64,000 nt of DNA. Origin: an uncultured Eubacteriales bacterium (GTDB lineage: Bacteria > Bacillota > Clostridia > Peptostreptococcales > Anaerovoracaceae). A program made the position numbers and the translations under genes. The stretch is taken from contig CADAEH010000005.1 in the NCBI GenBank assembly GCA_902786855.1, positions 1 to 64,000 of the forward strand, written 5' to 3'. Below, in pieces: positions 1 through 64,000 of the stretch. How positions within the stretch are numbered: position 1 is the stretch's first letter; each line of letters starts with the position of its first letter. The notes beneath the pieces are model-generated. The model was not told the origin of the DNA, made no database searches, and saw only the letters and a program-made list of their open reading frames with translations.

Positions 1-7
1 TAAAACG

Positions 8-92
8 AAAAATCTGCTTACCACAGGTTGAAAAAATCTGTTTACCGCGGAAAGAAAAAACTGTTTACCTTACCGGGAAAATTCTGCTTGAC
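8..92. repeat. Four direct repeats, 23-24 bp period, IS21 end
   Basis: Four copies of a motif close to AAAAATCTGCTTACC lie at 8-22, 31-46, 55-69 and 77-92. Their CTG cores start at 14, 38, 61 and 84, a spacing of 24, 23 and 23 bp. Known IS21-family elements carry several short repeats at each end that bind the transposase. These copies run directly into the truncated istA frame, which suggests a deletion joining the element end to the gene interior. More copies may lie upstream of the window. Confidence 0.6.
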
Positions 93-1326
93 ATTCAGAG
101 ATGATTTCGGTGATGAGGTAGAAGTCCCGATGTCCACGTTCCACAGATATATCAAGAACCTTCGGGAACAGACCGGATATGTGAAACCGCAGCGAAAGAC
201 TGGACTGCGTGATGATCCGGAGCCGGGATATGAAGCGCAGGTCGACTACGGACAGTATGTTATGAAATCCATGTATGGCAACAATGTACGAGTGTACTTT
301 TTCTGCATGATCCTGTCCTACAGCCGGATGAAGTTCGTGTACTTTTCGCCAGAACCGTTCGATGCGGAGCGGACCATCGAAGCACACATGCATGCTTTTA
401 AATACTTCGGTGGCAAACCGCAGATGCTCGTCTATGACCAGGATCGCTGCCTTTGCATCGATGAGAACTTCGGAGAGATCGTATTTGTGAAGGAATTCGA
501 AGACTTTATCCGGGAGACCGGGTTCTCCATCTATCTCTGCCGCAAGCATGATCCGCAGACCAAAGGCAGAGTGGAGAATGCTGTCGGAACAGTGAAACGA
601 GATTTCCTGGACGGACGGATCTATCACGGGATCGATGAACTCAACATGAGCTGCCTTGCCTGGCTGGACGGTTTCGGAAACGGACAGATCGACGAGCGGA
701 CAAAGAAGATTCCGAGAGACATGTTCACCAATGAATATTTGAAACTGCAGCATGTCTATGAACGGAAGAATGACGATGTCAAAGTTCTGACGCCGGACAA
801 GAACGTCATCGAGTTCAGGAAAAACTGTTATGAACTCCCGGCAGGCAAAGTCCATGAAGGTGACCGGGTCAGGGCGGAAAAACATGGTGAGACACTTCTT
901 ATCTACCATGCGCTGACGAATGATCTGATCTGCAAACACATCATCCCGGACGGTGAAGGCAATTCCGTTATTCTTCCAAAGGCTGAGAAGACTTTGTCCA
1001 TCGAGGAAGAACTGCTGCTGGACTACAAGGAGCATCCAATTGCAAGGGAATTCTTCACGATGCTCCGGAAACGTTCACCCAGATATGTTTATCCTCAGTG
1101 CAACCGGATCCGCAGGATGCAGAAGTATTACACTGAAGAACAGATCGTGGATGGGTTCAAGTTCTGCGTGGCAAGAGGCATCTGCTCCGAAAAGGAACTG
1201 ACGGCATTCCTGCTTTGCCGTTACGGGGAAGAGACTGCTCGGAAATTCGTCTCAACTTATTCCTACCGTCACTACAAAGACCGTGCGGATGAGATCAGAG
1301 AGGAGGTTCTCAGATGGCAACGGTAA
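28..1326 (+). CDS. istA: IS21-family transposase IstA, N-terminally truncated
   Basis: This is the DDE transposase of an IS21-type element. The retained catalytic residues are probably D73 (VDYGQ), D137 (YDQD) and E183 (KGRVEN). A C-terminal beta region follows. The protein is 432 residues, whereas family members are about 500. What is missing is the N-terminal helix-turn-helix: homology begins around residue 24, and the preceding residues are encoded by terminal repeats. The start is a TTG just after an in-frame TAA at 1-3, with no good ribosome site, so this is better seen as an open but deleted gene. It overlaps istB by 13 bp, the normal coupling. Transposition competence is doubtful. Confidence 0.85.
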   Translation: MKKSVYRGKKKLFTLPGKFCLTFRDDFGDEVEVPMSTFHRYIKNLREQTGYVKPQRKTGLRDDPEPGYEAQVDYGQYVMKSMYGNNVRVYFFCMILSYSRMKFVYFSPEPFDAERTIEAHMHAFKYFGGKPQMLVYDQDRCLCIDENFGEIVFVKEFEDFIRETGFSIYLCRKHDPQTKGRVENAVGTVKRDFLDGRIYHGIDELNMSCLAWLDGFGNGQIDERTKKIPRDMFTNEYLKLQHVYERKNDDVKVLTPDKNVIEFRKNCYELPAGKVHEGDRVRAEKHGETLLIYHALTNDLICKHIIPDGEGNSVILPKAEKTLSIEEELLLDYKEHPIAREFFTMLRKRSPRYVYPQCNRIRRMQKYYTEEQIVDGFKFCVARGICSEKELTAFLLCRYGEETARKFVSTYSYRHYKDRADEIREEVLRWQR

Positions 1327-1976
1327 CAGAACTCAGAGATATGGCAAGGACACTCGGCCTTTGGAACACGGTGGTGGGCAGGATCGACATCACAGACGAA
1401 ACCGTATCTAATATGGAATATCTGTATCGTATCTTCAACGCGGAGATCGAGATGAGGAAGACAAAGAAGAAAGAAACACTCTGTCATGAATCCCATCTGC
1501 CCGATAAGACCTTTGACCACAGTAGGATCACCAAAGGTCTGCAGTGGCAGCTGCAGAGAACAGAACAGATCGATTTCAAAAACAGCATCGAGAACTTCGT
1601 GATCGTCGGGGACTGTGCGACCGGCAAGACATCCCTGACATCTGAGATCGGCGGGTATGCATTGTCAAAGATGGCGAAGGTCCAGTACATCTCGCAGGAG
1701 GATCTGCTGCTTGCGATCCGGAACCAGAGCCCGCGGTGGAAGAAGATCCTGAAAGCTGACATGATGATCATCGATGACGTGTTCTACATTGCTCCAACTG
1801 ATGCGGAGCTTACGACATTCTATAAAGCAATCACATTTCTTTCCGAGACACACAGTCTCGTGATTGTGACAAACAGGAAACTTTCCGAATGGAAAGACAT
1901 GGGCGCAGACAGGCACCTGGCGGAAACACTGAGAAAACGCCTGATGGCGAATGCTCAGCTGATCCATCTGAAATAA
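1314..1976 (+). CDS. istB: IS21-family helper ATPase IstB
   Basis: IstB is the AAA+ ATPase that assists IstA in target selection. Walker A is GDCATGKTS at about residues 99-107 and Walker B is MMIIDDV at about 150-156. At 220 residues it is somewhat shorter than the usual 240-260. The ATG at 1314 lies inside the end of istA and is preceded by GAGAGGAGG, giving translational coupling. The gene looks intact, so it could still act in trans with a full IstA elsewhere. Confidence 0.9.
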   Translation: MATVTELRDMARTLGLWNTVVGRIDITDETVSNMEYLYRIFNAEIEMRKTKKKETLCHESHLPDKTFDHSRITKGLQWQLQRTEQIDFKNSIENFVIVGDCATGKTSLTSEIGGYALSKMAKVQYISQEDLLLAIRNQSPRWKKILKADMMIIDDVFYIAPTDAELTTFYKAITFLSETHSLVIVTNRKLSEWKDMGADRHLAETLRKRLMANAQLIHLK

Positions 1977-2044
1977 CTATGAATCGATTTTGTTGGCATA
2001 TACGTGTCAACTTCTGATGTTGCCCAATGAATTTTGAAAGTAAT

Positions 2045-2089
2045 AAATCTCAGGAAATGATGAACCATTCATCAATAGGTGAGATTTTT
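2045..2089. repeat. Imperfect long hairpin after istB
   Basis: AAATCTCA at 2045-2052 pairs with TGAGATTT at 2080-2087, and inside it GATGAA pairs with TTCATC around a 3-base loop. Five Ts end the right arm (2085-2089), so it may terminate istB transcripts. The rest of 1977-2181 shows only a G-rich and then GC-rich stretch (about 2101-2165) with no gene I can support. Confidence 0.4.
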
Positions 2090-2181
2090 CATATAGAACC
2101 CCAGGGGGGAGGTAGATCTCCAGGGGGTATCGGACCGGGTACGGTGCCGGCCCGACGTGCGCGCAAAAGGCGATTTCAAAA

Positions 2182-2583
2182 GGGTGGCATGTCTCAAATA
2201 AGACGATTGAGACAGCAATCATACTGATCGCAGATATCTGTAAGCGTAACGGTATTAAGAAGCTTAACTACACAGGTGACCTCAGCGGGAACCTGTGTAT
2301 GCACTGCTGGGTTTGCAGCACAGCTTGTCCGGGGGCATATCTTAAGACGAAGTTCCGATATATAGCGGATGAGGTTAATAAGATCCTGATAGGCGAGGAG
2401 GCTTCATTCCTGGTACGGGTGACGGTTACTGATCTCTATATTCGCAAGGGCCCTGGAACAACTTACAAGAAGAAAGGCTTTATCAAGCCTGGAGTATACA
2501 CCATCATTGAGACCAGCGGTGAGTGGGGCAAGCTGAAGTCTGGAGCAGGATGGATATGCCTTGACTATGTAAATAGGGTTTAA
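2182..2583 (+). pseudogene. 5'-truncated N-acetylmuramoyl-L-alanine amidase with SH3b tail
   Basis: Reading from about 2182, the frame gives GWHVSNKTIETAI, then ADICKRNGIKKL, GNLCMHCWV and TACPGAYL, then a bacterial SH3 domain (about 2410-2580). This is the C-terminal half of a family common in Clostridia and their phages: an amidase_2 domain that cleaves the MurNAc-L-Ala bond, plus an SH3 cell-wall-binding domain. The first 100 or more residues, including the N-terminal zinc ligands, are absent, and similarity stops at the presumed insertion-element boundary. The usual HRW after the conserved Met is HCW here. An internal ATG at 2299 could yield a 94-residue product, but it would lack the fold core. 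Best read as an interrupted remnant. Confidence 0.75.
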
Positions 2584-2590
2584 TTGCGAC

Positions 2591-2624
2591 GGGCAGGCTG
2601 TAATGGCCTGCCCATAGTTTTTTT
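2591..2624 (+). terminator. Rho-independent terminator of amidase remnant
   Basis: GGGCAGGC (2591-2598) and GCCTGCCC (2606-2613) form a perfect 8-bp stem. A T-rich tail follows, with seven Ts at 2618-2624. It lies 8 bp after the stop codon of the amidase remnant. Confidence 0.85.
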
Positions 2625-2781
2625 ATTAACTATTGTGAAATAATTGACAGGGGGGTAATGCGATACCATTACATTAATGTATTTTTTCTGTTTTTTTGAT
2701 TCAGGAACGTTTCTGTTGAAAGTTTTTTCATTGGTTAATGATACTTTTATATATAGGTATAACTGGATCAAGGTGAAAGGC

Positions 2782-2967
2782 ATGGGGAGAGAATTCAGCG
2801 ATGATTTCCGAATCATGATAGTTAAGCTCCATCTTGAGCAGGGAAGAAAAATTGTTCATTTGGCTAAAGAGTATGGAGTATCTGAAAGTACGATCGGTAG
2901 GTGGATTACAAAATACAGAAATACATTAGCCAAGGTTGGAAATAATAACCGATCTTTAAAAAAATAA
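2782..2967 (+). pseudogene. IS3-type orfA fragment (helix-turn-helix)
   Basis: A 61-residue product with a Tnp/IS3-family helix-turn-helix: MGREFSDDF, then HLAKEYGVSESTIGRWI and KYRNTL. It ends after NNNRSLKK without the leucine-zipper part usual in a 90-100 residue OrfA, and no OrfB follows. The ATG at 2782 is chosen because AAGGTG lies 6 bp upstream and homology starts there. The longer open frame from 2677 encodes low-complexity hydrophobic sequence. It is probably a decayed insertion sequence. A stand-alone small DNA-binding protein is possible but less likely. Confidence 0.55.
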
Positions 2968-3010
2968 GATGATTATCTCTTTATTAACATAATTTACAGA
3001 GGAAAAACAC

Positions 3011-4132
3011 ATGGGAATCATAAAAGCTTTTGCAGGGGCTGTAGGGGGCACACTGGCAGATCAATGGATTGATGCTTTTACAGCAGGCCCATTTGATGAG
3101 CACACAGTAGTAACTCCAGGGGCATTAATAACGAAGAACAATAATAGGGGATCTAATACAAAAAGCTCTGTTGGTGTTATCACAAATGGATCGAAAATAT
3201 TCGTACCAGAGAATACTGCAGCTTTTATATTTAGTCAGTCCGGAATCGAAAATATCATTACTGAAGCAGGCGGATATGAGTACCAAGACGGCCAAGACAG
3301 CATTTTTTCAGGAGCAAGCTTTGGAGAAGCTGTTGTTGATCAGGCGATAGATCGATTTGGTAAGGGTGGCATAACTACAGACTATAAAAGAATTGCGTTT
3401 GTAAATTTAAGAGAAATAAGAAATATTCGGTTTGGAACAAAAGGTCCACAAGTTTATAACGACCTTTTCTACGGGACAGACCTAGAAATTAGGGGGTATG
3501 GATCATTTTCGGTTCAAGTAAAAGATCCTGAAGTGTTTATTAGAAATTTTGTTCCAGCTAACACTGACTATTATACGTTCGATGAGCCAAGAGTTATATC
3601 GCAATTGACATCAGAATTTTTGCAATCATTGATTGTAGTCTTAAACTCGCTGTCAGAAAAATATCGAATTTCTCAATTGCCCGCACATGCGAATGAAATA
3701 TCCGAATTAATTATTCATGATGAGCACAATGCCGGAACATGGTTGGAACGATTCGGGTTTGAGCTAGGAAAAGTCGCGATTGAAAATATCGAATTGACCG
3801 ATGATTCAAGGCAGTTAATCAAAGAGTACTCTGCAAATAAAATGAGAGTAAAAGCATATGATGACGTGAACCAACGTTCTGCAGATATCGCAGCACAGCA
3901 GCAAATTGCTGCAGGAGTCAAGAACCATGGGCTCGGTGATGGTGGCGGAGCTATATTAGGTATGAATATAGCTCAGGGTATGGTAAATGCTACTCAAAAT
4001 TCTAATAGCTCTAATAATAGGTCTATAGAGGAACAAATTGAGTTAGTTAAAAAATTGAAAGAACTTGTTGATATAGGCGTATTAAGTGAAGAGGAATTCA
4101 ATATCAAGAAAAAAGAAATAATGGGTTTATAA
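3011..4132 (+). CDS. SPFH-domain protein with C-terminal SHOCT helix pair (YdjI-like)
   Basis: A 373-residue protein of the bacterial SPFH/virion-core-like group. A short N-terminal segment (MGIIKAFAGAVGGTLADQW) is followed by an SPFH/band-7-type domain at about 50-290. A Gln/Ala-rich and then Gly-rich linker leads to a SHOCT motif at about 338-372 (KKLKELVDIGVLSEEEF). Relatives in Bacillus (YdjI) assemble membrane-associated complexes and respond to envelope stress. No transmembrane helix is evident. The start has AGAGGAAAA just upstream. The next gene, 46 bp downstream, encodes a zinc-ribbon protein, a pairing that fits the SPFH plus zinc-ribbon theme. Base composition is more AT-rich than the flanking glycan genes, and insertion-element remnants lie on both sides, so acquisition by transfer is plausible. 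Confidence 0.8.
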   Translation: MGIIKAFAGAVGGTLADQWIDAFTAGPFDEHTVVTPGALITKNNNRGSNTKSSVGVITNGSKIFVPENTAAFIFSQSGIENIITEAGGYEYQDGQDSIFSGASFGEAVVDQAIDRFGKGGITTDYKRIAFVNLREIRNIRFGTKGPQVYNDLFYGTDLEIRGYGSFSVQVKDPEVFIRNFVPANTDYYTFDEPRVISQLTSEFLQSLIVVLNSLSEKYRISQLPAHANEISELIIHDEHNAGTWLERFGFELGKVAIENIELTDDSRQLIKEYSANKMRVKAYDDVNQRSADIAAQQQIAAGVKNHGLGDGGGAILGMNIAQGMVNATQNSNSSNNRSIEEQIELVKKLKELVDIGVLSEEEFNIKKKEIMGL

Positions 4133-4178
4133 ACTAATCTGTTTTGATAATAAGTTAATGTGTTAAAGGAGGCCTAGG

Positions 4179-5228
4179 ATGAAGAAGATGCAGTGTGAAT
4201 TGTGCGGAAGTACAGACTTTATGAAGCAAGATGGCGTATTTGTTTGTCAGTATTGCGGTGCAAAGTACTCCCCTGAAGAAGCCAAGAAAATGATGATTGA
4301 AGGAACTGTTGATGTTCAGGGTACTGTAAAAGTCGATAACAGTTCTTTTGTTCAGAAATATCTTGCAAATGCACGTAGAGCAAAGCAGAAAGAAGACTGG
4401 GAAGAAGTAGAAAAATACTACAATTTAGTCGAGCAGAATGATCCTTCCAACATCGAAGCTATATTCTATAGTGCTTATGGAAAAGCTAAGCTATCTATGG
4501 TTGATGGGGACAAGTATAAAAGAGGACAGATTTGCGATGTATTCTGCAATTCGATTTCTGTAATCGATGATAACTATGATGTTTCAAAATCTGAGGAGAA
4601 TCTTGAGATAATTAAGCAGATGGATCTTGATCTTTGGATGATGTACGGAAGTAGTTTCGTTTATACACAGAGAACGCAAAATGGTAGCGTGGTAGGAGAT
4701 GATAGAAACGAAACATATTTTATGTTCGCTAAAATGGCGTTTGCTTTCATCGACAGTTTACAGAATATCATCAAAGTAGATGACAAGATCGAATATTGGA
4801 AGATTATTTATAGTCACTACAAGTTCTTGGTATCAAACACAGGTCTAACTGTAGAAGCAAGGAACAAGAATAGGGAGAAAGCTTTAGAAATTGCAAATCA
4901 GATCCATGAAAAAGATCCTTCGTTCGAGGTTGAAGATATTCCTGTTGCAACAGCACCAGCTGGATGCTATGTTGCAACTGCTGTATATGGCTCATACGAT
5001 TGTCCAGAAGTATGGACTCTTCGTAGATACAGAGACTATGATTTGGCTGAAACTTGGTACGGCAGGGCCTTCATTCATACCTACTATGCAATAAGTCCAA
5101 CTCTCGTAAAATGGTTTGGCCACACCGATTGGTTTAAGAATATGTGGAAAGGAAAGCTCGACCGCATGGTTAAAGACCTTCAGGCAAAGGGCTATGAAGA
5201 TACACCATACGAAGACAGAATTTGGTAA
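4179..5228 (+). CDS. Zinc-ribbon, TPR-like, CFI-box C-terminal protein
   Basis: A 349-residue protein of unknown function. An N-terminal zinc ribbon has C6, C9, C23 and C26 (CELCG and CQYCG). A TPR-like helical segment follows at about 58-90 (KQKEDWEEVEKYY), then a helical middle. The C-terminal module at about 267-325 carries GCYVATAVYGSYDCPEVW and LRRYRDYDL, the CFI-box signature found at the C-terminus of many bacterial proteins with zinc ribbons or TPRs. A strong ribosome site (AAAGGAGG) lies 8 bp before the ATG. It probably forms a unit with the SPFH gene upstream, and a terminator follows directly. Its biochemical role is unknown to me. Confidence 0.75.
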   Translation: MKKMQCELCGSTDFMKQDGVFVCQYCGAKYSPEEAKKMMIEGTVDVQGTVKVDNSSFVQKYLANARRAKQKEDWEEVEKYYNLVEQNDPSNIEAIFYSAYGKAKLSMVDGDKYKRGQICDVFCNSISVIDDNYDVSKSEENLEIIKQMDLDLWMMYGSSFVYTQRTQNGSVVGDDRNETYFMFAKMAFAFIDSLQNIIKVDDKIEYWKIIYSHYKFLVSNTGLTVEARNKNREKALEIANQIHEKDPSFEVEDIPVATAPAGCYVATAVYGSYDCPEVWTLRRYRDYDLAETWYGRAFIHTYYAISPTLVKWFGHTDWFKNMWKGKLDRMVKDLQAKGYEDTPYEDRIW

Positions 5229-5252
5229 GCAAAACTGGCATACGAGCGTTAT

Positions 5253-5288
5253 CACCTGCGAGGAACCCAAACCTCGCAGGTGTTTTTT
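5253..5288 (+). terminator. Terminator after CFI-box gene
   Basis: CACCTGCGAGG (5253-5263) pairs perfectly with CCTCGCAGGTG (5272-5282), followed by six Ts. It ends the SPFH/CFI-box unit. Confidence 0.9.
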
Positions 5289-5290
5289 GT

Positions 5291-5526
5291 GCGCTTTAGC
5301 TTGATGCTAACCACCGGCTATGCCGGTGAGGGTAAAAAGCTTTAGCTTCAAGAAAAATACCTCCAATGCTAACATGAGAGTGGCTACCAACCGCATCTCA
5401 GAGCAAAGGAGGTAATAAACTATGAGTAAAAATGATGGTATAAACAGTTTATCACATTCAAAATGGCGATGTCATTACCACATAGTATTCGCGCCGAAAT
5501 ACAGAAGACAAGCAATCTATGTATAG
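5291..5526 (+). mobile_element. IS200/IS605-type left-end remnant
   Basis: A perfect subterminal hairpin, CACCGGC (5312-5318) with GCCGGTG (5322-5328), precedes a tnpA start by about 100 bp. This arrangement is typical of IS200/IS605 left ends, where the hairpin is the TnpA recognition structure. Only the first 34 codons of tnpA remain and no right end is visible. The rest of the 411-bp gap to the next gene (5527-5639) contains a possible promoter and nothing else recognised. Confidence 0.65.
5422..5526 (+). pseudogene. tnpA: Truncated IS200/IS605 TnpA (Y1 transposase)
   Basis: ATG at 5422 with GGAGGT upstream encodes the conserved start of the Y1 transposase (SLSHSKWRCHYHIVFAPKYR). The frame stops with TAG at 5524-5526 after 34 codons. 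The HUH metal site and catalytic tyrosine are lost, so the copy is dead. Confidence 0.75.
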
Positions 5527-5571
5527 TAAGTATTGTTGTCAAGGAAAAATGATCAAAAGTAGATGAAACCA

Positions 5572-5602
5572 TTGATTTCGAAATGCAAGGTAATGATATA
5601 AT
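5572..5602 (+). promoter_or_regulatory. Possible promoter for the Gtr cassette
   Basis: TTGATT at 5572-5577 and a perfect TATAAT at 5597-5602, with a 19-bp spacer that is longer than optimal. It lies 37 bp before the first gene of the cassette and is the best match in the gap. Confidence 0.4.
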
Positions 5603-5639
5603 AAACAAAGTTACTTATTTTTCTTAAGAGGAGATAAGC

Positions 5640-7277
5640 ATGCAAGCATTTATCAATGACAAGAAAAAAATAAAAACCATATTTCTGTCATGCCTTGCAT
5701 TTATTCTGGTCACGCATTCTTACAGGTGGATGAACACCATGTACAGCCATGACTCGCTTCTTATCCTGCAGACAGACCGTGCGTGGCTGATTTCACTTGG
5801 CCGCATCTTCAATCCTGTCTATGTGTGGCTGCGCGGATCTTTTGTGGCACCGATGAACATCGGGATGCTGTCTACTGTTTACATCACCGTTTCTGCGGTG
5901 TTAATTATATATATCCTCAAGCTCAAGAAAAAGACGTCAATCATTCTTTGCTGCGGATTCCTTGCGACTTTTGAAACGATTGCATTTGTTAACGCAGTAT
6001 TTCTTCTATCGCTCGATCTCGATATGCTGGCGCTTCTGCTCGCTGTTCTCGGGGCATATTTTTTTATCGGAGAGAAAAACCTGAAAAGGTATGCAGCCGG
6101 CATTGTATGTATCACTATCATGCTGGGACTTTTCCAGAGCTACATCGAAGCTGCTATTCTTCTGATCTGTTTAGAGATCCTGAGAGAGGCTCTTGAAGGC
6201 GGCGACGCAGGGAAACTCTTTATAAAAGGTCTCAGATGTGTGGGGCTCCTCATAATCAGCGGGATCCTGTACAGCATTTGCCTGAAGATCGTTATGGGAT
6301 ATACCGGTATAGCTCCCGCTACCAGCGGCAACGGACTGGCTAAAATGAGGGAGCTCACGATCCCGTACGCGATCTCGCTTGCCAGGGATGCATACAAGTT
6401 TACATTGAATTATCTGTTCAATGATTCGATGATCTATCATCGCAGGATATCTCGATGGGTGTACCGCTGTCTTGCGCTGACTACGATTTCCGGTATGACA
6501 TGGATCGCAGTAAAAAGACGCCTGAACAAAGGCAATATCGCTCTTATAGTATTCTTGCTGCTGATCATGCCATTAGGCGGAAACTGTGTTTATGTATTGA
6601 GTCTGGGTCTTAAGCACAGTCTTATGAACTATGCATTTGTATTCTTCTCGATCATGGCGGTAATGGTTTATGATCTGCTTTGTACGCATACTGACAAAGC
6701 CACTTCAGCCGAGCCGGCTGAACCCCAGGGTCCGGGGGATAAAACGGCTCCGGTGCATGACGGAACCAGAAACTTAGCGTTTTACGTAAAGCTGGTGATA
6801 CCTGTGCTTTGCTCGATCCTCATATTTAATCATATCCTGTTTGCAAACCAATGGTATACCAGGAATGACCTGTACTCACAGGCGGGTGTGTCATTCATGA
6901 CACGGCTGATAACTGACATGGAAGAGGCCGAAGGATACGAGGTTGGTAAAACGCCTGTACTCATATTAGGTCATATAGACGACAGTCCGGCATCTTACAC
7001 AGTAGAGGGATTTGAGATAGCGAGCGATCCTATGGTCGGAACAACACATCATCTGGCTTTCTCTTATTATCAGACATACATCTATTTTTTCCACTATATA
7101 TTGGGTTACCCGATCAATATCGTACCTTTGAGGGATGTGACAAAATATCTGGATGATCCTGAAATCAATGCTATGCCGATCTATCCGGCAAAAGGATCAG
7201 TCAGTATGATAAACGGCGTACTCGCTATTCGTCTTTCGGAAGATCTCAGACCAGAAGAAATAAGATGGAACTATTAA
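5640..7277 (+). CDS. Polytopic membrane glucosyltransferase (Gtr type II / Glucos_trans_II-like)
   Basis: A 545-residue integral membrane protein with about ten hydrophobic segments and an early SHDSL motif (about 37-41). An acidic residue in the first outer loop is typical of polyprenyl-phosphate-glucose-using glycosyltransferases. The fold and neighbours match the serotype-specific Gtr transferases of three-component systems, which take glucose from a lipid carrier and add it to a polymer outside the cell. Its last 13 bp overlap the GtrB-like gene, and a GtrA-like gene follows three genes later. GAGGAG lies before the ATG. The sugar and acceptor are not readable from sequence. The family call is fairly sure, the activity inferred. 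Confidence 0.75.
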   Translation: MQAFINDKKKIKTIFLSCLAFILVTHSYRWMNTMYSHDSLLILQTDRAWLISLGRIFNPVYVWLRGSFVAPMNIGMLSTVYITVSAVLIIYILKLKKKTSIILCCGFLATFETIAFVNAVFLLSLDLDMLALLLAVLGAYFFIGEKNLKRYAAGIVCITIMLGLFQSYIEAAILLICLEILREALEGGDAGKLFIKGLRCVGLLIISGILYSICLKIVMGYTGIAPATSGNGLAKMRELTIPYAISLARDAYKFTLNYLFNDSMIYHRRISRWVYRCLALTTISGMTWIAVKRRLNKGNIALIVFLLLIMPLGGNCVYVLSLGLKHSLMNYAFVFFSIMAVMVYDLLCTHTDKATSAEPAEPQGPGDKTAPVHDGTRNLAFYVKLVIPVLCSILIFNHILFANQWYTRNDLYSQAGVSFMTRLITDMEEAEGYEVGKTPVLILGHIDDSPASYTVEGFEIASDPMVGTTHHLAFSYYQTYIYFFHYILGYPINIVPLRDVTKYLDDPEINAMPIYPAKGSVSMINGVLAIRLSEDLRPEEIRWNY

Positions 7278-8212
7278 CAAACAACGAGAAAAAAATAAGC
7301 TTTGTGATACCTTCTTTGAACGAAGCAGAGTCCCTGCCCAAGCTCATAGACGGGATCCGCGCCAACGTACCTGATGGGTACCTGTACGAGATAATCATCG
7401 TGAACGACGGGGCTACCGATAACACCGAGGAAGTTATGCGCTGCATCGTGGATGCTGACCCGGCTGTCCATCTCATTTCCCATAGAAAGAATTTCGGTAA
7501 AGCCGCAGCTCTGGAAACAGGATTCCATGAATCGACAGGTGACATCATCATAACCATGGATGCGGATCTTCAGGATGACCCGGTTGAGATCTCCAGATTT
7601 ATTGAGAAGCTTGACGAAGGATACGATCTTGTTTCCGGCTGGAAGAAAGATCGTCAGGATACTCTGGAAAAACGTCTGTCTTCCAGACTTTTCAATGCGC
7701 TTGTCTCACACCTGTCCGGTATCAGACTCCATGATTTCAACTGCGGTTTCAAAGCATACCGCAGAAGTGTTATAGAGTCCATTGATCTTTACGGGGACCT
7801 GCACCGCTACATTCCATGTCTTGCTGCACAAAAGGGATTCACGATCGCAGAGATCCCTGTTCATCACAATAAACGCCAATACGGCAGATCAAAATACGGA
7901 TTTGAGAGATATCTCCATGGATTGTTTGATGCAATTACGGTACTCTTCCTGATGCGTTTCGAAGAGCAGCCGATGTACATGTTTGGCCGTTTAGGACTTT
8001 TAAGCGGATTAGTCGGTTTTATAATATGTTTATACCTGACTGTAAATTGGTTTATGGGAAACGCCATAGGACACAGACCGCTTTTGATGCTTGGTGTGCT
8101 GCTCCTTGTGGCAGGTTGTCAGCTTTTTTCTTTGGGGCTTCTGGGGGAGCTTATTGTCAAAGCAAATCATCAAAGGAAGTATGATGAAAGTCACATCAGA
8201 AACAAATTATGA
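7265..8212 (+). CDS. GtrB-like polyprenyl-phosphate glycosyltransferase (GT2)
   Basis: A 315-residue GT2 enzyme with an N-terminal catalytic domain (FVIPSLNEAESLP; DADLQDDP near residue 98; QYGRSKYGF near 204) and two C-terminal transmembrane helices at about 238-305. This is the layout of GtrB, DPM1-like and ArnC-like enzymes, which transfer a sugar from a UDP donor to undecaprenyl phosphate on the cytoplasmic face. Together with the preceding membrane transferase and the GtrA-like flippase it forms a three-component glycosylation cassette. Such cassettes decorate O-antigen in Gram-negatives and wall polymers in Gram-positives. The glucose assignment is by analogy. Confidence 0.88.
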   Translation: MELLTNNEKKISFVIPSLNEAESLPKLIDGIRANVPDGYLYEIIIVNDGATDNTEEVMRCIVDADPAVHLISHRKNFGKAAALETGFHESTGDIIITMDADLQDDPVEISRFIEKLDEGYDLVSGWKKDRQDTLEKRLSSRLFNALVSHLSGIRLHDFNCGFKAYRRSVIESIDLYGDLHRYIPCLAAQKGFTIAEIPVHHNKRQYGRSKYGFERYLHGLFDAITVLFLMRFEEQPMYMFGRLGLLSGLVGFIICLYLTVNWFMGNAIGHRPLLMLGVLLLVAGCQLFSLGLLGELIVKANHQRKYDESHIRNKL

Positions 8213-8831
8213 TCAGGCATATACATCAGGTAATTTGCGTAAGTATCAGTCATCAAACCCCCTGAAACGCCATCTTGTCTGCCGTATGCAGAATCTGATC
8301 ATTGAACTTGCTGTCAGATGCTGCAGCTCCGATACCGTAAAAATACTTGATGCAGGATGCGGCGAAGGATTAAATGCAGCTTTGCTTGAGAAACGACTGC
8401 CCAATGCCTTTATCACACTGCTCGATGAGTCGGCAGGCGCTTTGGAGTATGCAAGATCCGTATGCTCCGGCAGATGTGATTTCCGGTGCGGTTCAGTAAC
8501 AGGACTGCCATTTGGAGATAGAGAGTTCGATCTCGTGATATGCACGGAGGTGCTTGAACACCTGGAAAAACCGGAAACAGCACTGGATGAGCTTCTCAGA
8601 GTCTCAAAAGGTTTTGTTTTGATTAGTGTACCTGACGAGCCTTGGTTCCGTATAGGTAACATGATCACTCTGAAAAACGTAAAGAGACTGGGTGATCCTA
8701 CGGATCATCTGAAACATTGGACATCACATGGATTCAGACGGTGGATAATGAGTTGCTCGGAAGGTTGGGAATCACATTTTTACCATTCATTTCCCTGGCA
8801 GTTTGTATTGCTGGAGCATGGCCGCAAATGA
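8184..8831 (+). CDS. Class I SAM-dependent methyltransferase
   Basis: A 215-residue methyltransferase of the Methyltransf_11 type, with motif I LDAGCGEG at about 55 and a post-motif region VICTEVLEHL. It may methylate a sugar or lipid-linked intermediate of the Gtr cassette. The longer frame from 8091 lies inside the GtrB-like gene and is rejected. ATG 8184 has GGAAG four bp upstream, whereas ATG 8181 is too close. It overlaps the preceding gene by 29 bp. The substrate is unknown. Confidence 0.8.
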   Translation: MKVTSETNYDQAYTSGNLRKYQSSNPLKRHLVCRMQNLIIELAVRCCSSDTVKILDAGCGEGLNAALLEKRLPNAFITLLDESAGALEYARSVCSGRCDFRCGSVTGLPFGDREFDLVICTEVLEHLEKPETALDELLRVSKGFVLISVPDEPWFRIGNMITLKNVKRLGDPTDHLKHWTSHGFRRWIMSCSEGWESHFYHSFPWQFVLLEHGRK

Positions 8832-8850
8832 AATATAACAAGGATGACAC

Positions 8851-9765
8851 ATGCAAAACAAACCTATAAGACTCCTGATATGGGGCGGCGGACTAAACTT
8901 TCGGCGCGCATTGCCCTTACTTCGTTCCCGCGAACAGAGTGGTGAGATACAGATTGTCGGTGTCGTCGACCACATACGTCCTGAAAGCGGTTTGATAAAC
9001 GGTTATCCCCATATCATGCCGAAGGATATCCCTGTGCAGGACTATGATTTTCTCCAGACATTTTCCCCAAAAAATAAGAGAGAAATTCGGGACGAGTACA
9101 TGAAAATACCCGGAATAGATCGCGGGAAATTTATCGATCATGTTTTTCCTGAGCTTGACATGGAAAAATACGGACAATTAGTAAATGACCGTCCCACAAT
9201 CTTTTCCTCATCCTGTTGGGGAGGCTTAATTTACTATCATCTGGGGATGGAATGCTTTTCACCGTTCAAAAACCTTTGGATCCATGAAACAGATTTCCTG
9301 AAGTTTCTGCATGACCCCAGAGGTTACATGGCTGAAGATCCTGTGCCGGATCATATGCGGAGAGCGCAAACAAAGCATGACGTAGACTTGTTCCCGGTAT
9401 TCAGACTTGGTGATATTGCAATAAACTGCAACCACAGTCAGTCTATGGAAGAAGCGATCTCAGACTGGCTTCGACGCCGCAAGAGAATCAACTGGGACTT
9501 CACTCTTGCTCAGATGAATACCCGTATCCATAGCAGCGAAAGAGAGTTTAATCTTATCGATACTGTCGACCGTAAGATATGCATGGTTCCATATAAGACT
9601 ACTGAACCATACTCGGTACAGATCCCTCAGAACGCAGATGAAGAGAGTATCTGGCGTATGAATGTCAATGCAACAGCATTCCCGTTCAATAATCCTATTG
9701 ATATATATTCGCTGTTTTACGGAGAGTGGAAGGATAACCCATGCTATGACCATAAACATGCCTGA
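8851..9765 (+). CDS. DUF1919 protein with N-terminal Rossmann-like module
   Basis: A 304-residue protein. The N-terminus (LLIWGGGLNFRRALPL, residues about 8-23, then VVDHI) resembles the PglD/CoA-binding-like Rossmann module seen repeatedly in the downstream locus. The remainder has the DUF1919 signature: SSCWGGLIYYHLGM at about 127-140, then LWIHETDFLKFL. DUF1919 proteins occur in exopolysaccharide clusters and are suspected sugar-modifying enzymes (transferase-like), without proven chemistry. A weak AAGGATG precedes the start. It sits between the methyltransferase and the GtrA gene, so it probably modifies the same glycan. Confidence 0.7.
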   Translation: MQNKPIRLLIWGGGLNFRRALPLLRSREQSGEIQIVGVVDHIRPESGLINGYPHIMPKDIPVQDYDFLQTFSPKNKREIRDEYMKIPGIDRGKFIDHVFPELDMEKYGQLVNDRPTIFSSSCWGGLIYYHLGMECFSPFKNLWIHETDFLKFLHDPRGYMAEDPVPDHMRRAQTKHDVDLFPVFRLGDIAINCNHSQSMEEAISDWLRRRKRINWDFTLAQMNTRIHSSEREFNLIDTVDRKICMVPYKTTEPYSVQIPQNADEESIWRMNVNATAFPFNNPIDIYSLFYGEWKDNPCYDHKHA

Positions 9766-10153
9766 CCGCGACGAACAGGCTCGGCTTGTGCGCTATGCTG
9801 TGGGCGGATTCAGCACGACTCTGCTTAATATCTTTCTCTTTTGGGTGCTTTCTTTTATTATGCCCGGATACCGGTCAGCAAATCTTATTGCAATTATCCT
9901 GACAAAGATCTACGGATATCTCATAAACAAACTTTTCGTGTTCCGGTCACGGCATCTTACGAACAGGAAGCTCGTCAGGGAGATCCTGACTTACATCGCA
10001 TCCCGCGGCTTTACGGGTGTTGTAGACTACTTCGGACTGATCTTTCTGGTCTCTGTGATCAGACTGGCGCCATTCCCGGCAAAAGTGATCGTTCAGGGGA
10101 TCGTTATAATCCTTAATTATGTTCTTGGAAAAATCATTGTGTTCAAACCTTGA
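9746..10153 (+). CDS. GtrA-family membrane protein
   Basis: A 135-residue protein with four hydrophobic helices (starting at RYAVGGFSTTLLNIF) and the family pattern NLIAIILTKIYGYLINK followed by FVFRSR. GtrA proteins are proposed to flip undecaprenyl-phosphate sugars across the membrane. ATG 9746 overlaps the end of the DUF1919 gene. An in-frame ATG at 9758 is an alternative. It completes the three-component cassette begun at 5640, and a terminator follows. Confidence 0.85.
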   Translation: MTINMPDRDEQARLVRYAVGGFSTTLLNIFLFWVLSFIMPGYRSANLIAIILTKIYGYLINKLFVFRSRHLTNRKLVREILTYIASRGFTGVVDYFGLIFLVSVIRLAPFPAKVIVQGIVIILNYVLGKIIVFKP

Positions 10154-10195
10154 TTAAGTTAACGAAGAATGTGAATGATAAGAGACTGACAAATG

Positions 10196-10237
10196 TTTCC
10201 CGCTGATTATCCGAAACTCTGGCGGGAAGATTTTTTT
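10196..10237 (+). terminator. Terminator of the Gtr cassette
   Basis: TTTCCCGC (10196-10203) pairs with GCGGGAA (10222-10228) around an 18-base loop. Seven Ts follow at 10231-10237. Confidence 0.75.
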
Positions 10238-10273
10238 GGAAATAACACCACATTTGAAGGACTGCGGGTATGA

Positions 10274-10304
10274 TATAATTACATAAAAATGTAATTGATT
10301 ACAT
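10274..10304 (+). promoter_or_regulatory. -10 element overlapped by three operator-like half sites
   Basis: A perfect TATAAT lies at 10274-10279. Overlapping and following it are three 7-bp half sites, ATTACAT (10278-10284), ATGTAAT (10289-10295) and ATTACAT (10298-10304). They form two back-to-back inverted repeats with 4-bp and 2-bp centres. A regulator bound here would cover the transcription start of the surface-protein gene at 10328. The -35 match is poor (TTGAAG with a 14-bp spacer), so an activator is also possible. Confidence 0.5.
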
Positions 10305-10327
10305 TGTCCCCAAAAGGAGTATTTATA

Positions 10328-12670
10328 ATGATGGATTTCAAGAAAGCTGCAAGTTTGATCCTTTCCGTTATGCTTGTTGCTTCTTTCTCTCAGGCTGCAG
10401 TCTTTGCTGATGAACCTGATAAAACTGATGGTGAAGCAGTATCACAGCAAGCAGTTTCTGCTTCCGGAGATTTGTTCGCTGGCGGAACAGGCACATCCGA
10501 AGATCCATTTCAAATTGAGACGGTTGAGCAACTTGACTGTATCAGAAATGATCTGAACGCACACTATGTCCTGAACAATGACCTGAGTTTCAATGCTGCA
10601 GATTTTTCGGAAAATGGACAATTCTTTAATGAGGGGAAAGGCTGGGATCCAATTGGCGATGAAAATGGTCCTTTTGCCGGGTTGTTAAATGGTCAGCAGT
10701 TCACTATATCAGGATTAGTTATTGGTTCAGACAACAGATATGAAGGACTCTTTGGATACGCATCAGGTGCAACCATTAATAATTTGGGTGTCAGCGTTGA
10801 CCACAACGTTGTTACAACATCTGCTGATGCATATATCGGAGGAATAGTTGGTTATGGTAATAATGTATCCCTGGATGGCTGTTCATTTACCGGAACACTC
10901 ACAACCAAGGTAATATCAACAACCGATACAGTTTCACATTATGTCGGAGGTATTGCGGGGTACATTGGATCAGGATCAATTATAAATTGCACATCTGATG
11001 GAAATATTACATCGGATGCCAAAAGCGGTCGCTTCGGCGGCATTGTCGGATATTCTGATTGCAGTATCAGCAGGTGCAGCAATAGCAGTAACATATCCTC
11101 GAATTGCGATAATGTGAAAGGGGATACTTATTATGGCGGTATTGCGGGATATGCATCAGTCATAAGCGATTCTCATAACAGTGGAACGATCAATGCGAGA
11201 GGAATTGTGGGAGGTATAGCTGGCAGTATAGCTGGCAGAACAACTAATACATGCACCAATTGTATAAATGAAGGGGACATAACTGCAACAACATCATCCA
11301 AAACAGATGGCGAAGTTGCAGCGGGCGGAATAGTCGCTGAAGGAAAAACGGATGCAGAAACGGATGCAGGATGTAATAATTGTCAGAACAGCGGAACGAT
11401 AAGTGCAACAAGCTATGGCCAGGCTTCCAGGGCAGGCGGAATATCCGGACACGGCAACGTTTTCAACAGCGTTAACAGAGGTTCTGTAGTTGCAAATCAA
11501 ACAAACAGCCCTTCTTCAGGATCAACTTTTGCGGGCGGCATATCAGCAGATGCAGGCAGTAAGGGAAAAGTACTTTTTTCTGAAAACTATGGAAGTGTAA
11601 CGGTAAATACTGCCTATCTGGATGTCTATGCAGGAGGAATTACGGGGTTTGGAAACAAAGTACAAAAATCTTCAAATCACGCCTCAGTAGTCGGACGAAC
11701 TCCCGATTCTACACTTTGCTGTGTAGGAGGTATTATCGGCGGGAGTAGTAATAAAGCGGTTTCTGAGGTAACGGAATCATATAATGAAGGCCATGTGGAA
11801 GGGCAATTTGCCGGTGGCATTTCTGGTAATAACGATTCTGATAATAAAAATCAAATAATAAGTATTATTAATTGCTATAACTTTGGAAAAGTTGACGGAT
11901 CCAAAAGAGCCGGCGGAATAATCAGTGCAAATGGAGCTGACGGCCATATAAGCAATGTCTATAATATTGGCAATGTAAACAACCTGTCAGGTGCAGGGAT
12001 TGCCGGCTATAATGTAGGAACTGTTAAGAATGCATATTATCTTGACAACTTACCAACAGGTGTAGGTAATGATAACTCTCTGGGAAAGAAGTTGTCTTCA
12101 GCACAAATGAAAAATGCTGCATCATTCTCCGGCTTTGACTTTGAGTCGATATGGACTATCAATGGATCCGGCAAATTTAAGTATCCGATGCTCAGAAATG
12201 TAATCAATGCTGAAAGCCAAAACAGCAATTCCGTTATTGATGATGAAACGGATCCTGCATCGGAACCGCAAGAACAGAACGCTAAGGATCAGGCGGATCG
12301 GGCTGCAGCAAAGCAAAAAGCGGATGCTGAAAGAGTGATGATCGCTCTTAATAACGGTATCATAGATCCATCACTGCCTAAGGTGAAGATCAGCAAGCCT
12401 AAGGCTGCCAGGAAGAGCATGACCGTAAAATGGAAGAAGCTGAGCAAGAAGCAGTTGAAAGCTGTTAAAGGGATCGAGGTTGAATACAGTCTGACATCGA
12501 ACTTTCAGAAACCGATTTTCAGAAAGACCGGAAAGAAAAAGACTAATGTTAAAATAAAGAAACTGGTCTCAAAGAAGACCTACTACGTAAGAGTACATAC
12601 ATATGTGATAAGAAATGGAGTCAGGTATGTATCAAACTGGTCCGGTGCAAAGAAAGTGAAGATCAAATAA
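10328..12670 (+). CDS. Secreted GLUG-repeat surface protein
   Basis: A 780-residue exported protein. Residues 1-28 are a signal peptide (hydrophobic ILSVMLVASFSQAAVFA). About residues 45-620 are a long series of GLUG-type repeats (GGIVGY, GGIAGY, GGISGH, GGITGF and so on) with N/C-rich strands, probably a beta-solenoid. A Lys/Ala-rich segment follows, and then a C-terminal fibronectin-III-like domain (about 690-780) that is very basic. No LPXTG motif is present, so attachment may be ionic through the basic tail. ATG 10328 is preferred over the upstream frame start because AAGGAG lies 8 bp before it. GLUG repeats are known from adhesins such as the IgA-binding streptococcal protein. The ligand here is unknown. 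Confidence 0.75.
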   Translation: MMDFKKAASLILSVMLVASFSQAAVFADEPDKTDGEAVSQQAVSASGDLFAGGTGTSEDPFQIETVEQLDCIRNDLNAHYVLNNDLSFNAADFSENGQFFNEGKGWDPIGDENGPFAGLLNGQQFTISGLVIGSDNRYEGLFGYASGATINNLGVSVDHNVVTTSADAYIGGIVGYGNNVSLDGCSFTGTLTTKVISTTDTVSHYVGGIAGYIGSGSIINCTSDGNITSDAKSGRFGGIVGYSDCSISRCSNSSNISSNCDNVKGDTYYGGIAGYASVISDSHNSGTINARGIVGGIAGSIAGRTTNTCTNCINEGDITATTSSKTDGEVAAGGIVAEGKTDAETDAGCNNCQNSGTISATSYGQASRAGGISGHGNVFNSVNRGSVVANQTNSPSSGSTFAGGISADAGSKGKVLFSENYGSVTVNTAYLDVYAGGITGFGNKVQKSSNHASVVGRTPDSTLCCVGGIIGGSSNKAVSEVTESYNEGHVEGQFAGGISGNNDSDNKNQIISIINCYNFGKVDGSKRAGGIISANGADGHISNVYNIGNVNNLSGAGIAGYNVGTVKNAYYLDNLPTGVGNDNSLGKKLSSAQMKNAASFSGFDFESIWTINGSGKFKYPMLRNVINAESQNSNSVIDDETDPASEPQEQNAKDQADRAAAKQKADAERVMIALNNGIIDPSLPKVKISKPKAARKSMTVKWKKLSKKQLKAVKGIEVEYSLTSNFQKPIFRKTGKKKTNVKIKKLVSKKTYYVRVHTYVIRNGVRYVSNWSGAKKVKIK

Positions 12671-12743
12671 ACTGATAAAAATGAATAATGTGAATTGAAT
12701 AAATACTTGTCCGATTATAGTGTCTTTTTACTCTGGTTCATGC

Positions 12744-12749
12744 TAAAAT
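12744..12749 (+). promoter_or_regulatory. Possible extended -10 promoter for the CotH gene
   Basis: TGC-TAAAAT at 12741-12749 is an extended -10 element without a convincing -35. It would start a transcript near 12756, giving a 150-nt structured leader before the CotH-domain gene. Confidence 0.35.
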
Positions 12750-12759
12750 TCCTATATCA

Positions 12760-12866
12760 GGCAGATGAAATTTCAGCCGTGAAGTTTGTGACAGGATATC
12801 TGCCACGCAGCTTTACGGCTTTTTTAGTCTTCAGCCGGGAGCGAAGCTCCGACAGGCCAGCCTGTC
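12760..12866 (+). other. Structured leader with terminator and tandem hairpins
   Basis: Stem A is GGCAGAT (12760-12766) with ATCTGCC (12798-12804). Stem B is AGCCGTGAAG (12775-12784) with CTTTACGGCT (12811-12820), followed by Ts to 12825, and is terminator-like. The two interlock, so they must be alternatives or a pseudoknot. Two further hairpins follow: GGAGC/GCTCC around GAA (12838-12850) and GACAGGC/GCCTGTC (12851-12866). Stem B can end the upstream surface-protein transcript. The whole could also work as an attenuator for the next gene. Confidence 0.5.
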
Positions 12867-12904
12867 TGGATCCTGTATCGAAAAAAGTAAAGACGGTTGG
12901 CAGA

Positions 12905-15760
12905 ATGAGAGCATCCATGAGGATAACAGTCAGATTAATTACAGTTGTTCTGTTTGCTGCAGCGATCATATTCTACGCTGCAGGTATTTCCTGTGCGCTT
13001 GATGCGGAAACTGAGCTGCCGGATAACGGACTGCCTGTTGTGATCATTGAGATAGACGAGACGGAAGGACATACGATCGAAGATATGAATGCCAGCAAAG
13101 ACCATAGTGTGGAATGCTATGGAACGATGCAGATCAATGTACCGGAGGGATTTCAATACTGCGACCTTGATACTGTCCCGGAAAGTCTGGGACCGGTAGA
13201 TCTTGAGTATATCCGCGGGCGCGGCAATTCGACGTGGAACGCAGAGAAAAAGCCATACAAGCTCAAATTAAAGAAAAAAACAGATATTTTTGGTCTTGGT
13301 AAAAATAAACATTGGGTACTTCTGGCAAATGCATTTGATACAACTGCATTTAAAAACAGACTGACTGGCTGGCTGGGAGATGAAATCGGACTTGACTTTA
13401 CCCCGAGGGGAGTTTCTGTTGATGTCGTCATGATTGCCAGACGTGACGGGACAGAAATAAGCCGGGAATACCTCGGGAACTATTTATTCGCAGAACATCT
13501 CAGAATTGATGACAATCGAATAGAGATCCCTGAACTGACAGCGGAAAATACGGAACCGGAAGATATTACCGGCGGCTATCTGATCCAGAACGGAAGTCAG
13601 GTCAGTAATAGTTCTCCTGACAGATTCTATACTGATCGCGGGTATTGTCTGGCCAATGACACACCGACCTTTGATCCGGCCGATCCCGATTATACTAACG
13701 AAGTGCAGAAAGAATACATAAGAGCGCGTATCCAGGATATGGAAAATGCCATTTACGGTGAGGGTGTCGAGGACGAGACGGGAGATATCTTCACTAACAC
13801 AAAAGGGATACGGTATAACGAATATATGGATATGGAGTCAGCAGCTAAGTACTGGCTGATCCAGGAGCTCTCGGCCAATGGTGATGCTTATAAAAGCGGA
13901 AGTGCGTATTTCTATAAAAAGCCGGACATCTTTGATGGATCCGGTCAGCAGACCGCAATGGGCAAGTTTTATTGGGGCCCGCTCTGGGATTTTGATATTG
14001 CCTGGGAAACTGATGATCCTGATAACAATGTAAAAGAGTTTAACATCTACGGGGAATGGATCATGGCGATGCTTTATGACGGGGATGAAAATGGTTTCCG
14101 TGAGACAGTGAAAAGAGTGTGGCCGCAGATCCGGGATAAAGCTCTTGAAGCGGTAGAAGAGGGCGGTCTGGCAGATCAATACTACATGGAATTGAAGGAT
14201 TCCTATGCAGAGGACTACGAGATCTGGAAATACGTCATGGGCTATCCTTACATGCCTCGACCTGATTTTCAGGCGGCTGTCAGCATTCTGAAACGATGGA
14301 CCATAAACAGGATCAGCTGGATTGATTCTCATATTATGGGTTATGCAGAGGACACATTCCCAAATCTTGATGAGATTGTATGTAAGATCAGTTATGTTGT
14401 GGATGGACGTATTGCCAGACGGGATTACTGGCGGAACGGATCATATATGCCTTTGTACAGCCCGGGTAACGAAGACAGTGGTTACGAGCCGGAGAAAGAG
14501 GGATGTGTTTTTACCGGCTGGTTGCTGGAAGACGGAAGCAGTGCAGGGCAGGGAGTGCTTGTTACGAAGGATATTACCCTGACAGCTCAATTTGTCAATG
14601 ATGATCAGGCAACACACGCGGAAGACCTGCAGTTCAGGAAGGACGAAGAATGGTGTAATATTGACCTGACCAGATACTTTGACAGCAAATATTCTGTCAT
14701 CCCTTCTGATGCGCAGGAAAAGAAAATAACCTGGAGCTCATCCGATGAAAGTATCGCATCGGTGGATAAAAACGGACGAGTGATGCTATATGGAACCGGA
14801 ACTGTTATTATCACAGGCACGCTGAAGAACGGGATAAAGAGCTCCTATGAGCTTGCGATCACCAGCGGGGCGCAGCCTGTACTGGAGAACATGGAAATCA
14901 CTCCGGAGGAAATCACTCTTAATGTGGGAGAGCATAAACACATAGATGCGGCAATAGTTCCGAAACTGTCATTTATAGACGAGATCTGGTTTTCGTCTGA
15001 GGATATCAATATTGCTTCAGTTGATATGAGTGGTGTTGTGACCGGCCTGACTGCCGGAAGTACAAAGGTCAAAGTTGAAGCTGAACATTATGATGAAAAT
15101 ACAGGTAAAGAAATCAAAGTGAAAAAATACTGTAATGTTACAGTCATCTCTGGAGCAGAACCTGATCCGCCGCTGCAACCGGATCAGGATACGCAGCAGA
15201 TCAGCATTCAGGGAGCTGATGTCATTTTTTCATCATCTGTGTTTACCTATAACGGTAAAATCCAGAAGCCGGTGATCAAAAGTATCGGGGGCAGATCTCT
15301 TGAAGAAGGCGTGGACTATACTTCCGAATGGTCTGACGCATCATTCGTGAATGCCGGAACCTATACAGTTAATATAACAGGGAAAGGAAATTATACAGGA
15401 ACTGCAGAGGCAGCTTATACGATAAACAGAGCCGATAACCCTATAGCGGTCAAAGGCAAAACCGCCAGAGTGAAATACAGGAAGCTCAGGAAAAAGACTC
15501 AATTCCTGGCATATAACAAGGTGATGAGGTTTACCGTGAAGCCGAAAGGTACCGTGGTATATCAGCTTTATTCTGTAAAGAAGGGCAACAGGAGTTTCCG
15601 AAAGAAATTCATAATCAATAAAACTACCGGACAAGTGACAGCAAAGAAAGGTCTGAAGAAGGGTACTTATAAGGTAACGGTCGGAATCAAAGCAGCAGGG
15701 GACTCCAACTATAAGGAATCAGCTGTGGAGAAAGTAACCTTTAAGGTTCGGATAAAATAA
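12905..15760 (+). CDS. Secreted CotH-domain protein with Ig-like and basic C-terminal domains
   Basis: From ATG 12905 the product is 951 residues. It has a signal sequence (MRITVRLITVVLF and a hydrophobic stretch), then a CotH domain: the strand IRGRGNSTW, KKPYKLKLKKK, HWVLLANAFD, and the acidic WGPLWDFDIAWE about 250 residues later. CotH proteins are atypical secreted protein kinases or structural spore-coat proteins. Then come an InlB-like repeat with GW motifs, two Big_2 Ig-like domains, an MBG/YDG-type strand domain and a very basic C-terminal domain like that of the preceding gene. A TTG at 12695 would extend the frame, but that extension covers RNA hairpins and adds no homology, so it is rejected. 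No sorting signal is seen. Confidence 0.75.
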   Translation: MRASMRITVRLITVVLFAAAIIFYAAGISCALDAETELPDNGLPVVIIEIDETEGHTIEDMNASKDHSVECYGTMQINVPEGFQYCDLDTVPESLGPVDLEYIRGRGNSTWNAEKKPYKLKLKKKTDIFGLGKNKHWVLLANAFDTTAFKNRLTGWLGDEIGLDFTPRGVSVDVVMIARRDGTEISREYLGNYLFAEHLRIDDNRIEIPELTAENTEPEDITGGYLIQNGSQVSNSSPDRFYTDRGYCLANDTPTFDPADPDYTNEVQKEYIRARIQDMENAIYGEGVEDETGDIFTNTKGIRYNEYMDMESAAKYWLIQELSANGDAYKSGSAYFYKKPDIFDGSGQQTAMGKFYWGPLWDFDIAWETDDPDNNVKEFNIYGEWIMAMLYDGDENGFRETVKRVWPQIRDKALEAVEEGGLADQYYMELKDSYAEDYEIWKYVMGYPYMPRPDFQAAVSILKRWTINRISWIDSHIMGYAEDTFPNLDEIVCKISYVVDGRIARRDYWRNGSYMPLYSPGNEDSGYEPEKEGCVFTGWLLEDGSSAGQGVLVTKDITLTAQFVNDDQATHAEDLQFRKDEEWCNIDLTRYFDSKYSVIPSDAQEKKITWSSSDESIASVDKNGRVMLYGTGTVIITGTLKNGIKSSYELAITSGAQPVLENMEITPEEITLNVGEHKHIDAAIVPKLSFIDEIWFSSEDINIASVDMSGVVTGLTAGSTKVKVEAEHYDENTGKEIKVKKYCNVTVISGAEPDPPLQPDQDTQQISIQGADVIFSSSVFTYNGKIQKPVIKSIGGRSLEEGVDYTSEWSDASFVNAGTYTVNITGKGNYTGTAEAAYTINRADNPIAVKGKTARVKYRKLRKKTQFLAYNKVMRFTVKPKGTVVYQLYSVKKGNRSFRKKFIINKTTGQVTAKKGLKKGTYKVTVGIKAAGDSNYKESAVEKVTFKVRIK

Positions 15761-15809
15761 ACAGCGGTCATCAACTGAATAGGGGGTCATCTTTTCCATC
15801 GCAATGATA

Positions 15810-15838
15810 TTGATTGAAGATTCTGCATACATTATAAT
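15810..15838 (+). promoter_or_regulatory. Promoter of the polymer export/decoration operon
   Basis: TTGATT (15810-15815) and TATAAT (15833-15838) have an ideal 17-bp spacer. The predicted start lies about 65 bp before the ABC permease gene. No other comparable promoter was seen before 36888, which supports one long transcript. Confidence 0.7.
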
Positions 15839-15910
15839 TATATAGATGCGGACTAAATAAAAAGGTACAGATAATGACCGGAAAGCAATTGCCCAGTGAA
15901 ACTGTTTTAG

Positions 15911-16756
15911 ATGAAAACATATTATACAAATATTGAATCAAATAACAGAGGCTTCAGATTGAACCTGAAAGAATTGTGGGAATACAGAGATCTGGTCCTC
16001 TTGCTTACGAATAAAACTTTTACCCTATCCTATAAACAGACTGTGCTTGGACCTGCATGGATCATAATCAGTCCGATGCTTTCGAGTTTGATGTATATCG
16101 TCATTTTCGGAATCATTGCAGGTATAAGTACGAATGGTATTCCACAGGTGCTGTTTTATCTGTGCAGCACGACTTTCTGGACGCTTTTTGCAGCCAGTCT
16201 GACATCTAACGCATATACATTCCTCAACAATGCACACATTTTCGGCAAGGTGTATTTCCCAAGAATCGCTGTGCCTGTGTCCAATGTCCTCGTCAATCTC
16301 ATTAAGTTTGCTATTCAGATGATCATTGTAGTCGGACTGATCATATATTATACATGCAAAGGTGAAGTGGACCCGGTCTGGTATCTATGGCCGCTTCTGC
16401 CATTTATTCTGATACACATCAGCGTGATGGGCATGAGTTTTGGAGTCATAGTATCCAGCCTCACAACGAAATACCGAGATCTCTCTATTCTTGTATCATT
16501 CATTATGCAGTTGTGGATGTATGGTACTCCGGTCGTATATCCTCTGTCGCAGCTGGCTGATGGAAGTCTGATAAAGAAAATCATCATGTATAATCCAATG
16601 ACGGCACCGATGGAATTGTTCAGATATATTATGACCGGGAAGGGAGATGTCATGCCGGGATACTGCGCAGCAAGCGTTGCTTTGACGTTTGTTTGCACGC
16701 TCGTCGGGATCATAGTATTCAACCATGTAGAAAAAACATTCATGGATACAGTTTGA
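15911..16756 (+). CDS. ABC-2 polysaccharide export permease (Wzm/TagG-like)
   Basis: A 281-residue inner-membrane protein with six hydrophobic segments and the ABC2_membrane family pattern (LSYKQTVLGPAWIIISPM, KVYFPRIAVPVSNV, YNPMTAPMELFRYI). It forms the channel that moves completed lipid-linked glycans or teichoic acids across the membrane, partnered with the ATPase encoded next. Its stop overlaps the ATPase start by one base. Being first in the operon, it suggests the product is assembled in the cytoplasm and exported whole rather than polymerised by Wzy outside. Confidence 0.9.
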   Translation: MKTYYTNIESNNRGFRLNLKELWEYRDLVLLLTNKTFTLSYKQTVLGPAWIIISPMLSSLMYIVIFGIIAGISTNGIPQVLFYLCSTTFWTLFAASLTSNAYTFLNNAHIFGKVYFPRIAVPVSNVLVNLIKFAIQMIIVVGLIIYYTCKGEVDPVWYLWPLLPFILIHISVMGMSFGVIVSSLTTKYRDLSILVSFIMQLWMYGTPVVYPLSQLADGSLIKKIIMYNPMTAPMELFRYIMTGKGDVMPGYCAASVALTFVCTLVGIIVFNHVEKTFMDTV

Positions 16757-18048
16757 TGAAGCAGAAAGAGACAGCCGTTATAATGAGCGGCGTAAGTAAA
16801 AAATACAGATACGGGCAGATAGGAGCAGGAACACTGCAGGGAGACCTGAAAGAATGGTATCAGAGAAAAAAGAATGCCCGTGACAAGGATGAAAAAGCCG
16901 CAGATGCACCTTATTCGATCGGCGATACTTTTTATGCACTGAAAGATATAAACCTCACGATCAAAAGAGGTGAAACACTCGGAATAATAGGAAAGAACGG
17001 TGCAGGCAAGAGTACCCTCCTGAAACTTCTGAGCCGGATAACAGCTCCGTCTGAAGGCAATATAAAAATATACGGCAGAGTGGCATCGATGCTTGAGGTC
17101 GGTACAGGCTTTCACGGCGAATTGACCGGCCGCGAAAACATATATCTGAACGGAGCTATATTAGGTATGAACCGTGCCGAGATAACAGAGAAAATCGAAG
17201 ACATCATCGAATTTTCCGAAGTCGGTGATTTCATAGATACTCCGGTAAAGCGGTATTCCAGCGGAATGTATGTCAAACTTGGATTTGCTGTGGCTGCTCA
17301 TCTTGACAGTGAGATCATGATCATGGATGAGGTCCTCGCTGTCGGAGATATGGAATTTCAGCACAAGTGCCTTGACAGAATGAAAGCAGCAGCAAAAAAA
17401 GAGGGCAAAACGGTCCTGTACGTAAGCCACAATATGCACACGATCAGAAGACTGTGTGACAGGTGCATCGTTCTGGATAAGGGAAAGCTGGTTTTCGACG
17501 GAGATGTGGACAAGGCGACAGCCATCTATCTCGGTGCGGAAGATATCCAGCAGATCCGGTATGAATTCGATGCTGACTACAGGCCTTACGATGAATATAT
17601 CAGACTTAACAAACGGTTCAGCATGGATGTTCTCGAGGTATTGGATACACAGCTCCCGGAATATGATGAAGGAGACATACCGCATCTCAGACTTACATGC
17701 ACATCGCTGCAGCAATTCGCGAATGTAGGGTTCCGGTTCGAGTTCTGGTATCAGGACGGAACAAAAGTAGGAACAATGCTTTCAGGAAAAGCGACTGAAA
17801 TAAGAAAAGGGCAGAATGTTCTTGAACTCAGACCGGATCTGACACACCTTACACCGGGACAGTACAGAGCAGATCTCGTGGCATATCTGTACGACAGCGA
17901 TGGGAATGAGGACATACTTGACGGAGTTTACCCGGGGTTTGCTTTTTCTATAAGAAACAAGCTGGATGAACGGCATTATCTTGACTGGCATCATCAGTAT
18001 TGGGGCCATATACGTCTTCACGATATGACAGTAAACAGATGGCAGTAG
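16756..18048 (+). CDS. ABC ATPase for polysaccharide export with Wzt-C-like domain
   Basis: A 430-residue ATPase of the Wzt/TagH group, with Walker A GKNGAGKST (about 80-88), signature YSSGMYVKLGF, and Walker B IMIMDEVLAVGD. An extra C-terminal beta-rich domain (about 290-425) resembles Wzt-C. In O9a-type LPS systems that domain binds the modified non-reducing end of the glycan before export. If the same holds here, the terminal group would be made by genes of this operon, such as a LicD or methyltransferase. The start at 16756 overlaps the permease stop. The 63-bp upstream extension is rejected. Confidence 0.9.
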   Translation: MKQKETAVIMSGVSKKYRYGQIGAGTLQGDLKEWYQRKKNARDKDEKAADAPYSIGDTFYALKDINLTIKRGETLGIIGKNGAGKSTLLKLLSRITAPSEGNIKIYGRVASMLEVGTGFHGELTGRENIYLNGAILGMNRAEITEKIEDIIEFSEVGDFIDTPVKRYSSGMYVKLGFAVAAHLDSEIMIMDEVLAVGDMEFQHKCLDRMKAAAKKEGKTVLYVSHNMHTIRRLCDRCIVLDKGKLVFDGDVDKATAIYLGAEDIQQIRYEFDADYRPYDEYIRLNKRFSMDVLEVLDTQLPEYDEGDIPHLRLTCTSLQQFANVGFRFEFWYQDGTKVGTMLSGKATEIRKGQNVLELRPDLTHLTPGQYRADLVAYLYDSDGNEDILDGVYPGFAFSIRNKLDERHYLDWHHQYWGHIRLHDMTVNRWQ

Positions 18049-18064
18049 TAAGCAGGAGAGAGGA

Positions 18065-18901
18065 ATGGAACTAAAGGAACTGCAAAAAATAGAAATTGAT
18101 ATGCTCAAGGCAGTAACCGATCTTTGCGATAGTAATGGCCTGACATATTATCTTTATTGCGGAACTTTGCTTGGTGCAGTTCGTCATCAAGGCTTTATCC
18201 CTTGGGATGATGATATAGATATTGCAATGCCATTGAAGGATTATCGGAAATTCCTTAAACTCAGTGAAAAATTACCGGAGCCTTATGTGATTCAGTATCC
18301 CGGAAGCACCAGAGGATACTATCGGAACTGGGCCAGGGTGTTTGCTGATGGAACGACATTTATGGATCGGATACTTGTGGGGAAAGGCGTAACTGAATTC
18401 GGCATGCATCAGGGCTTTTTTCTGGATATCTATCCTATGATAGGAGCTGCAAAATCCGAAACAGGTCAGAAGATTCAAAGAGGACTTCTGCATATCGCAA
18501 GAGAATTGCGACGGACCGAATATTTCAGAGTAAGCGGAGTAAAAGTTAAGAAAAGACACAAAGTTGTAGCAATTTTTCCTTACGCGGTAAGGAAAAATCT
18601 CAGTCTGCTATGCCTCAGGGCGGCCATGTTTGATCCTGACAAAAGCGATATGATTGGGACAATTGATGACGCACCGTTCAGAGGTAAATACCAGTATGAT
18701 GACTGGAAGGCTCTGAAAAAAGCACCTTTTGAAGAACTCGAATTCTGGATTCCAAGGAGATATGATAAAGTGCTTACAATTATGTATGGAGATTACATGA
18801 AATTGCCGACGGAAGAGAAACGAACCGGTCATGCCAATGAAAAAACGATGATCATAGATGCAGATCGGGATTACAGAGAATATCAGGAAGCAAAGATATG
18901 A
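18065..18901 (+). CDS. LicD-family phosphotransferase (first of three)
   Basis: A 278-residue LicD protein carrying the family core GTLLGAVRHQGFIPWDDD (about 33-50) and DIYPM further on. LicD domains (nucleotidyltransferase fold) transfer phosphoryl-linked groups such as phosphocholine from CDP-choline to glycans. Others act as polyol- or sugar-phosphate transferases. GGAGAGAGG precedes the ATG, and its end overlaps the next start (ATGA). The neighbouring CDP-polyol-type genes hint at a non-choline substrate. Confidence 0.85.
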   Translation: MELKELQKIEIDMLKAVTDLCDSNGLTYYLYCGTLLGAVRHQGFIPWDDDIDIAMPLKDYRKFLKLSEKLPEPYVIQYPGSTRGYYRNWARVFADGTTFMDRILVGKGVTEFGMHQGFFLDIYPMIGAAKSETGQKIQRGLLHIARELRRTEYFRVSGVKVKKRHKVVAIFPYAVRKNLSLLCLRAAMFDPDKSDMIGTIDDAPFRGKYQYDDWKALKKAPFEELEFWIPRRYDKVLTIMYGDYMKLPTEEKRTGHANEKTMIIDADRDYREYQEAKI

Positions 18902-20253
18902 AAACAGTAATTACATATGGCGTCTTCGACCTTTTTCATGATGGACACCGCAGCTTGCTGGAGCGGGCCAGAGCACTTGGAGATAAGCTGATCGTAGGTG
19001 TGACTACAGATCAGTATGCATATCAGCGCGGCAAGATGTGTCTGGTAGATCCAATCGAAAAAAGGATCGAAAATGTTAAAAAAAGCGGTTTTGCCGATGA
19101 AATAATAATAGAAGACCATCACGGTCAGAAGGTCGAAGATATCAGCAGATATCATGTCGATATTTTTGCGATAGGCGATGACTGGCTGGGAAAATTTGAA
19201 TATCTGGAAAACATGTGTCAGGTGATCTACCTTAAACGGACTCCTGACATCTCTTCAACGTTGCTAAGGTACAGCAAGTATCCGTTTCTGAAAATCGGGA
19301 TAATTGGCAGCGGAAGAGTAGCCGGAAGGTTTATGAGGGAAGCCGGTTACATCCGTGAGATCCAGGTCCCTTGTGTTTATAATCCGCGCCTTGACAATTC
19401 AGAAAGTCTGCGCAGATTTCTGGAGAGTCATACATCGGTTATGAAAGTAAGGACTCTCGACAAACTCTTTGATCAGACAGACGCTGTATATATTGCGTCA
19501 CCTCATGAAACACATTTTGGATATGCAAAAGAAGCATTAAAAGCAGGGAAGCATGTCCTTTGCGAGAAACCTATGGCTTTCAGCAGGGAAGAGGCTGAGG
19601 AATTGTTTGAGATCGCAGAAGCCAATGATCTGGTTCTGATGGAGGGTATAAAGACAGCGTATTGCCCGGGCTTTGTAAAACTGATATCAATTGCGAAGAG
19701 CGGCCTCATCGGTGAGATCGTTAATATAGAAAGCTGTTTTACCAGACTCACTCCGCCGGGGCTCAGAGAATGGACAGATCTCAGATACGGCGGCAGCTTT
19801 ACAGAGCTGGGAAGCTATATCCTGCTTCCGATCGTAAAATTACTGGGAACAGAGGATCTTGAATGGAATTTCAGATCAATGCTCAACGAGAACGGTCTTG
19901 ATATTTTTACCAGACTTGAAGTCAGTAAGGGGGATATCATAGCAGCAGGGAGATGCGGCATCGGAGCAAAATCTGAGGGGCAATTGATCATCAGCGGAAC
20001 CAAGGGATATATCCTGACTGAAGCTCCATGGTGGAAAACCACTTATTTTGAGATACGGGGTGAAGATCCTAATTACAGGAAGAGATTCACAGCAGATTTT
20101 GAGGGCGATGGGATGAGATACGAAATCGCAGATCTGCTGTACCGCGTTCAGGGACATGAAGGAAGAGAGTTCAAACTGAAGAAAGAAGAGTCTGTTTTTA
20201 TGGCAGAAGTTTTTGGCTCATTCCTGAAAGGAAGAACGGAAAATGCGGTATGA
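18898..20253 (+). CDS. Fusion of TagD-like cytidylyltransferase and Gfo/Idh/MocA oxidoreductase
   Basis: A 451-residue two-domain enzyme. Residues 1-130 form a TagD/GCT-type nucleotidyltransferase (YGVFDLFHDGH, the HxGH at 14-17, with the RTPDISST tail motif). Residues about 131-451 form an NAD(P)-dependent Gfo/Idh/MocA oxidoreductase (IGIIGSGRVAGRF; CEKPMAF near 222; EGIKTAYCPGF). TarI/TarJ-type pairs reduce a keto-sugar phosphate and join it to CMP, making CDP-polyols for teichoic acids, though TarJ belongs to a different reductase family. A fused bifunctional CDP-polyol synthase is therefore a reasonable hypothesis. The first gene overlap is ATGA and the next is 11 bp. Confidence 0.85.
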   Translation: MKTVITYGVFDLFHDGHRSLLERARALGDKLIVGVTTDQYAYQRGKMCLVDPIEKRIENVKKSGFADEIIIEDHHGQKVEDISRYHVDIFAIGDDWLGKFEYLENMCQVIYLKRTPDISSTLLRYSKYPFLKIGIIGSGRVAGRFMREAGYIREIQVPCVYNPRLDNSESLRRFLESHTSVMKVRTLDKLFDQTDAVYIASPHETHFGYAKEALKAGKHVLCEKPMAFSREEAEELFEIAEANDLVLMEGIKTAYCPGFVKLISIAKSGLIGEIVNIESCFTRLTPPGLREWTDLRYGGSFTELGSYILLPIVKLLGTEDLEWNFRSMLNENGLDIFTRLEVSKGDIIAAGRCGIGAKSEGQLIISGTKGYILTEAPWWKTTYFEIRGEDPNYRKRFTADFEGDGMRYEIADLLYRVQGHEGREFKLKKEESVFMAEVFGSFLKGRTENAV

Positions 20254-21532
20254 GATTCGCCAGCTGCTTGAACATGGCATGAGTGTAGACAGAGAAACGG
20301 GTTTGCTTTATTCAGAACCCGGTTTTGCGGTCAATGCGGTTCCCGTCAGACTTCCTGCAGGATCCTGCATAAGGACCATCGATAAAACATTGAAATATCG
20401 CTGTTTCTATTACAGCCCTGAAATAGATGATAAGCTGATTTACACATACTGTTATCCGCCTGATGCGAACTGGACCACGTACATACCTGAGAAAACCGAA
20501 GATATTATGAGATCCGGCTGCAGATCTGTGGCTGAGGAATGTTTCATCAGGATATCGGTCAGAGATAAGGATATCGATCCGCACAGTACATTTAACGATG
20601 TGTTTTATATCGAGAAGGGAGAGTTTCACAGAAGCACACCGGGATGGCTGACAAAAGAGGCTGAGAGTACTTGCGCGAGAGCAGAAGCCGTGCGTCGCGA
20701 TGGCGATGCTGTGTTTTTGTTGCTCACTGATTCACATTATTCCACCGGATGCATATGGGATGATACGGTTCTAAGTCTGAAAACCGTAGCGAACAAGCTG
20801 ATGCCTGACGGTATCGTTTGTTTAGGAGACTTAACAGACGGAATGCTCTCATTCAGGCATACAAAAGGGATCACGGAAGATATCCTGAATGATCTGAAAC
20901 AGATATGCAGCCCGCTTTATATATGTCTGGGTAATCATGATCTCAACTATTTCAAGGGTAATCCTGAAAGGATGACTAGGCAGACGGGAGCCAGACTGAT
21001 CCTGGGAGATGAGCAGCTGTGGTACTTCAGAGATATACCGGACAGAAAACTCAGAATGATATTTCTTGATTCTTTCGATCCTGAAAGAAACGAGAGATAT
21101 GGGTTCGATGAACAGGAAATCATATGGCTGAGGAAAGTCTTGAGAAAAACCCCTAAGGGATATAAAGTCCTGGTTTTCTCACATTTAACGCCGCTTCCGG
21201 AAAACCATGTGTGGAGCACTGACATTTTGAACAGCAGCAAAGCCATGCATGCATTAGAAGATTTCAGCAAGAAAAAAAAGAACTCAGTCATAGGATGGAT
21301 CTATGGACATAACCATGCAGATCAGGTTATTTCATACAGAGATTTTCCTCTGATCAGTATCGGTTGCTGCAAACTGGAAGCCTTTAATGAACATAAACCA
21401 GAAGACGCAGTAACATATACAAGGAAAAAAGGCACCGGAACACAGGAACTCTGGGATATATTGCTGGTGCATAGCGATGGCAGTATGGATCTGATAAGAT
21501 TTGGCGCGGGAAAAGACCGCCACATCGCATAA
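20243..21532 (+). CDS. Calcineurin-like metallophosphoesterase with N-terminal beta region
   Basis: A 429-residue protein. Residues about 1-135 are an unassigned N-terminal region. The catalytic domain shows the full metal-site set: TDSHYS (about 162), GDLTDG (about 195), GNHD (about 231), FSHLTP and GHNH (about 355). There is no signal peptide, so it acts in the cytoplasm. A phosphatase is used in some CDP-glycerol and polyol-phosphate routes (for example the pneumococcal CDP-2-glycerol genes), and its position directly after the cytidylyltransferase-reductase fusion fits such a role. The substrate is inferred only. Confidence 0.8.
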   Translation: MRYEIRQLLEHGMSVDRETGLLYSEPGFAVNAVPVRLPAGSCIRTIDKTLKYRCFYYSPEIDDKLIYTYCYPPDANWTTYIPEKTEDIMRSGCRSVAEECFIRISVRDKDIDPHSTFNDVFYIEKGEFHRSTPGWLTKEAESTCARAEAVRRDGDAVFLLLTDSHYSTGCIWDDTVLSLKTVANKLMPDGIVCLGDLTDGMLSFRHTKGITEDILNDLKQICSPLYICLGNHDLNYFKGNPERMTRQTGARLILGDEQLWYFRDIPDRKLRMIFLDSFDPERNERYGFDEQEIIWLRKVLRKTPKGYKVLVFSHLTPLPENHVWSTDILNSSKAMHALEDFSKKKKNSVIGWIYGHNHADQVISYRDFPLISIGCCKLEAFNEHKPEDAVTYTRKKGTGTQELWDILLVHSDGSMDLIRFGAGKDRHIA

Positions 21533-21545
21533 GGAGACAGGTATA

Positions 21546-22391
21546 ATGATCAGTCTGAATGATGATATGCTGCGTCAGCTGCAAATGGTAGAGCTGGAAC
21601 TTCTGATAGAAGTGGACAGAATATGCAGAAAATGCGGTATTAGTTACAATATAATAGCCGGAACGATGCTGGGGGCTTACAGGCATAAAGGATTCATTCC
21701 ATGGGATGACGATGCTGATGTTGCAATGCTCAGAAACGAATATGAGCGATTCAGGGAAGCCTGCAGAAGCGAACTCGATGAGACAAGATTCTATTTTCAG
21801 GACCATACGTGTACGCCCGGGTACAGATGGGGATATGGTAAGCTGCGCAGAAAAAACACTCTGTTTCTCAGAGAATACCAGGAACACATGCCATATGAGC
21901 AGGGTGTATTCATAGATATATTTCCGCTTGATGCGATCCCGCAGAGCCAGATAGGAAGAAGCATAATGAATTTCAGATGTTTCTGCATACGTAAACTGCT
22001 TTGGTCAAAGGTAGGAAAAGTTGCTGACAGAAGTTCTTTCAAACGATGTGTTTTCACCTTGATGGACTGTGTACCTGAAAAAAATGTTCTCGCCAGACTG
22101 GATAAGATGATCGAAAAGGCCAGGAGTAAGGAGACCGACTGGGTCAGGATACTTACCTTCCCAACGCCAAACACCAAGTGGGGATACCGAAGAAGATGGT
22201 ATGAAGGAAACAGGGAAATTGTATTCGAGGGATACACTTTTCCCGGTGTCACGGATCCGGATGACTATCTTAGCTTTAAATTCGGTGAATATATGAAACT
22301 TCCTCCGGAAGGAGAGAGAAAAGCACATCCGGTATCGGATATCAGGCTCCTGGTTCCGGAATTCATGAAGGAAAAAAGTAATGACAGATGA
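21546..22391 (+). CDS. LicD-family phosphotransferase (second of three)
   Basis: A 281-residue LicD protein with the core GTMLGAYRHKGFIPWDDDAD (about 38-57) and DIFPLDAIP. It differs from the first LicD mainly downstream of the core, which suggests another donor or acceptor. ATG 21546 has AAGGAGAC upstream. The frame opening at 21501 overlaps the phosphoesterase and is rejected. Its 3' end overlaps the next gene by 11 bp. Confidence 0.85.
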   Translation: MISLNDDMLRQLQMVELELLIEVDRICRKCGISYNIIAGTMLGAYRHKGFIPWDDDADVAMLRNEYERFREACRSELDETRFYFQDHTCTPGYRWGYGKLRRKNTLFLREYQEHMPYEQGVFIDIFPLDAIPQSQIGRSIMNFRCFCIRKLLWSKVGKVADRSSFKRCVFTLMDCVPEKNVLARLDKMIEKARSKETDWVRILTFPTPNTKWGYRRRWYEGNREIVFEGYTFPGVTDPDDYLSFKFGEYMKLPPEGERKAHPVSDIRLLVPEFMKEKSNDR

Positions 22392-24816
22392 AACCACACA
22401 ATTCATAAAACTTCTGCAGAACGGAAAAATCGCCGTATTCGGGACCGGTTATGTAGCAGGACTTCTTTGGCATGCGCTGGAAAAGCATGATCTGACAGAC
22501 AGAGTCTGCTGTTTTGCTGTATCGGAGCCTTCGGGAACCCGGTATCGCGGTCTGCCTGTGATCACAGGCGAAGAACTTGCAGAGTATCCGGAACTTACGG
22601 TATTACTCGCAGTTCATAAAGGCGTTGCCTCAGAACTGAAAACGCAGCTTGGAGACAGGGCTGTCTGGGTCTACCCATATCTGCATGAAATGATATTCGG
22701 TGAATCTCTGCAGGATAACATCAGGATCCCCTGCAAGACACTGCTGAAAAAGCAGGACAGACATAACAACTGGATCACATTCCGTTATCTGGCTGCAAAA
22801 GAATATATGGAAGACAGGCAGGGCCCTGCTGCGGATATATATGTGAAATGCATGAGCGCTCATTGCGGCAAGCTGACCGCCCTGAGACGCTATGAGATGA
22901 TGACTGCGCTTGCAGATGATATAAGAGTTAACGGGTGGGATGACAGCTATCCGGTTCTGATCGATGAGAACGGCAGAGTGATCGATGGCCTTCACCGCAT
23001 TGCTTGCGCCTGTGCAGCCGGCATACAGACGATCACCTGCAATGTATTTGCGGCATCGGATGATTTTGATGTGATTTTCAGAGATACCAACCGCCTTCCG
23101 GAACATGTGCTGGGAGGACTCGACCTGACAGAAGAAGAAACTCGAATGCTTGAGGATGCAAAGACTGAACTGACCGGTATTGCATCAGAAGAGCCGGAAA
23201 TCAGTGTGATCATTCCGGTATACAATATCGGAGAGTATCTGGACATCTGTATGGAAACCATCAGAGACCAGTCTTTCCCTGATATGGAGATCCTTCTTAT
23301 CAATGACGGTTCGACAGATGACTCTGCACAACGATGCAGAGAGTGGGCGCGAAGAGACTTAAGAATAAGGTTTACAGATAAAAAGAACGAAGGTGTCGCA
23401 GTATCGAGGAATCTCGGTGTGAGCATGGCCAGAGGCAAGTACATAGCCTTTGTGGATCCGGATGACTGGCTTGATCTTACCTATATGGAAAAGCTGCACG
23501 ATGCACTGGAAAAATCCGGCGGCTCTTTCGCTGAATGCGATCTGTGGAGATATAATGGGCGCACCGGGAAAAAAATACACAGAAGATGCGGCAGCAGAGC
23601 GGGACTTGCTTATACCTTCAGGGAGCATATGAAATACGGACCGACTGCAACCTATAAGTCAATGAGCAGACGGGATCTGTGGACAAAGTATGATATACGA
23701 ATGCCGGATGTATCCTTTGAGTCACCTGCTATTTATGCGCTTGTCCTGGCCCTGAGCGGTAATGTCATAAGTGTGGAAGAACCGCTGTACTATTACAGAA
23801 GGTTCCGTGAAAATTCTTTGATTGAGACCGGGTATGCCTCAAAAGACGGAAAACCTGATCTGACTCTGGGCGTTTCAGCAATGGAATACCTGATAGAACA
23901 GTTCAGGAGATGCGGTATATATGACGAGTTTTCGGACACACTTGAGGGAGTAGTAAAGTACAGACTCAGTGATATACTTGCGATGCAGTTTCACAGAAGA
24001 AGCCCGGAAGAGTTCAGAGAAATCGTGCGCAATTACAGGACATTTTTAAGCAGGATGTTCCCGGATGGACTTAACGGTACTTATGTTACGTGGGGCGGGT
24101 ATAATCTGGCCAAAATACTGGCTCATATGGACTGGCTGCATGATCCGTCATGCAGATTCAGTTTCTCCAGCTTCATCTCGGTTACCGGCGATGGAGATCC
24201 GGACTGTGAGCCGTTAATGCATAAAAACAAATATCGGGAAATAATGCTTGAGAGGGAGCGCCTCTGTACGATATGGGAAACGGTAGAGAGTATCAAGCCG
24301 GACTATATTTTTATCGATCTTCTCGAAGAACGTTTCGATGTGGTGCTTCAGAACGGCAGGTTTTATACTGCAAGTGATGCGTGGGAAGGCAGGATCATCA
24401 GTGACGCAGCCATCGATGATGCTGAGAAGGCAGAGAAAGTGGCAAGAAGCAGCAGTTTCGGGATGGAACTGTGGGAAAGATCCGCCGGGCGCTTCATACA
24501 GAAACTCAGACAATTGTCTCCGAAAACAAAAATAATCATAGTTGAAAACTATCTCAGCGTGAGACACGGCGACGTATATGAACAGCAGGAATTCAGTGAC
24601 GCGGACCATATCCGCAGACAGAATGACCTTCTGCGCATATACTACAGATATCTGGAGAAGTTATGCCCGGAAGCTCCGGTAATAAGACCTTCGGGAGACA
24701 AACTGTATTTCACAGATGACAGATATGAATACGGAGCGATCCCATCACATCTGAATGAGGTCATCAATCAGAAAATTGCAGAAAACATACAAGCAGTTAT
24801 AAGGGAAAACAGATGA
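22381..24816 (+). CDS. Four-module protein: Rossmann, ParB-like, GT2 and DUF6270-like
   Basis: An 811-residue protein. (1) Residues about 14-110 are a Rossmann-like module (IAVFGTGYVAGLL). (2) About 140-235 hold a ParB-N-like fold, with IDENGRVIDGLHRIACA giving the DG-HR motif. (3) About 273-500 are a GT2 glycosyltransferase (SVIIPVYNIGEYL; FVDPDDWL near 357). (4) About 590-811 are a DUF6270-like domain (FIDLLEERFDVV), usually found in capsule and exopolysaccharide proteins. The ParB-like module is probably a nucleotide- or sugar-phosphate-binding catalytic fold rather than a DNA partition domain. It overlaps its neighbours on both sides by 11 and 4 bp. Only the GT2 step can be predicted with confidence. 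Confidence 0.75.
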   Translation: MTDETTQFIKLLQNGKIAVFGTGYVAGLLWHALEKHDLTDRVCCFAVSEPSGTRYRGLPVITGEELAEYPELTVLLAVHKGVASELKTQLGDRAVWVYPYLHEMIFGESLQDNIRIPCKTLLKKQDRHNNWITFRYLAAKEYMEDRQGPAADIYVKCMSAHCGKLTALRRYEMMTALADDIRVNGWDDSYPVLIDENGRVIDGLHRIACACAAGIQTITCNVFAASDDFDVIFRDTNRLPEHVLGGLDLTEEETRMLEDAKTELTGIASEEPEISVIIPVYNIGEYLDICMETIRDQSFPDMEILLINDGSTDDSAQRCREWARRDLRIRFTDKKNEGVAVSRNLGVSMARGKYIAFVDPDDWLDLTYMEKLHDALEKSGGSFAECDLWRYNGRTGKKIHRRCGSRAGLAYTFREHMKYGPTATYKSMSRRDLWTKYDIRMPDVSFESPAIYALVLALSGNVISVEEPLYYYRRFRENSLIETGYASKDGKPDLTLGVSAMEYLIEQFRRCGIYDEFSDTLEGVVKYRLSDILAMQFHRRSPEEFREIVRNYRTFLSRMFPDGLNGTYVTWGGYNLAKILAHMDWLHDPSCRFSFSSFISVTGDGDPDCEPLMHKNKYREIMLERERLCTIWETVESIKPDYIFIDLLEERFDVVLQNGRFYTASDAWEGRIISDAAIDDAEKAEKVARSSSFGMELWERSAGRFIQKLRQLSPKTKIIIVENYLSVRHGDVYEQQEFSDADHIRRQNDLLRIYYRYLEKLCPEAPVIRPSGDKLYFTDDRYEYGAIPSHLNEVINQKIAENIQAVIRENR

Positions 24817-27041
24817 GAGATTTACGTAAAGCTGTACTGAACTGGTATTCGTTCGATCATGGAAACAGAGCCCTGGCTATGGGTCCTGATGCAGAAATAT
24901 TCGCGGAACTGATGGAAAGCAGAGGCCTGGAAACAGACCTTGCACCGGAAGAAAACGTCAAATATGATTATATTGCAGCTGTTGATCTGCTTGAGCATTC
25001 AAGTGAAGAGCCGGAGCAGATTTTAAAAGGACTGCATGAATTACTCACAGATGAAGGCGTTCTCCTGATCTGCTGCAGAAACCGGTTCGGCATTAATTAT
25101 CTGTGCGGTGGCATAGATGATATCGTAAAAACTCCAATGCAGGGCATCCGGGGAGAGGTGCATGGACTTATGGCACCGATGCAGATGAGGAATATCCTGC
25201 AGAAGGCTGGTTTTGCAGATCAGTACACATATTACATGATGCCTTATGCTGATTTTGTACAGGCAGTATATACGGACGCACATCTTCCGAAGGATAGTAT
25301 CCGGGACCGGGTATTCACATATGATCTGTACAGAAGTCCGTTTCTGGCTGCAGAAGATGATCTCTACGATGATATCGTACGTGAGAATATGCTGACTCAT
25401 ACTGCGAACGTTTTCCTGGTAGAATGCCGTAAAACGAAAGCAGCTGCAGTGAAACGGGTCGTATATGCTGCTCTTTCCACAGACAGGGGACCGGAGCATG
25501 GATTCGCTACGATCCTGTATTCTGATGGCACTGCCTGTAAAAAGGTTCTCTGGCCTGAGGGAAGAAAGAACCTGCAGAGATTATATGAAAATCTGGAGGC
25601 ATTGAAAAAGAGAGGCATACCTGTCGTAGATCAGAAACTGACAGAGAAAGGTATAGAAATGCCTCTTATAACGGATCCACAGCTGATGGAATACCTCAGA
25701 AAGCAGATCCTTAATGAAGATAAGGACGCATTTATCGGGGTGTTTCGTCAGATAGAGGAGGACATACTTGCATCTTCCGATACAGGCAGTATTTCTGAGG
25801 AAGAGGCAGAGACTCGCTGGGGCATACCGGCAGGACAGCTGGGAACAATTCTGAAAACAGGCTATATTGACATGATTCCTTTGAACGGCTTTTTTACAGA
25901 CGGACGGATCGTGTACTATGATCAGGAATTTATTCTTCAGAATTGCCCGCTCCGATACATAATGTTCAGAGCGATCCTGTATACATGGATCCATATCCCT
26001 GAAGCAGGAAAAATAATCGATATAAATGAAATAAAAGAACTGTTTGGACTTAATGGCCTGTGGGATCGCTTCTTTATATATGAACAAAGTTTCACAGAAG
26101 AAAACAGAAACCGTATAAAATACAGAAAAATATATGATTGCGCAATTATTGATCGTGCAGATATACAGAAGAGAGCTGCCGGTCTGGCTGCCGGGACGGT
26201 CATTTCACGCGTTCAGAAGGTGCAGCTTGAGCTTCTGAAGCAGGTCGACAGTATATGCCGGAAAAATGGGATCAGGTATATGGCTGTACATGGTACACTG
26301 CTCGGTGCGATTCGTCACAAAGGCTTTATCCCGTGGGATGATGATGTTGATATAGCAATGCTCAGAGAAGACTATGAAAAATTCATCCGGGTATGTGACG
26401 AACAATTGAGTGATGATTACTTCCTACAGACACCTGAGAGTGATCCGACCTGCTTTTACGGAGGTTACTGTAAACTCCGTGACAGCAGAACATCTGCTAC
26501 AGAATACAAAAACGCAGGGAAAGACTGCAACCAGGGCATATGGATCGATATTCTTCCACTGGATCACTGTCCGAAGGATGAACAGAAGCGTCGTGATCTT
26601 CAGAAAAAGATCACATTCTGGCAGAGGATACGGATGGCTCATCTCTATAAACACTGGACGAATGTTCTGTGGGACGTGAGAGGCGGAGAGGTCAGCCTTT
26701 ACTACATCCTCAGAAAAGGCATATCACAGGAGATCCCTTTGCGTAAACTAAAGGCTCTGTTCCAAAGCTGTACTCCGGAAGGTTACAGATCGATCCTGGC
26801 AAATTATTACGGAGACCGTGTAAACAGAAACTTTTATCCTGAGACGGAGTGCTCAGATCTGATAGAAATGCCTTTTGAGGACATGCAGATAATGGTTCCT
26901 GCAGCTTATGACAAATGGCTCAGACGGCGTTATGGTGATCGCTATATGGAGATGCCGGCTGCAAACCAGCGATACAGTCATTCAGGCGTCACATTTGACC
27001 CGGATACGCCGTTTACAGAGAAAATCAAGGAGAATCAATAA
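24813..27041 (+). CDS. Fusion: methyltransferase-like, kinase-like and LicD (third LicD)
   Basis: A 742-residue protein. About residues 1-210 look like a class I methyltransferase lacking a clear glycine motif I (YDYIAAVDLLEHS, then GVLLICCRNRFG). About 215-440 resemble the kinase-like segment seen in some polysaccharide proteins (DGTACKKVLWPEGR; RIVYYDQEFILQNCPL). About 465-742 are a complete LicD domain (GTLLGAIRHKGFIPWDDDVD near 490-510; DILPLDHCP). One polypeptide may thus combine a sugar-modifying and a phosphotransfer step. The start overlaps the previous stop (ATGA), and the stop overlaps the next start by one base. Confidence 0.75.
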   Translation: MRDLRKAVLNWYSFDHGNRALAMGPDAEIFAELMESRGLETDLAPEENVKYDYIAAVDLLEHSSEEPEQILKGLHELLTDEGVLLICCRNRFGINYLCGGIDDIVKTPMQGIRGEVHGLMAPMQMRNILQKAGFADQYTYYMMPYADFVQAVYTDAHLPKDSIRDRVFTYDLYRSPFLAAEDDLYDDIVRENMLTHTANVFLVECRKTKAAAVKRVVYAALSTDRGPEHGFATILYSDGTACKKVLWPEGRKNLQRLYENLEALKKRGIPVVDQKLTEKGIEMPLITDPQLMEYLRKQILNEDKDAFIGVFRQIEEDILASSDTGSISEEEAETRWGIPAGQLGTILKTGYIDMIPLNGFFTDGRIVYYDQEFILQNCPLRYIMFRAILYTWIHIPEAGKIIDINEIKELFGLNGLWDRFFIYEQSFTEENRNRIKYRKIYDCAIIDRADIQKRAAGLAAGTVISRVQKVQLELLKQVDSICRKNGIRYMAVHGTLLGAIRHKGFIPWDDDVDIAMLREDYEKFIRVCDEQLSDDYFLQTPESDPTCFYGGYCKLRDSRTSATEYKNAGKDCNQGIWIDILPLDHCPKDEQKRRDLQKKITFWQRIRMAHLYKHWTNVLWDVRGGEVSLYYILRKGISQEIPLRKLKALFQSCTPEGYRSILANYYGDRVNRNFYPETECSDLIEMPFEDMQIMVPAAYDKWLRRRYGDRYMEMPAANQRYSHSGVTFDPDTPFTEKIKENQ

Positions 27042-27481
27042 TGAAAGGGGAGCAGAAGCCTTATCAGATCGGATTGCTCATGGGAGTGTTCGACATGTTT
27101 CATATAGGACACCTGAATCTGATCAGAAGAGCGAAAGAACGGTGCGAATACCTGAGAGTGGGTGTTCTGAGCGATGAACTTGTAAAAAAATTCAAAGATA
27201 AATATCCTGTGATCCCTTTAGATGAGAGAATGGAGATCCTGGAAGCTATACGCTATGTAGACGAAGTGGTGGAAATCAATGATGATCCATCCCGGATAAT
27301 AGAGTGGAACCGGCGACCGTTTGACTGCTTTTTTTCCGGAGATGACTATAGGGGCAATACGTATTGGGACTGGGAACAGGGAGAACTCAGAAAACTTGGT
27401 GCAGATATTGAATTCTTCCCATATACGCAGAAGCAGAGCACAACGAAAATACGTAAAAAATTAGAAAAAGACGGTGAGTGA
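27041..27481 (+). CDS. TagD-like cytidylyltransferase
   Basis: A 146-residue nucleotidyltransferase with GVFDMFHIGH (HIGH at 21-24) and the QKQSTTKIRKK tail, a close match to glycerol-3-phosphate and related cytidylyltransferases that make CDP-activated alcohols. It is the second such domain in the operon, so two different CDP donors are probably made. One could serve LicD transfer. Tightly coupled: one-base overlap upstream and 3 bp before the next gene. Confidence 0.85.
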   Translation: MKGEQKPYQIGLLMGVFDMFHIGHLNLIRRAKERCEYLRVGVLSDELVKKFKDKYPVIPLDERMEILEAIRYVDEVVEINDDPSRIIEWNRRPFDCFFSGDDYRGNTYWDWEQGELRKLGADIEFFPYTQKQSTTKIRKKLEKDGE

Positions 27482-27484
27482 GAG

Positions 27485-28417
27485 ATGAAGACAACAATCG
27501 TAACGGGAGGAGCCGGATTTATAGGCTCGAACCTGTGCAGAAGGCTGCATGAAGAAGGCGATCATGTGATATGCATCGATAATCTCAGTTCAGGTTCTGA
27601 GAAAAATGTCAGGGATCTGCAGGGAAGCAGCAGATTTAAGTTGATCGTACATGACGTAACGGACCCGATAGATCTTAAAGCTGACAGGATCTATCATCTG
27701 GCATGTCCGGCAAGCCCTGTGTATTACCAGAAAGATCCGATCGCGACATCGAAGACGCTTTTTATGGGGTCTTTGAATATGCTTGAAGTGGCGAAGGCAA
27801 ACAGAGCCAGAATACTGCTGGCAAGTACGAGCGAGATATACGGCGAGCCTTTGATTCATCCGCAAATAGAAGAGTACCGCGGCAATGTGGAACCGAATGG
27901 TATCAGGTCCTGCTATGACGAGGGAAAGCGTATGGCAGAGTCCTTATTCTTTGACTACCATAGAATACATGGCATTGAGATTCGTGTGGTGCGTATATTT
28001 AATACATATGGCCCCGGAATGCTTCCTAACGATGGACGTGTCGTTTCAAACTTCATAGTTCAGGCACTTCAGGAAAAAGATCTGACCATTTATGGTGATG
28101 GATCTCAGACAAGAAGCCTGTGCTTTGTTGATGATACGGTTGAGGCCCTGATCAGGATGATGGAAGCACCAGATATAACAGGACCTGTCAATATAGGAAA
28201 TGATCATGAGCTCTCAGTAAAAGAAATTGCAGAACATATCATAAAGCTGACAGGCTCTTCTTCCAGAATGATCGCACTTCCACTTCCTGAAGACGATCCG
28301 ACGCGCAGAAGACCTGATATCACGAAAGCCAGAAAGATACTGGGCTGGGAACCATCTGTATCGGTAGACGAGGGACTCAGCAAAACTATAGATTACTTCA
28401 GAGAGCTGGTTTTGTAA
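27485..28417 (+). CDS. UDP-glucuronate decarboxylase-like SDR (UDP-xylose synthase)
   Basis: A 310-residue extended SDR. The NAD site is GGAGFIGS (8-15) and the catalytic pair is in SCYDEGKR (Tyr about 143, Lys about 147). Family-specific motifs are HLACPASPVYYQKDP and TSEIYGEPLIHPQ. These match UXS, which converts UDP-glucuronate to UDP-xylose, more than epimerases. The predicted donor would be a pentose for one of the GT2 enzymes. No UDP-glucose dehydrogenase lies in the window, so it must be elsewhere or the substrate differs. Confidence 0.82.
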   Translation: MKTTIVTGGAGFIGSNLCRRLHEEGDHVICIDNLSSGSEKNVRDLQGSSRFKLIVHDVTDPIDLKADRIYHLACPASPVYYQKDPIATSKTLFMGSLNMLEVAKANRARILLASTSEIYGEPLIHPQIEEYRGNVEPNGIRSCYDEGKRMAESLFFDYHRIHGIEIRVVRIFNTYGPGMLPNDGRVVSNFIVQALQEKDLTIYGDGSQTRSLCFVDDTVEALIRMMEAPDITGPVNIGNDHELSVKEIAEHIIKLTGSSSRMIALPLPEDDPTRRRPDITKARKILGWEPSVSVDEGLSKTIDYFRELVL

Positions 28418-28429
28418 GGAGACATGAGA

Positions 28430-29668
28430 ATGATCAAAGTAACGGTTGTAATACCTGTCTATAATGTAGAGGCGTACCTGCCTGCTTGTCTTGACAGTGT
28501 GCTTGGGCAGAGCCTTGAAGAAATCGAAATCATTTGCATCGATGATGCTTCGCCGGACAGATGCGGTGCTATTCTGGACGAGTATGCAGAAAAAGATAAA
28601 AGAGTGAAAGTCATACATCTTCCTGAAAATCATAAGCAGGGCTATGGCCGTAACAGAGGGGAAGAAGCTGCCCGGGGCAAATATATATATTTTCTGGACT
28701 CTGATGACATGATCACCGGTACAGCGCTTGAAGAAATGTATGAGATCGCAGAGGCGGACAAGCTCGATGGGATCATATTTGACTCTCAGGTACTGTATGA
28801 ATCAGAAGAGCTCAGAAAGAAGCATCATCTGGCATATCCGCCAAAACGCAGCGGACACTATGAAGATGCAGTTATGACAGGGTCTGATCTGCTGGACGCT
28901 TTTGTGGCACAGAAAGAATGGAATGTTTATGTTCAGCGTCAGTTCTGGAGACGGGAGTACCTTCAGGAGAATGATATCTATTCTACGGAAGGAATAGAAC
29001 ATGAAGACGAAATTTTTTCTTTCAAGGCCATGCTGCTGGCAGAACGCATGAGATATGTGCCAAAAGACTGGTTTATTCGCAGATATCGTGAAGGCTCTGT
29101 CATGACCAGAGGATATACAGATGATGATTTTCACGGGTACTTCATATGTTTCCGTGAAATGATCGATTTTGCAGAAAAATACGGCAAAAAAAGCGATGGC
29201 GCTCTGGAAAACATCTATCACATGTATGAGCGTATGCTTGCACTTTATCCACAGTTCTCTGCACAGGAGGATCCTCTTTCATGGTTCAGGACAGAAGAGG
29301 AAAAGAGAGCTTATAGGTTTTTCGCCTATGAACAGGATCTGAATGATCATTATCGTTCGTCGATCAACAAGATGAATCGGCTCGTGCCGCTTGATACTAA
29401 GATCTGGATCTATGGAGCAGGAGCAATAGGAGTCAGAGTTTGCCGCAGGTTTTTACGGGACGGAAATCAGGTCCGGGGATTCCTGGTCACAAACATCAGC
29501 GGTAATTCCGAAAAGCTGTTTGGTCTGCCTGTAATCGAGCAGGCACAGGCAGATATCGGGGAAGATGAACTGGTAATTGTTGCAGTGAACAATAAACTGA
29601 AGCCTGAGATATGCAGTCTGCTGGAAAAACGAGGGGTTAAATTCGCTGAATATCCAACATGGAGATAA
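28430..29668 (+). CDS. GT2 glycosyltransferase with C-terminal Rossmann-like module
   Basis: A 412-residue protein. The GT2 domain is at about 1-310 (TVVIPVYNVEAYLPACLDSV; FLDSDDMI; acceptor-side EHEDEIFSF). The C-terminal about 320-412 is a Rossmann-like module (IWIYGAGAIGVRVCRRF) like those of neighbouring proteins. ATG 28430 is chosen over 28424 because AAGGAG lies 8 bp from it and only 2 bp from the other. It probably acts in the cytoplasm on the growing polymer. Confidence 0.85.
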   Translation: MIKVTVVIPVYNVEAYLPACLDSVLGQSLEEIEIICIDDASPDRCGAILDEYAEKDKRVKVIHLPENHKQGYGRNRGEEAARGKYIYFLDSDDMITGTALEEMYEIAEADKLDGIIFDSQVLYESEELRKKHHLAYPPKRSGHYEDAVMTGSDLLDAFVAQKEWNVYVQRQFWRREYLQENDIYSTEGIEHEDEIFSFKAMLLAERMRYVPKDWFIRRYREGSVMTRGYTDDDFHGYFICFREMIDFAEKYGKKSDGALENIYHMYERMLALYPQFSAQEDPLSWFRTEEEKRAYRFFAYEQDLNDHYRSSINKMNRLVPLDTKIWIYGAGAIGVRVCRRFLRDGNQVRGFLVTNISGNSEKLFGLPVIEQAQADIGEDELVIVAVNNKLKPEICSLLEKRGVKFAEYPTWR

Positions 29669-29669
29669 T

Positions 29670-32210
29670 ATGACCGAAGTTGAATATGTAATTGCCGGAT
29701 TCGATGAAAAATTTCATACTTTTAAGGAAAGCAAGATAGTATTGCACGGATCCCGTGAATATGCAGAAGCCATCATAGACCGTTTTCACAGCAGTTATCA
29801 TTTCACCGGAGTTATGAGCAAAGACCCTATAGAAGGTGAGTGTTTTCATGGACTCAGGGTTCTGCGCGAAGAAGACATCCCACAGCTGGACATAGACATG
29901 ATCATTCTGACTGAACGTGTCAAATACGCTGAAGCGGTGTACATGTCAATCAGCAGGATATGCAAAGAAAATGGTATTCTTCTGTACAACATGTATGGTC
30001 TTGATGAGCATAAAGTTCATGCAGAAATAGAAGCGTGCGAATACAAAAGTGCCAGGGGCTGGGAAGAAATATGCCGCCCTTATGATGTGATTGCCTTTGA
30101 GGTGGTTGACACTTTAAGTGTTATTGTTGGGTCAAAATGGTATGAACAGGATGAGACTATACGTCCTGTCTTTCAGGAATTGCTCCCGTGGCTGTTAGCA
30201 GAGGGCAAAGATATACAACTGAGTCTGCGTAAATCCAGCCCGGAGGAAAAGCAGATCACCATACTCAGGGAGTCCGGACTGATCCCTGACCTTGATAGCC
30301 GGCTGATCAGACGACAGGGCGAAGATCTGTCGTTCAGGACTCTCGTAGAAAACAATGCCGGAAAAAAGATTCTCTATATAGGTTCCGGTCTGGTAAATGA
30401 GTGTATCCTGCCACGCTGCTATGGTATAGATACTTACAGATATGTTACACCGTTTTTTGACTGTTTTGCGCCGATACCCGGTGATGAATATGATCGGATC
30501 GCATTTTCTGAGAACCTCAGGGAACAAGTCATTTCCGCTATCATGGAAGCGGATGTGGTATCGTTTGACATTTTTGACACGCTCATTCAGCGTATGACTC
30601 TGATCCCGACAGATGTCTATCTTATTGTTGAAAATAAAGCGAAAGCGAAAGGACTGCCTGCAGACCATTTTGCGCAGATGCGTCTGGAAACAGAAAGAGA
30701 ACTGAGTCTTCCGAATATTTATGAAATATATGATGCACTGGAACGCAAATGCGGGTGGAGCTCAGAAGAAAGAAGAAAAATGATCGATCTGGAACTGGCT
30801 ACAGAACGTCTGGTGATCCATCCCAGAACGGAGATCACAGAGCTTCTGAAGTTTGCTGCTGCGCAGAAAAAAACAGTAGTACTTACGAGTGATATGTATC
30901 TACCGGAGACTGTTCTCAGGCAAATACTTGCAGATAACGGAATCGAAGGCTACAGTGAGCTATTCGTTTCCTGCGATATCCGAAAATCAAAATACGATGG
31001 ACTCTATGAAAAGCTGGGGTCTCTTTGTACTGATAAAGAAAGAATACTGCATATCGGTAACGACATACAGGCAGACGGAACCTGCTGCGATAAATATGGT
31101 ATCAAAAGTATGATTCTTCCTTCAGCCCTGGCGATGGCCTGTGCCGGCAACTGGCGCAGAAGTGTTGAGTGTGCTGAATCCCTTATGGAAAGATGCCTTG
31201 TCGGGATGAGCATTGCAGAGATGTTCAGAGATCCGTTCTGTAATCCGAATCTGAAGGAGCTGCCTTCGGAGGAGAGGCTGCGCAGGTTTGCCGCAGGAGT
31301 AACAGGACCGTTGGTGACAGGATATATGACCTGGCTTATCCATGAACTCAGGAAGGCCGCATTCGATAAGGTGCTGTTTCTGGCCAGAGATGGTTACATG
31401 CCTGAGAGGATCTACCGGAAAATCCAGCTGGAGCCTCCTTTGCCTGAGTCCGTCTATTTTTATGCGAACAGACATGCAGCTTTCCTGACATGTGCTGACG
31501 AGAGAACAGCAATGGAATGGGTCGCATATGTAGGAAAATGGTCCGGTCTGAAAGGACTTGATATCCTGAAAAAAATATACTGTATGGATGACAAGGATAT
31601 AATCCCTCCATATGAAGGAGAAACAGCAGAAGAACTGTTGATGAGAAATATGCCCGGGATCAGGAAAATCGCAGCTGCAGCAAGAACCGGATATAAAGCC
31701 TATGCAGATCAATGCGGACTGAAGGAAGGAAAATCATATGCTGTTGTTGATTTCATCGCAACAGGATCAACACAGATGTATCTGGATAAGAGCCTTCCGA
31801 TGGAGTTTAAAGGTTTTTATTTTGGAAATTATGAAGAAAACAGATGCGAGATACAGGATTATTTAAGAGGTGATAATCCAACTCTTCTTTCGAATTATAT
31901 TGAGCTGGAATCGTTTTTCTCCGCTCCGGAGCCTTCCATCGAACGTATAGCAACAGATGGCACAGTTGAGTTTCAACAGGAGGTGCGTACTGATCAGGAA
32001 ATCGAAGACCTGAAGTATGTACTTGACAGATCAGAGAAATTTGCCGGAACATTTTTTGAACTGTTTTACGAGGAGGGAGAATTCATAAGACCTGTTATTA
32101 CAGAAGAAATGTTTGCAGCGGATGGTTATCATTGGGTGCAGCAGAATGCCTATGATGACTGGCTGAAGAAGCAGATCCAGACAAGAAAGTGGAAGGGCGG
32201 AAGAAAATGA
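29670..32210 (+). CDS. Rossmann plus degenerate HAD plus active HAD protein (COG5610-like)
   Basis: An 846-residue protein. Residues about 18-110 are a Rossmann-like module. About 137-283 are a degraded HAD domain in which motif I is FEVVDTL, motif II is LSLRKSS and motif IV is GSG. About 296-500 are a full HAD phosphatase (FDIFDTL, LTSDMYL, KSKYDGL, HIGNDIQAD). About 530-846 are the conserved C-terminal region of COG5610-type proteins (VLFLARDGYMPERIY). The active HAD has the expected Asp nucleophile and acid, while the first copy has lost all the catalytic positions I could align. One base separates it from the upstream gene. It may hydrolyse a sugar- or polyol-phosphate. Confidence 0.8.
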   Translation: MTEVEYVIAGFDEKFHTFKESKIVLHGSREYAEAIIDRFHSSYHFTGVMSKDPIEGECFHGLRVLREEDIPQLDIDMIILTERVKYAEAVYMSISRICKENGILLYNMYGLDEHKVHAEIEACEYKSARGWEEICRPYDVIAFEVVDTLSVIVGSKWYEQDETIRPVFQELLPWLLAEGKDIQLSLRKSSPEEKQITILRESGLIPDLDSRLIRRQGEDLSFRTLVENNAGKKILYIGSGLVNECILPRCYGIDTYRYVTPFFDCFAPIPGDEYDRIAFSENLREQVISAIMEADVVSFDIFDTLIQRMTLIPTDVYLIVENKAKAKGLPADHFAQMRLETERELSLPNIYEIYDALERKCGWSSEERRKMIDLELATERLVIHPRTEITELLKFAAAQKKTVVLTSDMYLPETVLRQILADNGIEGYSELFVSCDIRKSKYDGLYEKLGSLCTDKERILHIGNDIQADGTCCDKYGIKSMILPSALAMACAGNWRRSVECAESLMERCLVGMSIAEMFRDPFCNPNLKELPSEERLRRFAAGVTGPLVTGYMTWLIHELRKAAFDKVLFLARDGYMPERIYRKIQLEPPLPESVYFYANRHAAFLTCADERTAMEWVAYVGKWSGLKGLDILKKIYCMDDKDIIPPYEGETAEELLMRNMPGIRKIAAAARTGYKAYADQCGLKEGKSYAVVDFIATGSTQMYLDKSLPMEFKGFYFGNYEENRCEIQDYLRGDNPTLLSNYIELESFFSAPEPSIERIATDGTVEFQQEVRTDQEIEDLKYVLDRSEKFAGTFFELFYEEGEFIRPVITEEMFAADGYHWVQQNAYDDWLKKQIQTRKWKGGRK

Positions 32211-33871
32211 TCAAACATTACAAGACAATCAGATCCTCTTTAAAAGAAAAGAACATCTACATCTGGGATGTCGGCATCAGATGTATACAAGTGTTTTCGC
32301 ACCTTGCATGCCGCGGCATACGTGTCAAAGGATTTGTAACAAATTTCGATGAATATGTTGGCAATACTATCTGCGCACTGCCTGTCATCTCACCTGAGGA
32401 GTTTGCAGCAGATGAAAATGGGATCATAATCGTTCATGATGCCGTGGGTCCCGGAACATTCAGTCTGGTTTGCGGATACGGAGCTGCATTCAGATACAGC
32501 GATGCCATGCAAATCAACGAGGACCTAGAGGGTGCAGAGTTTTATCTGTATGGGACAGGGGCGCATGCCTGGAAGATAATAAAGGATCTTAAAAACCGTG
32601 ATATGATTCTTAAGGCCTTCATTGAGAGCAACCCGGACTGCGCCGGAAAGATTCTGGATATACCGGTTATTACCCCCGGTGATCTTTCTCCTGCCGGACA
32701 TGCAACAGTGATCATTTCTTCCGAATCTCAGAGGTGGAGCCTGGAAATGCTTGAGACATTGTGCAGGAATGGATTCAAAGGTGATGTTTATGTCAGCGAA
32801 TTGCTTCCATTCTCAGACAGATGGGGCCTGGACCCTTTTTTGATGCTTGACCTGGTGGCGCGTGAACAGAGAAAACTGTTTCTTTGTTGTGAGGAAGAAC
32901 TCGGCAGCGAATGGCTTCATTCCATGCTTGAGCTGTATGGATTCAGTTATACCCGGGAAGTGTGCTATGAAGGATCGGAGCAGCGGGGTCTTGAAGATAT
33001 ATGGTCATTGGCAGAGGAAGATCCGGAACAGAGTGCACTGCTGATTTTTGCGCTGGATCCGGGAAGAAGAGCAGATATCATAGAAGCTGCAAAAGAGATC
33101 GGATTTACAGAAGAAGGCAGAAATTATTCAGGTATACAGGAATGTTGTTATAACAGAGCACATCTGGCAGGCCCGCTTTTATATGAAGTAGATAAAAGGT
33201 TAGTGTTCAGTCTGGATTATTCGCCTGTTGGCGGAATACCCGGGTGGGCCATATATGGAAACGAGGAAAAGGCAACAAAGAAAATTCTTGTGCTTGGAGG
33301 AAGTACTTCATCTGAAGTATATATTCCGGAAAACTGGGTATCAAGGTTACAAAGGCTATGCACGGAGCATGGTTTCCATACAGCTGTATATAATGGGGCT
33401 TATGAGGGGAATATGGCCATCGATGAACTCATCAGACTGACAAGAGGCCTGCAGACCATAAGACCCGATATCGTGATAAGTATGAGCGGTCTGAATGATC
33501 TGAAGCCTGCACTCAACAAGTTTGAAAAACATTATGGCGAAAATGAGGTTGAACACTGGCGGAGAATCGAGCTATACATGAAAGAAATGACTGAAGCTGA
33601 AGGCGCGGCTTTTTTCGCTTTCATGCAGCCGATCAACAACTGTATGAGAGCATCATCGCTTGATGAAGCTCTGATGTTTATTCAGGAGGGACATTTCAAC
33701 AGAAAAACAAGCAGTATGGATCTCGTTTCCTCAGATGACTTTTACTGCAATATGATCGATCGTTTTCATCACAGACCGGGAATGTTCATTGACTCATCCC
33801 ACTATTCCGGACCCGGTCATGAGGAGATAGCGAAATACGTATTTGAAATAATAAAAGGAGCATTGGCTTAA
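32207..33871 (+). CDS. Two Rossmann-like modules plus SGNH hydrolase
   Basis: A 554-residue protein. Two consecutive Rossmann-like modules (NIYIWDVGIRCIQVF at about 17-30; EFYLYGTGAHAWKII at about 110-125) are followed by a C-terminal SGNH/GDSL hydrolase. That domain has GGSTSS with the nucleophile Ser near 367, block SGLNDLK, and DSSHYSGPGH near the end supplying Asp/His. SGNH enzymes in such clusters add or remove O-acetyl groups. No signal peptide, so it acts inside the cell. ATG 32207 overlaps the previous stop (ATGA). A GTG at 32189 is in frame but further upstream. Confidence 0.78.
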   Translation: MIKHYKTIRSSLKEKNIYIWDVGIRCIQVFSHLACRGIRVKGFVTNFDEYVGNTICALPVISPEEFAADENGIIIVHDAVGPGTFSLVCGYGAAFRYSDAMQINEDLEGAEFYLYGTGAHAWKIIKDLKNRDMILKAFIESNPDCAGKILDIPVITPGDLSPAGHATVIISSESQRWSLEMLETLCRNGFKGDVYVSELLPFSDRWGLDPFLMLDLVAREQRKLFLCCEEELGSEWLHSMLELYGFSYTREVCYEGSEQRGLEDIWSLAEEDPEQSALLIFALDPGRRADIIEAAKEIGFTEEGRNYSGIQECCYNRAHLAGPLLYEVDKRLVFSLDYSPVGGIPGWAIYGNEEKATKKILVLGGSTSSEVYIPENWVSRLQRLCTEHGFHTAVYNGAYEGNMAIDELIRLTRGLQTIRPDIVISMSGLNDLKPALNKFEKHYGENEVEHWRRIELYMKEMTEAEGAAFFAFMQPINNCMRASSLDEALMFIQEGHFNRKTSSMDLVSSDDFYCNMIDRFHHRPGMFIDSSHYSGPGHEEIAKYVFEIIKGALA

Positions 33872-35712
33872 TGTACATACTTGGAATATCAGCTCTATAT
33901 CATGATTCTGCCGCAGCCTTGATACAGGACGGTCAGATCATCTCAGCTGCACAGGAAGAGCGGTTTACAAGAGTTAAAATGGACAAGACGATCCCGCACA
34001 ATGCCATAAGGTACTGCCTGAAGGAGGCAGGGATCGATGCTGCAGAGCTGGATGCGGTTGTTTATTACGACGATCCCGCACTGACTCTGCACAGGTATAC
34101 ATCGAATATCAAAGCGGCAGCAGACGATACTGAAGATCTGATCCGTTTTAGTTTTGATTCCATTTTCAAACAGAAACTCTGGATAGAAAGGCTTCTCAGA
34201 AATAGTATGGGGAGACTGGGAAAAGAGGACAAGCTCTATGTTACCAGGCATCATCTGTCTCACGCTGCTTCAGCTTTCTATCCTTCACCGTTCGATAAAG
34301 CCGCTGTTTTGACGATAGATGGAGTCGGTGAATGGGATACTACAACGATAGGTTACGGATCCGGAAATGATCTTACACTTCTCAAAAAACTGGAATATCC
34401 GCATTCGCTGGGATTGCTTTACAGTGCTTTCACGTACTTTTGCGGGTTCCGCGTGAATTTCGGCGATTACAAGCTGATGGGCCTGGCTCCATATGGTGAA
34501 CCGGTTTACGCTGATCTTATCCGGGAAAAACTGATCCACATCAAACCCGACGGGTCGTTCAGGCTTGGACTTGAATACTTTGATTTCCAATATGGACGAG
34601 CCATGACGAATGAAGCTTTCGCGCAGCTGTTCGGAGGAGAAAGACGACTTCCTGAAGGGCGTATCACAAAAAGAGAAATGGATATGGCGGCATCGGTACA
34701 GGCAGTGACTGAGGAAGTGGTCATGAAACTTGCCAAAACAGCAAAGGCGCTGACCGGTGCGGATAAACTTGTTATGGCCGGCGGAGTTGCGCTGAACTGT
34801 GTTGCGAACGGGCGCCTTTTAAAAAGCGGTCTGTTCGATGATATCTGGGTACAGCCTGCTGCCGGAGATGCCGGCGGAGCTTTAGGTGCGGCACTGGCAT
34901 TCTATCATCTGCATATCAGAGGTGAACGACCGATGAGGGCAGATGGCAGAGACCTTCAGCAGGGCTCTTTTCTCGGACCTGCTTATTCCGGCGAGGAGAT
35001 AAGAGCTTATCTCGATAAGGAAGAGATCCCGTATCATCATTTCTCAAGCCACAGTCATCTGATGGATCATATCGCGGAAATGCTGGATGATCAGAAAGTT
35101 ATTGGCGTGTTTGCAGGAAGAATGGAATATGGACCGAGAGCTCTGGGCCATCGCAGTATAATTGCAGACCCGAGATCTGAGTACATGCAATCCAGACTGA
35201 ATCTCAGTATTAAATACAGAGAGTCATTCAGACCTTTTGCGCCGGCGGTATTACAGGAAAGAAGCGCTGATTATTTTGATTTACCACAATCAAAATGTGA
35301 TCTGCCGTACATGCTGATATGTGCGGATGTTCTTGACCGGGAAGATCTCGGATTTGATATGCGCGAGAAACTCAGCCGTGACAATGACATGCTGGCGATC
35401 GTAAACAGAAAAAGGTCCGGCATACCTGCTGTTACTCATGTAGATTACAGTGCAAGAGTACAGACTGTAGATCAGGAAACAAATCCGTTCTTTCATTCGA
35501 TCATCAAGGCATTTGAGAAGAAAACGGGATGCGGAGTGGTGATCAACACTTCGTTCAATGTCAGAGGGGAACCGATCGTATGTTCTCCGGAAGATGCGTA
35601 TCATTGCTTCATGAATACAGAGATGGATATATTGGTGCTGCAGGATTGTGTTCTGTATAAGGACGAACAGCCACAGCTGCAAAAGAGGAGGGATCGTTAT
35701 GAACCAGACTAA
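33871..35712 (+). CDS. Carbamoyltransferase, NodU/CmcH family
   Basis: A 613-residue enzyme with an N-terminal Kae1-like domain (LGISALYHDSAAALI; HHLSHAASAFYPSPFD near 127; FGDYKLMGLAPYGEP; VMAGGVALNCVANG) and a C-terminal YrdC-like domain (EYGPRALGHRSI near 418; TSFNVRGEPI). These enzymes make carbamoyl-adenylate from carbamoyl phosphate and ATP and carbamoylate hydroxyls of sugars. It probably decorates the polymer or its precursor. The length is normal. One-base overlap upstream and 14-bp overlap downstream. Confidence 0.92.
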   Translation: MYILGISALYHDSAAALIQDGQIISAAQEERFTRVKMDKTIPHNAIRYCLKEAGIDAAELDAVVYYDDPALTLHRYTSNIKAAADDTEDLIRFSFDSIFKQKLWIERLLRNSMGRLGKEDKLYVTRHHLSHAASAFYPSPFDKAAVLTIDGVGEWDTTTIGYGSGNDLTLLKKLEYPHSLGLLYSAFTYFCGFRVNFGDYKLMGLAPYGEPVYADLIREKLIHIKPDGSFRLGLEYFDFQYGRAMTNEAFAQLFGGERRLPEGRITKREMDMAASVQAVTEEVVMKLAKTAKALTGADKLVMAGGVALNCVANGRLLKSGLFDDIWVQPAAGDAGGALGAALAFYHLHIRGERPMRADGRDLQQGSFLGPAYSGEEIRAYLDKEEIPYHHFSSHSHLMDHIAEMLDDQKVIGVFAGRMEYGPRALGHRSIIADPRSEYMQSRLNLSIKYRESFRPFAPAVLQERSADYFDLPQSKCDLPYMLICADVLDREDLGFDMREKLSRDNDMLAIVNRKRSGIPAVTHVDYSARVQTVDQETNPFFHSIIKAFEKKTGCGVVINTSFNVRGEPIVCSPEDAYHCFMNTEMDILVLQDCVLYKDEQPQLQKRRDRYEPD

Positions 35713-35950
35713 TAATAAGGATACTTTCTTTCAGGACGGGGCAGCGGATATGAATACATCCGAAATGATTTACGCCTATCATTTTGACACTTTGCGGGAA
35801 ATGAGAGCACTTCTGTCACAAAGACTGCAGACAAAAATGACTGATGAAGAGATCTTTGAGGCAGTAAAAACAGCTTTCAGGAACAAGTCTGCGGCAGGTA
35901 CTGCCACCGGTCCTTCCGGAGATATCGTAGACTATATTTACGAGATGTGA
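35699..35950 (+). CDS. Small protein of unknown function after the carbamoyltransferase
   Basis: An 83-residue acidic protein with no family I recognise. The middle is helical (SEMIYAYHFDTLREMRALL, DEEIFEAVKTAFRN), with a Gly/Ala/Ser-rich turn and a short hydrophobic end IVDYIYEM. AGAGGAGG before ATG 35699 and overlap with both neighbours (14 bp and 4 bp) show that it is a real translated gene. A binding partner for the carbamoyltransferase is a guess from position only. Confidence 0.7.
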   Translation: MNQTNNKDTFFQDGAADMNTSEMIYAYHFDTLREMRALLSQRLQTKMTDEEIFEAVKTAFRNKSAAGTATGPSGDIVDYIYEM

Positions 35951-36888
35951 AATCTGAAAATGATATTCACTTTCAGTTAGAAAAACACAAATTCACAGTA
36001 ATAAGAGATTTACCACGAATGAATATTAACGGACGGGACTACTCTGCTGATGTCCCGCAGATAAAGTGCAGAAACTATAAAGAAGACGGCATAGACAGAA
36101 TCATTGTGCATTCAGGAAGATTCCATGCAGATGATGTTTTTTGTGTTGCCATGGTCTTGATGTGCTACCCGGACGCAAATGTATTACGTGTAGCATCAGT
36201 TGCTGATGAGTACAGCCATGACCCACACACCATTGTTGCAGATATAGGGTCCGGCAAGTACGATCATCATCAGCCTGACGCAGAGCGGAGGGCAGACGGA
36301 AACTTGTATGCCGCCTGTGGTCTTGTCTTCAGGGACTTCAAACATATTTTGTTCAACGGTGATCCCGGCGCGGCAGATACTTTTGAGAGAGAGTATATCA
36401 TTCCGGTTGAGATCGCCGACAATGGGGGCACAGAGAACCCGTTGTCACTTGCGGTATCTGCTTTCAACCCAACATGGGATTCAGATAAGAACCGTGACGA
36501 AATGTTTGCAAAAGCTGTGATATTTGTTCAGTCAGTTATAGAGAGAGCGATAGTGCAGCTTGATGCAGAGATAAGAGCCCATGGCAAGGTAATGAAGGCT
36601 TTAGGCGATTCAGACGGCAGAATTGTGTTACTTCCGGAGTATATGCCCTGGCGGAATACTCTGATAGACAGCAGTGCTTTATTCGTAGTCTATCCATCCA
36701 AAGGATCCTGGAATCTTCATGCGGTCCCGGCAAAAAAGAGCAGCAAAAGCCCAAAGAAAAAGCTTCCGGAAGAGTGGATCTGTAAAAGACCGGAAAACTG
36801 CATTTTCGTTCATCCTCAGTTGTTTGTTGCTGCTTTCACGACAGAATCTGCGGCACTGGATGCAGCAAATCTTGCAGCAGGAAAATAA
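35947..36888 (+). CDS. MYG1-family (UPF0160) DHH-like hydrolase
   Basis: A 313-residue protein with the MYG1 motifs HSGRFHADDVF (about 56-66), DIGSGKYDHHQ (about 98-108) and EIADNGG. Eukaryotic MYG1 is a 3'-5' exoribonuclease. Bacterial members are little studied, though the DHH-type motifs imply a metal-dependent phosphoesterase. Translation begins at GTG 35947, overlapping the previous stop as GTGA, so it is coupled to the glycan operon. It lacks the extended N-terminal region of some members. Whether it belongs functionally to the locus is unknown. Confidence 0.8.
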   Translation: MKSENDIHFQLEKHKFTVIRDLPRMNINGRDYSADVPQIKCRNYKEDGIDRIIVHSGRFHADDVFCVAMVLMCYPDANVLRVASVADEYSHDPHTIVADIGSGKYDHHQPDAERRADGNLYAACGLVFRDFKHILFNGDPGAADTFEREYIIPVEIADNGGTENPLSLAVSAFNPTWDSDKNRDEMFAKAVIFVQSVIERAIVQLDAEIRAHGKVMKALGDSDGRIVLLPEYMPWRNTLIDSSALFVVYPSKGSWNLHAVPAKKSSKSPKKKLPEEWICKRPENCIFVHPQLFVAAFTTESAALDAANLAAGK

Positions 36889-36949
36889 GACAAGAAACTG
36901 ATATTATTGCAGTTTTATGTTTGCAAATGAACAATCGATCTTTTTTTTG

Positions 36950-36958
36950 TGCTATACT
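36950..36958 (+). promoter_or_regulatory. Extended -10 promoter for the permease
   Basis: TGC-TATACT (36950-36958) is an extended -10 about 65 bp before the permease start. The -35 is weak. It follows a T-rich run at 36941-36948 that might also help end the upstream operon. Confidence 0.45.
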
Positions 36959-37024
36959 AATAACAATCAAACATTTCTTTTATATGGCGGTTTATAAAAC
37001 ACAGAAAAGAGGTGGGGTATTATT

Positions 37025-38101
37025 ATGGCATTATACTTAAAAGATATTTTTGCCGCCATCGCTGTCGTTTTCAATGCGATCCCGATGGCCATGTTCTCAC
37101 TTTCCTACGGATTTGCTGCATTTCCGACTGCCCTCGGATTTATTGTCGGCGGTCTCGGCATGGCTCTGACACATCAGATAGCGCCGATTTCTCTGCAGGC
37201 AGAAAGTATCGTCCTTGCCGGAACTATCAGCAATGACCGTAATGAGAGACTGAACATCATTTTCTACAGTGGTATTGTGATGGCGATCATGGGCTTCTGT
37301 GGTGTGCTTACTAAGACCATGGATTTTATCGGACCGTGTATCCTCAGCGCTATGCTGGCAGGCGTAGGACTGATGCTTGCGAAAGCAGGTTTCGACATGA
37401 TAAAGCAGAACAGATTTGTCTCTGCATTTTCCATAGCATCAGCACTGATTGTCTATTTTGCTACTAACGATCTGATCTGGACTATAGCTGTCTCAGTAAT
37501 TCTCAGTACCATCGCACATCTCATCAGAGCAAGAGTCACTGGTGACAAAGGAAGTACTCTGGAAGTTGATATGAGTAAGGAAAAACTCATTCCACTGAAA
37601 CTGACAGTCAATCCGCATATCATACGGAGCGTCCTTGCAGTCTGTACTCTTCAGATCGGCGGAAATATTGCTTACGCCACTATCACAGCCGGAATAGCCG
37701 GCGAAACGGCTAATGTCGATGCGATCACTGTATATTCCGGTCTTGCTGACTCAGCAAGCGCTTTCTTCGGAGGCGGTCCTGTCGAGGCTATCATCAGTGG
37801 TACTGCAGCTGCACCTCATCCGCTGCTTGCAGGCTTGCTGCTTGTAGCAATAGTATCTGCGATATTCCTGACAAAGACGATCACAAGAATAGCCAAATAC
37901 ATTCCTGCAGAAACAATTTCCGGCTTCCTCTTCGTGCTTGGTGCTTTCGCAGTTTTCCCGGGTGATGCAGCGTCGGCTCTTGCTGAAGACCCAGTAGTCG
38001 GAGGCTGTGTCATCATCGTCACAAGCTTCTCAGATCCGTTCATAGGAATGGTTTCAGGTCTTGCACTCAAGTATGGGATCATGTTCCTCGGCGGAATGTG
38101 A
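37025..38101 (+). CDS. NCS2-like purine/xanthine permease, short form
   Basis: A 358-residue polytopic membrane protein with about ten hydrophobic segments and sequence typical of the nucleobase/ascorbate (NCS2/AzgA-like) transporters (SYGFAAFPTALGFIVGG; ISGTAAAPHPLLAG). Most NCS2 members are 420-480 residues, so this is a short form. It starts with GAGGTGGGG 9 bp before the ATG. Its partner is the adenine deaminase gene downstream, which points to uptake of adenine or hypoxanthine. A terminator separates the two genes. Confidence 0.7.
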   Translation: MALYLKDIFAAIAVVFNAIPMAMFSLSYGFAAFPTALGFIVGGLGMALTHQIAPISLQAESIVLAGTISNDRNERLNIIFYSGIVMAIMGFCGVLTKTMDFIGPCILSAMLAGVGLMLAKAGFDMIKQNRFVSAFSIASALIVYFATNDLIWTIAVSVILSTIAHLIRARVTGDKGSTLEVDMSKEKLIPLKLTVNPHIIRSVLAVCTLQIGGNIAYATITAGIAGETANVDAITVYSGLADSASAFFGGGPVEAIISGTAAAPHPLLAGLLLVAIVSAIFLTKTITRIAKYIPAETISGFLFVLGAFAVFPGDAASALAEDPVVGGCVIIVTSFSDPFIGMVSGLALKYGIMFLGGM

Positions 38102-38156
38102 TCATAGCCAATACCTGAATAAAACAAGTCTTATATAAAACATTCATTTGAAAATT

Positions 38157-38199
38157 CCCGTCAGGGGCTTAACATCAAGCCGTTGGCGGGTGTTTTTTT
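38157..38199 (+). terminator. Terminator after permease
   Basis: An outer stem CCCGTCA with TTGGCGGG (one wobble) and an inner stem GGCTT/AAGCC form the hairpin. Seven Ts follow at 38193-38199. Confidence 0.8.
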
Positions 38200-38298
38200 C
38201 AATTATTCTCGGATATAATTAAAAGAAGTTGAAACAGTTCAGAAATCTGGTCTGTATTATTGATTATGAATTTATGAAAGGGATGGAGGTACTGCTGT

Positions 38299-40098
38299 AT
38301 GCTGAACGTATTTTGTAAGAAACCCCTTTATGAAGTAACGCAGACAATGGCTAAAGTAGCTATGGGCGTCGAAAAAGCAGAATTGGTGATAAAGAATGCA
38401 AAGCTCGTAAATGTATGCACTGCTGAGATACAGGAGGGGATAGATGTAGCTGTTACGCAGGGGCGTATAGCTCTGGTCGGTGATGCCTCGCACTGCATAG
38501 GTGATGATACTAAGATAATAGATGCATCAGGACAATACATCGCTCCGGGCTTCATGGATGCACATATCCATGTTGAATCAGCGATGATAAGCGTAGGGGA
38601 ATATGCAAAAGCTGTCGTCCCGCATGGTACTACAGGTATATTTATGGATCCTCACGAGATATGTAATGTCTGCGGTCCGGAAGGCGTAAGAGCTATGATT
38701 GACGATGGGATGAGAGTCCCTCTGAAAGCTATGTCCAACGTTCCTTCCTGTGTTCCTGCTGTAGCAGGCTTCGAGGATACGGGATCTCACATCGGTCCGG
38801 AAGAAGTACGTGAGATGATGACATGGAAAGGGATCCTGGGCCTCGGAGAAATGATGAGTTTCCCTAATGTGCTCAGCGCTGAACCGAATATCCATGGAGA
38901 GCTTGCAGAGACCCTGAAGGCTGATCAGATGATAACCGGTCACTTTTCAGTTCCTGATGTAGGAGCAGGTCTCAATGCATATATTGCATCCGGTGTAAGG
39001 TGCTGCCATGAATCCACCCGTGCTGTGGATGTGCTTGAGAAAATGAGACATGGAATGTATGCTCTGATGCGTTATGGCAGTGCATGGCACGATATGCCAG
39101 TAATAATACGGGCGATACTTGATAATAATGTTGATGACCGTTTTGCATGTCTGATCTCAGATGATACACATCCGGATACACTTATCAGTGACGGGCACCT
39201 TGATCACATAGTACGCTGTGCTGTAAAAGAAGGTCTCGATCCTGTAAAAGCAATACAATATGTGACCATCAATCCTGCGACATGCTTCCATATGGATCAC
39301 GAAATGGGAAGTATCAGCCCGGGCAAGTGTGCTGATATAGTTTTCTTTGATGACCTTAATGATATTCGCATCACAAGGACTATCATTGATGGTGATGTAG
39401 TTGCTGAAAACGGAAACATGACAGTGGATATCGGAAAGGCAGATTTCCCTGAATTTGTCTATGATACCATGCATGTGGGACAGACAATCACTCCTGACAG
39501 CTTTAAGATCGCTGCTCCTGGCGGGAAGGACAGTGTTAAGACACGCGTGATCGAGATAATACCTAACAAGGTCGGAAATTATGAGCGCATTATGGATCTT
39601 AAGGTGAAAGACGGTTTTGTTCAGCCGGATCCGGATAATGATGTAATGAAGATGGTTGTATTCGAACGCCATCACGAAACGGGTACAAAAGGCGCAGGAT
39701 TCCTGAAAGGCTTTGGATTCGGGAAGGGGGCAATGGCACAGACTGTCGCTCATGACGCCCATAATCTGCTTGTAGCAGGTACAAATGATGAGGATATGGC
39801 ATTGGCTGCAAACACTCTTATCGAATGTGGCGGGGGAATGTGTGCTGTTGCTGATGGTAAGGTGCTGGCACTTGTACCGCTTCCGATAGCCGGTCTTATG
39901 AACGATCTGCCGGCAGAGGAAATGGCAGACTTGATCAGTAAGCTTGATGATGCCTGGAAGGAGATGGGATGCGCTATCAATTCACCGTATATGACGATGG
40001 CCCTGATACCGCTTGCATGCCTTCCGGAACTGAGACTTACCAACAGAGGTCTTGTAGACTGCAGATCATTCCAGTTTGTTGATCTGTTTGTTGAATGA
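38299..40098 (+). CDS. ade: Adenine deaminase
   Basis: A 599-residue amidohydrolase-superfamily enzyme that converts adenine to hypoxanthine and ammonia. Metal-binding motifs are DAHIHVESAM (about 87-96), PHGTTGIFMDPHEI and SDDTHPDTL/GHLDHIVR near 295-305. The C-terminal domain is typical of Ade (GGMCAVADGKVLALVPLPIAGLM). The length is normal. GGAGG lies 9 bp before ATG 38299, and a TATAAT at 38214-38219 may be its -10. It feeds purine salvage with the permease upstream. Confidence 0.95.
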   Translation: MLNVFCKKPLYEVTQTMAKVAMGVEKAELVIKNAKLVNVCTAEIQEGIDVAVTQGRIALVGDASHCIGDDTKIIDASGQYIAPGFMDAHIHVESAMISVGEYAKAVVPHGTTGIFMDPHEICNVCGPEGVRAMIDDGMRVPLKAMSNVPSCVPAVAGFEDTGSHIGPEEVREMMTWKGILGLGEMMSFPNVLSAEPNIHGELAETLKADQMITGHFSVPDVGAGLNAYIASGVRCCHESTRAVDVLEKMRHGMYALMRYGSAWHDMPVIIRAILDNNVDDRFACLISDDTHPDTLISDGHLDHIVRCAVKEGLDPVKAIQYVTINPATCFHMDHEMGSISPGKCADIVFFDDLNDIRITRTIIDGDVVAENGNMTVDIGKADFPEFVYDTMHVGQTITPDSFKIAAPGGKDSVKTRVIEIIPNKVGNYERIMDLKVKDGFVQPDPDNDVMKMVVFERHHETGTKGAGFLKGFGFGKGAMAQTVAHDAHNLLVAGTNDEDMALAANTLIECGGGMCAVADGKVLALVPLPIAGLMNDLPAEEMADLISKLDDAWKEMGCAINSPYMTMALIPLACLPELRLTNRGLVDCRSFQFVDLFVE

Positions 40099-40131
40099 GA
40101 TAAGTATAAAAATGCATCAGAAAAAAGTGCG

Positions 40132-40428
40132 ATGGGTAAAATATCTATTCCTGTAAGAAGAGTATTTTTAAATAAAAAGGCGTGCAGAAGAGAAGCAAAA
40201 AGAATCATCTCAGAAGGTCTGATTGATGGTATGGATGAAATGCAGCTGGCGCGTGAGATATATTTTCACGCGCTGGCCTTCTACTTCTGTGAAAAAACGG
40301 GCTTGTTTCCGGTAATAAAAAAACACGCAGACCCGATCGATCTGCGTGATGATGGAGACAATATAGTCAGTCAGCGGATATTTGACCTGTTTTGGCATGT
40401 ACCGGAAAAATGGGTAAAGAGACGATAA
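40132..40428 (+). CDS. Small conserved-looking protein of unknown function
   Basis: A 98-residue basic protein. It shows a helical pattern (KKACRREAKRIISEGLIDGMDEMQLAREIYFHALAF split over two helices), then ADPIDLRDDGD and a C-terminal FDLFWHVPEKW. The ADP-DGD acidic patch and the HA-Y helix look conserved rather than random, and it is convergent with coaBC. The ribosome site is weak. No function is assigned. Confidence 0.6.
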   Translation: MGKISIPVRRVFLNKKACRREAKRIISEGLIDGMDEMQLAREIYFHALAFYFCEKTGLFPVIKKHADPIDLRDDGDNIVSQRIFDLFWHVPEKWVKRR

Positions 40429-40458
40429 TACCTCAAAGAAGCATTCAGAGGCCGAATA

Positions 40459-41670
40459 TCAGGCTTTTACAAGCTTGCCTGAACGAAGCTCAAGCGCTTT
40501 GTCGACTATGCGGTATGCAGTCTCTGCCTTGCTGAGTATTCCGAGCTCTATCATATCGTCAGCTGTGATCAGAGTGACGACATTGGTATCGACCTGAAAA
40601 CCTGCACCTTCTGTTCTGAGACTGTTGGCACATATCATGTCGAGTGACTTTCGTTTGAGCTTGGAGCGGGAATTTTCTATGAGATTTTCTGTTTCCATGG
40701 CAAAGCCACATATGACCTGATCAGGCCTTCGTATTTTTGCCACATCAGCCAGAATGTCAGATGTACGCTTTAGCAGGATGGACATATCTCCGTCCTGCTT
40801 TTTGATTTTATGATCAGCAACTTCCAGCGGTGTATAATCCGCAACAGCTGCAGCCTTGAATATCATATCAACTGAAGGGGCATACTCCAGAACTGCGTCA
40901 TGCATATCCTGTGAGCTGACAACATCGACTCTTTTAACACCAAAAGGCGCATCAAGTGAAGTCCGTCCGCTTACAAGGATAACTTCAGCACCTCTCATGC
41001 GGCAGACCCTTGCCAGAGCATAGCCCATCTTGCCACTGGAATGATTGGTGATATATCTAACCGGATCGATCGCTTCCTGCGTCGGACCTGCTGTTACGAG
41101 AACTTTGAGTCCGTTCATATCCTTCTTAAAAGCAATGGTATCCAGTATATGCTCAAGCAGAACATCATGTTCAGGCATTTTTCCTTTGCCCTCATCACCG
41201 CATGCGAGAAGTCCTGAATCAGGTTCGATGATCTTTATGCCATAGTCTGCAAGTCTTTCAAGATTAGCCTGCGTTGCCGGGTTCTCATACATTGCTGTAT
41301 TCATAGCCGGAGCGACAAGCTTAGGACACTTTGCAGCCAGAAATACAGTAGTAAGCATGTCATCTGCGATACCGTTTGCTGCTTTCGCTATGAAGTTTGC
41401 AGTTGCCGGTGCGATGATCATAAGATCAGCGGCCTTAGCCAGCGAAATATGTTTAACATCATATTCAAAATGTTTTTCAAACATATCTACGATGCATCTG
41501 TTTCCGCTGCGGGTCTCGAAAGTGAGAGGGGTGATGAATTCTGCAGCATGTTCGGTCATTATCACATGGACATTGGCATTTTGCTTTTTCAGAGCACTGA
41601 TAAGATAAACAGCTTTGTAAGCAGCAATGCCTCCGGTAACTCCGAGTACGATTGTTTTTCCTTTGAGCAT
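40459..41670 (-). CDS. coaBC: Bifunctional phosphopantothenoylcysteine decarboxylase / phosphopantothenate-cysteine ligase
   Basis: A 403-residue CoaBC for coenzyme A synthesis. The N-terminal flavoprotein CoaC domain (about 1-185) has GVTGGIAAYKAVYLI, the conserved PAMNTAMYENPA and a Cys-containing AAKCPKL/GLLACGDEGKG. The C-terminal CoaB domain (about 190-403) has TAGPTQEAIDPVRYITNHSSG and KAAAVADYTP. GGAGGTGCTAAC precedes the ATG on the minus strand. It stands alone. CoaD is encoded at 51951, so two steps of the pathway lie in this window. Confidence 0.96.
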   Translation of the reverse strand: MLKGKTIVLGVTGGIAAYKAVYLISALKKQNANVHVIMTEHAAEFITPLTFETRSGNRCIVDMFEKHFEYDVKHISLAKAADLMIIAPATANFIAKAANGIADDMLTTVFLAAKCPKLVAPAMNTAMYENPATQANLERLADYGIKIIEPDSGLLACGDEGKGKMPEHDVLLEHILDTIAFKKDMNGLKVLVTAGPTQEAIDPVRYITNHSSGKMGYALARVCRMRGAEVILVSGRTSLDAPFGVKRVDVVSSQDMHDAVLEYAPSVDMIFKAAAVADYTPLEVADHKIKKQDGDMSILLKRTSDILADVAKIRRPDQVICGFAMETENLIENSRSKLKRKSLDMICANSLRTEGAGFQVDTNVVTLITADDMIELGILSKAETAYRIVDKALELRSGKLVKA

Positions 41671-41745
41671 GTTAGCACCTCCGCATGCTAATACTTATTG
41701 TTTACTGACTAATTGTACAACAACCGGACAGTATAATCAAAGAAA

Positions 41746-41774
41746 TGAAAAACCCGGTGATATCTCACCGGGTT
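41746..41774 (-). terminator. Terminator of the SNF symporter gene
   Basis: On the minus strand AACCCGGTGA pairs with TCACCGGGTT across 41751-41774. A short T run then follows. It lies 31 bp after the symporter stop. Confidence 0.8.
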
Positions 41775-41804
41775 ATCACATGTAGTTAGATTACGAATCC
41801 GGGA

Positions 41805-43187
41805 TTAGTTGCCCCAGAATGATGTGACCTGACCATAAACGATCATAGCCATGAAGATAGGTCCGATCCACTTGATACAGAAATCAAACAGTCCTCTTGA
41901 CTTGAAATTGGAACCTCTTTCGATTTCATCATCGACATAGTGAGGAACGATCCAACCAATGAGGATAGCCATGATGAGTCCTGTCAGAGGCATCAGGATA
42001 CCTTCAGCAAGAGCATCCCATACATCGAGTACGTCAGGCTGTCCGAGCAGGTGGAACCATGCAACTGTAGGAGCTGCACCAAGGCAGTCGAGAGTTGTCA
42101 GTGCGTTACCAACGAGTGCCCATGCGCCCATTGCCATTGTAACTCCGAATCTGTTAGCTGACTTTCCGGCTTTGATCCTGCTGTCAAGGATAGCAGAGAT
42201 ACCACCCTCCATCATACCGATGGATGAAGACAGAGCTGCGAAGAATACGAGGAGCCAGAACAGGAAACCGAACAGCTTGCCGCCGGTAAGGTTGTTGAAT
42301 ACTGTCTGCATGGAGATGAACAGGAGTCCAGGACCAGCACCAGGCTCGATTCCGTAAGCTGTGCATGCAGGCATGATAGCCATACCGGCAAGAACAGCAA
42401 CGCAGGAGTCACCGATTGTGATAAATACTGCATCCTTCTCAAGGTTCTCTTTTCTGTCAAGATATGAACCGTAAGCGATGAGACAACCGGAAGCGAGTGA
42501 CAGTGAGAAGAACATCTGACCGCCAGCCAGCTTGACTGTGTCGAAGAATCCCTTAGCAGAGTTCATTCCGTCGAAATGAGGCTTGAAGAGGAAGGACAGA
42601 CCTTCACCAGCTCCAGGCAGTGTGCAGGATCTGATAACGATGATGACCAGCATTACGAAGAGTGCAGGCATAGCTACCTTGCAGAACTTTTCAATACCGC
42701 CGGAAACTCCGCCGAGTACGATTACTACTGTAAGAACCAGGAATATGATCATCCAGATCAGCGCTGCTCCGCCATTGCTGAGAAGTGATGCTTCGAAGAA
42801 TGCGCCAGGATCGATCTCTTTTCCGCCAAATGCCATGACAGAGTATACGAGATACTTCATGATGTATCCACCGAATGTGCAGTAGAACGCAATCAGGAAG
42901 AACGGAACTGCTGTCTGCAGAACACCGTTGAACTTGAATGCGTGGTGAATCTCGTCGTAGGCTTCGATAGCAGCCTTCTGAGACTTACGACCGATAGCGA
43001 TCTCAGAAAGAACCAGAGGATATCCAACTGTTACGCAGAGTATTACGTAGATGAGAAGGAAAGCAAATCCTCCGCCGAGTCCCATCTTGTAAGGGAAAGA
43101 CCACAGGTTACCAAGACCTACTGCGGATCCAAGTGCGGCCATAAGGAATCCGAAATTCGAATTAAATTGACCTTTACTTTGTTCCAT
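41805..43187 (-). CDS. Sodium-dependent neurotransmitter:sodium symporter family transporter
   Basis: A 460-residue SNF (NSS/LeuT) family transporter with about 11-12 hydrophobic segments. The N-terminal signature is FLMAALGSAVGLGNLWSFPY, where the GSAVGLGN unwinding contributes sodium and substrate sites. Bacterial members take up amino acids (such as Trp, Tyr, Leu, Met) with sodium, and the substrate here cannot be told. AGGAGGTATTTATT lies before the ATG. It is monocistronic with a terminator at 41746-41774. Confidence 0.92.
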   Translation of the reverse strand: MEQSKGQFNSNFGFLMAALGSAVGLGNLWSFPYKMGLGGGFAFLLIYVILCVTVGYPLVLSEIAIGRKSQKAAIEAYDEIHHAFKFNGVLQTAVPFFLIAFYCTFGGYIMKYLVYSVMAFGGKEIDPGAFFEASLLSNGGAALIWMIIFLVLTVVIVLGGVSGGIEKFCKVAMPALFVMLVIIVIRSCTLPGAGEGLSFLFKPHFDGMNSAKGFFDTVKLAGGQMFFSLSLASGCLIAYGSYLDRKENLEKDAVFITIGDSCVAVLAGMAIMPACTAYGIEPGAGPGLLFISMQTVFNNLTGGKLFGFLFWLLVFFAALSSSIGMMEGGISAILDSRIKAGKSANRFGVTMAMGAWALVGNALTTLDCLGAAPTVAWFHLLGQPDVLDVWDALAEGILMPLTGLIMAILIGWIVPHYVDDEIERGSNFKSRGLFDFCIKWIGPIFMAMIVYGQVTSFWGN

Positions 43188-43285
43188 AATAAATACCTCC
43201 TATATGTGATGTCAATATGAATTAGTTGTTCACAATTTCATCACATTTTACAAAATATACATTAAATAATTGTAAAGATCAACAG

Positions 43286-43318
43286 AAAAAAAGGAGATAT
43301 GTCATATGACATACCTCC
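43286..43318 (-). terminator. Terminator of the class A PBP gene
   Basis: On the minus strand GGAGGTATGTCA pairs with TATGACATATCTCC (43293-43318). A run of seven Ts follows (43286-43292). It lies 9 bp after the stop codon. Confidence 0.85.
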
Positions 43319-43326
43319 CTGATTGT

Positions 43327-46300
43327 TTATGGTCTGTCGCCTTTCCGCCATCCTTTTTCATACTCATAGTGAGCTGGCTTATCGACTACCCACACCTGTA
43401 CAGTTTCATCCCAGGCGTCTTTGACCAGAATGTTCTTTGTGCCGTATTCAGCATCATGATGAACTGTCTTGGTCTTGGTGACAGGAACATCCTTGTAGAT
43501 CGGCTTTCCGTCTGCATCAACTTCCCCGGTATCGACCCTTTCATTTTCGGTGTATTCAACGGTCTCATCCCAGGCATCTTTGATCAGGTATTTTTCCTGT
43601 TTGTACTCAGCATCATGATGTACTGTTTTGTTCTCATAGTGGCCTTTTTCAGGAATCAGAACTTTGTGTTTTTCTCTTTCCTTATCCCACTGAGCACGTT
43701 TTTTCCTGAGAGCTTCTTCTTTTTCTTTCTTTATGCGCTCCGGACTCTTATAAACTGAAAGTCCTGTCTCAGTTCCCTTGGTGTAGTAATTGCCGCCGAG
43801 ACTGATAACATTTTCCGGCTGTGAAGGATATGTACCTGTACAGGCCTTAGGGATCTGACTTATTATCTTGCCCCAGAGTTTGGCAGCGACCCATGAAAGG
43901 TCAGACATCTCGACGTTCTGGTCAGTACCGATCCAGAGAGCTGCAGCATATGAAGGAGTGAATCCATCGAACCATACATCATATCTGTCATCTGTGGTTC
44001 CGGTCTTACCGCCGGTCTTCACTTCATTTATGGAGTATCCGTTAGCTTTAACTACAGACTGAAGTACGTCAGTCATAATGAATGCTACGCCTTCATTTAT
44101 AGCTTCTGTCTGAGTGGATTTACTCTCGAGTAAAACTTCACCATTACGATCGAGTACCTTTGTATAACATATAGGTGTATTGAGCTGTCCTTTGGCAGGG
44201 AATGCAGAATATGCAAGTGCCATTTCTAAAGGCTCTACACCCTGGACCATGGCACCGAGTGCGAGTGCAGCAGGGTTCATGTCATTGGCATACTGGCTCT
44301 CATCTCTGATAGCAGTAGTGATGCCGAACTTTTCAAGCATATCCATAGAATAATCTGATCCAATCTGAAGCTGCAGCTTGACAGCACAGGTATTGATCGA
44401 TTTCTGGATAGCAGTCTTGAACGTGTTTGCTCCGGAGAATGTTCTTGTGACGTTTGCCGGCCAGTCTCGGTTCTCAATATGAGTTTTCTCATCCTCGATA
44501 GTTGTGTGGACAGTTACATAATCACCCCAGCCCTTAATGCCTTGTTTGTCGATACCAAAATCGATATACGGCCATTTCTTTCCATCAGCTGCCAGCTCAT
44601 AACTTCTCTGCAGGGCTGCACCGTATACAGCGAGCGGCTTGATGGATGATCCAGGCTGACGGGCATTTAATGCTCTGTTCAGAAGCTTCTGACCTCTGAA
44701 TGTACGTCCGCCGACCATTGCTTTGACCTCGCCTGTACCGACACCTACGATGACCATAGCACCCTGAGGCTGCAGTGTCTTCGTAGCCAGTGAATATGCC
44801 TCATCAGTGATAGTCAGGCTGTCATCGCCCTTTATCATATAACCATCATAATCAGTGAAGTAGTCTGCCGATATTACGAGGTTGCCGTTGCTGTCCAGCG
44901 ACTTGTAATTAGGAGGAATATTTATAAAACCTCCCTGTATAGAGTATACCTGATTATCAATAACAACATAATAGTTCTTGAATTCAAGACTGTAATCAAC
45001 TCCGTCTGCGACCTGCGTCTCATAAATATTCAGATCATGATTCTTCATGATCGTCACAGATCCATCGCTGTTGATATCTACTGCATCTCCAGAGATGGTG
45101 AAGTTGCCGTTTTCATCGAAGAAGTTATCGTAGTTATAAAGCGCGATCTCATCCTCGTTATTGAGCATGTTGCCGTTCTCATCAGTCTTGTTTATAGCAG
45201 AGATCTCAGGGAAGTTTTCGGAATTCTTGAACTCTTCTGCTATTACATTCTGAGCCTGGCTGTCCATGGTGGAGTATATTTTAAGGCCTTTTGTATACAC
45301 TGTACGTTCAGCATCGGCATACTCCATACCGTATTTATCCATAAGATCGCTGATTATTGTGTCTACCAGATACTCATGATAATAGGAATAGTTTCCGTTA
45401 CCTGATGAGATGGTAGGGTTGATAAATGTGTTGAGCGATTTATCTACAGCGGCTGAATACTGACTTTCATTTATAAACCCCTGATCTTTCATCAACTTGA
45501 GTGTGAGATCACGGCGTGCTCTTGCTGCATCATTAGTTACGATGGTATCAGGATCTTTCTGCACGATCTTGGCATCAGTTCCGGCCTGATAATTACCATC
45601 AACGATCTTGAGCAGCGCATAATCTTCAGGAGCCTGAGGCAGCGCAGCAAGAGCTGCACATTCAAGAAGATCAAGATCCTTTACTTCCTTTGAAAAATAA
45701 GTACGTGCTGCTGCATCAACACCATAGCATCCATAACCAAGATATATTGAATTAAGATATGCCTCAATGATCTGCTCTTTAGTAAGTGCTCTCTCTATTT
45801 TGCTTGCATAGTGCATCTCGACGATCTTTCTTCGGATACTTCGAACACTCTTGATATCTGACAGGTATACATTCCTTGCCAGCTGCTGAGTGATGGTAGA
45901 AGTACCACTGATACGTCCTCCGCCGCCAAATGAAGAGAGTATGGCACCAAACATACGAGTCCAGTTAAAACCATGATGCTTCCAGAATGTCTTATCCTCA
46001 ATAGCTATGAAAGAATTGATAAGGTCCTCAGGCATCTGTTCATACTTGACTACCTGCCTGTTCTGGGTATAGAAGACGCTGTCGATCTCTTTGCCTTCAT
46101 CATCATAGATCATTGAAGAAGTATCGACTGCTGAATAGATATCTTTCGGATCAATGTGAGGCGCGAGAGTAATACAGCCAAGTGCGTAGAGCATAAAGCA
46201 AAGCACCATAAGAACACCAAGCATTATAAAATCACGGAAAAGCTTTCCAATACTGAATACATAAGGCTTGTTGCTTCCGGAGATCTTCTTTTCAGGATCA

Positions 46301-46839
46301 AAATTCCGGTTTTTCTTAAGGAAAAGCTCCCGCTTTATATCTTCCTTTTTAATGCTTTTGACTTTAGATGCGACTTTGCTTGCACCATCGGAAAGTTTGC
46401 TGCCTGCTGCCTGGAGTTCAGCTTTCGCTTTGTTCTCAACAGCAGATTTCTTTTTTCTGCTCTTTTTCTTTTTCTTTCCGCTCTGTTCTGCCTGTTCCTG
46501 ACTGTTGTCATCCGATGCAACAGATTCCTGATCATCAGCAGGAGATACCGGAACTTCAGAATCAGAATCGGAATCGGAATCGGCAATATCTGCTTCAGAA
46601 GAAGCTGTATTGTCCTCTGAAGAGGTATCTGAAAACTCAGCAGTTTCCTCATTGCTGCCTGCCAGTTCACTGACTTTTGCTCCGTAGAATGTTCGTGCTG
46701 CAGTCAGTTTTGTCGTATCTGATGTTTCCAGATAAGAATTGATATCTGCAGATAATTCATCAACAGGAGTTTCGAACTGGGCCAGGAACTCGTCGATCTC
46801 ACGTTCGCTGTCAGTCCTTTTATCTCTGTCTGATCTCAT
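43327..46839 (-). CDS. Class A penicillin-binding protein (PBP1a-like) with long N- and C-terminal extensions
   Basis: An 1170-residue bifunctional peptidoglycan synthase. A long acidic then Lys-rich cytoplasmic tail (1-200) is followed by one transmembrane helix (about 207-230). The GT51 glycosyltransferase comes next (EDKTFWKHHGFNW, GTSTITQQLARNVYL), then an intervening region. The transpeptidase has SSIK (Ser near 729), the SIN motif in KSINTCAVKL and KTGT near 943. Typical PBP1a proteins are 700-900 residues. The extra length comes from the cytoplasmic tail and from a C-terminal region (about 1040-1170) with two copies of a HHDAEY...KDAWDET motif. AGGAGG precedes the start, and its promoter is at 46886-46914. 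Confidence 0.93.
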   Translation of the reverse strand: MRSDRDKRTDSEREIDEFLAQFETPVDELSADINSYLETSDTTKLTAARTFYGAKVSELAGSNEETAEFSDTSSEDNTASSEADIADSDSDSDSEVPVSPADDQESVASDDNSQEQAEQSGKKKKKSRKKKSAVENKAKAELQAAGSKLSDGASKVASKVKSIKKEDIKRELFLKKNRNFDPEKKISGSNKPYVFSIGKLFRDFIMLGVLMVLCFMLYALGCITLAPHIDPKDIYSAVDTSSMIYDDEGKEIDSVFYTQNRQVVKYEQMPEDLINSFIAIEDKTFWKHHGFNWTRMFGAILSSFGGGGRISGTSTITQQLARNVYLSDIKSVRSIRRKIVEMHYASKIERALTKEQIIEAYLNSIYLGYGCYGVDAAARTYFSKEVKDLDLLECAALAALPQAPEDYALLKIVDGNYQAGTDAKIVQKDPDTIVTNDAARARRDLTLKLMKDQGFINESQYSAAVDKSLNTFINPTISSGNGNYSYYHEYLVDTIISDLMDKYGMEYADAERTVYTKGLKIYSTMDSQAQNVIAEEFKNSENFPEISAINKTDENGNMLNNEDEIALYNYDNFFDENGNFTISGDAVDINSDGSVTIMKNHDLNIYETQVADGVDYSLEFKNYYVVIDNQVYSIQGGFINIPPNYKSLDSNGNLVISADYFTDYDGYMIKGDDSLTITDEAYSLATKTLQPQGAMVIVGVGTGEVKAMVGGRTFRGQKLLNRALNARQPGSSIKPLAVYGAALQRSYELAADGKKWPYIDFGIDKQGIKGWGDYVTVHTTIEDEKTHIENRDWPANVTRTFSGANTFKTAIQKSINTCAVKLQLQIGSDYSMDMLEKFGITTAIRDESQYANDMNPAALALGAMVQGVEPLEMALAYSAFPAKGQLNTPICYTKVLDRNGEVLLESKSTQTEAINEGVAFIMTDVLQSVVKANGYSINEVKTGGKTGTTDDRYDVWFDGFTPSYAAALWIGTDQNVEMSDLSWVAAKLWGKIISQIPKACTGTYPSQPENVISLGGNYYTKGTETGLSVYKSPERIKKEKEEALRKKRAQWDKEREKHKVLIPEKGHYENKTVHHDAEYKQEKYLIKDAWDETVEYTENERVDTGEVDADGKPIYKDVPVTKTKTVHHDAEYGTKNILVKDAWDETVQVWVVDKPAHYEYEKGWRKGDRP
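43393..43629 (-). repeat. Duplicated HHDAEY-KDAWDET coding motif in the PBP C-terminus
   Basis: Two in-frame copies of a 26-residue unit, TVHHDAEY-(x)n-KDAWDETV, lie at about residues 1072-1097 and 1125-1150. They correspond to about 43550-43629 and 43393-43468. The linker contains DTGEVDADGKPIY, which fits a turn-rich extracellular strand module. Confidence 0.75.
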
Positions 46840-46885
46840 TTATTATGCCTCCTGAATTATAATAAAAATGGACATATATCAAGTA

Positions 46886-46914
46886 ATTTTACCATAACAT
46901 TTTCTCTCTCTCAA
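46886..46914 (-). promoter_or_regulatory. Promoter for the class A PBP gene
   Basis: Read on the minus strand: TTGAGA (46909-46914), a 17-bp spacer, then TGG-TAAAAT (-10 at 46886-46891) with an extended -10. The predicted start is about 40 bp upstream of the PBP start codon. Confidence 0.55.
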
Positions 46915-46928
46915 GATTGCTTATCCTG

Positions 46929-48401
46929 CTAGATGAGGAAATTATTACCCTTATATGCAATGTAGCAGATGATAGTGTTTATCATCGAAGAAGAATTTTC
47001 AGGATTCAGTCTCAGATGTATTACATCCGCATTCTCATTTTTCGCTGCGAGGTAGGAACATGGAGTGAAGTAATTGTCAAAATCTGATTTCAGAGTTCCT
47101 CCTGATGATGAGGAAGAATTGAGTTTATAATGGGTAGAAATCAGTGTCCTCTTAAGCGAGTCCTTTTCATTAAGGAAGCGCGGTACAGAGGAAGTCTCAC
47201 TTAATTTGCAGTCGAAGAGCTCTGCAGATGCAGTGTTATCACTCATGATCCGATCCATGTAAGTGTCATTGTATGCCTGTGTCATGATGTCAACATATAT
47301 GTATCCGTCTTCTGCATGAAGGCCTGTTATAGCATTGATACCGCATATATCACCGGCTTCTCTTCCTTCCGGGATATCATCACTTTCTTCATATTTATAG
47401 AGGCCGGACTGCAAAGTATACAGAACATTGGCAAGTCTGGCGGTAGCTTTTCTGGAATAAGACTCTGTCGGGAGCTTTTCAGAATCATCTATCACTTCAT
47501 AAGTATAAGTCAGTTCTTCATAATCCTTGCTATATGCTTTTTCCCAGGCTTTTATCCTCTTATCGATGTACTTGGTAAATGAAGATACATTATATGAATT
47601 GAGCATGATCGTTGCATCAATAGAAACCGGATACATGTTACCGTTTGTTCCAACTTCAAAATCAGCCAGCTGGAAGATCGCTGACTTGCTCTTGAGTCTT
47701 GCAAGAAGGGTGCCGAGCGCTGAAACCGGGTCGGGTTGTTTAGAGATCCCTGTTCCGATCACACCTGTATCGATGCCTGAGATATGGACCTTGACTGCGG
47801 TATCACATTCCGGCTCATAGCGACCGGCTTTGATGCTGATCGCAGAATTCTTTTTTCCGAAGGACGAATTGGAAATATAAGCAGAACTGCCGTAATCAAG
47901 ATATATAACTTTTGCTTTTCGTTTGAAAAACTTTTTGCTCAGATGGTTATACCCAGCTCCGTTGTTTTGTTCATCATTAACAAATATAACAGTTCTGCTC
48001 CCGGAAGTGATATCTGCCCGTGCTATCATAGCGGCCCCCGCGAGAAGTCTGGCATTTTCCCTTGCCGTTTCATAGTTGTAACTGACACAAACAACGGTAG
48101 GGGATATCTTTTTCTTTCGTTCCGTAGCATCCTTGCTGAAAATTATGTTGCCTGCTTTATCGATTTTATATTCAAGATCGATATCATCGGCCCATTTTGT
48201 AATAAACTCCTGCAGTGAAGACTGGCTTGTAAAGTATCCTTCTTCTGCAGATTCCTTGAAAGCGTTGCTGAGATCACTGTATTCGGCCTTGTCAAGCATC
48301 TTAGTCATAGAGTCTCTGTAAATTGACAAGCCTACCACAGCAGCAGTTATCAGTACGGCGGCCAGAATCATGACCCAGCGCTTCTTGAGAAAGTTAGCCA
48401 T
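46929..48401 (-). CDS. Membrane-anchored protein, distant M20-peptidase-like fold
   Basis: A 490-residue protein with one N-terminal hydrophobic helix (VMILAAVLITAAVVGLSIY, about 10-28) and the rest probably outside. The order of segments (VVCVSYNYETARENARLLAG, TVIFVNDEQNNGAGYNHLS, GINAITGLHAEDGYIYVDI) recalls M20-family peptidases (the YNY/DEQNN/GL-HAEDG pattern). The usual metal ligands HXD and EE are not evident at those places. It could be an inactive relative or a binding protein. It is upstream of the PBP gene on the same strand, but each has its own promoter. Fold call tentative. Confidence 0.45.
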   Translation of the reverse strand: MANFLKKRWVMILAAVLITAAVVGLSIYRDSMTKMLDKAEYSDLSNAFKESAEEGYFTSQSSLQEFITKWADDIDLEYKIDKAGNIIFSKDATERKKKISPTVVCVSYNYETARENARLLAGAAMIARADITSGSRTVIFVNDEQNNGAGYNHLSKKFFKRKAKVIYLDYGSSAYISNSSFGKKNSAISIKAGRYEPECDTAVKVHISGIDTGVIGTGISKQPDPVSALGTLLARLKSKSAIFQLADFEVGTNGNMYPVSIDATIMLNSYNVSSFTKYIDKRIKAWEKAYSKDYEELTYTYEVIDDSEKLPTESYSRKATARLANVLYTLQSGLYKYEESDDIPEGREAGDICGINAITGLHAEDGYIYVDIMTQAYNDTYMDRIMSDNTASAELFDCKLSETSSVPRFLNEKDSLKRTLISTHYKLNSSSSSGGTLKSDFDNYFTPCSYLAAKNENADVIHLRLNPENSSSMINTIICYIAYKGNNFLI

Positions 48402-48433
48402 AGCAAGTTCCTTTCTTCAAAATTTACCGAAAT

Positions 48434-48461
48434 ATTATACTATGCAAATGTGATAAGTAAA
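48434..48461 (-). promoter_or_regulatory. Promoter for the M20-like gene
   Basis: On the minus strand TTTACT (48456-48461) and TATAAT (48434-48439) have a 16-bp spacer. It diverges from the rpmB promoter at 48477-48506. Confidence 0.5.
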
Positions 48462-48476
48462 AGAATAAAAAAGTTC

Positions 48477-48506
48477 TTGCATTAAAGCAGCGCGTTGTGG
48501 TATATT
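48477..48506 (+). promoter_or_regulatory. Promoter of rpmB
   Basis: TTGCAT (48477-48482), 18-bp spacer, TATATT (48501-48506). The start would be near 48513, about 50 bp before rpmB. Confidence 0.65.
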
Positions 48507-48562
48507 ATTCGAGCGTGTGAAAAAAACGCATAATGATTCCAACAATGAAGGAGGTGCGGCAA

Positions 48563-48754
48563 ATGTCCAGAAAATGTGAAATATGCGGCAAAGGTCAGAC
48601 TTCTGGCAATGCAGTTTCTCACTCTAATATCCATACAAGAAGAAAGTGGAATGCTAATATCCAGAGTGTAAGGATCAATGATAACGGCAGAGTAAGAAAA
48701 GCATCCGTATGCACAAGCTGCCTCAGATCGGGCAAGGTCAACCGTGCCGTCTGA
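48563..48754 (+). CDS. rpmB: 50S ribosomal protein L28, zinc-ribbon type
   Basis: A 63-residue large-subunit protein. It starts MSRKCEICGKG and ends with CTSCLRSGKV, so all four zinc-binding cysteines (CxxC...CxxC) are kept. The core HTRRKWNANIQSVRI is typical. GAAGGAGGTG lies 8 bp upstream of ATG 48563. An in-frame ATG at 48533 would add ten residues without homology and is rejected. Single-gene unit with its own promoter and terminator. Confidence 0.97.
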   Translation: MSRKCEICGKGQTSGNAVSHSNIHTRRKWNANIQSVRINDNGRVRKASVCTSCLRSGKVNRAV

Positions 48755-48771
48755 TAGCATAATCAACCGGG

Positions 48772-48800
48772 AGTCTTAAGCTGATTGCTTAAGGCTTTTT
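48772..48800 (+). terminator. Terminator of rpmB
   Basis: AGTCTTAAGC (48772-48781) pairs with GCTTAAGGCT (48787-48796) with one wobble, followed by Ts to 48800. Confidence 0.8.
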
Positions 48801-48861
48801 GTTTTGTCCTGATAATGGTATCATTCTTCTGTAGATAAGAGATTAGGGAGGGGGAGATCAG

Positions 48862-49263
48862 ATGTCAGTAATACTCAGAAATGACTACGGTGCGATAGCC
48901 GTGAATAAGGGTGTTATCGAAAGCATGATAGTTGAGGATCTCCTGAGCTTAGGAGACAACATTATCCTTTGCAACAAAAAGGGCAAACCTGTAGGTAAGA
49001 ATCCCGGCAGGTTTATGGACCCTGATTATTTTGATGCCGTAGATATTTATGAAAAGAAAGATATCGTCCGTGTCAGGGTGTTTATCATCACACGACTTGG
49101 GGGCAGTATATCTGATATAGCTGAAAAGATCTTTACCATGATAGAAAATGATTACGCCATGCTCAGGCTCAGCAAACCCAAAAAAATAACTGTCAGCGTA
49201 AAGGGCGTAATGTCTGATCAGCTAATCAAGAGGAGTATAGAAGTAGTCAGAAAGAATGCCTGA
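48862..49263 (+). CDS. Asp23/Gls24-family-like protein
   Basis: A 133-residue protein resembling the DUF322/Asp23 group: AIAVNKGVIESMIVEDLLS at the N-terminus, then a hydrophobic strand region, RLGGSISDIAEKIFTMIEND and VSVKGVMSDQL. In many Firmicutes an Asp23-like gene, a DAK2-domain gene (YloV) and recG follow one another. Here the DAK2 gene is absent and recG starts 8 bp inside the end of this gene. A strong GGGAGGGGG precedes the ATG. Function unknown, perhaps membrane-proximal. Confidence 0.75.
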   Translation: MSVILRNDYGAIAVNKGVIESMIVEDLLSLGDNIILCNKKGKPVGKNPGRFMDPDYFDAVDIYEKKDIVRVRVFIITRLGGSISDIAEKIFTMIENDYAMLRLSKPKKITVSVKGVMSDQLIKRSIEVVRKNA

Positions 49264-51295
49264 TAAAATCTCAGTTCATGATGATATTTCAAAAATAAGA
49301 GGAATAGGCAGTAAAAAGAAGCAGATCCTCTCTTCAATGGGTATTTTTACAGTAGAAGACCTGCTTTCTTTTTTTCCGGTCAGATATAAGGACAGAAGAA
49401 ACCTCATTCCGGCAGCCCGGGCCGGTGAGGACCGGGAATCTTTAGTATGCGGGAAACTCATCAGAATGCAGATCAGACCTCTTTCCGGGCACAGGACTAT
49501 AGTTGAATGCATTCTGAAAGATGAAAGTGCAGTTTTCAGCGCTGCATTCTTCAACATGCCTTTTCTAAGGAAGACTCTCTCTGTCGGCAAAAAATATGTT
49601 CTGTTCGGGCAGATGAAATTCAGAAATGGCATAAGAGTCTGGACCAACCCTGAGATGTATCCCGAAGGAAGCGACAGAGATATACGCGGGATAATACCGG
49701 TGTACAGATCCCCGTCAGGGATCAGCAGTATCAATCTGACGAAGTGGATCATATCAGCTCTTGATACGGCAGATCTTGAAGGAGACTGGCTGCCGGAACG
49801 GATCATAGACGGGAGACGGCTTTGCGGCAGGTCGTTTGCTTTCAGAAATATCCATTTTCCTGAAAGCGAACAACACTACAAGGCAGCACGGTACAGGCTG
49901 ATATACGAACAGCTGCTGACTTATCAGCTGGCAATAAGACTGAGCAGGAAGATGATAGAGTCATCCTCTGATGATTCATCTGTACCTGATACGGCGATAG
50001 ATCCTTTTATTGAAAATCTTCCTTTTACCCTTACAGAAGGTCAGGCAAATTGCATAAGCGATATCGAAAAGGACCTGATCAGTTCAAGACCTATGAATCG
50101 CCTTGTACAGGGAGACGTAGGCTGCGGAAAAACTGTTGTTGCTGAGGCTGCAATATATAAATGTGCAAGCAGCGGCATGCAGTCTGCTATGATGGCGCCG
50201 ACTGAGATACTTGCAAGGCAGCATTATGAAAGACTCAGTACAGATCTTGAGCCATACGGGATAAGCGTGGTCATGCTCATCAGCGGCATGAAAGCCTCAG
50301 AACGCAGAGAAGTGCTTGCAGATATTTCATCAGGAAAAGCCAAAGTAATAGTCGGTACACATGCAATAATACAGAAGGATGTCGAATTTTCCGACCTTGC
50401 CCTGGTGATCACGGATGAGCAACACAGATTCGGTGTTAATCAACGCAAGACACTGGCCCGCAAAGGGCGGGGAGTCAACGTTCTTGTTATGTCTGCGACC
50501 CCTATACCGAGAACACTTGCTGCCACGGTATTTGGCGATATGGACTTCAGCATTATCAGGACACGTCCTGAAGGCAGAAAAAAAATAATCACCAGAGCGC
50601 TGGATCGCTCCGGCCGTGAACGGGCATACAGAGCAGTTGCTGATGAGATCAAAGCAGGCAATCTTGCCTATATCATAGCTCCAAGCATAGACAGTGAAGA
50701 AGACGATCTTTCCTCTGTAATGCAACTATATACAGAGATAAAGGAACGGTTCCCGGGAGTAGAGATCGCTCTTCTGCACGGAAGGCTCAGTAAAGAAGAA
50801 AAAGAGTCTATAATGGATGACTTTTCATCACATAGAGTCAGGATCCTCGTTGCAACTGTTGTCATAGAGGTTGGAATAGATGTGCCTGATGCAACGATAA
50901 TTGTAATAGAAAACTCCGAAAGGTTCGGCCTTGCGCAACTGCATCAGCTCAGGGGGAGAGTGGGCAGAAGCGACAGACAGTCGTATTGCTACCTTATAAA
51001 TTACAGCAGCTCAGAAAGTGCAGCGGCACGTGCACGTGCCATGGCAGAAATAAGCGACGGATTTGAAATAAGTGAAGCTGATTACAGATTGAGAGGCCCC
51101 GGAGATATAATGGGGACGATGCAGTCCGGAAACTACAGCCGGGATATCATAACACTCTGCAGGTATACGGATATTCTCGAGGCAGCAATAAGCGACGCTG
51201 ACAGTATCATGCAGGCACCTGACGGAACAGACCTTGAGCATGTGCAGGCATATATGAAGGCAGCAAAAGCGTCTGACAATTCAGACATTCTATGA
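49256..51295 (+). CDS. recG: ATP-dependent DNA helicase RecG
   Basis: A 679-residue branch-migrating helicase for stalled replication forks. The wedge domain is at the N-terminus (RGIGSKKKQILSSMGIFTVEDLLSFFP). Helicase motifs are Walker A GDVGCGKT (about 285), MMAPTEILARQHYERL, DEQHRFGVNQR (about 385) and SATPIPRTLA. The C-terminal helicase motif QLRGRVGRSDRQSYCYL is followed by the hook. Normal length. The overlap with the Asp23-like gene means coupled translation. Confidence 0.97.
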   Translation: MPDKISVHDDISKIRGIGSKKKQILSSMGIFTVEDLLSFFPVRYKDRRNLIPAARAGEDRESLVCGKLIRMQIRPLSGHRTIVECILKDESAVFSAAFFNMPFLRKTLSVGKKYVLFGQMKFRNGIRVWTNPEMYPEGSDRDIRGIIPVYRSPSGISSINLTKWIISALDTADLEGDWLPERIIDGRRLCGRSFAFRNIHFPESEQHYKAARYRLIYEQLLTYQLAIRLSRKMIESSSDDSSVPDTAIDPFIENLPFTLTEGQANCISDIEKDLISSRPMNRLVQGDVGCGKTVVAEAAIYKCASSGMQSAMMAPTEILARQHYERLSTDLEPYGISVVMLISGMKASERREVLADISSGKAKVIVGTHAIIQKDVEFSDLALVITDEQHRFGVNQRKTLARKGRGVNVLVMSATPIPRTLAATVFGDMDFSIIRTRPEGRKKIITRALDRSGRERAYRAVADEIKAGNLAYIIAPSIDSEEDDLSSVMQLYTEIKERFPGVEIALLHGRLSKEEKESIMDDFSSHRVRILVATVVIEVGIDVPDATIIVIENSERFGLAQLHQLRGRVGRSDRQSYCYLINYSSSESAAARARAMAEISDGFEISEADYRLRGPGDIMGTMQSGNYSRDIITLCRYTDILEAAISDADSIMQAPDGTDLEHVQAYMKAAKASDNSDIL

Positions 51296-51352
51296 ATGCA
51301 GCAGATACCGGGGGAACAGTTCTCCTGTAACGTTCAGAAGGGATGAATAAAT

Positions 51353-51892
51353 ATGAAAATCACATCAGGAGAGTACAAATACAGAAATATAGAGGTGCCT
51401 AAGGGCATAAGACCGACGACTGAAAAAGTCCGGGAAGCGGTGTTCAGTATGATCAGAGACTGGATCCCGGGTGCCTGTGTATGCGATCTTTTTGCAGGAA
51501 GCGGTGCAATGGGACTGGAAGCTCTGTCAAGAGGTGCGGATAAATGCTGGTTTTCTGAGATCAACAGACAAAACTACAGGATCCTCCTGAATAACATTGA
51601 GAACTGTAAAGCCGGAGAGAAGGCAACAGTAATGAACTGCGACTTCAAAACAGCACTGGCCAGGATCAAAACGAAACTCGATGTAGTGATCATGGATCCG
51701 CCGTATGGGGAAATGGATTATTATCCCCAGGCGATGGGACTGATACAGGAACTGGAACTGCTTGATGAAGGCAGTATTGTAGTTGCCGAGCACCTTTACG
51801 ATAACAAGTTATCGGATACGTACGGGAGGCTCAATAAAATCAAAGAAAAGAAATACGGCTCCATAGGTGTAGATGTATACATTTTTGAGTAG
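51353..51892 (+). CDS. rsmD: 16S rRNA guanine(966)-N2-methyltransferase RsmD
   Basis: A 179-residue methyltransferase: RPTTEKVREAVFSMI, DLFAGSGAMGLEALSRGA (SAM site) and MDPPYGEM (NPPY-type catalytic motif). It modifies G966 of 16S rRNA. Directly upstream of coaD, the usual neighbour in Firmicutes. Confidence 0.95.
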   Translation: MKITSGEYKYRNIEVPKGIRPTTEKVREAVFSMIRDWIPGACVCDLFAGSGAMGLEALSRGADKCWFSEINRQNYRILLNNIENCKAGEKATVMNCDFKTALARIKTKLDVVIMDPPYGEMDYYPQAMGLIQELELLDEGSIVVAEHLYDNKLSDTYGRLNKIKEKKYGSIGVDVYIFE

Positions 51893-51897
51893 TCTTA

Positions 51898-51926
51898 TTG
51901 CGAAAAAATAATATCTTTGTTACACT
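51898..51926 (+). promoter_or_regulatory. Promoter of coaD
   Basis: TTGCGA (51898-51903), 17-bp spacer, TACACT (51921-51926) preceded by TGT, giving an extended -10. It lies 25 bp before coaD and partly follows the rsmD stop. Confidence 0.5.
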
Positions 51927-51950
51927 TTATTCTGTAAGGAACATATAATT

Positions 51951-52439
51951 ATGGAAAGAAAAGCTCTGTACGCGGGATCATTCGATCCCGTTACCAATGG
52001 ACATCTCAATATCATCGAGAGAGCAGCAGGGATCTTTGATTCGCTGACAGTTGTGATCGCGGTCAATGCTAACAAGAAATATCTGTTCAGCATTGATGAG
52101 AGACTTGAGATCATGCGTAAGGCCACGGAGCATCTTCCCAATGTTAAGGTTGATACGTTCAGCGGGCTTCTGGCTGATTATGTCAATGAGCACGGATTTG
52201 ACATATATGTCAGAGGACTGAGAGCTACTACTGATTTTGAGAACGAACTGCAGATGGCTCAGATGAATGCCAGGCTGTTCAGCAGGGGGACGGAAACGTT
52301 GTTCCTGATGACTGATCCTCAGTATTCATTCATAAGCTCAAGCCTCATCAAAGAGGTTGCTTCATTCGGTGGCAGTGTGGACGGGCTTGTACCTGAATAT
52401 GTAGTTTCAAGGATCAGATCTAAATTCCAGGAGGATTAA
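51951..52439 (+). CDS. coaD: Phosphopantetheine adenylyltransferase
   Basis: A 162-residue CoaD: YAGSFDPVTNGHLNIIERA holds the TxGH motif, VRGLRATTDFENELQMAQMN is the substrate helix and SSSLIKEVA is the C-terminal ATP motif. It makes dephospho-CoA from 4'-phosphopantetheine. A weak AAGGAA precedes the ATG. Three bp separate it from the coiled-coil gene. Confidence 0.97.
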   Translation: MERKALYAGSFDPVTNGHLNIIERAAGIFDSLTVVIAVNANKKYLFSIDERLEIMRKATEHLPNVKVDTFSGLLADYVNEHGFDIYVRGLRATTDFENELQMAQMNARLFSRGTETLFLMTDPQYSFISSSLIKEVASFGGSVDGLVPEYVVSRIRSKFQED

Positions 52440-52442
52440 ACT

Positions 52443-53018
52443 ATGAACGATGACAGCATCAAAATCATGTCGCTGCTTGACGAACTTGAAGAACTGATCA
52501 AATCTTCAGGTAAGATGCCATTTTCTGAAAAGGGTATCATTGATCTCGATGTAGCAGAAAAGATCATCGAGGACATGAGACTGAATCTCCCGAGAGATAT
52601 TCAGCAGGCGAAGTGGCTCGGTCAGGAAAAAGACAGAATCATCAACGACGCCAAGAGAGAATACAATCGTATGATCAACGAGGCAAAAGACCAGGTCGAG
52701 TATCTTGTCAACAATAACAGCATCTATAAGGATGCTCAGAAGAGAGCTGACGCTATACTCAAAGAAGCTGAGAATCATGCGAACTACATGAAATACAGGT
52801 CATATGAATATATTGACCAGCTTCTCTATGATATGCAGAACGATATTGCCAATGTAGGCAATGAGTATATACAGCCTATGGCAGATTACTTCAGTGAGAT
52901 GCTTAGTAACATCAACACAAGAGTCAACCAGAACAGACAGGAAATGAAGACTCTTGCAGAGAGAGTCCAGCTTGGAGAGCCTCCTGCAGAGAGTGCTCCG
53001 GAAAATCCTGCCGAATGA
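52443..53018 (+). CDS. Coiled-coil protein, V-ATPase subunit H/E-like
   Basis: A 191-residue acidic protein that is nearly all helix (AEKIIEDMRLNLPRDIQ; IINDAKREYNRMINEAKDQV; ADAILKEAENHAN). The Ala/Glu/Lys heptads resemble ATP synthase b/V-ATPase H stalk proteins and DivIVA-like proteins. A gene of this kind is commonly found right after coaD in Clostridia. Its C-terminus is Pro/Ala/Glu-rich (PPAESAPENPAE). No membrane helix. Role unknown. Confidence 0.7.
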   Translation: MNDDSIKIMSLLDELEELIKSSGKMPFSEKGIIDLDVAEKIIEDMRLNLPRDIQQAKWLGQEKDRIINDAKREYNRMINEAKDQVEYLVNNNSIYKDAQKRADAILKEAENHANYMKYRSYEYIDQLLYDMQNDIANVGNEYIQPMADYFSEMLSNINTRVNQNRQEMKTLAERVQLGEPPAESAPENPAE

Positions 53019-53047
53019 TCTGCTGTACATATATAATGTTCTGACAC

Positions 53048-53085
53048 GGGACCGGCTTTTGTTCGGTCCCATTTGAATTTTATGC
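53048..53085 (+). terminator. Probable terminator before tmcAL
   Basis: GGGACCG (53048-53054) pairs with CGGTCCC (53064-53070). The T tail is interrupted (ATTTGAATTTT). Confidence 0.65.
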
Positions 53086-53114
53086 TAAGTTCCTGAAATC
53101 TGAATTGATTAAAA

Positions 53115-54338
53115 ATGAAAGCAGTCGGGATCACAGCTGAATACAATCCTTTGCATAACGGGCATGTTTATCATATGCGCGAGGCTCGTTTGATAACAGG
53201 TGCCGACACAGTCGTTACCGCATTGAGCGGGAACTTCATGCAGCGCGGTATGCCCGCTGTTTCTGACAAATGGTCCAGAGCAGATCATGCACTGAGAAAC
53301 GGTGCGGATCTCGTTATAGAGATCCCTGTTTTGCATTGCCTCGGAAATGCCGGTCAGTATGCTTCAGCAGGTGTCAGACTGCTTGAATCTCTGGGTGTCA
53401 TTCATATAGCTTTCGGGAGCGAATCAGGAGATACTGATGTACTCATGCGTACAGCCGCATTCCTGAGGGATAACAGTAACAGTCTTGGGGAAGAGATCAG
53501 ATCTTTTGGCAGACAGGGATATAGTTATCCTTCGGCAAGGGAAATGGCTTTCAGAAAGCTTGGAGGAGACGGTGAATGTCTCAAGGTTTTAAATAATCCC
53601 AATGATATACTGGCGATTGAGTATATTTTAAATATGAAAAAAGCTCTTCCTGTTGCAGTCAGGAGACTGGGTGCAGAATACAGCCAGAAAGCAGACGAGA
53701 GTCAGCTGTTTCAGAGTGCTGCAGGAATAAGGGATATGCTTAGAAATGGCAGGGACATTTCAGACCACGTTCCCGGATGTGTCACAGACTGTCTGGCGGG
53801 ACAATTGACACCGGATATCATACGTGAAAGGGATACAAGACTGTTCGACATGATAAGATACGCTGTTTTATCATCATCTGCGGAAGCGATCGATGACTGT
53901 CCTTCCGGGGGTGAAGGACTTGGAAATCTTGTCAGAACTGAAGCAAGGACTGCCGATACTCTTGATCAGCTGATAAAACAGGTGAAATCGCGCAGATATA
54001 CTTATTCCAGGATATCACGACTCCTGATGCAGGTGCTTCTCGGTATAGACAGGTCTTCATTTTATTCTGAACCGGGTACATCATGTCCTGAACCGTCCTA
54101 TATCCGCATATTGGGATTCAATAATAAAGGAAGACAATATCTTTCAGAGATAAAGAATAAAGGAATATGCCCTCTGCCGGTTCTGACCAATATCAACAAA
54201 GAGAAATATGTACTGAACAGTAACTCAGCAGGTATGCTCGGGCTTGACGTACATGCTGCTGATGTCTATAGCCTGATCAACGGTCGAAGCATTTCTGAAA
54301 ACAGTGACTACAGAAAAAAACCAGTCTATCTGAGGTGA
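53115..54338 (+). CDS. tmcAL: tRNA(Met) cytidine acetate ligase (TmcAL, YlbM)
   Basis: A 407-residue enzyme of the YlbM group. The N-terminal nucleotidyltransferase motif is AEYNPLHNGHVYHMREAR, followed by ALSGNFMQRGMPAVSDKW, GADLVIEIP and FGSESGD. TmcAL acetylates C34 of elongator tRNA-Met using acetate and ATP. Normal length. It starts about 45 bp after a terminator-like hairpin. Confidence 0.95.
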   Translation: MKAVGITAEYNPLHNGHVYHMREARLITGADTVVTALSGNFMQRGMPAVSDKWSRADHALRNGADLVIEIPVLHCLGNAGQYASAGVRLLESLGVIHIAFGSESGDTDVLMRTAAFLRDNSNSLGEEIRSFGRQGYSYPSAREMAFRKLGGDGECLKVLNNPNDILAIEYILNMKKALPVAVRRLGAEYSQKADESQLFQSAAGIRDMLRNGRDISDHVPGCVTDCLAGQLTPDIIRERDTRLFDMIRYAVLSSSAEAIDDCPSGGEGLGNLVRTEARTADTLDQLIKQVKSRRYTYSRISRLLMQVLLGIDRSSFYSEPGTSCPEPSYIRILGFNNKGRQYLSEIKNKGICPLPVLTNINKEKYVLNSNSAGMLGLDVHAADVYSLINGRSISENSDYRKKPVYLR

Positions 54339-54396
54339 AAAAGCAGCAAATATTATTGCGGATTATTAATTCCATCTGAAATAACAAAAAAAGTGC

Positions 54397-54425
54397 TTGC
54401 ATTAGCTTATAATTTGAGTTATTTT
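54397..54425 (+). promoter_or_regulatory. Promoter of tRNA-Pro
   Basis: TTGCAT (54397-54402), 17-bp spacer, TATTTT (54420-54425). It places the transcript start about 6 bp before the tRNA. A TATAAT at 54408-54413 is too close to this -35 to be its partner. Confidence 0.5.
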
Positions 54426-54437
54426 ATTAATGCACGC

Positions 54438-54514
54438 CGGGGTGTGGCTCAGCTTGGTAGAGCGCTTCGTTCGGGACGAAGAGGTCGCATGTTCAAATCA
54501 TGTCACCCCGACCA
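54438..54514 (+). tRNA. tRNA-Pro (anticodon CGG)
   Basis: A 77-nt cloverleaf. Acceptor CGGGGTG/CACCCCG, D-arm GCTC/GAGC with loop AGCTTGGTA, anticodon stem CTTCG/CGAAG with loop TTCGGGA, T-arm with loop TTCAAAT. The discriminator is A and the CCA end is encoded at 54512-54514. The anticodon CGG reads CCG. One T-stem pair is a wobble. Confidence 0.95.
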
Positions 54515-54519
54515 CTTGA

Positions 54520-54546
54520 GGGACTGCATGTGCAGTCCCTTGATTT
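54520..54546 (+). terminator. Terminator of tRNA-Pro
   Basis: GGGACTGCA (54520-54528) and TGCAGTCCC (54531-54539) form a 9-bp hairpin with a T-rich tail (TTGATTT). Confidence 0.7.
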
Positions 54547-54577
54547 ATGATTATCAGCTTAAAATCAGAGAAAATCG

Positions 54578-54606
54578 TTGACAATGCTGATACTGATGAA
54601 TATAAT
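54578..54606 (+). promoter_or_regulatory. Consensus promoter of rpmF
   Basis: A perfect TTGACA (54578-54583), 17-bp spacer and perfect TATAAT (54601-54606). It is followed at 54615-54634 by a hairpin (GCGAC-GGTC / GACC-GTCGC) at the transcript 5' end. Confidence 0.85.
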
Positions 54607-54614
54607 AATTTGGT

Positions 54615-54634
54615 GCGACGGTCAGACCGGTCGC
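54615..54634 (+). other. 5' leader hairpin of rpmF
   Basis: GCGACGGTC and GACC plus GTCGC form a hairpin with one unpaired G, starting about two bases after the predicted transcript start. It could stabilise the mRNA 5' end. Confidence 0.45.
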
Positions 54635-54682
54635 TATCAGATGAGCTAATTATCAGATTATATATATAAGGAGGTGTCGACA

Positions 54683-54857
54683 GTGGCAGTACCTAAGAGG
54701 AAAACATCACAGGCTAAGACAAGCGGCAGAAAGGCTGCTAACATGAAGAAGAGCATGACTTTCGATCTGTCCTCAGTGCCATGAGCCAAAGCTTCCACAC
54801 AGAGTATGTCCTAACTGCGGTTACTATGACGGAAAAGACGTTGTTAACGCTGAGTAA
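54683..54857 (+). pseudogene. rpmF: rpmF (50S ribosomal protein L32), frameshifted as written
   Basis: GTG 54683 with AAGGAGGTG upstream opens MAVPKRKTSQAKTSGRKAA, a clear L32 start, but the frame stops at 54782-54784 after DLSSVP. The rest continues in the +1 frame as [20 protein letters not shown] and ends at TAA 54855-54857. The expected join would supply a CP pair before QCHE. A 5-nt loss at a CCT direct repeat would explain both the shift and the missing first zinc cysteine. Promoter and terminator are intact. This is either a real mutation (with another L32 gene elsewhere) or a sequence error. The usual upstream DUF177 gene is missing too. Confidence 0.8.
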
Positions 54858-54892
54858 TATTAAGACAGTAACTAAATCATCATGATGGAAGG

Positions 54893-54925
54893 GTGCAAGC
54901 TCACAGAGCTTGCACTATTTATTTA
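54893..54925 (+). terminator. Terminator of rpmF
   Basis: GTGCAAGCT (54893-54901) pairs perfectly with AGCTTGCAC (54907-54915), followed by a T-rich tail. Confidence 0.8.
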
Positions 54926-54982
54926 CAAAAAACAGGAATGTAAAGCATGCTTTACAAACACAATATGTCGACAATATATGGG

Positions 54983-55011
54983 GTGACTCAAACAACATAT
55001 CGTGGTATAAT
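54983..55011 (+). promoter_or_regulatory. Promoter of uppP
   Basis: GTGACT (54983-54988), 17-bp spacer, TATAAT (55006-55011) preceded by TGG, giving an extended -10. The start codon lies 65 bp on. Confidence 0.6.
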
Positions 55012-55075
55012 ATATTGATTTTTTATGTGCAGACGTTTCAGACCGTAGTGCATATATCAAAAGGAGGAAAGAAAA

Positions 55076-55909
55076 TTGTCTTATTTTGAAGCGATATTTC
55101 TCGGGCTGGTTCAGGGGCTGACAGAGTTTTTGCCGGTGAGCAGCTCCGGGCATCTTCTGATTGCTCAGCATTTTCTGGGTATATCCGCTGATTCAGTGCT
55201 GATATTCACCATACTGCTGCATGTGGGTACTCTTATATCGATATTCTTCTGCTATTGGGATGATCTGATAGCTTTGATCAAAGAACTATTCATAACGATT
55301 GCTGACCTTGTGACCGGAAAAGGACTCAGGCTCGCCGAGAGGCCTATTCGCAAGCTGGGCGTTATGATCATCATCGCATCGATACCTACAGCAATCATCG
55401 GACTCGCTTTCAATGATCTCTTTGAGTCATTTTATGAAACACTGCTTCCGACCGGAGTCGGACTGCTCTTTACCGGAATCCTTCTGTGGATCGCACAGTC
55501 TCACAGAAAGAACAAAACAGGTATCAGGCAGATGACATGGGCTCATGCAGTGATAATCGGAACTATGCAGGGGATCGCGATCTGCCCGGGTATCTCCAGA
55601 TCCGGATCAACACTCGTCGGTGGTCTGATATCCGGACTGGAAAGAAACTTTGCAGTCGAATTCGCCTTCCTTATTTCAGTTCCATCCATCCTCGGATCAC
55701 TTATCCTCGAGGCCCACGGAGGTGAGATGGGAGCAGTAACCGGCAGCATCGGACCTGTGATAGTGGGATGTGTAGTAGCTGCATTATCCGGCATACTGGC
55801 AATAAAGACCATGATCACTGTGGTCAGGAAGTACAGCCTCAGATTCTTTTCGTTCTATGTCTGGGCTGTCGGTATTTTCCTTATCATATATACACTTGTA
55901 ACTAAGTAA
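55076..55909 (+). CDS. uppP: Undecaprenyl-diphosphatase UppP (BacA)
   Basis: A 277-residue integral membrane phosphatase that recycles undecaprenyl diphosphate for wall and glycan synthesis. Motifs are GLVQGLTEFLPVSSSGHL (with conserved Glu and Ser) and GTMQGIAICPGISRSGST, the second half of the inverted repeat. It starts with TTG at 55076, with AAAGGAGG 9 bp before. Its product supports the carrier used by the Gtr and polymer genes of this window. Confidence 0.95.
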   Translation: MSYFEAIFLGLVQGLTEFLPVSSSGHLLIAQHFLGISADSVLIFTILLHVGTLISIFFCYWDDLIALIKELFITIADLVTGKGLRLAERPIRKLGVMIIIASIPTAIIGLAFNDLFESFYETLLPTGVGLLFTGILLWIAQSHRKNKTGIRQMTWAHAVIIGTMQGIAICPGISRSGSTLVGGLISGLERNFAVEFAFLISVPSILGSLILEAHGGEMGAVTGSIGPVIVGCVVAALSGILAIKTMITVVRKYSLRFFSFYVWAVGIFLIIYTLVTK

Positions 55910-55947
55910 TAAAACACTGAATGGATGTTTAGGCAGGAGACTATCTT

Positions 55948-58900
55948 ATGGCTGCAGACAATCAGAATAATAAAAAAAGAGGTCCGGGCAGACCGCCCGG
56001 GAGCAAGAATAAGAGCGGCGGAAACAATTCCGGGAGCAAAAGCAAGTCTCAGAGTGGTGCTGCTGTAAGTTCTGAGCAGGCAAAGATCGACAAGATCAGA
56101 GCGATGCAGGAACAATACGACCGCGACAGGCGCAATCTGGACGTGATATGGAGCATAACTCTTGCAGCGTTCGGTATATTTTTACTGTTCACTGTCGTTA
56201 TGAATACTACAGGATCATTCGGTAAGACTGTACATGACATCTGCATGGGTCTGTTTGGCATCATGGCTTATGTGCTGCCGTTTTTCATCATTATCTTTGC
56301 GCTGCTTCTGTTCTTCAGAAAGATGCAGCACATCAGCGGCAGGACAGTTTTGTTCAGTCTGCTGATATTCCTTAATATGTGCATCCTTAATTCTTACCGT
56401 TTCATCGATGAGAAAGCGCTCGGCTTCGGATTCCTTGAAATGGCACAGTATTATTTTGATGGTATCGAAAACGGCGGCGGTGGAGCAGTAGGAATGTGGC
56501 TCGGATCAGTTCTGGTCAAGTTTTTCGGTATGCCGGGTCTGCTTATAATCGCCTCTGCAATACTCCTCATTTCGATATTTCTTGTAGCAAATACTCCTAT
56601 CTCCCGTTTCTTTGACAATGCGTTCAAAAAGCATGAACAAAAGCGCATTTTCAGGGAGCTCGAGGAGGCAGAGACAGCTAAGATCCAGATGGCTGTTGCC
56701 ACAGCAGCTACCCCTGGAGCCGACCCTGATACCGGTATCGTGCAGGGAGGTATACAGCCTGAGGATAAGGAGCCGGTATTCGCCGGATCGGCGAAGTCGA
56801 TCTGGAAGTCTATCCTGAATGGCATCATGAGAACAGACGATGAGCCGGACAGAGTTCCGAGTCAGCAGGAACAGTATGAGGCCCTGAGAAGATCAGGAGA
56901 AACACAGTCCGGGCAGACTGCTGATGCCGGACATGTCAAAACAGTGGAGCCTATTGCTCCTATGAACCCTATGGCTGCAGTACAGCCTCATACGGAAGAA
57001 GATGACATAACATATACGCAGGTCTTCGGAAGAGATACTTTCTTCGGACAGGTGGCAAAAAAGATCACCGGAGCATTCGGAAAAAAAGAAGAGCCTGAAA
57101 AAGCGAGAAAGGTAGTAGAGGACGGTCGCATGCACTATGACGATGTCGATTACCTTGACTTCGGATATCCCGGAAGGAGAAAGTCTGCTCCGGATGAAAC
57201 TGCAGCAGATCCATCTCCGGTCCAGGAAAGGAAAGAAACAGAGACTCAGCCTCGTTCCTTTGGAATGGGCGGAGATACTTCCGTTACTGACAATTACCGT
57301 GGCGGCAAGCATTACGGTCTCAGTGATGATGACTATGGCCACTCCGGAGGCTATGGTCTGGACGGGAAAGGGAGATCATCTGAAAACAGAGGAGCTGACA
57401 GTATCAATTATGCAAGCGGAAATGCTGCAGGCGCAGGGATAGCTAAAGGTATCAGCGGTATATCCGGCAGCGGTATGGACGGCGGATATGAAGAAGCGAA
57501 TAAGCGCAGAAGCAGAAAAGCTAACAACGGCGTCGGTCCTCGTAAAGGACTTGCGGATGAAGGAGATACTACGGGAAAAACGCGCAGCTCCGGCAAGGGA
57601 CTTCAGGATGACGATAACAGAACTGCTGAGGATGAAGCTCTTGCTGACAGTTTCAACAAACAGACAGATGACTCTGCATACGAGCTCCCGCCTGTAAACC
57701 TGCTTAAAAGGAGTACAGGGAGCAAACAGATGATGTCAGATTATCAGCTTGAAGAGAAAGCTGACCTGCTTGAGAAGACTCTTAATGATTTCGGAGTTGA
57801 AGCCAAGGTCCTGACGGTAACTCAGGGAGCATCGGTAACAAGATATGAGGTGCAGCCTGCAACAGGCGTTAAAGTATCAAAAATAACAAGTCTTGCAGAT
57901 GATATAGCACTCAACCTCAGAGCAAAATCTATCAGGATAGAGGCACCTATACCGGGCAAAGCTGCGGTAGGGATCGAGGTGGAAAACGACAAGCCGTCAC
58001 CTGTGCTCATCAGAGAACTCATTGAATCCGATGAATTCACCTCATCAAAGTCGAAGATAACATTTGTTGTAGGACAGGATATTTCCGGTAACAATATCGT
58101 TGCCGACCTCAAGGAGATGCCGCATCTTCTGATTGCAGGTGCGACAGGCTCAGGTAAGTCCGTATGCATAAACACAATAATCGCAAGCTTCCTGTATAAG
58201 GCAAAGCCGTCAGAGCTGAAGCTTGTCATGATCGATCCTAAGGTCGTCGAACTCGCTAACTACAACGGTATACCTCACATGCTGACTCCTGTAGTTACCG
58301 ATGCAAGGAAAGCATCAAGAGCACTTGCAATTGCTGTAGAGGAAATGGACAAGAGGTATGAACTCTTTGCAAATGAAGGTGTAAAGGATCTTGAATCATA
58401 TAATGAACTGCAGAAAGCCAACCACGAGCCTCAGAATTGCAGGCCTCAGATCGTCATCATTATCGATGAGCTTGCAGATCTGATGATGGCTGCTCCTTCA
58501 GAGGTAGAAAACTCAATATGCAGGCTGGCTCAGAAAGCAAGAGCTGCAGGAATGCATTTAATAGTTGCTACACAGAGACCTTCGGTCGACGTAGTTACAG
58601 GTCTTATTAAAGCTAATATCCCTTCCAGGATAGCATTCAGTGTGGCGTCCCAGTTTGACTCGAGGACGATCCTCGATATGGCCGGAGCTGAAAAACTTCT
58701 CGGAAAGGGCGATATGCTCTTCTCACCGGTCGGATCCAGCAAGCCATACCGTGTTCAGGGTCCTTATATCTCTGACAGTGAGATAGACAAGCTGATCCGT
58801 TTTGTCAAAAAAGAAGGCGGAACTCCTGTGTATGACGATGATATCGTTAAAGCGATCGAGAGCAATGATAAAAGAGGTGGCTCCGAACCACAGGATGAGC

Positions 58901-59337
58901 TGACAGAAGATGCTATCGCATTCATACTTAAATCAGGTCAGGCTTCGGTATCAATGCTCCAGAGAAGGTTCAGGATCGGTTACAACAGAGCTGCCAGGAT
59001 CATTGATGAGATAGAAGAAAAGGGTATTATCGGACCGTCTGATGGCTCAAGACCGAGACAGGTACTTATTACCGAAGACCAGTATTACAATGGAGGATAT
59101 AATGCTGCTCAGGCTGCGGAGACCATCGATGAGATATCGCCGCAGGAAAAAGCCGAGCTGAATGAAAAAGTCACAGGCAAGCCGCATATGAATCTCGTAT
59201 CTTCGAAGCAATCCGGAGATGACTTATATGACATCCCTGAACCTCCAAAAGATACTTCAAGGAATACTGCAGTAGACTATTTCAATTCTCTTCCTGAAAG
59301 CGTTCGTAAGATGATACTCAATTCAGATAATGAATAA
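55948..59337 (+). CDS. ftsK: DNA translocase FtsK/SpoIIIE
   Basis: An 1129-residue translocase. The N-terminus has an AT-hook-like RGPGRPPGSKNK (about 12-23), then about four transmembrane helices (70-215). A long low-complexity linker (about 220-600) rich in Gly, Ser and charged residues follows. The motor has Walker A GATGSGKSV (about 731), Walker B IIIDELADLMM and GSSKPYRVQG. The C-terminal gamma winged helix (about 995-1055, GQASVSMLQRRFRIGYNRA) recognises KOPS/SRS-type sequences. It pumps DNA through the septum during division and possibly sporulation. Overlaps rimO slightly. Confidence 0.95.
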   Translation: MAADNQNNKKRGPGRPPGSKNKSGGNNSGSKSKSQSGAAVSSEQAKIDKIRAMQEQYDRDRRNLDVIWSITLAAFGIFLLFTVVMNTTGSFGKTVHDICMGLFGIMAYVLPFFIIIFALLLFFRKMQHISGRTVLFSLLIFLNMCILNSYRFIDEKALGFGFLEMAQYYFDGIENGGGGAVGMWLGSVLVKFFGMPGLLIIASAILLISIFLVANTPISRFFDNAFKKHEQKRIFRELEEAETAKIQMAVATAATPGADPDTGIVQGGIQPEDKEPVFAGSAKSIWKSILNGIMRTDDEPDRVPSQQEQYEALRRSGETQSGQTADAGHVKTVEPIAPMNPMAAVQPHTEEDDITYTQVFGRDTFFGQVAKKITGAFGKKEEPEKARKVVEDGRMHYDDVDYLDFGYPGRRKSAPDETAADPSPVQERKETETQPRSFGMGGDTSVTDNYRGGKHYGLSDDDYGHSGGYGLDGKGRSSENRGADSINYASGNAAGAGIAKGISGISGSGMDGGYEEANKRRSRKANNGVGPRKGLADEGDTTGKTRSSGKGLQDDDNRTAEDEALADSFNKQTDDSAYELPPVNLLKRSTGSKQMMSDYQLEEKADLLEKTLNDFGVEAKVLTVTQGASVTRYEVQPATGVKVSKITSLADDIALNLRAKSIRIEAPIPGKAAVGIEVENDKPSPVLIRELIESDEFTSSKSKITFVVGQDISGNNIVADLKEMPHLLIAGATGSGKSVCINTIIASFLYKAKPSELKLVMIDPKVVELANYNGIPHMLTPVVTDARKASRALAIAVEEMDKRYELFANEGVKDLESYNELQKANHEPQNCRPQIVIIIDELADLMMAAPSEVENSICRLAQKARAAGMHLIVATQRPSVDVVTGLIKANIPSRIAFSVASQFDSRTILDMAGAEKLLGKGDMLFSPVGSSKPYRVQGPYISDSEIDKLIRFVKKEGGTPVYDDDIVKAIESNDKRGGSEPQDELTEDAIAFILKSGQASVSMLQRRFRIGYNRAARIIDEIEEKGIIGPSDGSRPRQVLITEDQYYNGGYNAAQAAETIDEISPQEKAELNEKVTGKPHMNLVSSKQSGDDLYDIPEPPKDTSRNTAVDYFNSLPESVRKMILNSDNE

Positions 59338-60691
59338 AATGAAAAAAGTATATATTGACACTCTTGGCTGTGCCAAGAACGAATATGATTCACAGATGCT
59401 TGCGGCTTCTCTTACATTGAGGGGCTGCAGCATTGTGTTTGCGCCTGAAGAAGCTGACATTATCATCGTTAACACCTGCGGGTTCATTGAGGATGCAAAA
59501 AAAGAGTCGATCGAAAGGATCTTTGAGCTTGCAGAGGAAAAGGACAGAGATGTGAAGCTCGTGGTCACCGGCTGTCTTTCAGAGAGATATCATAAGGAAC
59601 TGTCTGAGGAGATGCCTGAAGTTGACATGTTTTTTGGCGTAAATGACTATGATGACCTTCCGGGAATCCTGCTTGGCGAGACAGAAAAACCATGTTCTGC
59701 TGCTGAGAATAAAAGCGATAAAAAGAGAGACCTGGTAGGAAGTGAAACAGATGATCTCAGGTACAGAAAGAGACTCTATGATGAAGGCGCTTATTACGGT
59801 TATCTTAAAATAGCAGAGGGCTGTAACAATGCATGCAGCTTCTGTGCGATCCCTCTGATACGCGGTCCTTTCAGATCAAAGCGTATCGAAGACTGCATAC
59901 GTGAAGCACAGGATATGGCGGATGCAGGGATCAGAGAGCTGATACTGATCGCTCAGGATACGTCCCAATATGGTCGCGACCTGTACGGGAAGCTGTGTCT
60001 TCCGGAGCTTCTCAGGGAGCTTTGCAGGATCGATGGCATAGAATGGATCAGGCTGATGTATGTTTACGATAACGGTATTACGGACGAACTCATTGAAACT
60101 ATCGCAAATGAGCCGAAGATCTGCAAATACATCGATATGCCGATCCAGCATATCTCTGACAAGGTCCTTCACCGTATGAGAAGACAGTCGACAGGTCGAT
60201 CTATCATATCTGTTATAGAAAAACTAAGAGAACGTATCCCGGAAGTGCATATCAGAACCACCTTGCTGGTTGGTTTTCCGGGCGAAACAGAAGAAGATAT
60301 CGATGAACTTCTCGGCTTTATCGACAATATGAAGATAGACAGGCTTGGAGCTTTTGCCTTTTCTGAAGAAGAAGGTACTCCTTCCTTTGAGCTTGACGGC
60401 AAACTCGACGATGAAACAAAGCAGGCAAGAAGGAATGCAGTTATGGAGCATCAGCTCAGAGTCAGCGAGGAGCTCAATGAGAAAAAGATAGGAAAGACTT
60501 ATGAAGTTATCGTGGATGAGATCGTTGATGAAGGAGTTTTTTCAGGCAGAACAAGATTTGACTCTCCTGAGATAGACTGCAATGTCACTTTTGAGAGTGA
60601 GTACGATCTTGATCCCGGCGATATCGTTAATGTTCTGATCATAAATGCATATGAATATGATCTTGAAGGTAAAGCTGTTTTTTCAGAATGA
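59330..60691 (+). CDS. rimO: Ribosomal protein S12 methylthiotransferase RimO
   Basis: A 453-residue radical-SAM enzyme that methylthiolates Asp of ribosomal protein S12. The N-terminal UPF0004 cysteines are in LGCAKNEYDSQ, NTCGFIEDAKKES and VTGCLSERY. The radical-SAM cluster is CNNACSFC (C165, C169, C172). A C-terminal TRAM domain follows. Start is uncertain: ATG 59330 overlaps ftsK by 8 bp and ATG 59339 (MKKVYIDT) begins right at the conserved sequence. Neither has a clear ribosome site. Confidence 0.95.
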   Translation: MNKMKKVYIDTLGCAKNEYDSQMLAASLTLRGCSIVFAPEEADIIIVNTCGFIEDAKKESIERIFELAEEKDRDVKLVVTGCLSERYHKELSEEMPEVDMFFGVNDYDDLPGILLGETEKPCSAAENKSDKKRDLVGSETDDLRYRKRLYDEGAYYGYLKIAEGCNNACSFCAIPLIRGPFRSKRIEDCIREAQDMADAGIRELILIAQDTSQYGRDLYGKLCLPELLRELCRIDGIEWIRLMYVYDNGITDELIETIANEPKICKYIDMPIQHISDKVLHRMRRQSTGRSIISVIEKLRERIPEVHIRTTLLVGFPGETEEDIDELLGFIDNMKIDRLGAFAFSEEEGTPSFELDGKLDDETKQARRNAVMEHQLRVSEELNEKKIGKTYEVIVDEIVDEGVFSGRTRFDSPEIDCNVTFESEYDLDPGDIVNVLIINAYEYDLEGKAVFSE

Positions 60692-60718
60692 ATTACCTGA
60701 TATAAGGAGGATAATAAA

Positions 60719-61249
60719 ATGAATCTGCCAAATAAACTTACAATAGGAAGAATGATCTGCGTGCCTTTTTTCATAGTGCTCTTTATTATGGAAATCTACC
60801 CTGCAGCACTCATCATTTTCATCGGTGCTTCCCTGACTGATCTCCTGGATGGCAAGATCGCCAGGGCCCGCAATCTCGTCACTAATTTCGGCAAGATAAT
60901 GGATCCGCTCGCTGATAAGATCCTGGTGTATTCCGCCCTGTGTCTTTTCATTGAAACCAATTCCATCGAGGCATGGATGCTGATCATAATACTTGCAAGA
61001 GAATTCGTAGTTGCCGGAATGAGGACTGTTGCAGCTTCTGAGGGCCGTGTCCTTGCTGCAGGTATGTCAGGCAAGATCAAGACTGTTCTCCAGATGATAG
61101 CTGTTATTCTGATAATACTGGGACTCTGGCTGTCCGACATCCATCAGATAACTGTCGCAGGATATGCCATTTTCATAGCATCGCTTGTTATGACTGTATA
61201 TTCAGGCGCTGAATACGTGTATAAGAACAGAGACGTTTTCTCGATGTGA
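60719..61249 (+). CDS. pgsA: CDP-diacylglycerol-glycerol-3-phosphate 3-phosphatidyltransferase
   Basis: A 176-residue membrane enzyme of the CDP-alcohol phosphatidyltransferase family. The motif DLLDGKIARARN followed by GKIMDPLADK gives all the catalytic Asp residues (D-x2-DG-x2-AR-x8-G-x3-D-x3-D). It makes phosphatidylglycerol phosphate. ATAAGGAGGA before the ATG. Standard place between rimO and cinA. Confidence 0.95.
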   Translation: MNLPNKLTIGRMICVPFFIVLFIMEIYPAALIIFIGASLTDLLDGKIARARNLVTNFGKIMDPLADKILVYSALCLFIETNSIEAWMLIIILAREFVVAGMRTVAASEGRVLAAGMSGKIKTVLQMIAVILIILGLWLSDIHQITVAGYAIFIASLVMTVYSGAEYVYKNRDVFSM

Positions 61250-61296
61250 CGAGCTGATGCATTAAGATGTCACAAATGGCAGAGGTAAAACAAAGC

Positions 61297-62535
61297 ATGA
61301 AAACTTCCATAATAGCGGTGGGAACAGAGCTCCTGTTCGGACAGACTGTCAATACCAATGCGTCATACCTTTCAGAAAATCTCAACCTTATGGGATTTGA
61401 TGTTATGTATCATTTTGTCGTCGGTGACAATCCAAACAGACTCAGAGAAAAACTTGCAGATGCGTTCAAGGATACTGATCTGGTTTTGCTCACAGGCGGT
61501 CTCGGACCTACGCAGGACGACCTGACAAAGGAAATAGTCGCTGAATACATGGGTGCTGATCTGTACAGGGACGAAAAGGTCGTAGAAGATCTTAAAGCAT
61601 TCTTCGAAAAGCGCGGCGGACATATGGCGGATAATAACCTCAAGCAAGCTTATCTTCCGGTCGGATGCACGCCTCTTTATAATGCTTCCGGGACGGCTCC
61701 GGGTTTTGCTCTGGAAAAGAACGGCAAAATAGCGATATGTTTTCCCGGCCCTCCGCGTGAACTGAAATGGCTGTTTGAGAACGGCGGCAGACAGTACCTT
61801 GAGCAATTCATGGAAAAAAAGATGTACTACCGCGTGATCAGGACGATCGGGATCGGTGAGTCAGATCTTGAGACCCTGCTTATGCCGCTGATCGACGGGC
61901 AGACTGATCCTACAATTGCGACTTATGCAAAAGAAGGAGAATGCACTCTCAGAGTGGCATCGCAAAGGGATACTCTGGAAGAAGCAAGGTCAGCTACAGA
62001 AGATATGATAGCCAGGATAGATGATCTTGCCGGAAAATATATTTACAGCTACGATGATGAAGAACTGGATGAGGTGGTTGTCAGGTTGCTCAGGGAGAAA
62101 CATCTCACGATCACAGCAGCGGAATCTTGTACGGGAGGGATGTTTGCCTCAGCCATAACCAACGTGGCCGGTGCATCCGATATCCTTAAAGCATCGTTTG
62201 TTACATACAGCATCGAAGCAAAGCATAAACTGGTAGGAGTACCTTATGAGATCATAGACTCATACGGAGTTGTCAGTCCGGAGACCGCAGAAGCTATGGC
62301 AGCAGGAGCTATGAGCTCATTTGGAGCTGATATAGGGATATCTGTAACAGGGTTTGCCGGACCTGATGCAGATCCCGGACACAATGCGGGCGAAGCATAT
62401 ATCGGATATGCTTATAAGGACAGAAGCGGATATGTACCTGTCAATACATCACGTAATATAAGAAACTGGAACAGAAATTATTTCAAACTCAGAATGCTCA
62501 GGACTGTATATCAGATACTGAAGGGTGAACTGTAG
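61297..62535 (+). CDS. cinA: CinA-family nicotinamide-nucleotide amidase / competence-damage protein
   Basis: A 412-residue two-domain protein. The N-terminal MoCF-like domain (IIAVGTELLFGQTVNTNASYL; LLTGGLGPTQDDLTKE) carries the ADP-ribose/NMN-related fold. The C-terminal PncC domain (TAAESCTGGMFASAITNVAGAS) deamidates NMN. ATG 61297 is chosen because AGAGG lies about 10 bp before it and the homology starts there. Upstream ATGs at 61267 and 61276 are in frame. The cinA-recA order is conserved. Confidence 0.93.
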   Translation: MKTSIIAVGTELLFGQTVNTNASYLSENLNLMGFDVMYHFVVGDNPNRLREKLADAFKDTDLVLLTGGLGPTQDDLTKEIVAEYMGADLYRDEKVVEDLKAFFEKRGGHMADNNLKQAYLPVGCTPLYNASGTAPGFALEKNGKIAICFPGPPRELKWLFENGGRQYLEQFMEKKMYYRVIRTIGIGESDLETLLMPLIDGQTDPTIATYAKEGECTLRVASQRDTLEEARSATEDMIARIDDLAGKYIYSYDDEELDEVVVRLLREKHLTITAAESCTGGMFASAITNVAGASDILKASFVTYSIEAKHKLVGVPYEIIDSYGVVSPETAEAMAAGAMSSFGADIGISVTGFAGPDADPGHNAGEAYIGYAYKDRSGYVPVNTSRNIRNWNRNYFKLRMLRTVYQILKGEL

Positions 62536-62664
62536 ATCATCAGCAAAAAATACATAAAAAAACTTTTCCTCATGCAGTAAATGCCTGATCTCATGCAATC
62601 ACTGTTCGACAAAAAATGGATTTTAAATATAATTAGAACCACCGCGGAATTATGCATTTTTCCG

Positions 62665-62693
62665 TTGACAACAGGGGAAAAGGAAAGTATTAT
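62665..62693 (+). promoter_or_regulatory. Promoter of recA
   Basis: A perfect TTGACA (62665-62670), 17-bp spacer and TATTAT (62688-62693). The start would be near 62700, under the SOS box. Confidence 0.8.
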
Positions 62694-62698
62694 ATAAA

Positions 62699-62712
62699 CG
62701 AACACATGTTCT
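62699..62712 (+). promoter_or_regulatory. LexA (SOS) box of recA
   Basis: CGAACACATGTTCT matches the Gram-positive SOS box CGAAC-N4-GTTCG with one change. It covers the predicted start point, so LexA binding should block initiation until DNA damage. Confidence 0.8.
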
Positions 62713-62732
62713 GTTGATGACCGGGAGGAAAT

Positions 62733-63815
62733 ATGGCAAACAATAATACAGATAAAGCAGCAAAAGAAAAGGCCCTGAATCAGGCCCTTGAACAGATACA
62801 GAAACAATACGGAAAAGGCTCAATAATGAAACTGGGCGATGCCGGTCCTGTTACCAACCTCGACGTAATTTCAACGGGCTCCATAAGCCTTGACCTTGCA
62901 ACAGGTGTAGGCGGGTATCCTAAGGGGAGGATCATCGAGATCTACGGCCCGGAATCATCCGGAAAAACAACCCTGACACTTCATGCTATTGCTGAGGCTC
63001 AGAAGAACGGAGGACAGGCAGCTTTTATCGATGCTGAGCATGCTCTCGATCCTGTATACGCAAAGAATCTCGGAGTAAATGTAGATGAACTTCTTGTGTC
63101 CCAGCCTGATACAGGAGAGCAGGCCCTTGAAATATGTGAAATGCTTGCGAGGAGCGGAGCGCTTGATATAATCGTGATCGACTCAGTAGCTGCCCTTGTA
63201 CCTAAAGCTGAGATACAGGGTGACATGGGAGATTCTCATGTAGGTCTTCAGGCAAGGCTTATGTCACAGGCACTTCGTAAGATTGCCGGTGCTGTAAATA
63301 AGTCAAACACATGTGTGATCTTTATCAACCAGCTCAGAGAGAAGATCGGTATCATGTTTGGTAACCCTGAGACTACTACAGGCGGCAGGGCTCTCAAGTT
63401 CTATGCATCTATGAGACTTGATGTAAGAAGAGTTGAGACCATCAAAAAGGGTGAGGAAATGCTCGGTAACAGGACAAGAGTCAAGATCGTCAAGAACAAA
63501 GTGGCTCCTCCATTCAAGAAGTCCGAGTTTGACATCATGTACGGAACAGGTATTTCTCTTGCAGGAGATATACTGGATACTGCTACAGAACTTGGCATTA
63601 TTGATAAAGCAGGCTCCTGGTACAGCTACAATGGCGAGAGGATAGGTCAGGGAAGAGAGAATGTCAAGACCTACCTTGAAGAGCATCGTGATGTCCTTGC
63701 AGAAGTAAGGTCCAAGATCATGGCAAGCTTTGAAGAGGCAAAAAGAGCGAAAGAGCAATCCCAGACACAGAATAGCATCCGCGTAGATGCGGACGGAGTC
63801 GTTATAGAAGACTAG
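62733..63815 (+). CDS. recA: Recombinase RecA
   Basis: A 360-residue recombinase. Motifs: [19 protein letters not shown] (Walker A, about 72-80), the 'EHALD' segment, [13 protein letters not shown] (Walker B region), the L2-side INQLREKIG, and the C-terminal acidic tail. It mediates strand exchange and LexA co-cleavage. GGGAGGAAAT precedes the ATG. Regulated by the SOS box at 62699-62712. Confidence 0.99.
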
Positions 63816-63872
63816 GATCGCATCTTTGGTAGAGATATATGCAGATTTCGTACAGATTCATATAAATTTTTC

Positions 63873-63901
63873 TTGACGCGTGTTTTGTCTTTTGTTATAC
63901 T
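63873..63901 (+). promoter_or_regulatory. Strong promoter and leader running off the right edge
   Basis: TTGACG (63873-63878), 17-bp spacer and TATACT (63896-63901) preceded by TGT. It would start near 63908. The last bases (AAGGAGGA) are a ribosome site, so a start codon lies just outside the window. RNase Y (rny) is the common gene after recA in Clostridia, but nothing of it is visible. The roughly 85-nt leader is structured: GCGGT/ACCGC forms a small hairpin near 63907-63918. Confidence 0.7.
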
Positions 63902-64000
63902 TGAACGCGGTCAACCGCACGTAAAGGGTCTATGTTAAGCATTGCAACACTATGAAATCACAGCGATGCACCCCGGTCGGCGAGTCTGGTTTAAGGAGGA

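Follow-up and report, generated by a model that had tools for sequence, protein, structure and literature searches.

What does a run of closely packed genes for glycan export, phosphotransfer and sugar transfer make in a gut bacterium, and how could its product be assembled without a TagF-type polymerase? The window analyzed here is a 64,000-nucleotide stretch of an uncultured Eubacteriales bacterium (Anaerovoracaceae; GCA_902786855.1, contig CADAEH010000005.1, positions 1 to 64,000, forward strand). ORF calling placed 16 open, co-oriented reading frames on the + strand between 15,911 and 36,888, and 136 bp followed downstream of 36,888 after the last ORF. Ten of the 15 junctions overlap by 1 to 22 bp, and the other five are gaps of 1–16 bp; these counts depend on the start codons chosen. 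The G + C content is even (45.1% in the operon and 44.6% in the window). The operon is real. The earlier note had described 15 mostly overlapping genes behind one promoter; the overlap was borne out, but a sixteenth, small ORF has to be added. The promoter candidate matches 10 of 12 consensus bases, but promoter-like sites are no more common in the stretch than in shuffled sequences (30 versus 37.2, sd 6.4). The features are listed in Table 1, including several parts missing from the earlier gene list: the metallophosphoesterase, the GFO fusion, the ribofuranosyltransferase and the methyltransferase- and kinase-like parts of g8. An IS21-like element is located at 28–1976 of the window.

Table 1. 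Predicted features of the operon and the evidence for each.
Feature	Position	Strand	Evidence
Sigma-70-like promoter candidate (TTGATT-17-TATAAT)	15810..15838	+	10/12 consensus bases
g1, Wzm, ABC-2 type permease	15911..16756	+	PF01061, E 4.7e-15
g2, Wzt ATPase with C-terminal extension of ~170 aa	16756..18048	+	PF00005
g3, LicD-type phosphotransferase	18065..18901	+	PF04991, 131 bits; PWDDDID motif
g4, TagD-like cytidylyltransferase fused to Gfo/Idh/MocA oxidoreductase	18898..20253	+	PF01467 and PF01408
g5, calcineurin-like metallophosphoesterase	20243..21532	+	PF00149, E 4.4e-12
g6, LicD-type phosphotransferase	21546..22391 (start possible at 21,501)	+	PF04991, 127 bits
g7, Rossmann-like N-terminus, unassigned part, GT2, DUF6270	22381..24816	+	PF00535, PF19786
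g8, N-terminal methyltransferase-like part	24813..25397	+	Alignments with L060/L049; fold matches to methyltransferases
g8, middle kinase-like part (D353-x4-N358...DQE)	25404..26126	+	Motif, tree
g8, C-terminal LicD domain	26256..26936	+	PF04991, 173 bits
g9, small nucleotidyltransferase (cytidylyltransferase-like)	27041..27481	+	PF01467
g10, UXS-like UDP-glucuronate decarboxylase	27485..28417	+	PDB UDP-glucuronic acid decarboxylase, E 6.9e-101
g11, GT2 glycosyltransferase with C-terminal Rossmann-like module	28424..29668	+	PF00535, 129 bits
g12, ribofuranosyltransferase: Rossmann-like stretch, HAD phosphatase, PRPP transferase	29670..32210	+	Profile, fold, motifs
g13, Rossmann-like modules with SGNH-like C-terminus	32189..33871	+	Weak PF13472, E 0.0016
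g14, NodU-type carbamoyltransferase	33871..35712	+	PF02543, 297 bits; PF16861, 235 bits
Small ORF, no family found	35699..35950 (about)	+	ORF scan
MYG1/UPF0160 gene, last in operon	35947..36888	+	PF03690, E 4.4e-32

The Wzm/Wzt export proposed in the earlier note was supported by Pfam for both the permease and the ATPase. The best NCBIfam matches, a galactan exporter permease for g1 (NF050109; E 4.8e-16) and a teichoic acid export ATPase for g2, were below cut-off. As to the Wzt-C-like domain, g2 has the C-terminal extension, which matches no Pfam Wzt-C model. Scanning the operon proteins with Pfam (E up to 0.01) gave no Wzy or Wzx family, in line with the earlier note; this absence is expected for an ABC-transporter pathway, and Wzm and Wzt with adjoining biosynthesis genes have the arrangement of ABC-transporter-dependent assembly. 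Pfam matches of the operon proteins also included no oligosaccharide ligase family. No transporter besides Wzm/Wzt, and so no choline permease, was present among the operon proteins scanned; a sodium:neurotransmitter-type symporter is encoded outside the operon (41,805–43,187, - strand).

The three LicD domains were recovered as PF04991 matches, and near-full-length homologues of g6, about 65% identical, occur in loci with a g4-type gene. The glycerophosphotransferase family of TagF (PF04464), which a TagF-polymerised wall teichoic acid operon would carry, had no Pfam match in the operon proteins at E up to 0.01, in agreement with the earlier note. Contig C1 of the genome carries all nine TagF-type matches detected outside the operon; therefore, other wall polymers are likely made too. 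The rest of the genome also encodes a UDP-sugar dehydrogenase candidate, TagO-like enzymes and LCP proteins.

The gene g12, previously listed as HAD, does contain a HAD phosphatase (aa about 295–490) but also a PRPP transferase (aa about 540–800). In the PDB, a profile of four family members matched no protein (E up to 0.01) other than Bcs3, the capsule polymerase of Haemophilus type b (E 2.7e-27). The alignment covers Bcs3 385–920, spanning the phosphatase and ribosyltransferase. In a fold search with the g12 model, ranks 1–8 were six Bcs3 chains followed by two chains of 7shg, a Thermobacillus ribofuranosyltransferase; whole-model TM-scores were low (query-normalised, 0.37–0.39 to Bcs3 and 0.27–0.28 to 7shg). 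The HAD nucleophile is kept as Asp300 in FDIFDT (Bcs3 D386), and the PRPP-site acids correspond to Asp574 in ARDG (Bcs3 D680) and Asp694 (Bcs3 E818, a Glu to Asp change); the roles of the three Bcs3 residues have been described (PMC10299916). By our reading of the alignment, the phosphate-pocket serines S678 and S707 of Bcs3 are replaced by Ala572 and Asn600. Profile, fold and motifs together indicate that g12 is a PRPP-type (CrpP-CriT type) ribofuranosyltransferase homologous to Bcs3. Since g12 is Bcs3-like, LicD and GT2 need not be the only modules that extend the chain; polymerisation may use these modules, but the earlier view that it must do so did not hold.

Both cytidylyltransferases of the earlier note were recovered as CTP_transf_like domains by Pfam, in g4 and g9, with the g4 copy fused to a reductase. 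In the PDB, g4 matched glycerol-3-P cytidylyltransferase (6.3e-30). Across the window and 80 homologues, HxGH and the NAD glycines were conserved in 81/81 and the Lys of EKP in 64/81. We propose g4 as a putative CDP-polyol synthase; its domains presumably belong to other families than the reductase and cytidylyltransferase domains of Bcs1. Local profiles detected LicD in 45, GDPD in 29 and a kinase in six of 80 g4-type loci, and by Pfam, a LicD gene lay immediately upstream in 16 of 66 loci scanned and immediately downstream in 6 of 60.

A single ORF (24,813–27,041) encodes g8, which joins methyltransferase-like, kinase-like and LicD parts. Its LicD domain matched fukutin-related protein (E 1.9e-5). 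The region of SAM motif I, intact in L060 and L049, is missing from g8, and the methyltransferase part is degenerate. The g8 model was poor (mean pLDDT 59.9), and Foldseek listings were filled by the methyltransferase part, with several phosphoethanolamine N-methyltransferases among the first; such matches would fit an amino-alcohol, although methyltransferases of any kind that share the fold may match too. No kinase was among the PDB matches listed for g8 by sequence. The kinase-like part keeps Asp/Asn/Asp (DMIPLN...YDQE), a match to WbdD by motif only; the catalytic residues of the WbdD kinase are D351/N356/D369 (PMC3482155). The best NCBIfam equivalogs of g9 were RfaE domain II and then TagD, both below cut-off; the former is an adenylyltransferase, so that use of CTP by g9 is an assumption.

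A tree of the kinase part separated 13 LicD/cytidylyltransferase-associated rows, including that of the window, from 20 beside Wzm/Wzt (branch 99/98). LicD was absent from the fetched stretch of each of the 20 exporter-associated loci; locus L172, with LicD and no Wzm/Wzt in its stretch, nevertheless has its kinase on the exporter side. In genomes G176 and G298, the gene of a methyltransferase-kinase precedes those of LicD and a g9-type enzyme, and in G400 it is fused to LicD with the g9-type gene next. In Butyrivibrio YAB3001, G648, G589 and G440, the g9-type domain itself is fused to the methyltransferase-kinase; these domains are 48–53% identical to g9 and 30–34% to the g4 domain. No LicD was present in the stretches fetched from the latter three genomes. 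By sequence reading, the related module of G176 adjoins a flagellar operon. Apart from the window's own genome, 3 of 394 from the order contained a g8 relative at 1e-60.

Among the sugar genes, two GT2 domains were confirmed by Pfam, and g7 has relatives in one genome of the order besides the window's. Its N-terminus resembles modules of g11 and g13, and the modules of the latter two are similar to each other (E 4e-5). The UXS-like assignment of g10 was upheld: its best PDB matches were UDP-glucuronate decarboxylases (E 6.9e-101 to 4.7e-100), the next family scored 2.4e-38, and Tyr-x3-Lys is present as YDEGK at 144. The carbamoyltransferase assignment of g14 was equally clear by Pfam, and g5 keeps its metal motifs (DSH/GDLTD/GNHD/GHNH). 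The SGNH claim held partly, as the C-terminal part of g13 shows a weak similarity and the motifs GGST, SGLND and DSSH, but its Pfam match is below cut-off; g13 is a possible esterase or transferase. The MYG1 gene is translationally coupled to the upstream ORF, and no homologue at 1e-20 was found in the 47 other genomes searched in the genus; it is a putative, unproven pathway member.

We consider it reasonably probable that the operon serves to make a single surface glycopolymer and to export it through the ABC transporter, with LicD adding alcohol phosphates from two CDP donors and no TagF. Most likely, about fourteen genes build and export an unusual surface polymer that contains ribose, xylose and small alcohols attached through phosphate. 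From the observed gene content, fusions, motifs, recurrent modules and homology of g12, we infer the substrates, donor alcohols, order of steps, product and anchor. Ribose-5-phosphate transfer from PRPP and dephosphorylation by g12 would add ribofuranose, g10 would supply UDP-xylose, and g7/g11 would add further sugars. One CDP-activated alcohol phosphate would come from g4, a single fused protein that would both reduce a keto- or aldo-phosphate and cytidylylate it, a Bcs1-like design, and the second from the kinase-like part of g8 with g9. The three LicD domains would transfer both alcohol phosphates onto the glycan, either within its chain or as side groups, replacing a TagF-type transferase. 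The carbamoyltransferase g14 would carbamoylate, g13 may be an esterifying or trimming enzyme, g5 may cleave phosphate esters, and g1/g2 would export the polymer. The earlier description of a phosphodiester-bearing, pentose-containing, probably carbamoylated polymer is kept as the best reading, with ribofuranose as a pentose, and with xylose and carbamoylation probable. The product may be a capsule or a protein-linked glycan rather than a wall polymer.

The neighbourhood check suggested in the earlier note, made in genomes with four operon proteins, and a literature search found no cluster with the identical gene set. The claim that no described polymer has exactly these genes stands to that extent, but other Clostridia also combine the modules. 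Clostridium sp. chh4-2 has a variant (Wzm, Wzt, kinase, LicD-MPE, GDPD, GCT-GFO, ribofuranosyltransferase, LicD and GT2), and partial variants are found in the same genus and family. The operon is rather a fresh mix of known enzyme modules than a wholly new type of system.

The kinase-like part of g8 could instead be a WbdD-like chain terminator that phosphorylates the non-reducing end of the finished chain, with LicD completing a phosphodiester cap, the Wzt extension recognising it and g9 serving a different LicD. WbdD has the methyltransferase-kinase order of g8 (PMC3482155), and of 25 places fetched on the basis of a class-wide scan, 20 had family members within six genes of Wzm and/or Wzt. 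Coiled-coil-like C-termini were seen by eye in three of six such proteins inspected (L164, L168 and L175) and, at the very end, in a fourth (L169), and the operon carries Wzm/Wzt and a Wzt extension. However, g8 has lost SAM motif I, LicD occupies the place of the WbdD coiled coil, and the tree groups g8 with the LicD/cytidylyltransferase-associated rows (99/98), which are fused to g9-type enzymes or LicD or lie near them. No WbdD chain was found among the PDB matches listed (60 of 97) for an enlarged g8-type profile, which does not by itself prove unrelatedness. We regard this capping role as unlikely. It is very improbable that recombination merely brought two or more unrelated clusters together and that the operon does not act as one pathway. 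In favour of such a composite, relatives of g7-g11-g10-g8-g9 stand alone on a 5.9-kb contig in G400 (which ends there, so that more may be missing), g4-type genes mostly occur with LicD and GDPD and without the kinase (present in 6/80 loci), and the window has the IS21-like element, but the gaps of at most 16 bp, the even G + C content and the similar mix in Clostridium sp. chh4-2 speak against it.

A serious possibility, though one we would not call probable, is an ordinary mosaic capsule or S-layer/protein-glycan locus in which GT2 and g12 build a neutral backbone and LicD only decorates; all three LicD enzymes might be such decorators. Variable polysaccharide loci typically show such GT2 genes, an exporter, a carbamoyltransferase and a patchy distribution; the S-layer glycan described for Clostridioides difficile Ox247 contains ribose, is exported by an ABC transporter and ends in a cyclic phosphate (PMC6254364), and the G176 module adjoins flagellar genes. 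Three LicD domains and two apparent CDP-activation routes exceed the needs of one decoration, however, and the absence of a ligase family from the operon's Pfam matches also weighs against it. We also offer the tentative and rather doubtful idea that a methyltransferase-kinase, kin of the possible WbdD-like cappers adjacent to Wzm/Wzt in Clostridia, has turned into a small-molecule kinase; with its partner cytidylyltransferase and a fused LicD it would make up a CDP-alcohol pathway not described so far. That pathway and a LicD-based counterpart of the Bcs3 polymerase would yield a ribofuranosyl phosphodiester polymer without a TagF-type enzyme.

The authors of the Bcs3 study noted that polymerases for complex Gram-positive wall teichoic acids had yet to be identified (PMC10299916). 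The operon and its relatives supply concrete candidates for expression, in which a PRPP ribofuranosyltransferase occurs alongside LicD and fused CDP-alcohol synthases, and the near-clean split of the methyltransferase-kinase family provides a testable case of one family serving glycan capping and donor making.

Several known systems resemble parts of the operon. In the Lic-1 phosphocholine pathway (LicA, LicB, LicC and LicD), kinase, cytidylyltransferase and LicD act in series (PMC10434233); the operon has a kinase-like part, cytidylyltransferase and three LicD domains, but the kinase-like part is fused to a methyltransferase remnant and LicD, and the choline permease is lacking. The type A flagellin modification of C. 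difficile (CD0240-CD0244) is proposed to phosphorylate, activate with CTP, transfer and methylate a small molecule on a glycan, using a TagF-like transferase and a GDP-mannose-pyrophosphorylase-like nucleotidyltransferase (PMC10714395), whereas the operon has LicD and a CTP_transf_like enzyme. The Ox247 glycan is likewise clostridial, ABC-exported, ribose-bearing and phosphate-terminated, but is rhamnose-based and ligase-attached to protein, and the passages describing it do not mention LicD or CDP-alcohol genes (PMC6254364). The Klebsiella pneumoniae O4/O7 loci share a separate PRPP ribofuranosyltransferase and Wzm/Wzt export, and O7 ends in a methyl phosphate made by a methyltransferase-kinase pair; LicD and CDP-alcohol enzymes are not mentioned in the passages on these loci (PMC11231755). 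In the Haemophilus influenzae type b capsule pathway (Bcs1 and Bcs3), a single protein turns a pentulose phosphate into a CDP-polyol by reduction and activation with CTP (PMC10299916). The operon shares the proposed reduction and CTP activation in one protein, HAD with PRPP ribofuranosyltransferase, and ABC export; the TagF-like CroT transfers the polyol phosphate in H. influenzae, whereas the operon would use LicD and adds GT2, UXS, carbamoyltransferase, kinase-like and MPE parts.

The operon gene that the earlier note had taken for an HAD enzyme (g12) does keep the HAD motifs, but the whole protein is predicted to be a ribofuranosyltransferase homologous to Bcs3, the capsule polymerase of Haemophilus influenzae type b (Hib). 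When the single sequence was searched against the PDB, Bcs3 was the sole match at E values up to 1 (6.6e-13). A family profile of four members (the window's protein and three from relatives) matched Bcs3 residues 385–920 at 2.7e-27, with no other PDB match at 0.01. Six Bcs3 chains headed the fold ranking of the predicted structure (mean pLDDT 67; E values, 8.6e-23 to 1.2e-18), followed by two chains of a Thermobacillus composti ribofuranosyltransferase (4.5e-13 and 4.8e-13); whole-model TM-scores were low, at 0.37–0.39 and 0.27–0.28, respectively. g12 retains the HAD motifs and the PRPP-site acidic residues (Asp300, Asp574, and Asp694, the last for Glu818 of Bcs3), and two serines of the Bcs3 phosphate pocket are replaced by Ala572 and Asn600. 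The phosphatase and PRPP transferase of Bcs3 are reported to put ribofuranose between polyol phosphates (PMC10299916). The assignment of g12 as a probable PRPP-type ribofuranosyltransferase is the strongest single result of this analysis; with it, the predicted chemistry gains the addition of ribofuranose with PRPP as donor.

The operon is an unbroken, co-oriented run of genes followed by a 136-bp gap, with a G + C content of 45.1% vs 44.6% for the window, which covers the first 64 kb of a 178-kb contig in a 2.9-Mb genome (87% complete). The previous count of fifteen mostly overlapping genes agrees with overlaps at 10 of 15 junctions, the other five being gaps of 1–16 bp, but left out a small sixteenth ORF. 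The single promoter said to lead into the operon was not supported, as its candidate site is not above chance; promoter-like sites in the window showed no excess over shuffled sequence.

Positions of features in the window and at two further loci
Feature	Position	Remark
IS21-like transposase and IstB pair	28-1976	
Gtr-like extracytoplasmic glycosylation cassette	5640-10153	GtrII-type glucosyltransferase, GT2, methyltransferase, DUF1919, small GtrA-like membrane protein
Two large surface-protein-like genes	10295-15760	Directly upstream of the operon
Promoter-like site	15,810-15,838	Sequence match
Operon	15,911-36,888	
Metallophosphoesterase (g5)	20,243-21,532	Metal-binding motifs; overlooked in the earlier note
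GT2 gene (g7)	from 22,381	DUF6270 at its end
LicD gene (g8)	from 24,813	Methyltransferase-like part, then part read as kinase, precede LicD
Second, degenerate HAD-like start in g12	30027-30551 (aa 120-295)	By eye; FEVVDT (aa 143) precedes the intact start
Small sixteenth ORF	about 35,699-35,950	Missed in the earlier count
Sodium:neurotransmitter-type symporter	41805-43187	- strand, outside the operon
TagF-like and LicD genes (L027, own genome)	G000:C1:310396-317584	Separate locus; CDP-ribitol-type genes (IspD-like, alcohol dehydrogenase) by eye
Triple fusion in a g4-type locus	L078:4807-6681	One 624-aa protein: g9-type domain, g4-type cytidylyltransferase, Gfo/Idh/MocA domain

GLUG/fn3 matches occur in one of the surface-protein-like genes; in the other, a CotH kinase domain is accompanied by Big_2 repeats. 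The Gtr-like cassette could decorate the polymer of the operon; its GT2 was called GtrB-like by position, and its GtrA-like protein was recognized by eye, without an NCBIfam match.

Pfam and NCBIfam backed most of the proposed gene identities: Wzm, Wzt, three LicD, two CTP_transf_like, two GT2, an SDR, and a carbamoyltransferase. The SDR (g10) matches UDP-glucuronate decarboxylases far above other SDRs, in line with the proposed UXS-like function. The first cytidylyltransferase (g4) was also correctly named, but its fusion to a Gfo/Idh/MocA oxidoreductase had been overlooked, and the Wzt-C-like domain was not recovered as a Pfam Wzt-C match in Wzt. A ParB-like domain suggested by eye in g7 (aa 110–265) was dropped for want of a Pfam match. 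Rossmann-like modules are repeated among g7, g11, and g13 (E values, 4e-5 to 0.004), and the same comparison did not support the repeat in g12; an exact 12-residue match between two g13 slices was an artifact of slice overlap. For MYG1, the last gene and a possible member of the pathway, a search at 1e-20 of 47 further genomes in the genus gave no relative.

At 1e-30, the g4 protein was matched in eight of 100 relatives, own genome included, and the stretches read around the matches in the other seven held the whole operon set in none. Within the same genus, two genomes have part of the set: G022 carries, within about 26 kb, a UXS relative (60%), a g4-type gene immediately followed by LicD, and also Wzm and Wzt; in G044, a g4-type gene is accompanied by LicD genes and a Wzm-like gene. 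The stretches of G035 are short contigs only, and its second match, like those of G028 and G021, is confined to the cytidylyltransferase half. In G400, from another genus of the family, relatives of g7, g11, g10, g8, and g9 lie on one 5.9-kb contig at 34–55% identity, and G176 and G298 contain g12-type genes, a kinase, LicD, a g9-type gene, and an SDR; by sequence reading, the G176 module adjoins an apparent flagellar operon. These three genomes appear to hold the nearest relatives of the g8-containing unit. A cluster similar to the operon is present in Clostridium sp. chh4-2. Literature searches returned no paper recognized as describing this gene set, and the genome searches made gave no cluster with an identical set.

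To collect g4 relatives, a five-sequence alignment was searched against genome_contigs; confirmation succeeded for at least 562 of 584 candidate stretches, and 80 were kept. The matches listed include Lachnospiraceae, Paenibacillus, Selenomonadaceae, Treponema, Akkermansia, Bacteroidales, Actinobacteria, and others. Conservation across g4 and these 80 relatives is complete for HxGH and the NAD glycines; the EKP lysine is present in 64 of the 81 sequences. Neighbors were defined as same-strand genes within 300 bp (66 upstream and 60 downstream; two of the 80 loci unplaceable). By Pfam, LicD accounted for 16/66 upstream and 6/60 downstream neighbors, GDPD for 3/66 and 13/60, and PF04464 for two of the 60 downstream. 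Local profiles, which recovered the fusion itself in 78/80 loci, detected, within the fetched stretches, LicD in 45/80, GDPD in 29/80, both in 22/80, metallophosphoesterase in 8/80, kinase in 6/80, and ribofuranosyltransferase and Wzm in 3/80 each. In three of these loci (L030, L038, and L046) the metallophosphoesterase forms a fusion protein with GDPD, and in two (L049 and L060) its partner is LicD; the role of g5 is only guessed from these fusions. It may be that g4 is a CDP-polyol synthase working in the manner of Hib Bcs1. Neither of the fused proteins, g4 or g8, reached an NCBIfam equivalog cut-off. Fifteen of the 66 upstream neighbors (L033, L035, L036, L041, L042, L044, L045, L047, L048, L050, L056, L058, L059, L064, and L079) are mutually matching proteins of 845–909 aa (225/225 ordered pairs, self included). 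They matched no local profile, LicD included, and by Pfam counts seem to lie outside Pfam; this family is possibly a further transferase. The triple fusion in L078 appears to be a natural link between both proposed CDP routes.

The middle part of g8 we read as a kinase from its sequence: the pattern D-x4-N...D/N-x-E occurs in 30 of 35 family rows (in L060 the reported match was off the catalytic site, and the true site is visible in the alignment). This part had no Pfam match. The g8 profile gave 11 PDB matches and no kinase, ten in the methyltransferase part and one elsewhere (ZK177.8; E value, 0.2); with the enlarged profile, the best 60 of 97 matches all fell within the methyltransferase part, again with no kinase, and the best 50 matches of each of two fold searches with the g8 model were of methyltransferase fold. 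The methyltransferase-kinase family was found in 24 of 391 genomes of the class scanned, the window's own included, and 25 places were fetched from the other 23. Twenty lie within six genes of Wzm and/or Wzt, and four adjoin LicD or are fused to a g9-type domain; L172 has neither within six genes. No LicD was found in the fetched stretch of any of the 20 exporter-associated places (16–20 kb each; 3.8 kb in L164), and LicD is present in those of L162 and L172, further off in the 20-kb stretch of the latter. One branch (99/98) of a maximum-likelihood tree built from the kinase part separates 13 LicD/g9-type-partnered rows, g8 among them, from 20 exporter-neighbored rows. A clean split was rejected, because L172 sits on the exporter side despite the LicD in its stretch. 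Sampling is uneven: ten further rows, the window included, come from the order scan or g4-type-chosen loci. L165/L166, L134/L136, and L178/L182 are near-copies. L172, with no Wzm/Wzt nearby, and L030 are unlabelled; the remaining rows were given the LicD/cytidylyltransferase label by hand after reading neighbors.

That g8 is a WbdD-like chain terminator, as its methyltransferase-kinase architecture might suggest, was weighed and then lowered; this reading is weakened by the lost SAM motif, which is intact in L060 and L049, close relatives of the first 460 residues, by the fused LicD, and by the tree position. Many Clostridia carry methyltransferase-kinase genes beside Wzm/Wzt (L164, L167–L171, and L173–L186), some with coiled-coil-like tails; these may encode chain terminators of the WbdD kind in Gram-positive relatives.

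A serious rival is a neutral glycan, capsular or protein-linked, that carries decorations, since phosphate in the backbone is here only predicted. It has a clostridial precedent in the S-layer glycan of C. difficile Ox247, which contains ribose, ends in a phosphate, and is exported by an ABC transporter (PMC6254364). The small intergenic gaps and the comparable cluster of Clostridium sp. chh4-2 make it less likely that the operon was pieced together from unrelated parts.

Under the preferred reading of a phosphate-containing polymer, homology supports five steps: g12 would transfer ribofuranose from PRPP, g10 would supply UDP-xylose, g1/g2 would export the polymer by an ABC transporter, g14 would carbamoylate it, and g3, g6, and g8 would perform LicD phosphotransfer. 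A CDP-polyol may come from g4 and a second CDP-alcohol from the kinase-like part of g8 with g9. Initiation and anchoring genes are absent from the operon; elsewhere in the genome are TagO-like genes (two matches), two LCP genes, and a strong candidate UDP-sugar dehydrogenase (best of six matches, two above cut-off). Other Wzm-like genes and the separate TagF-like/LicD locus suggest further polymers of this kind in the same organism. Known counterparts exist for all the steps proposed. The LicD enzymes would place alcohol phosphates between sugars or as side groups; in Hib a TagF-like domain acts between the sugars, whereas here LicD is proposed for that position.
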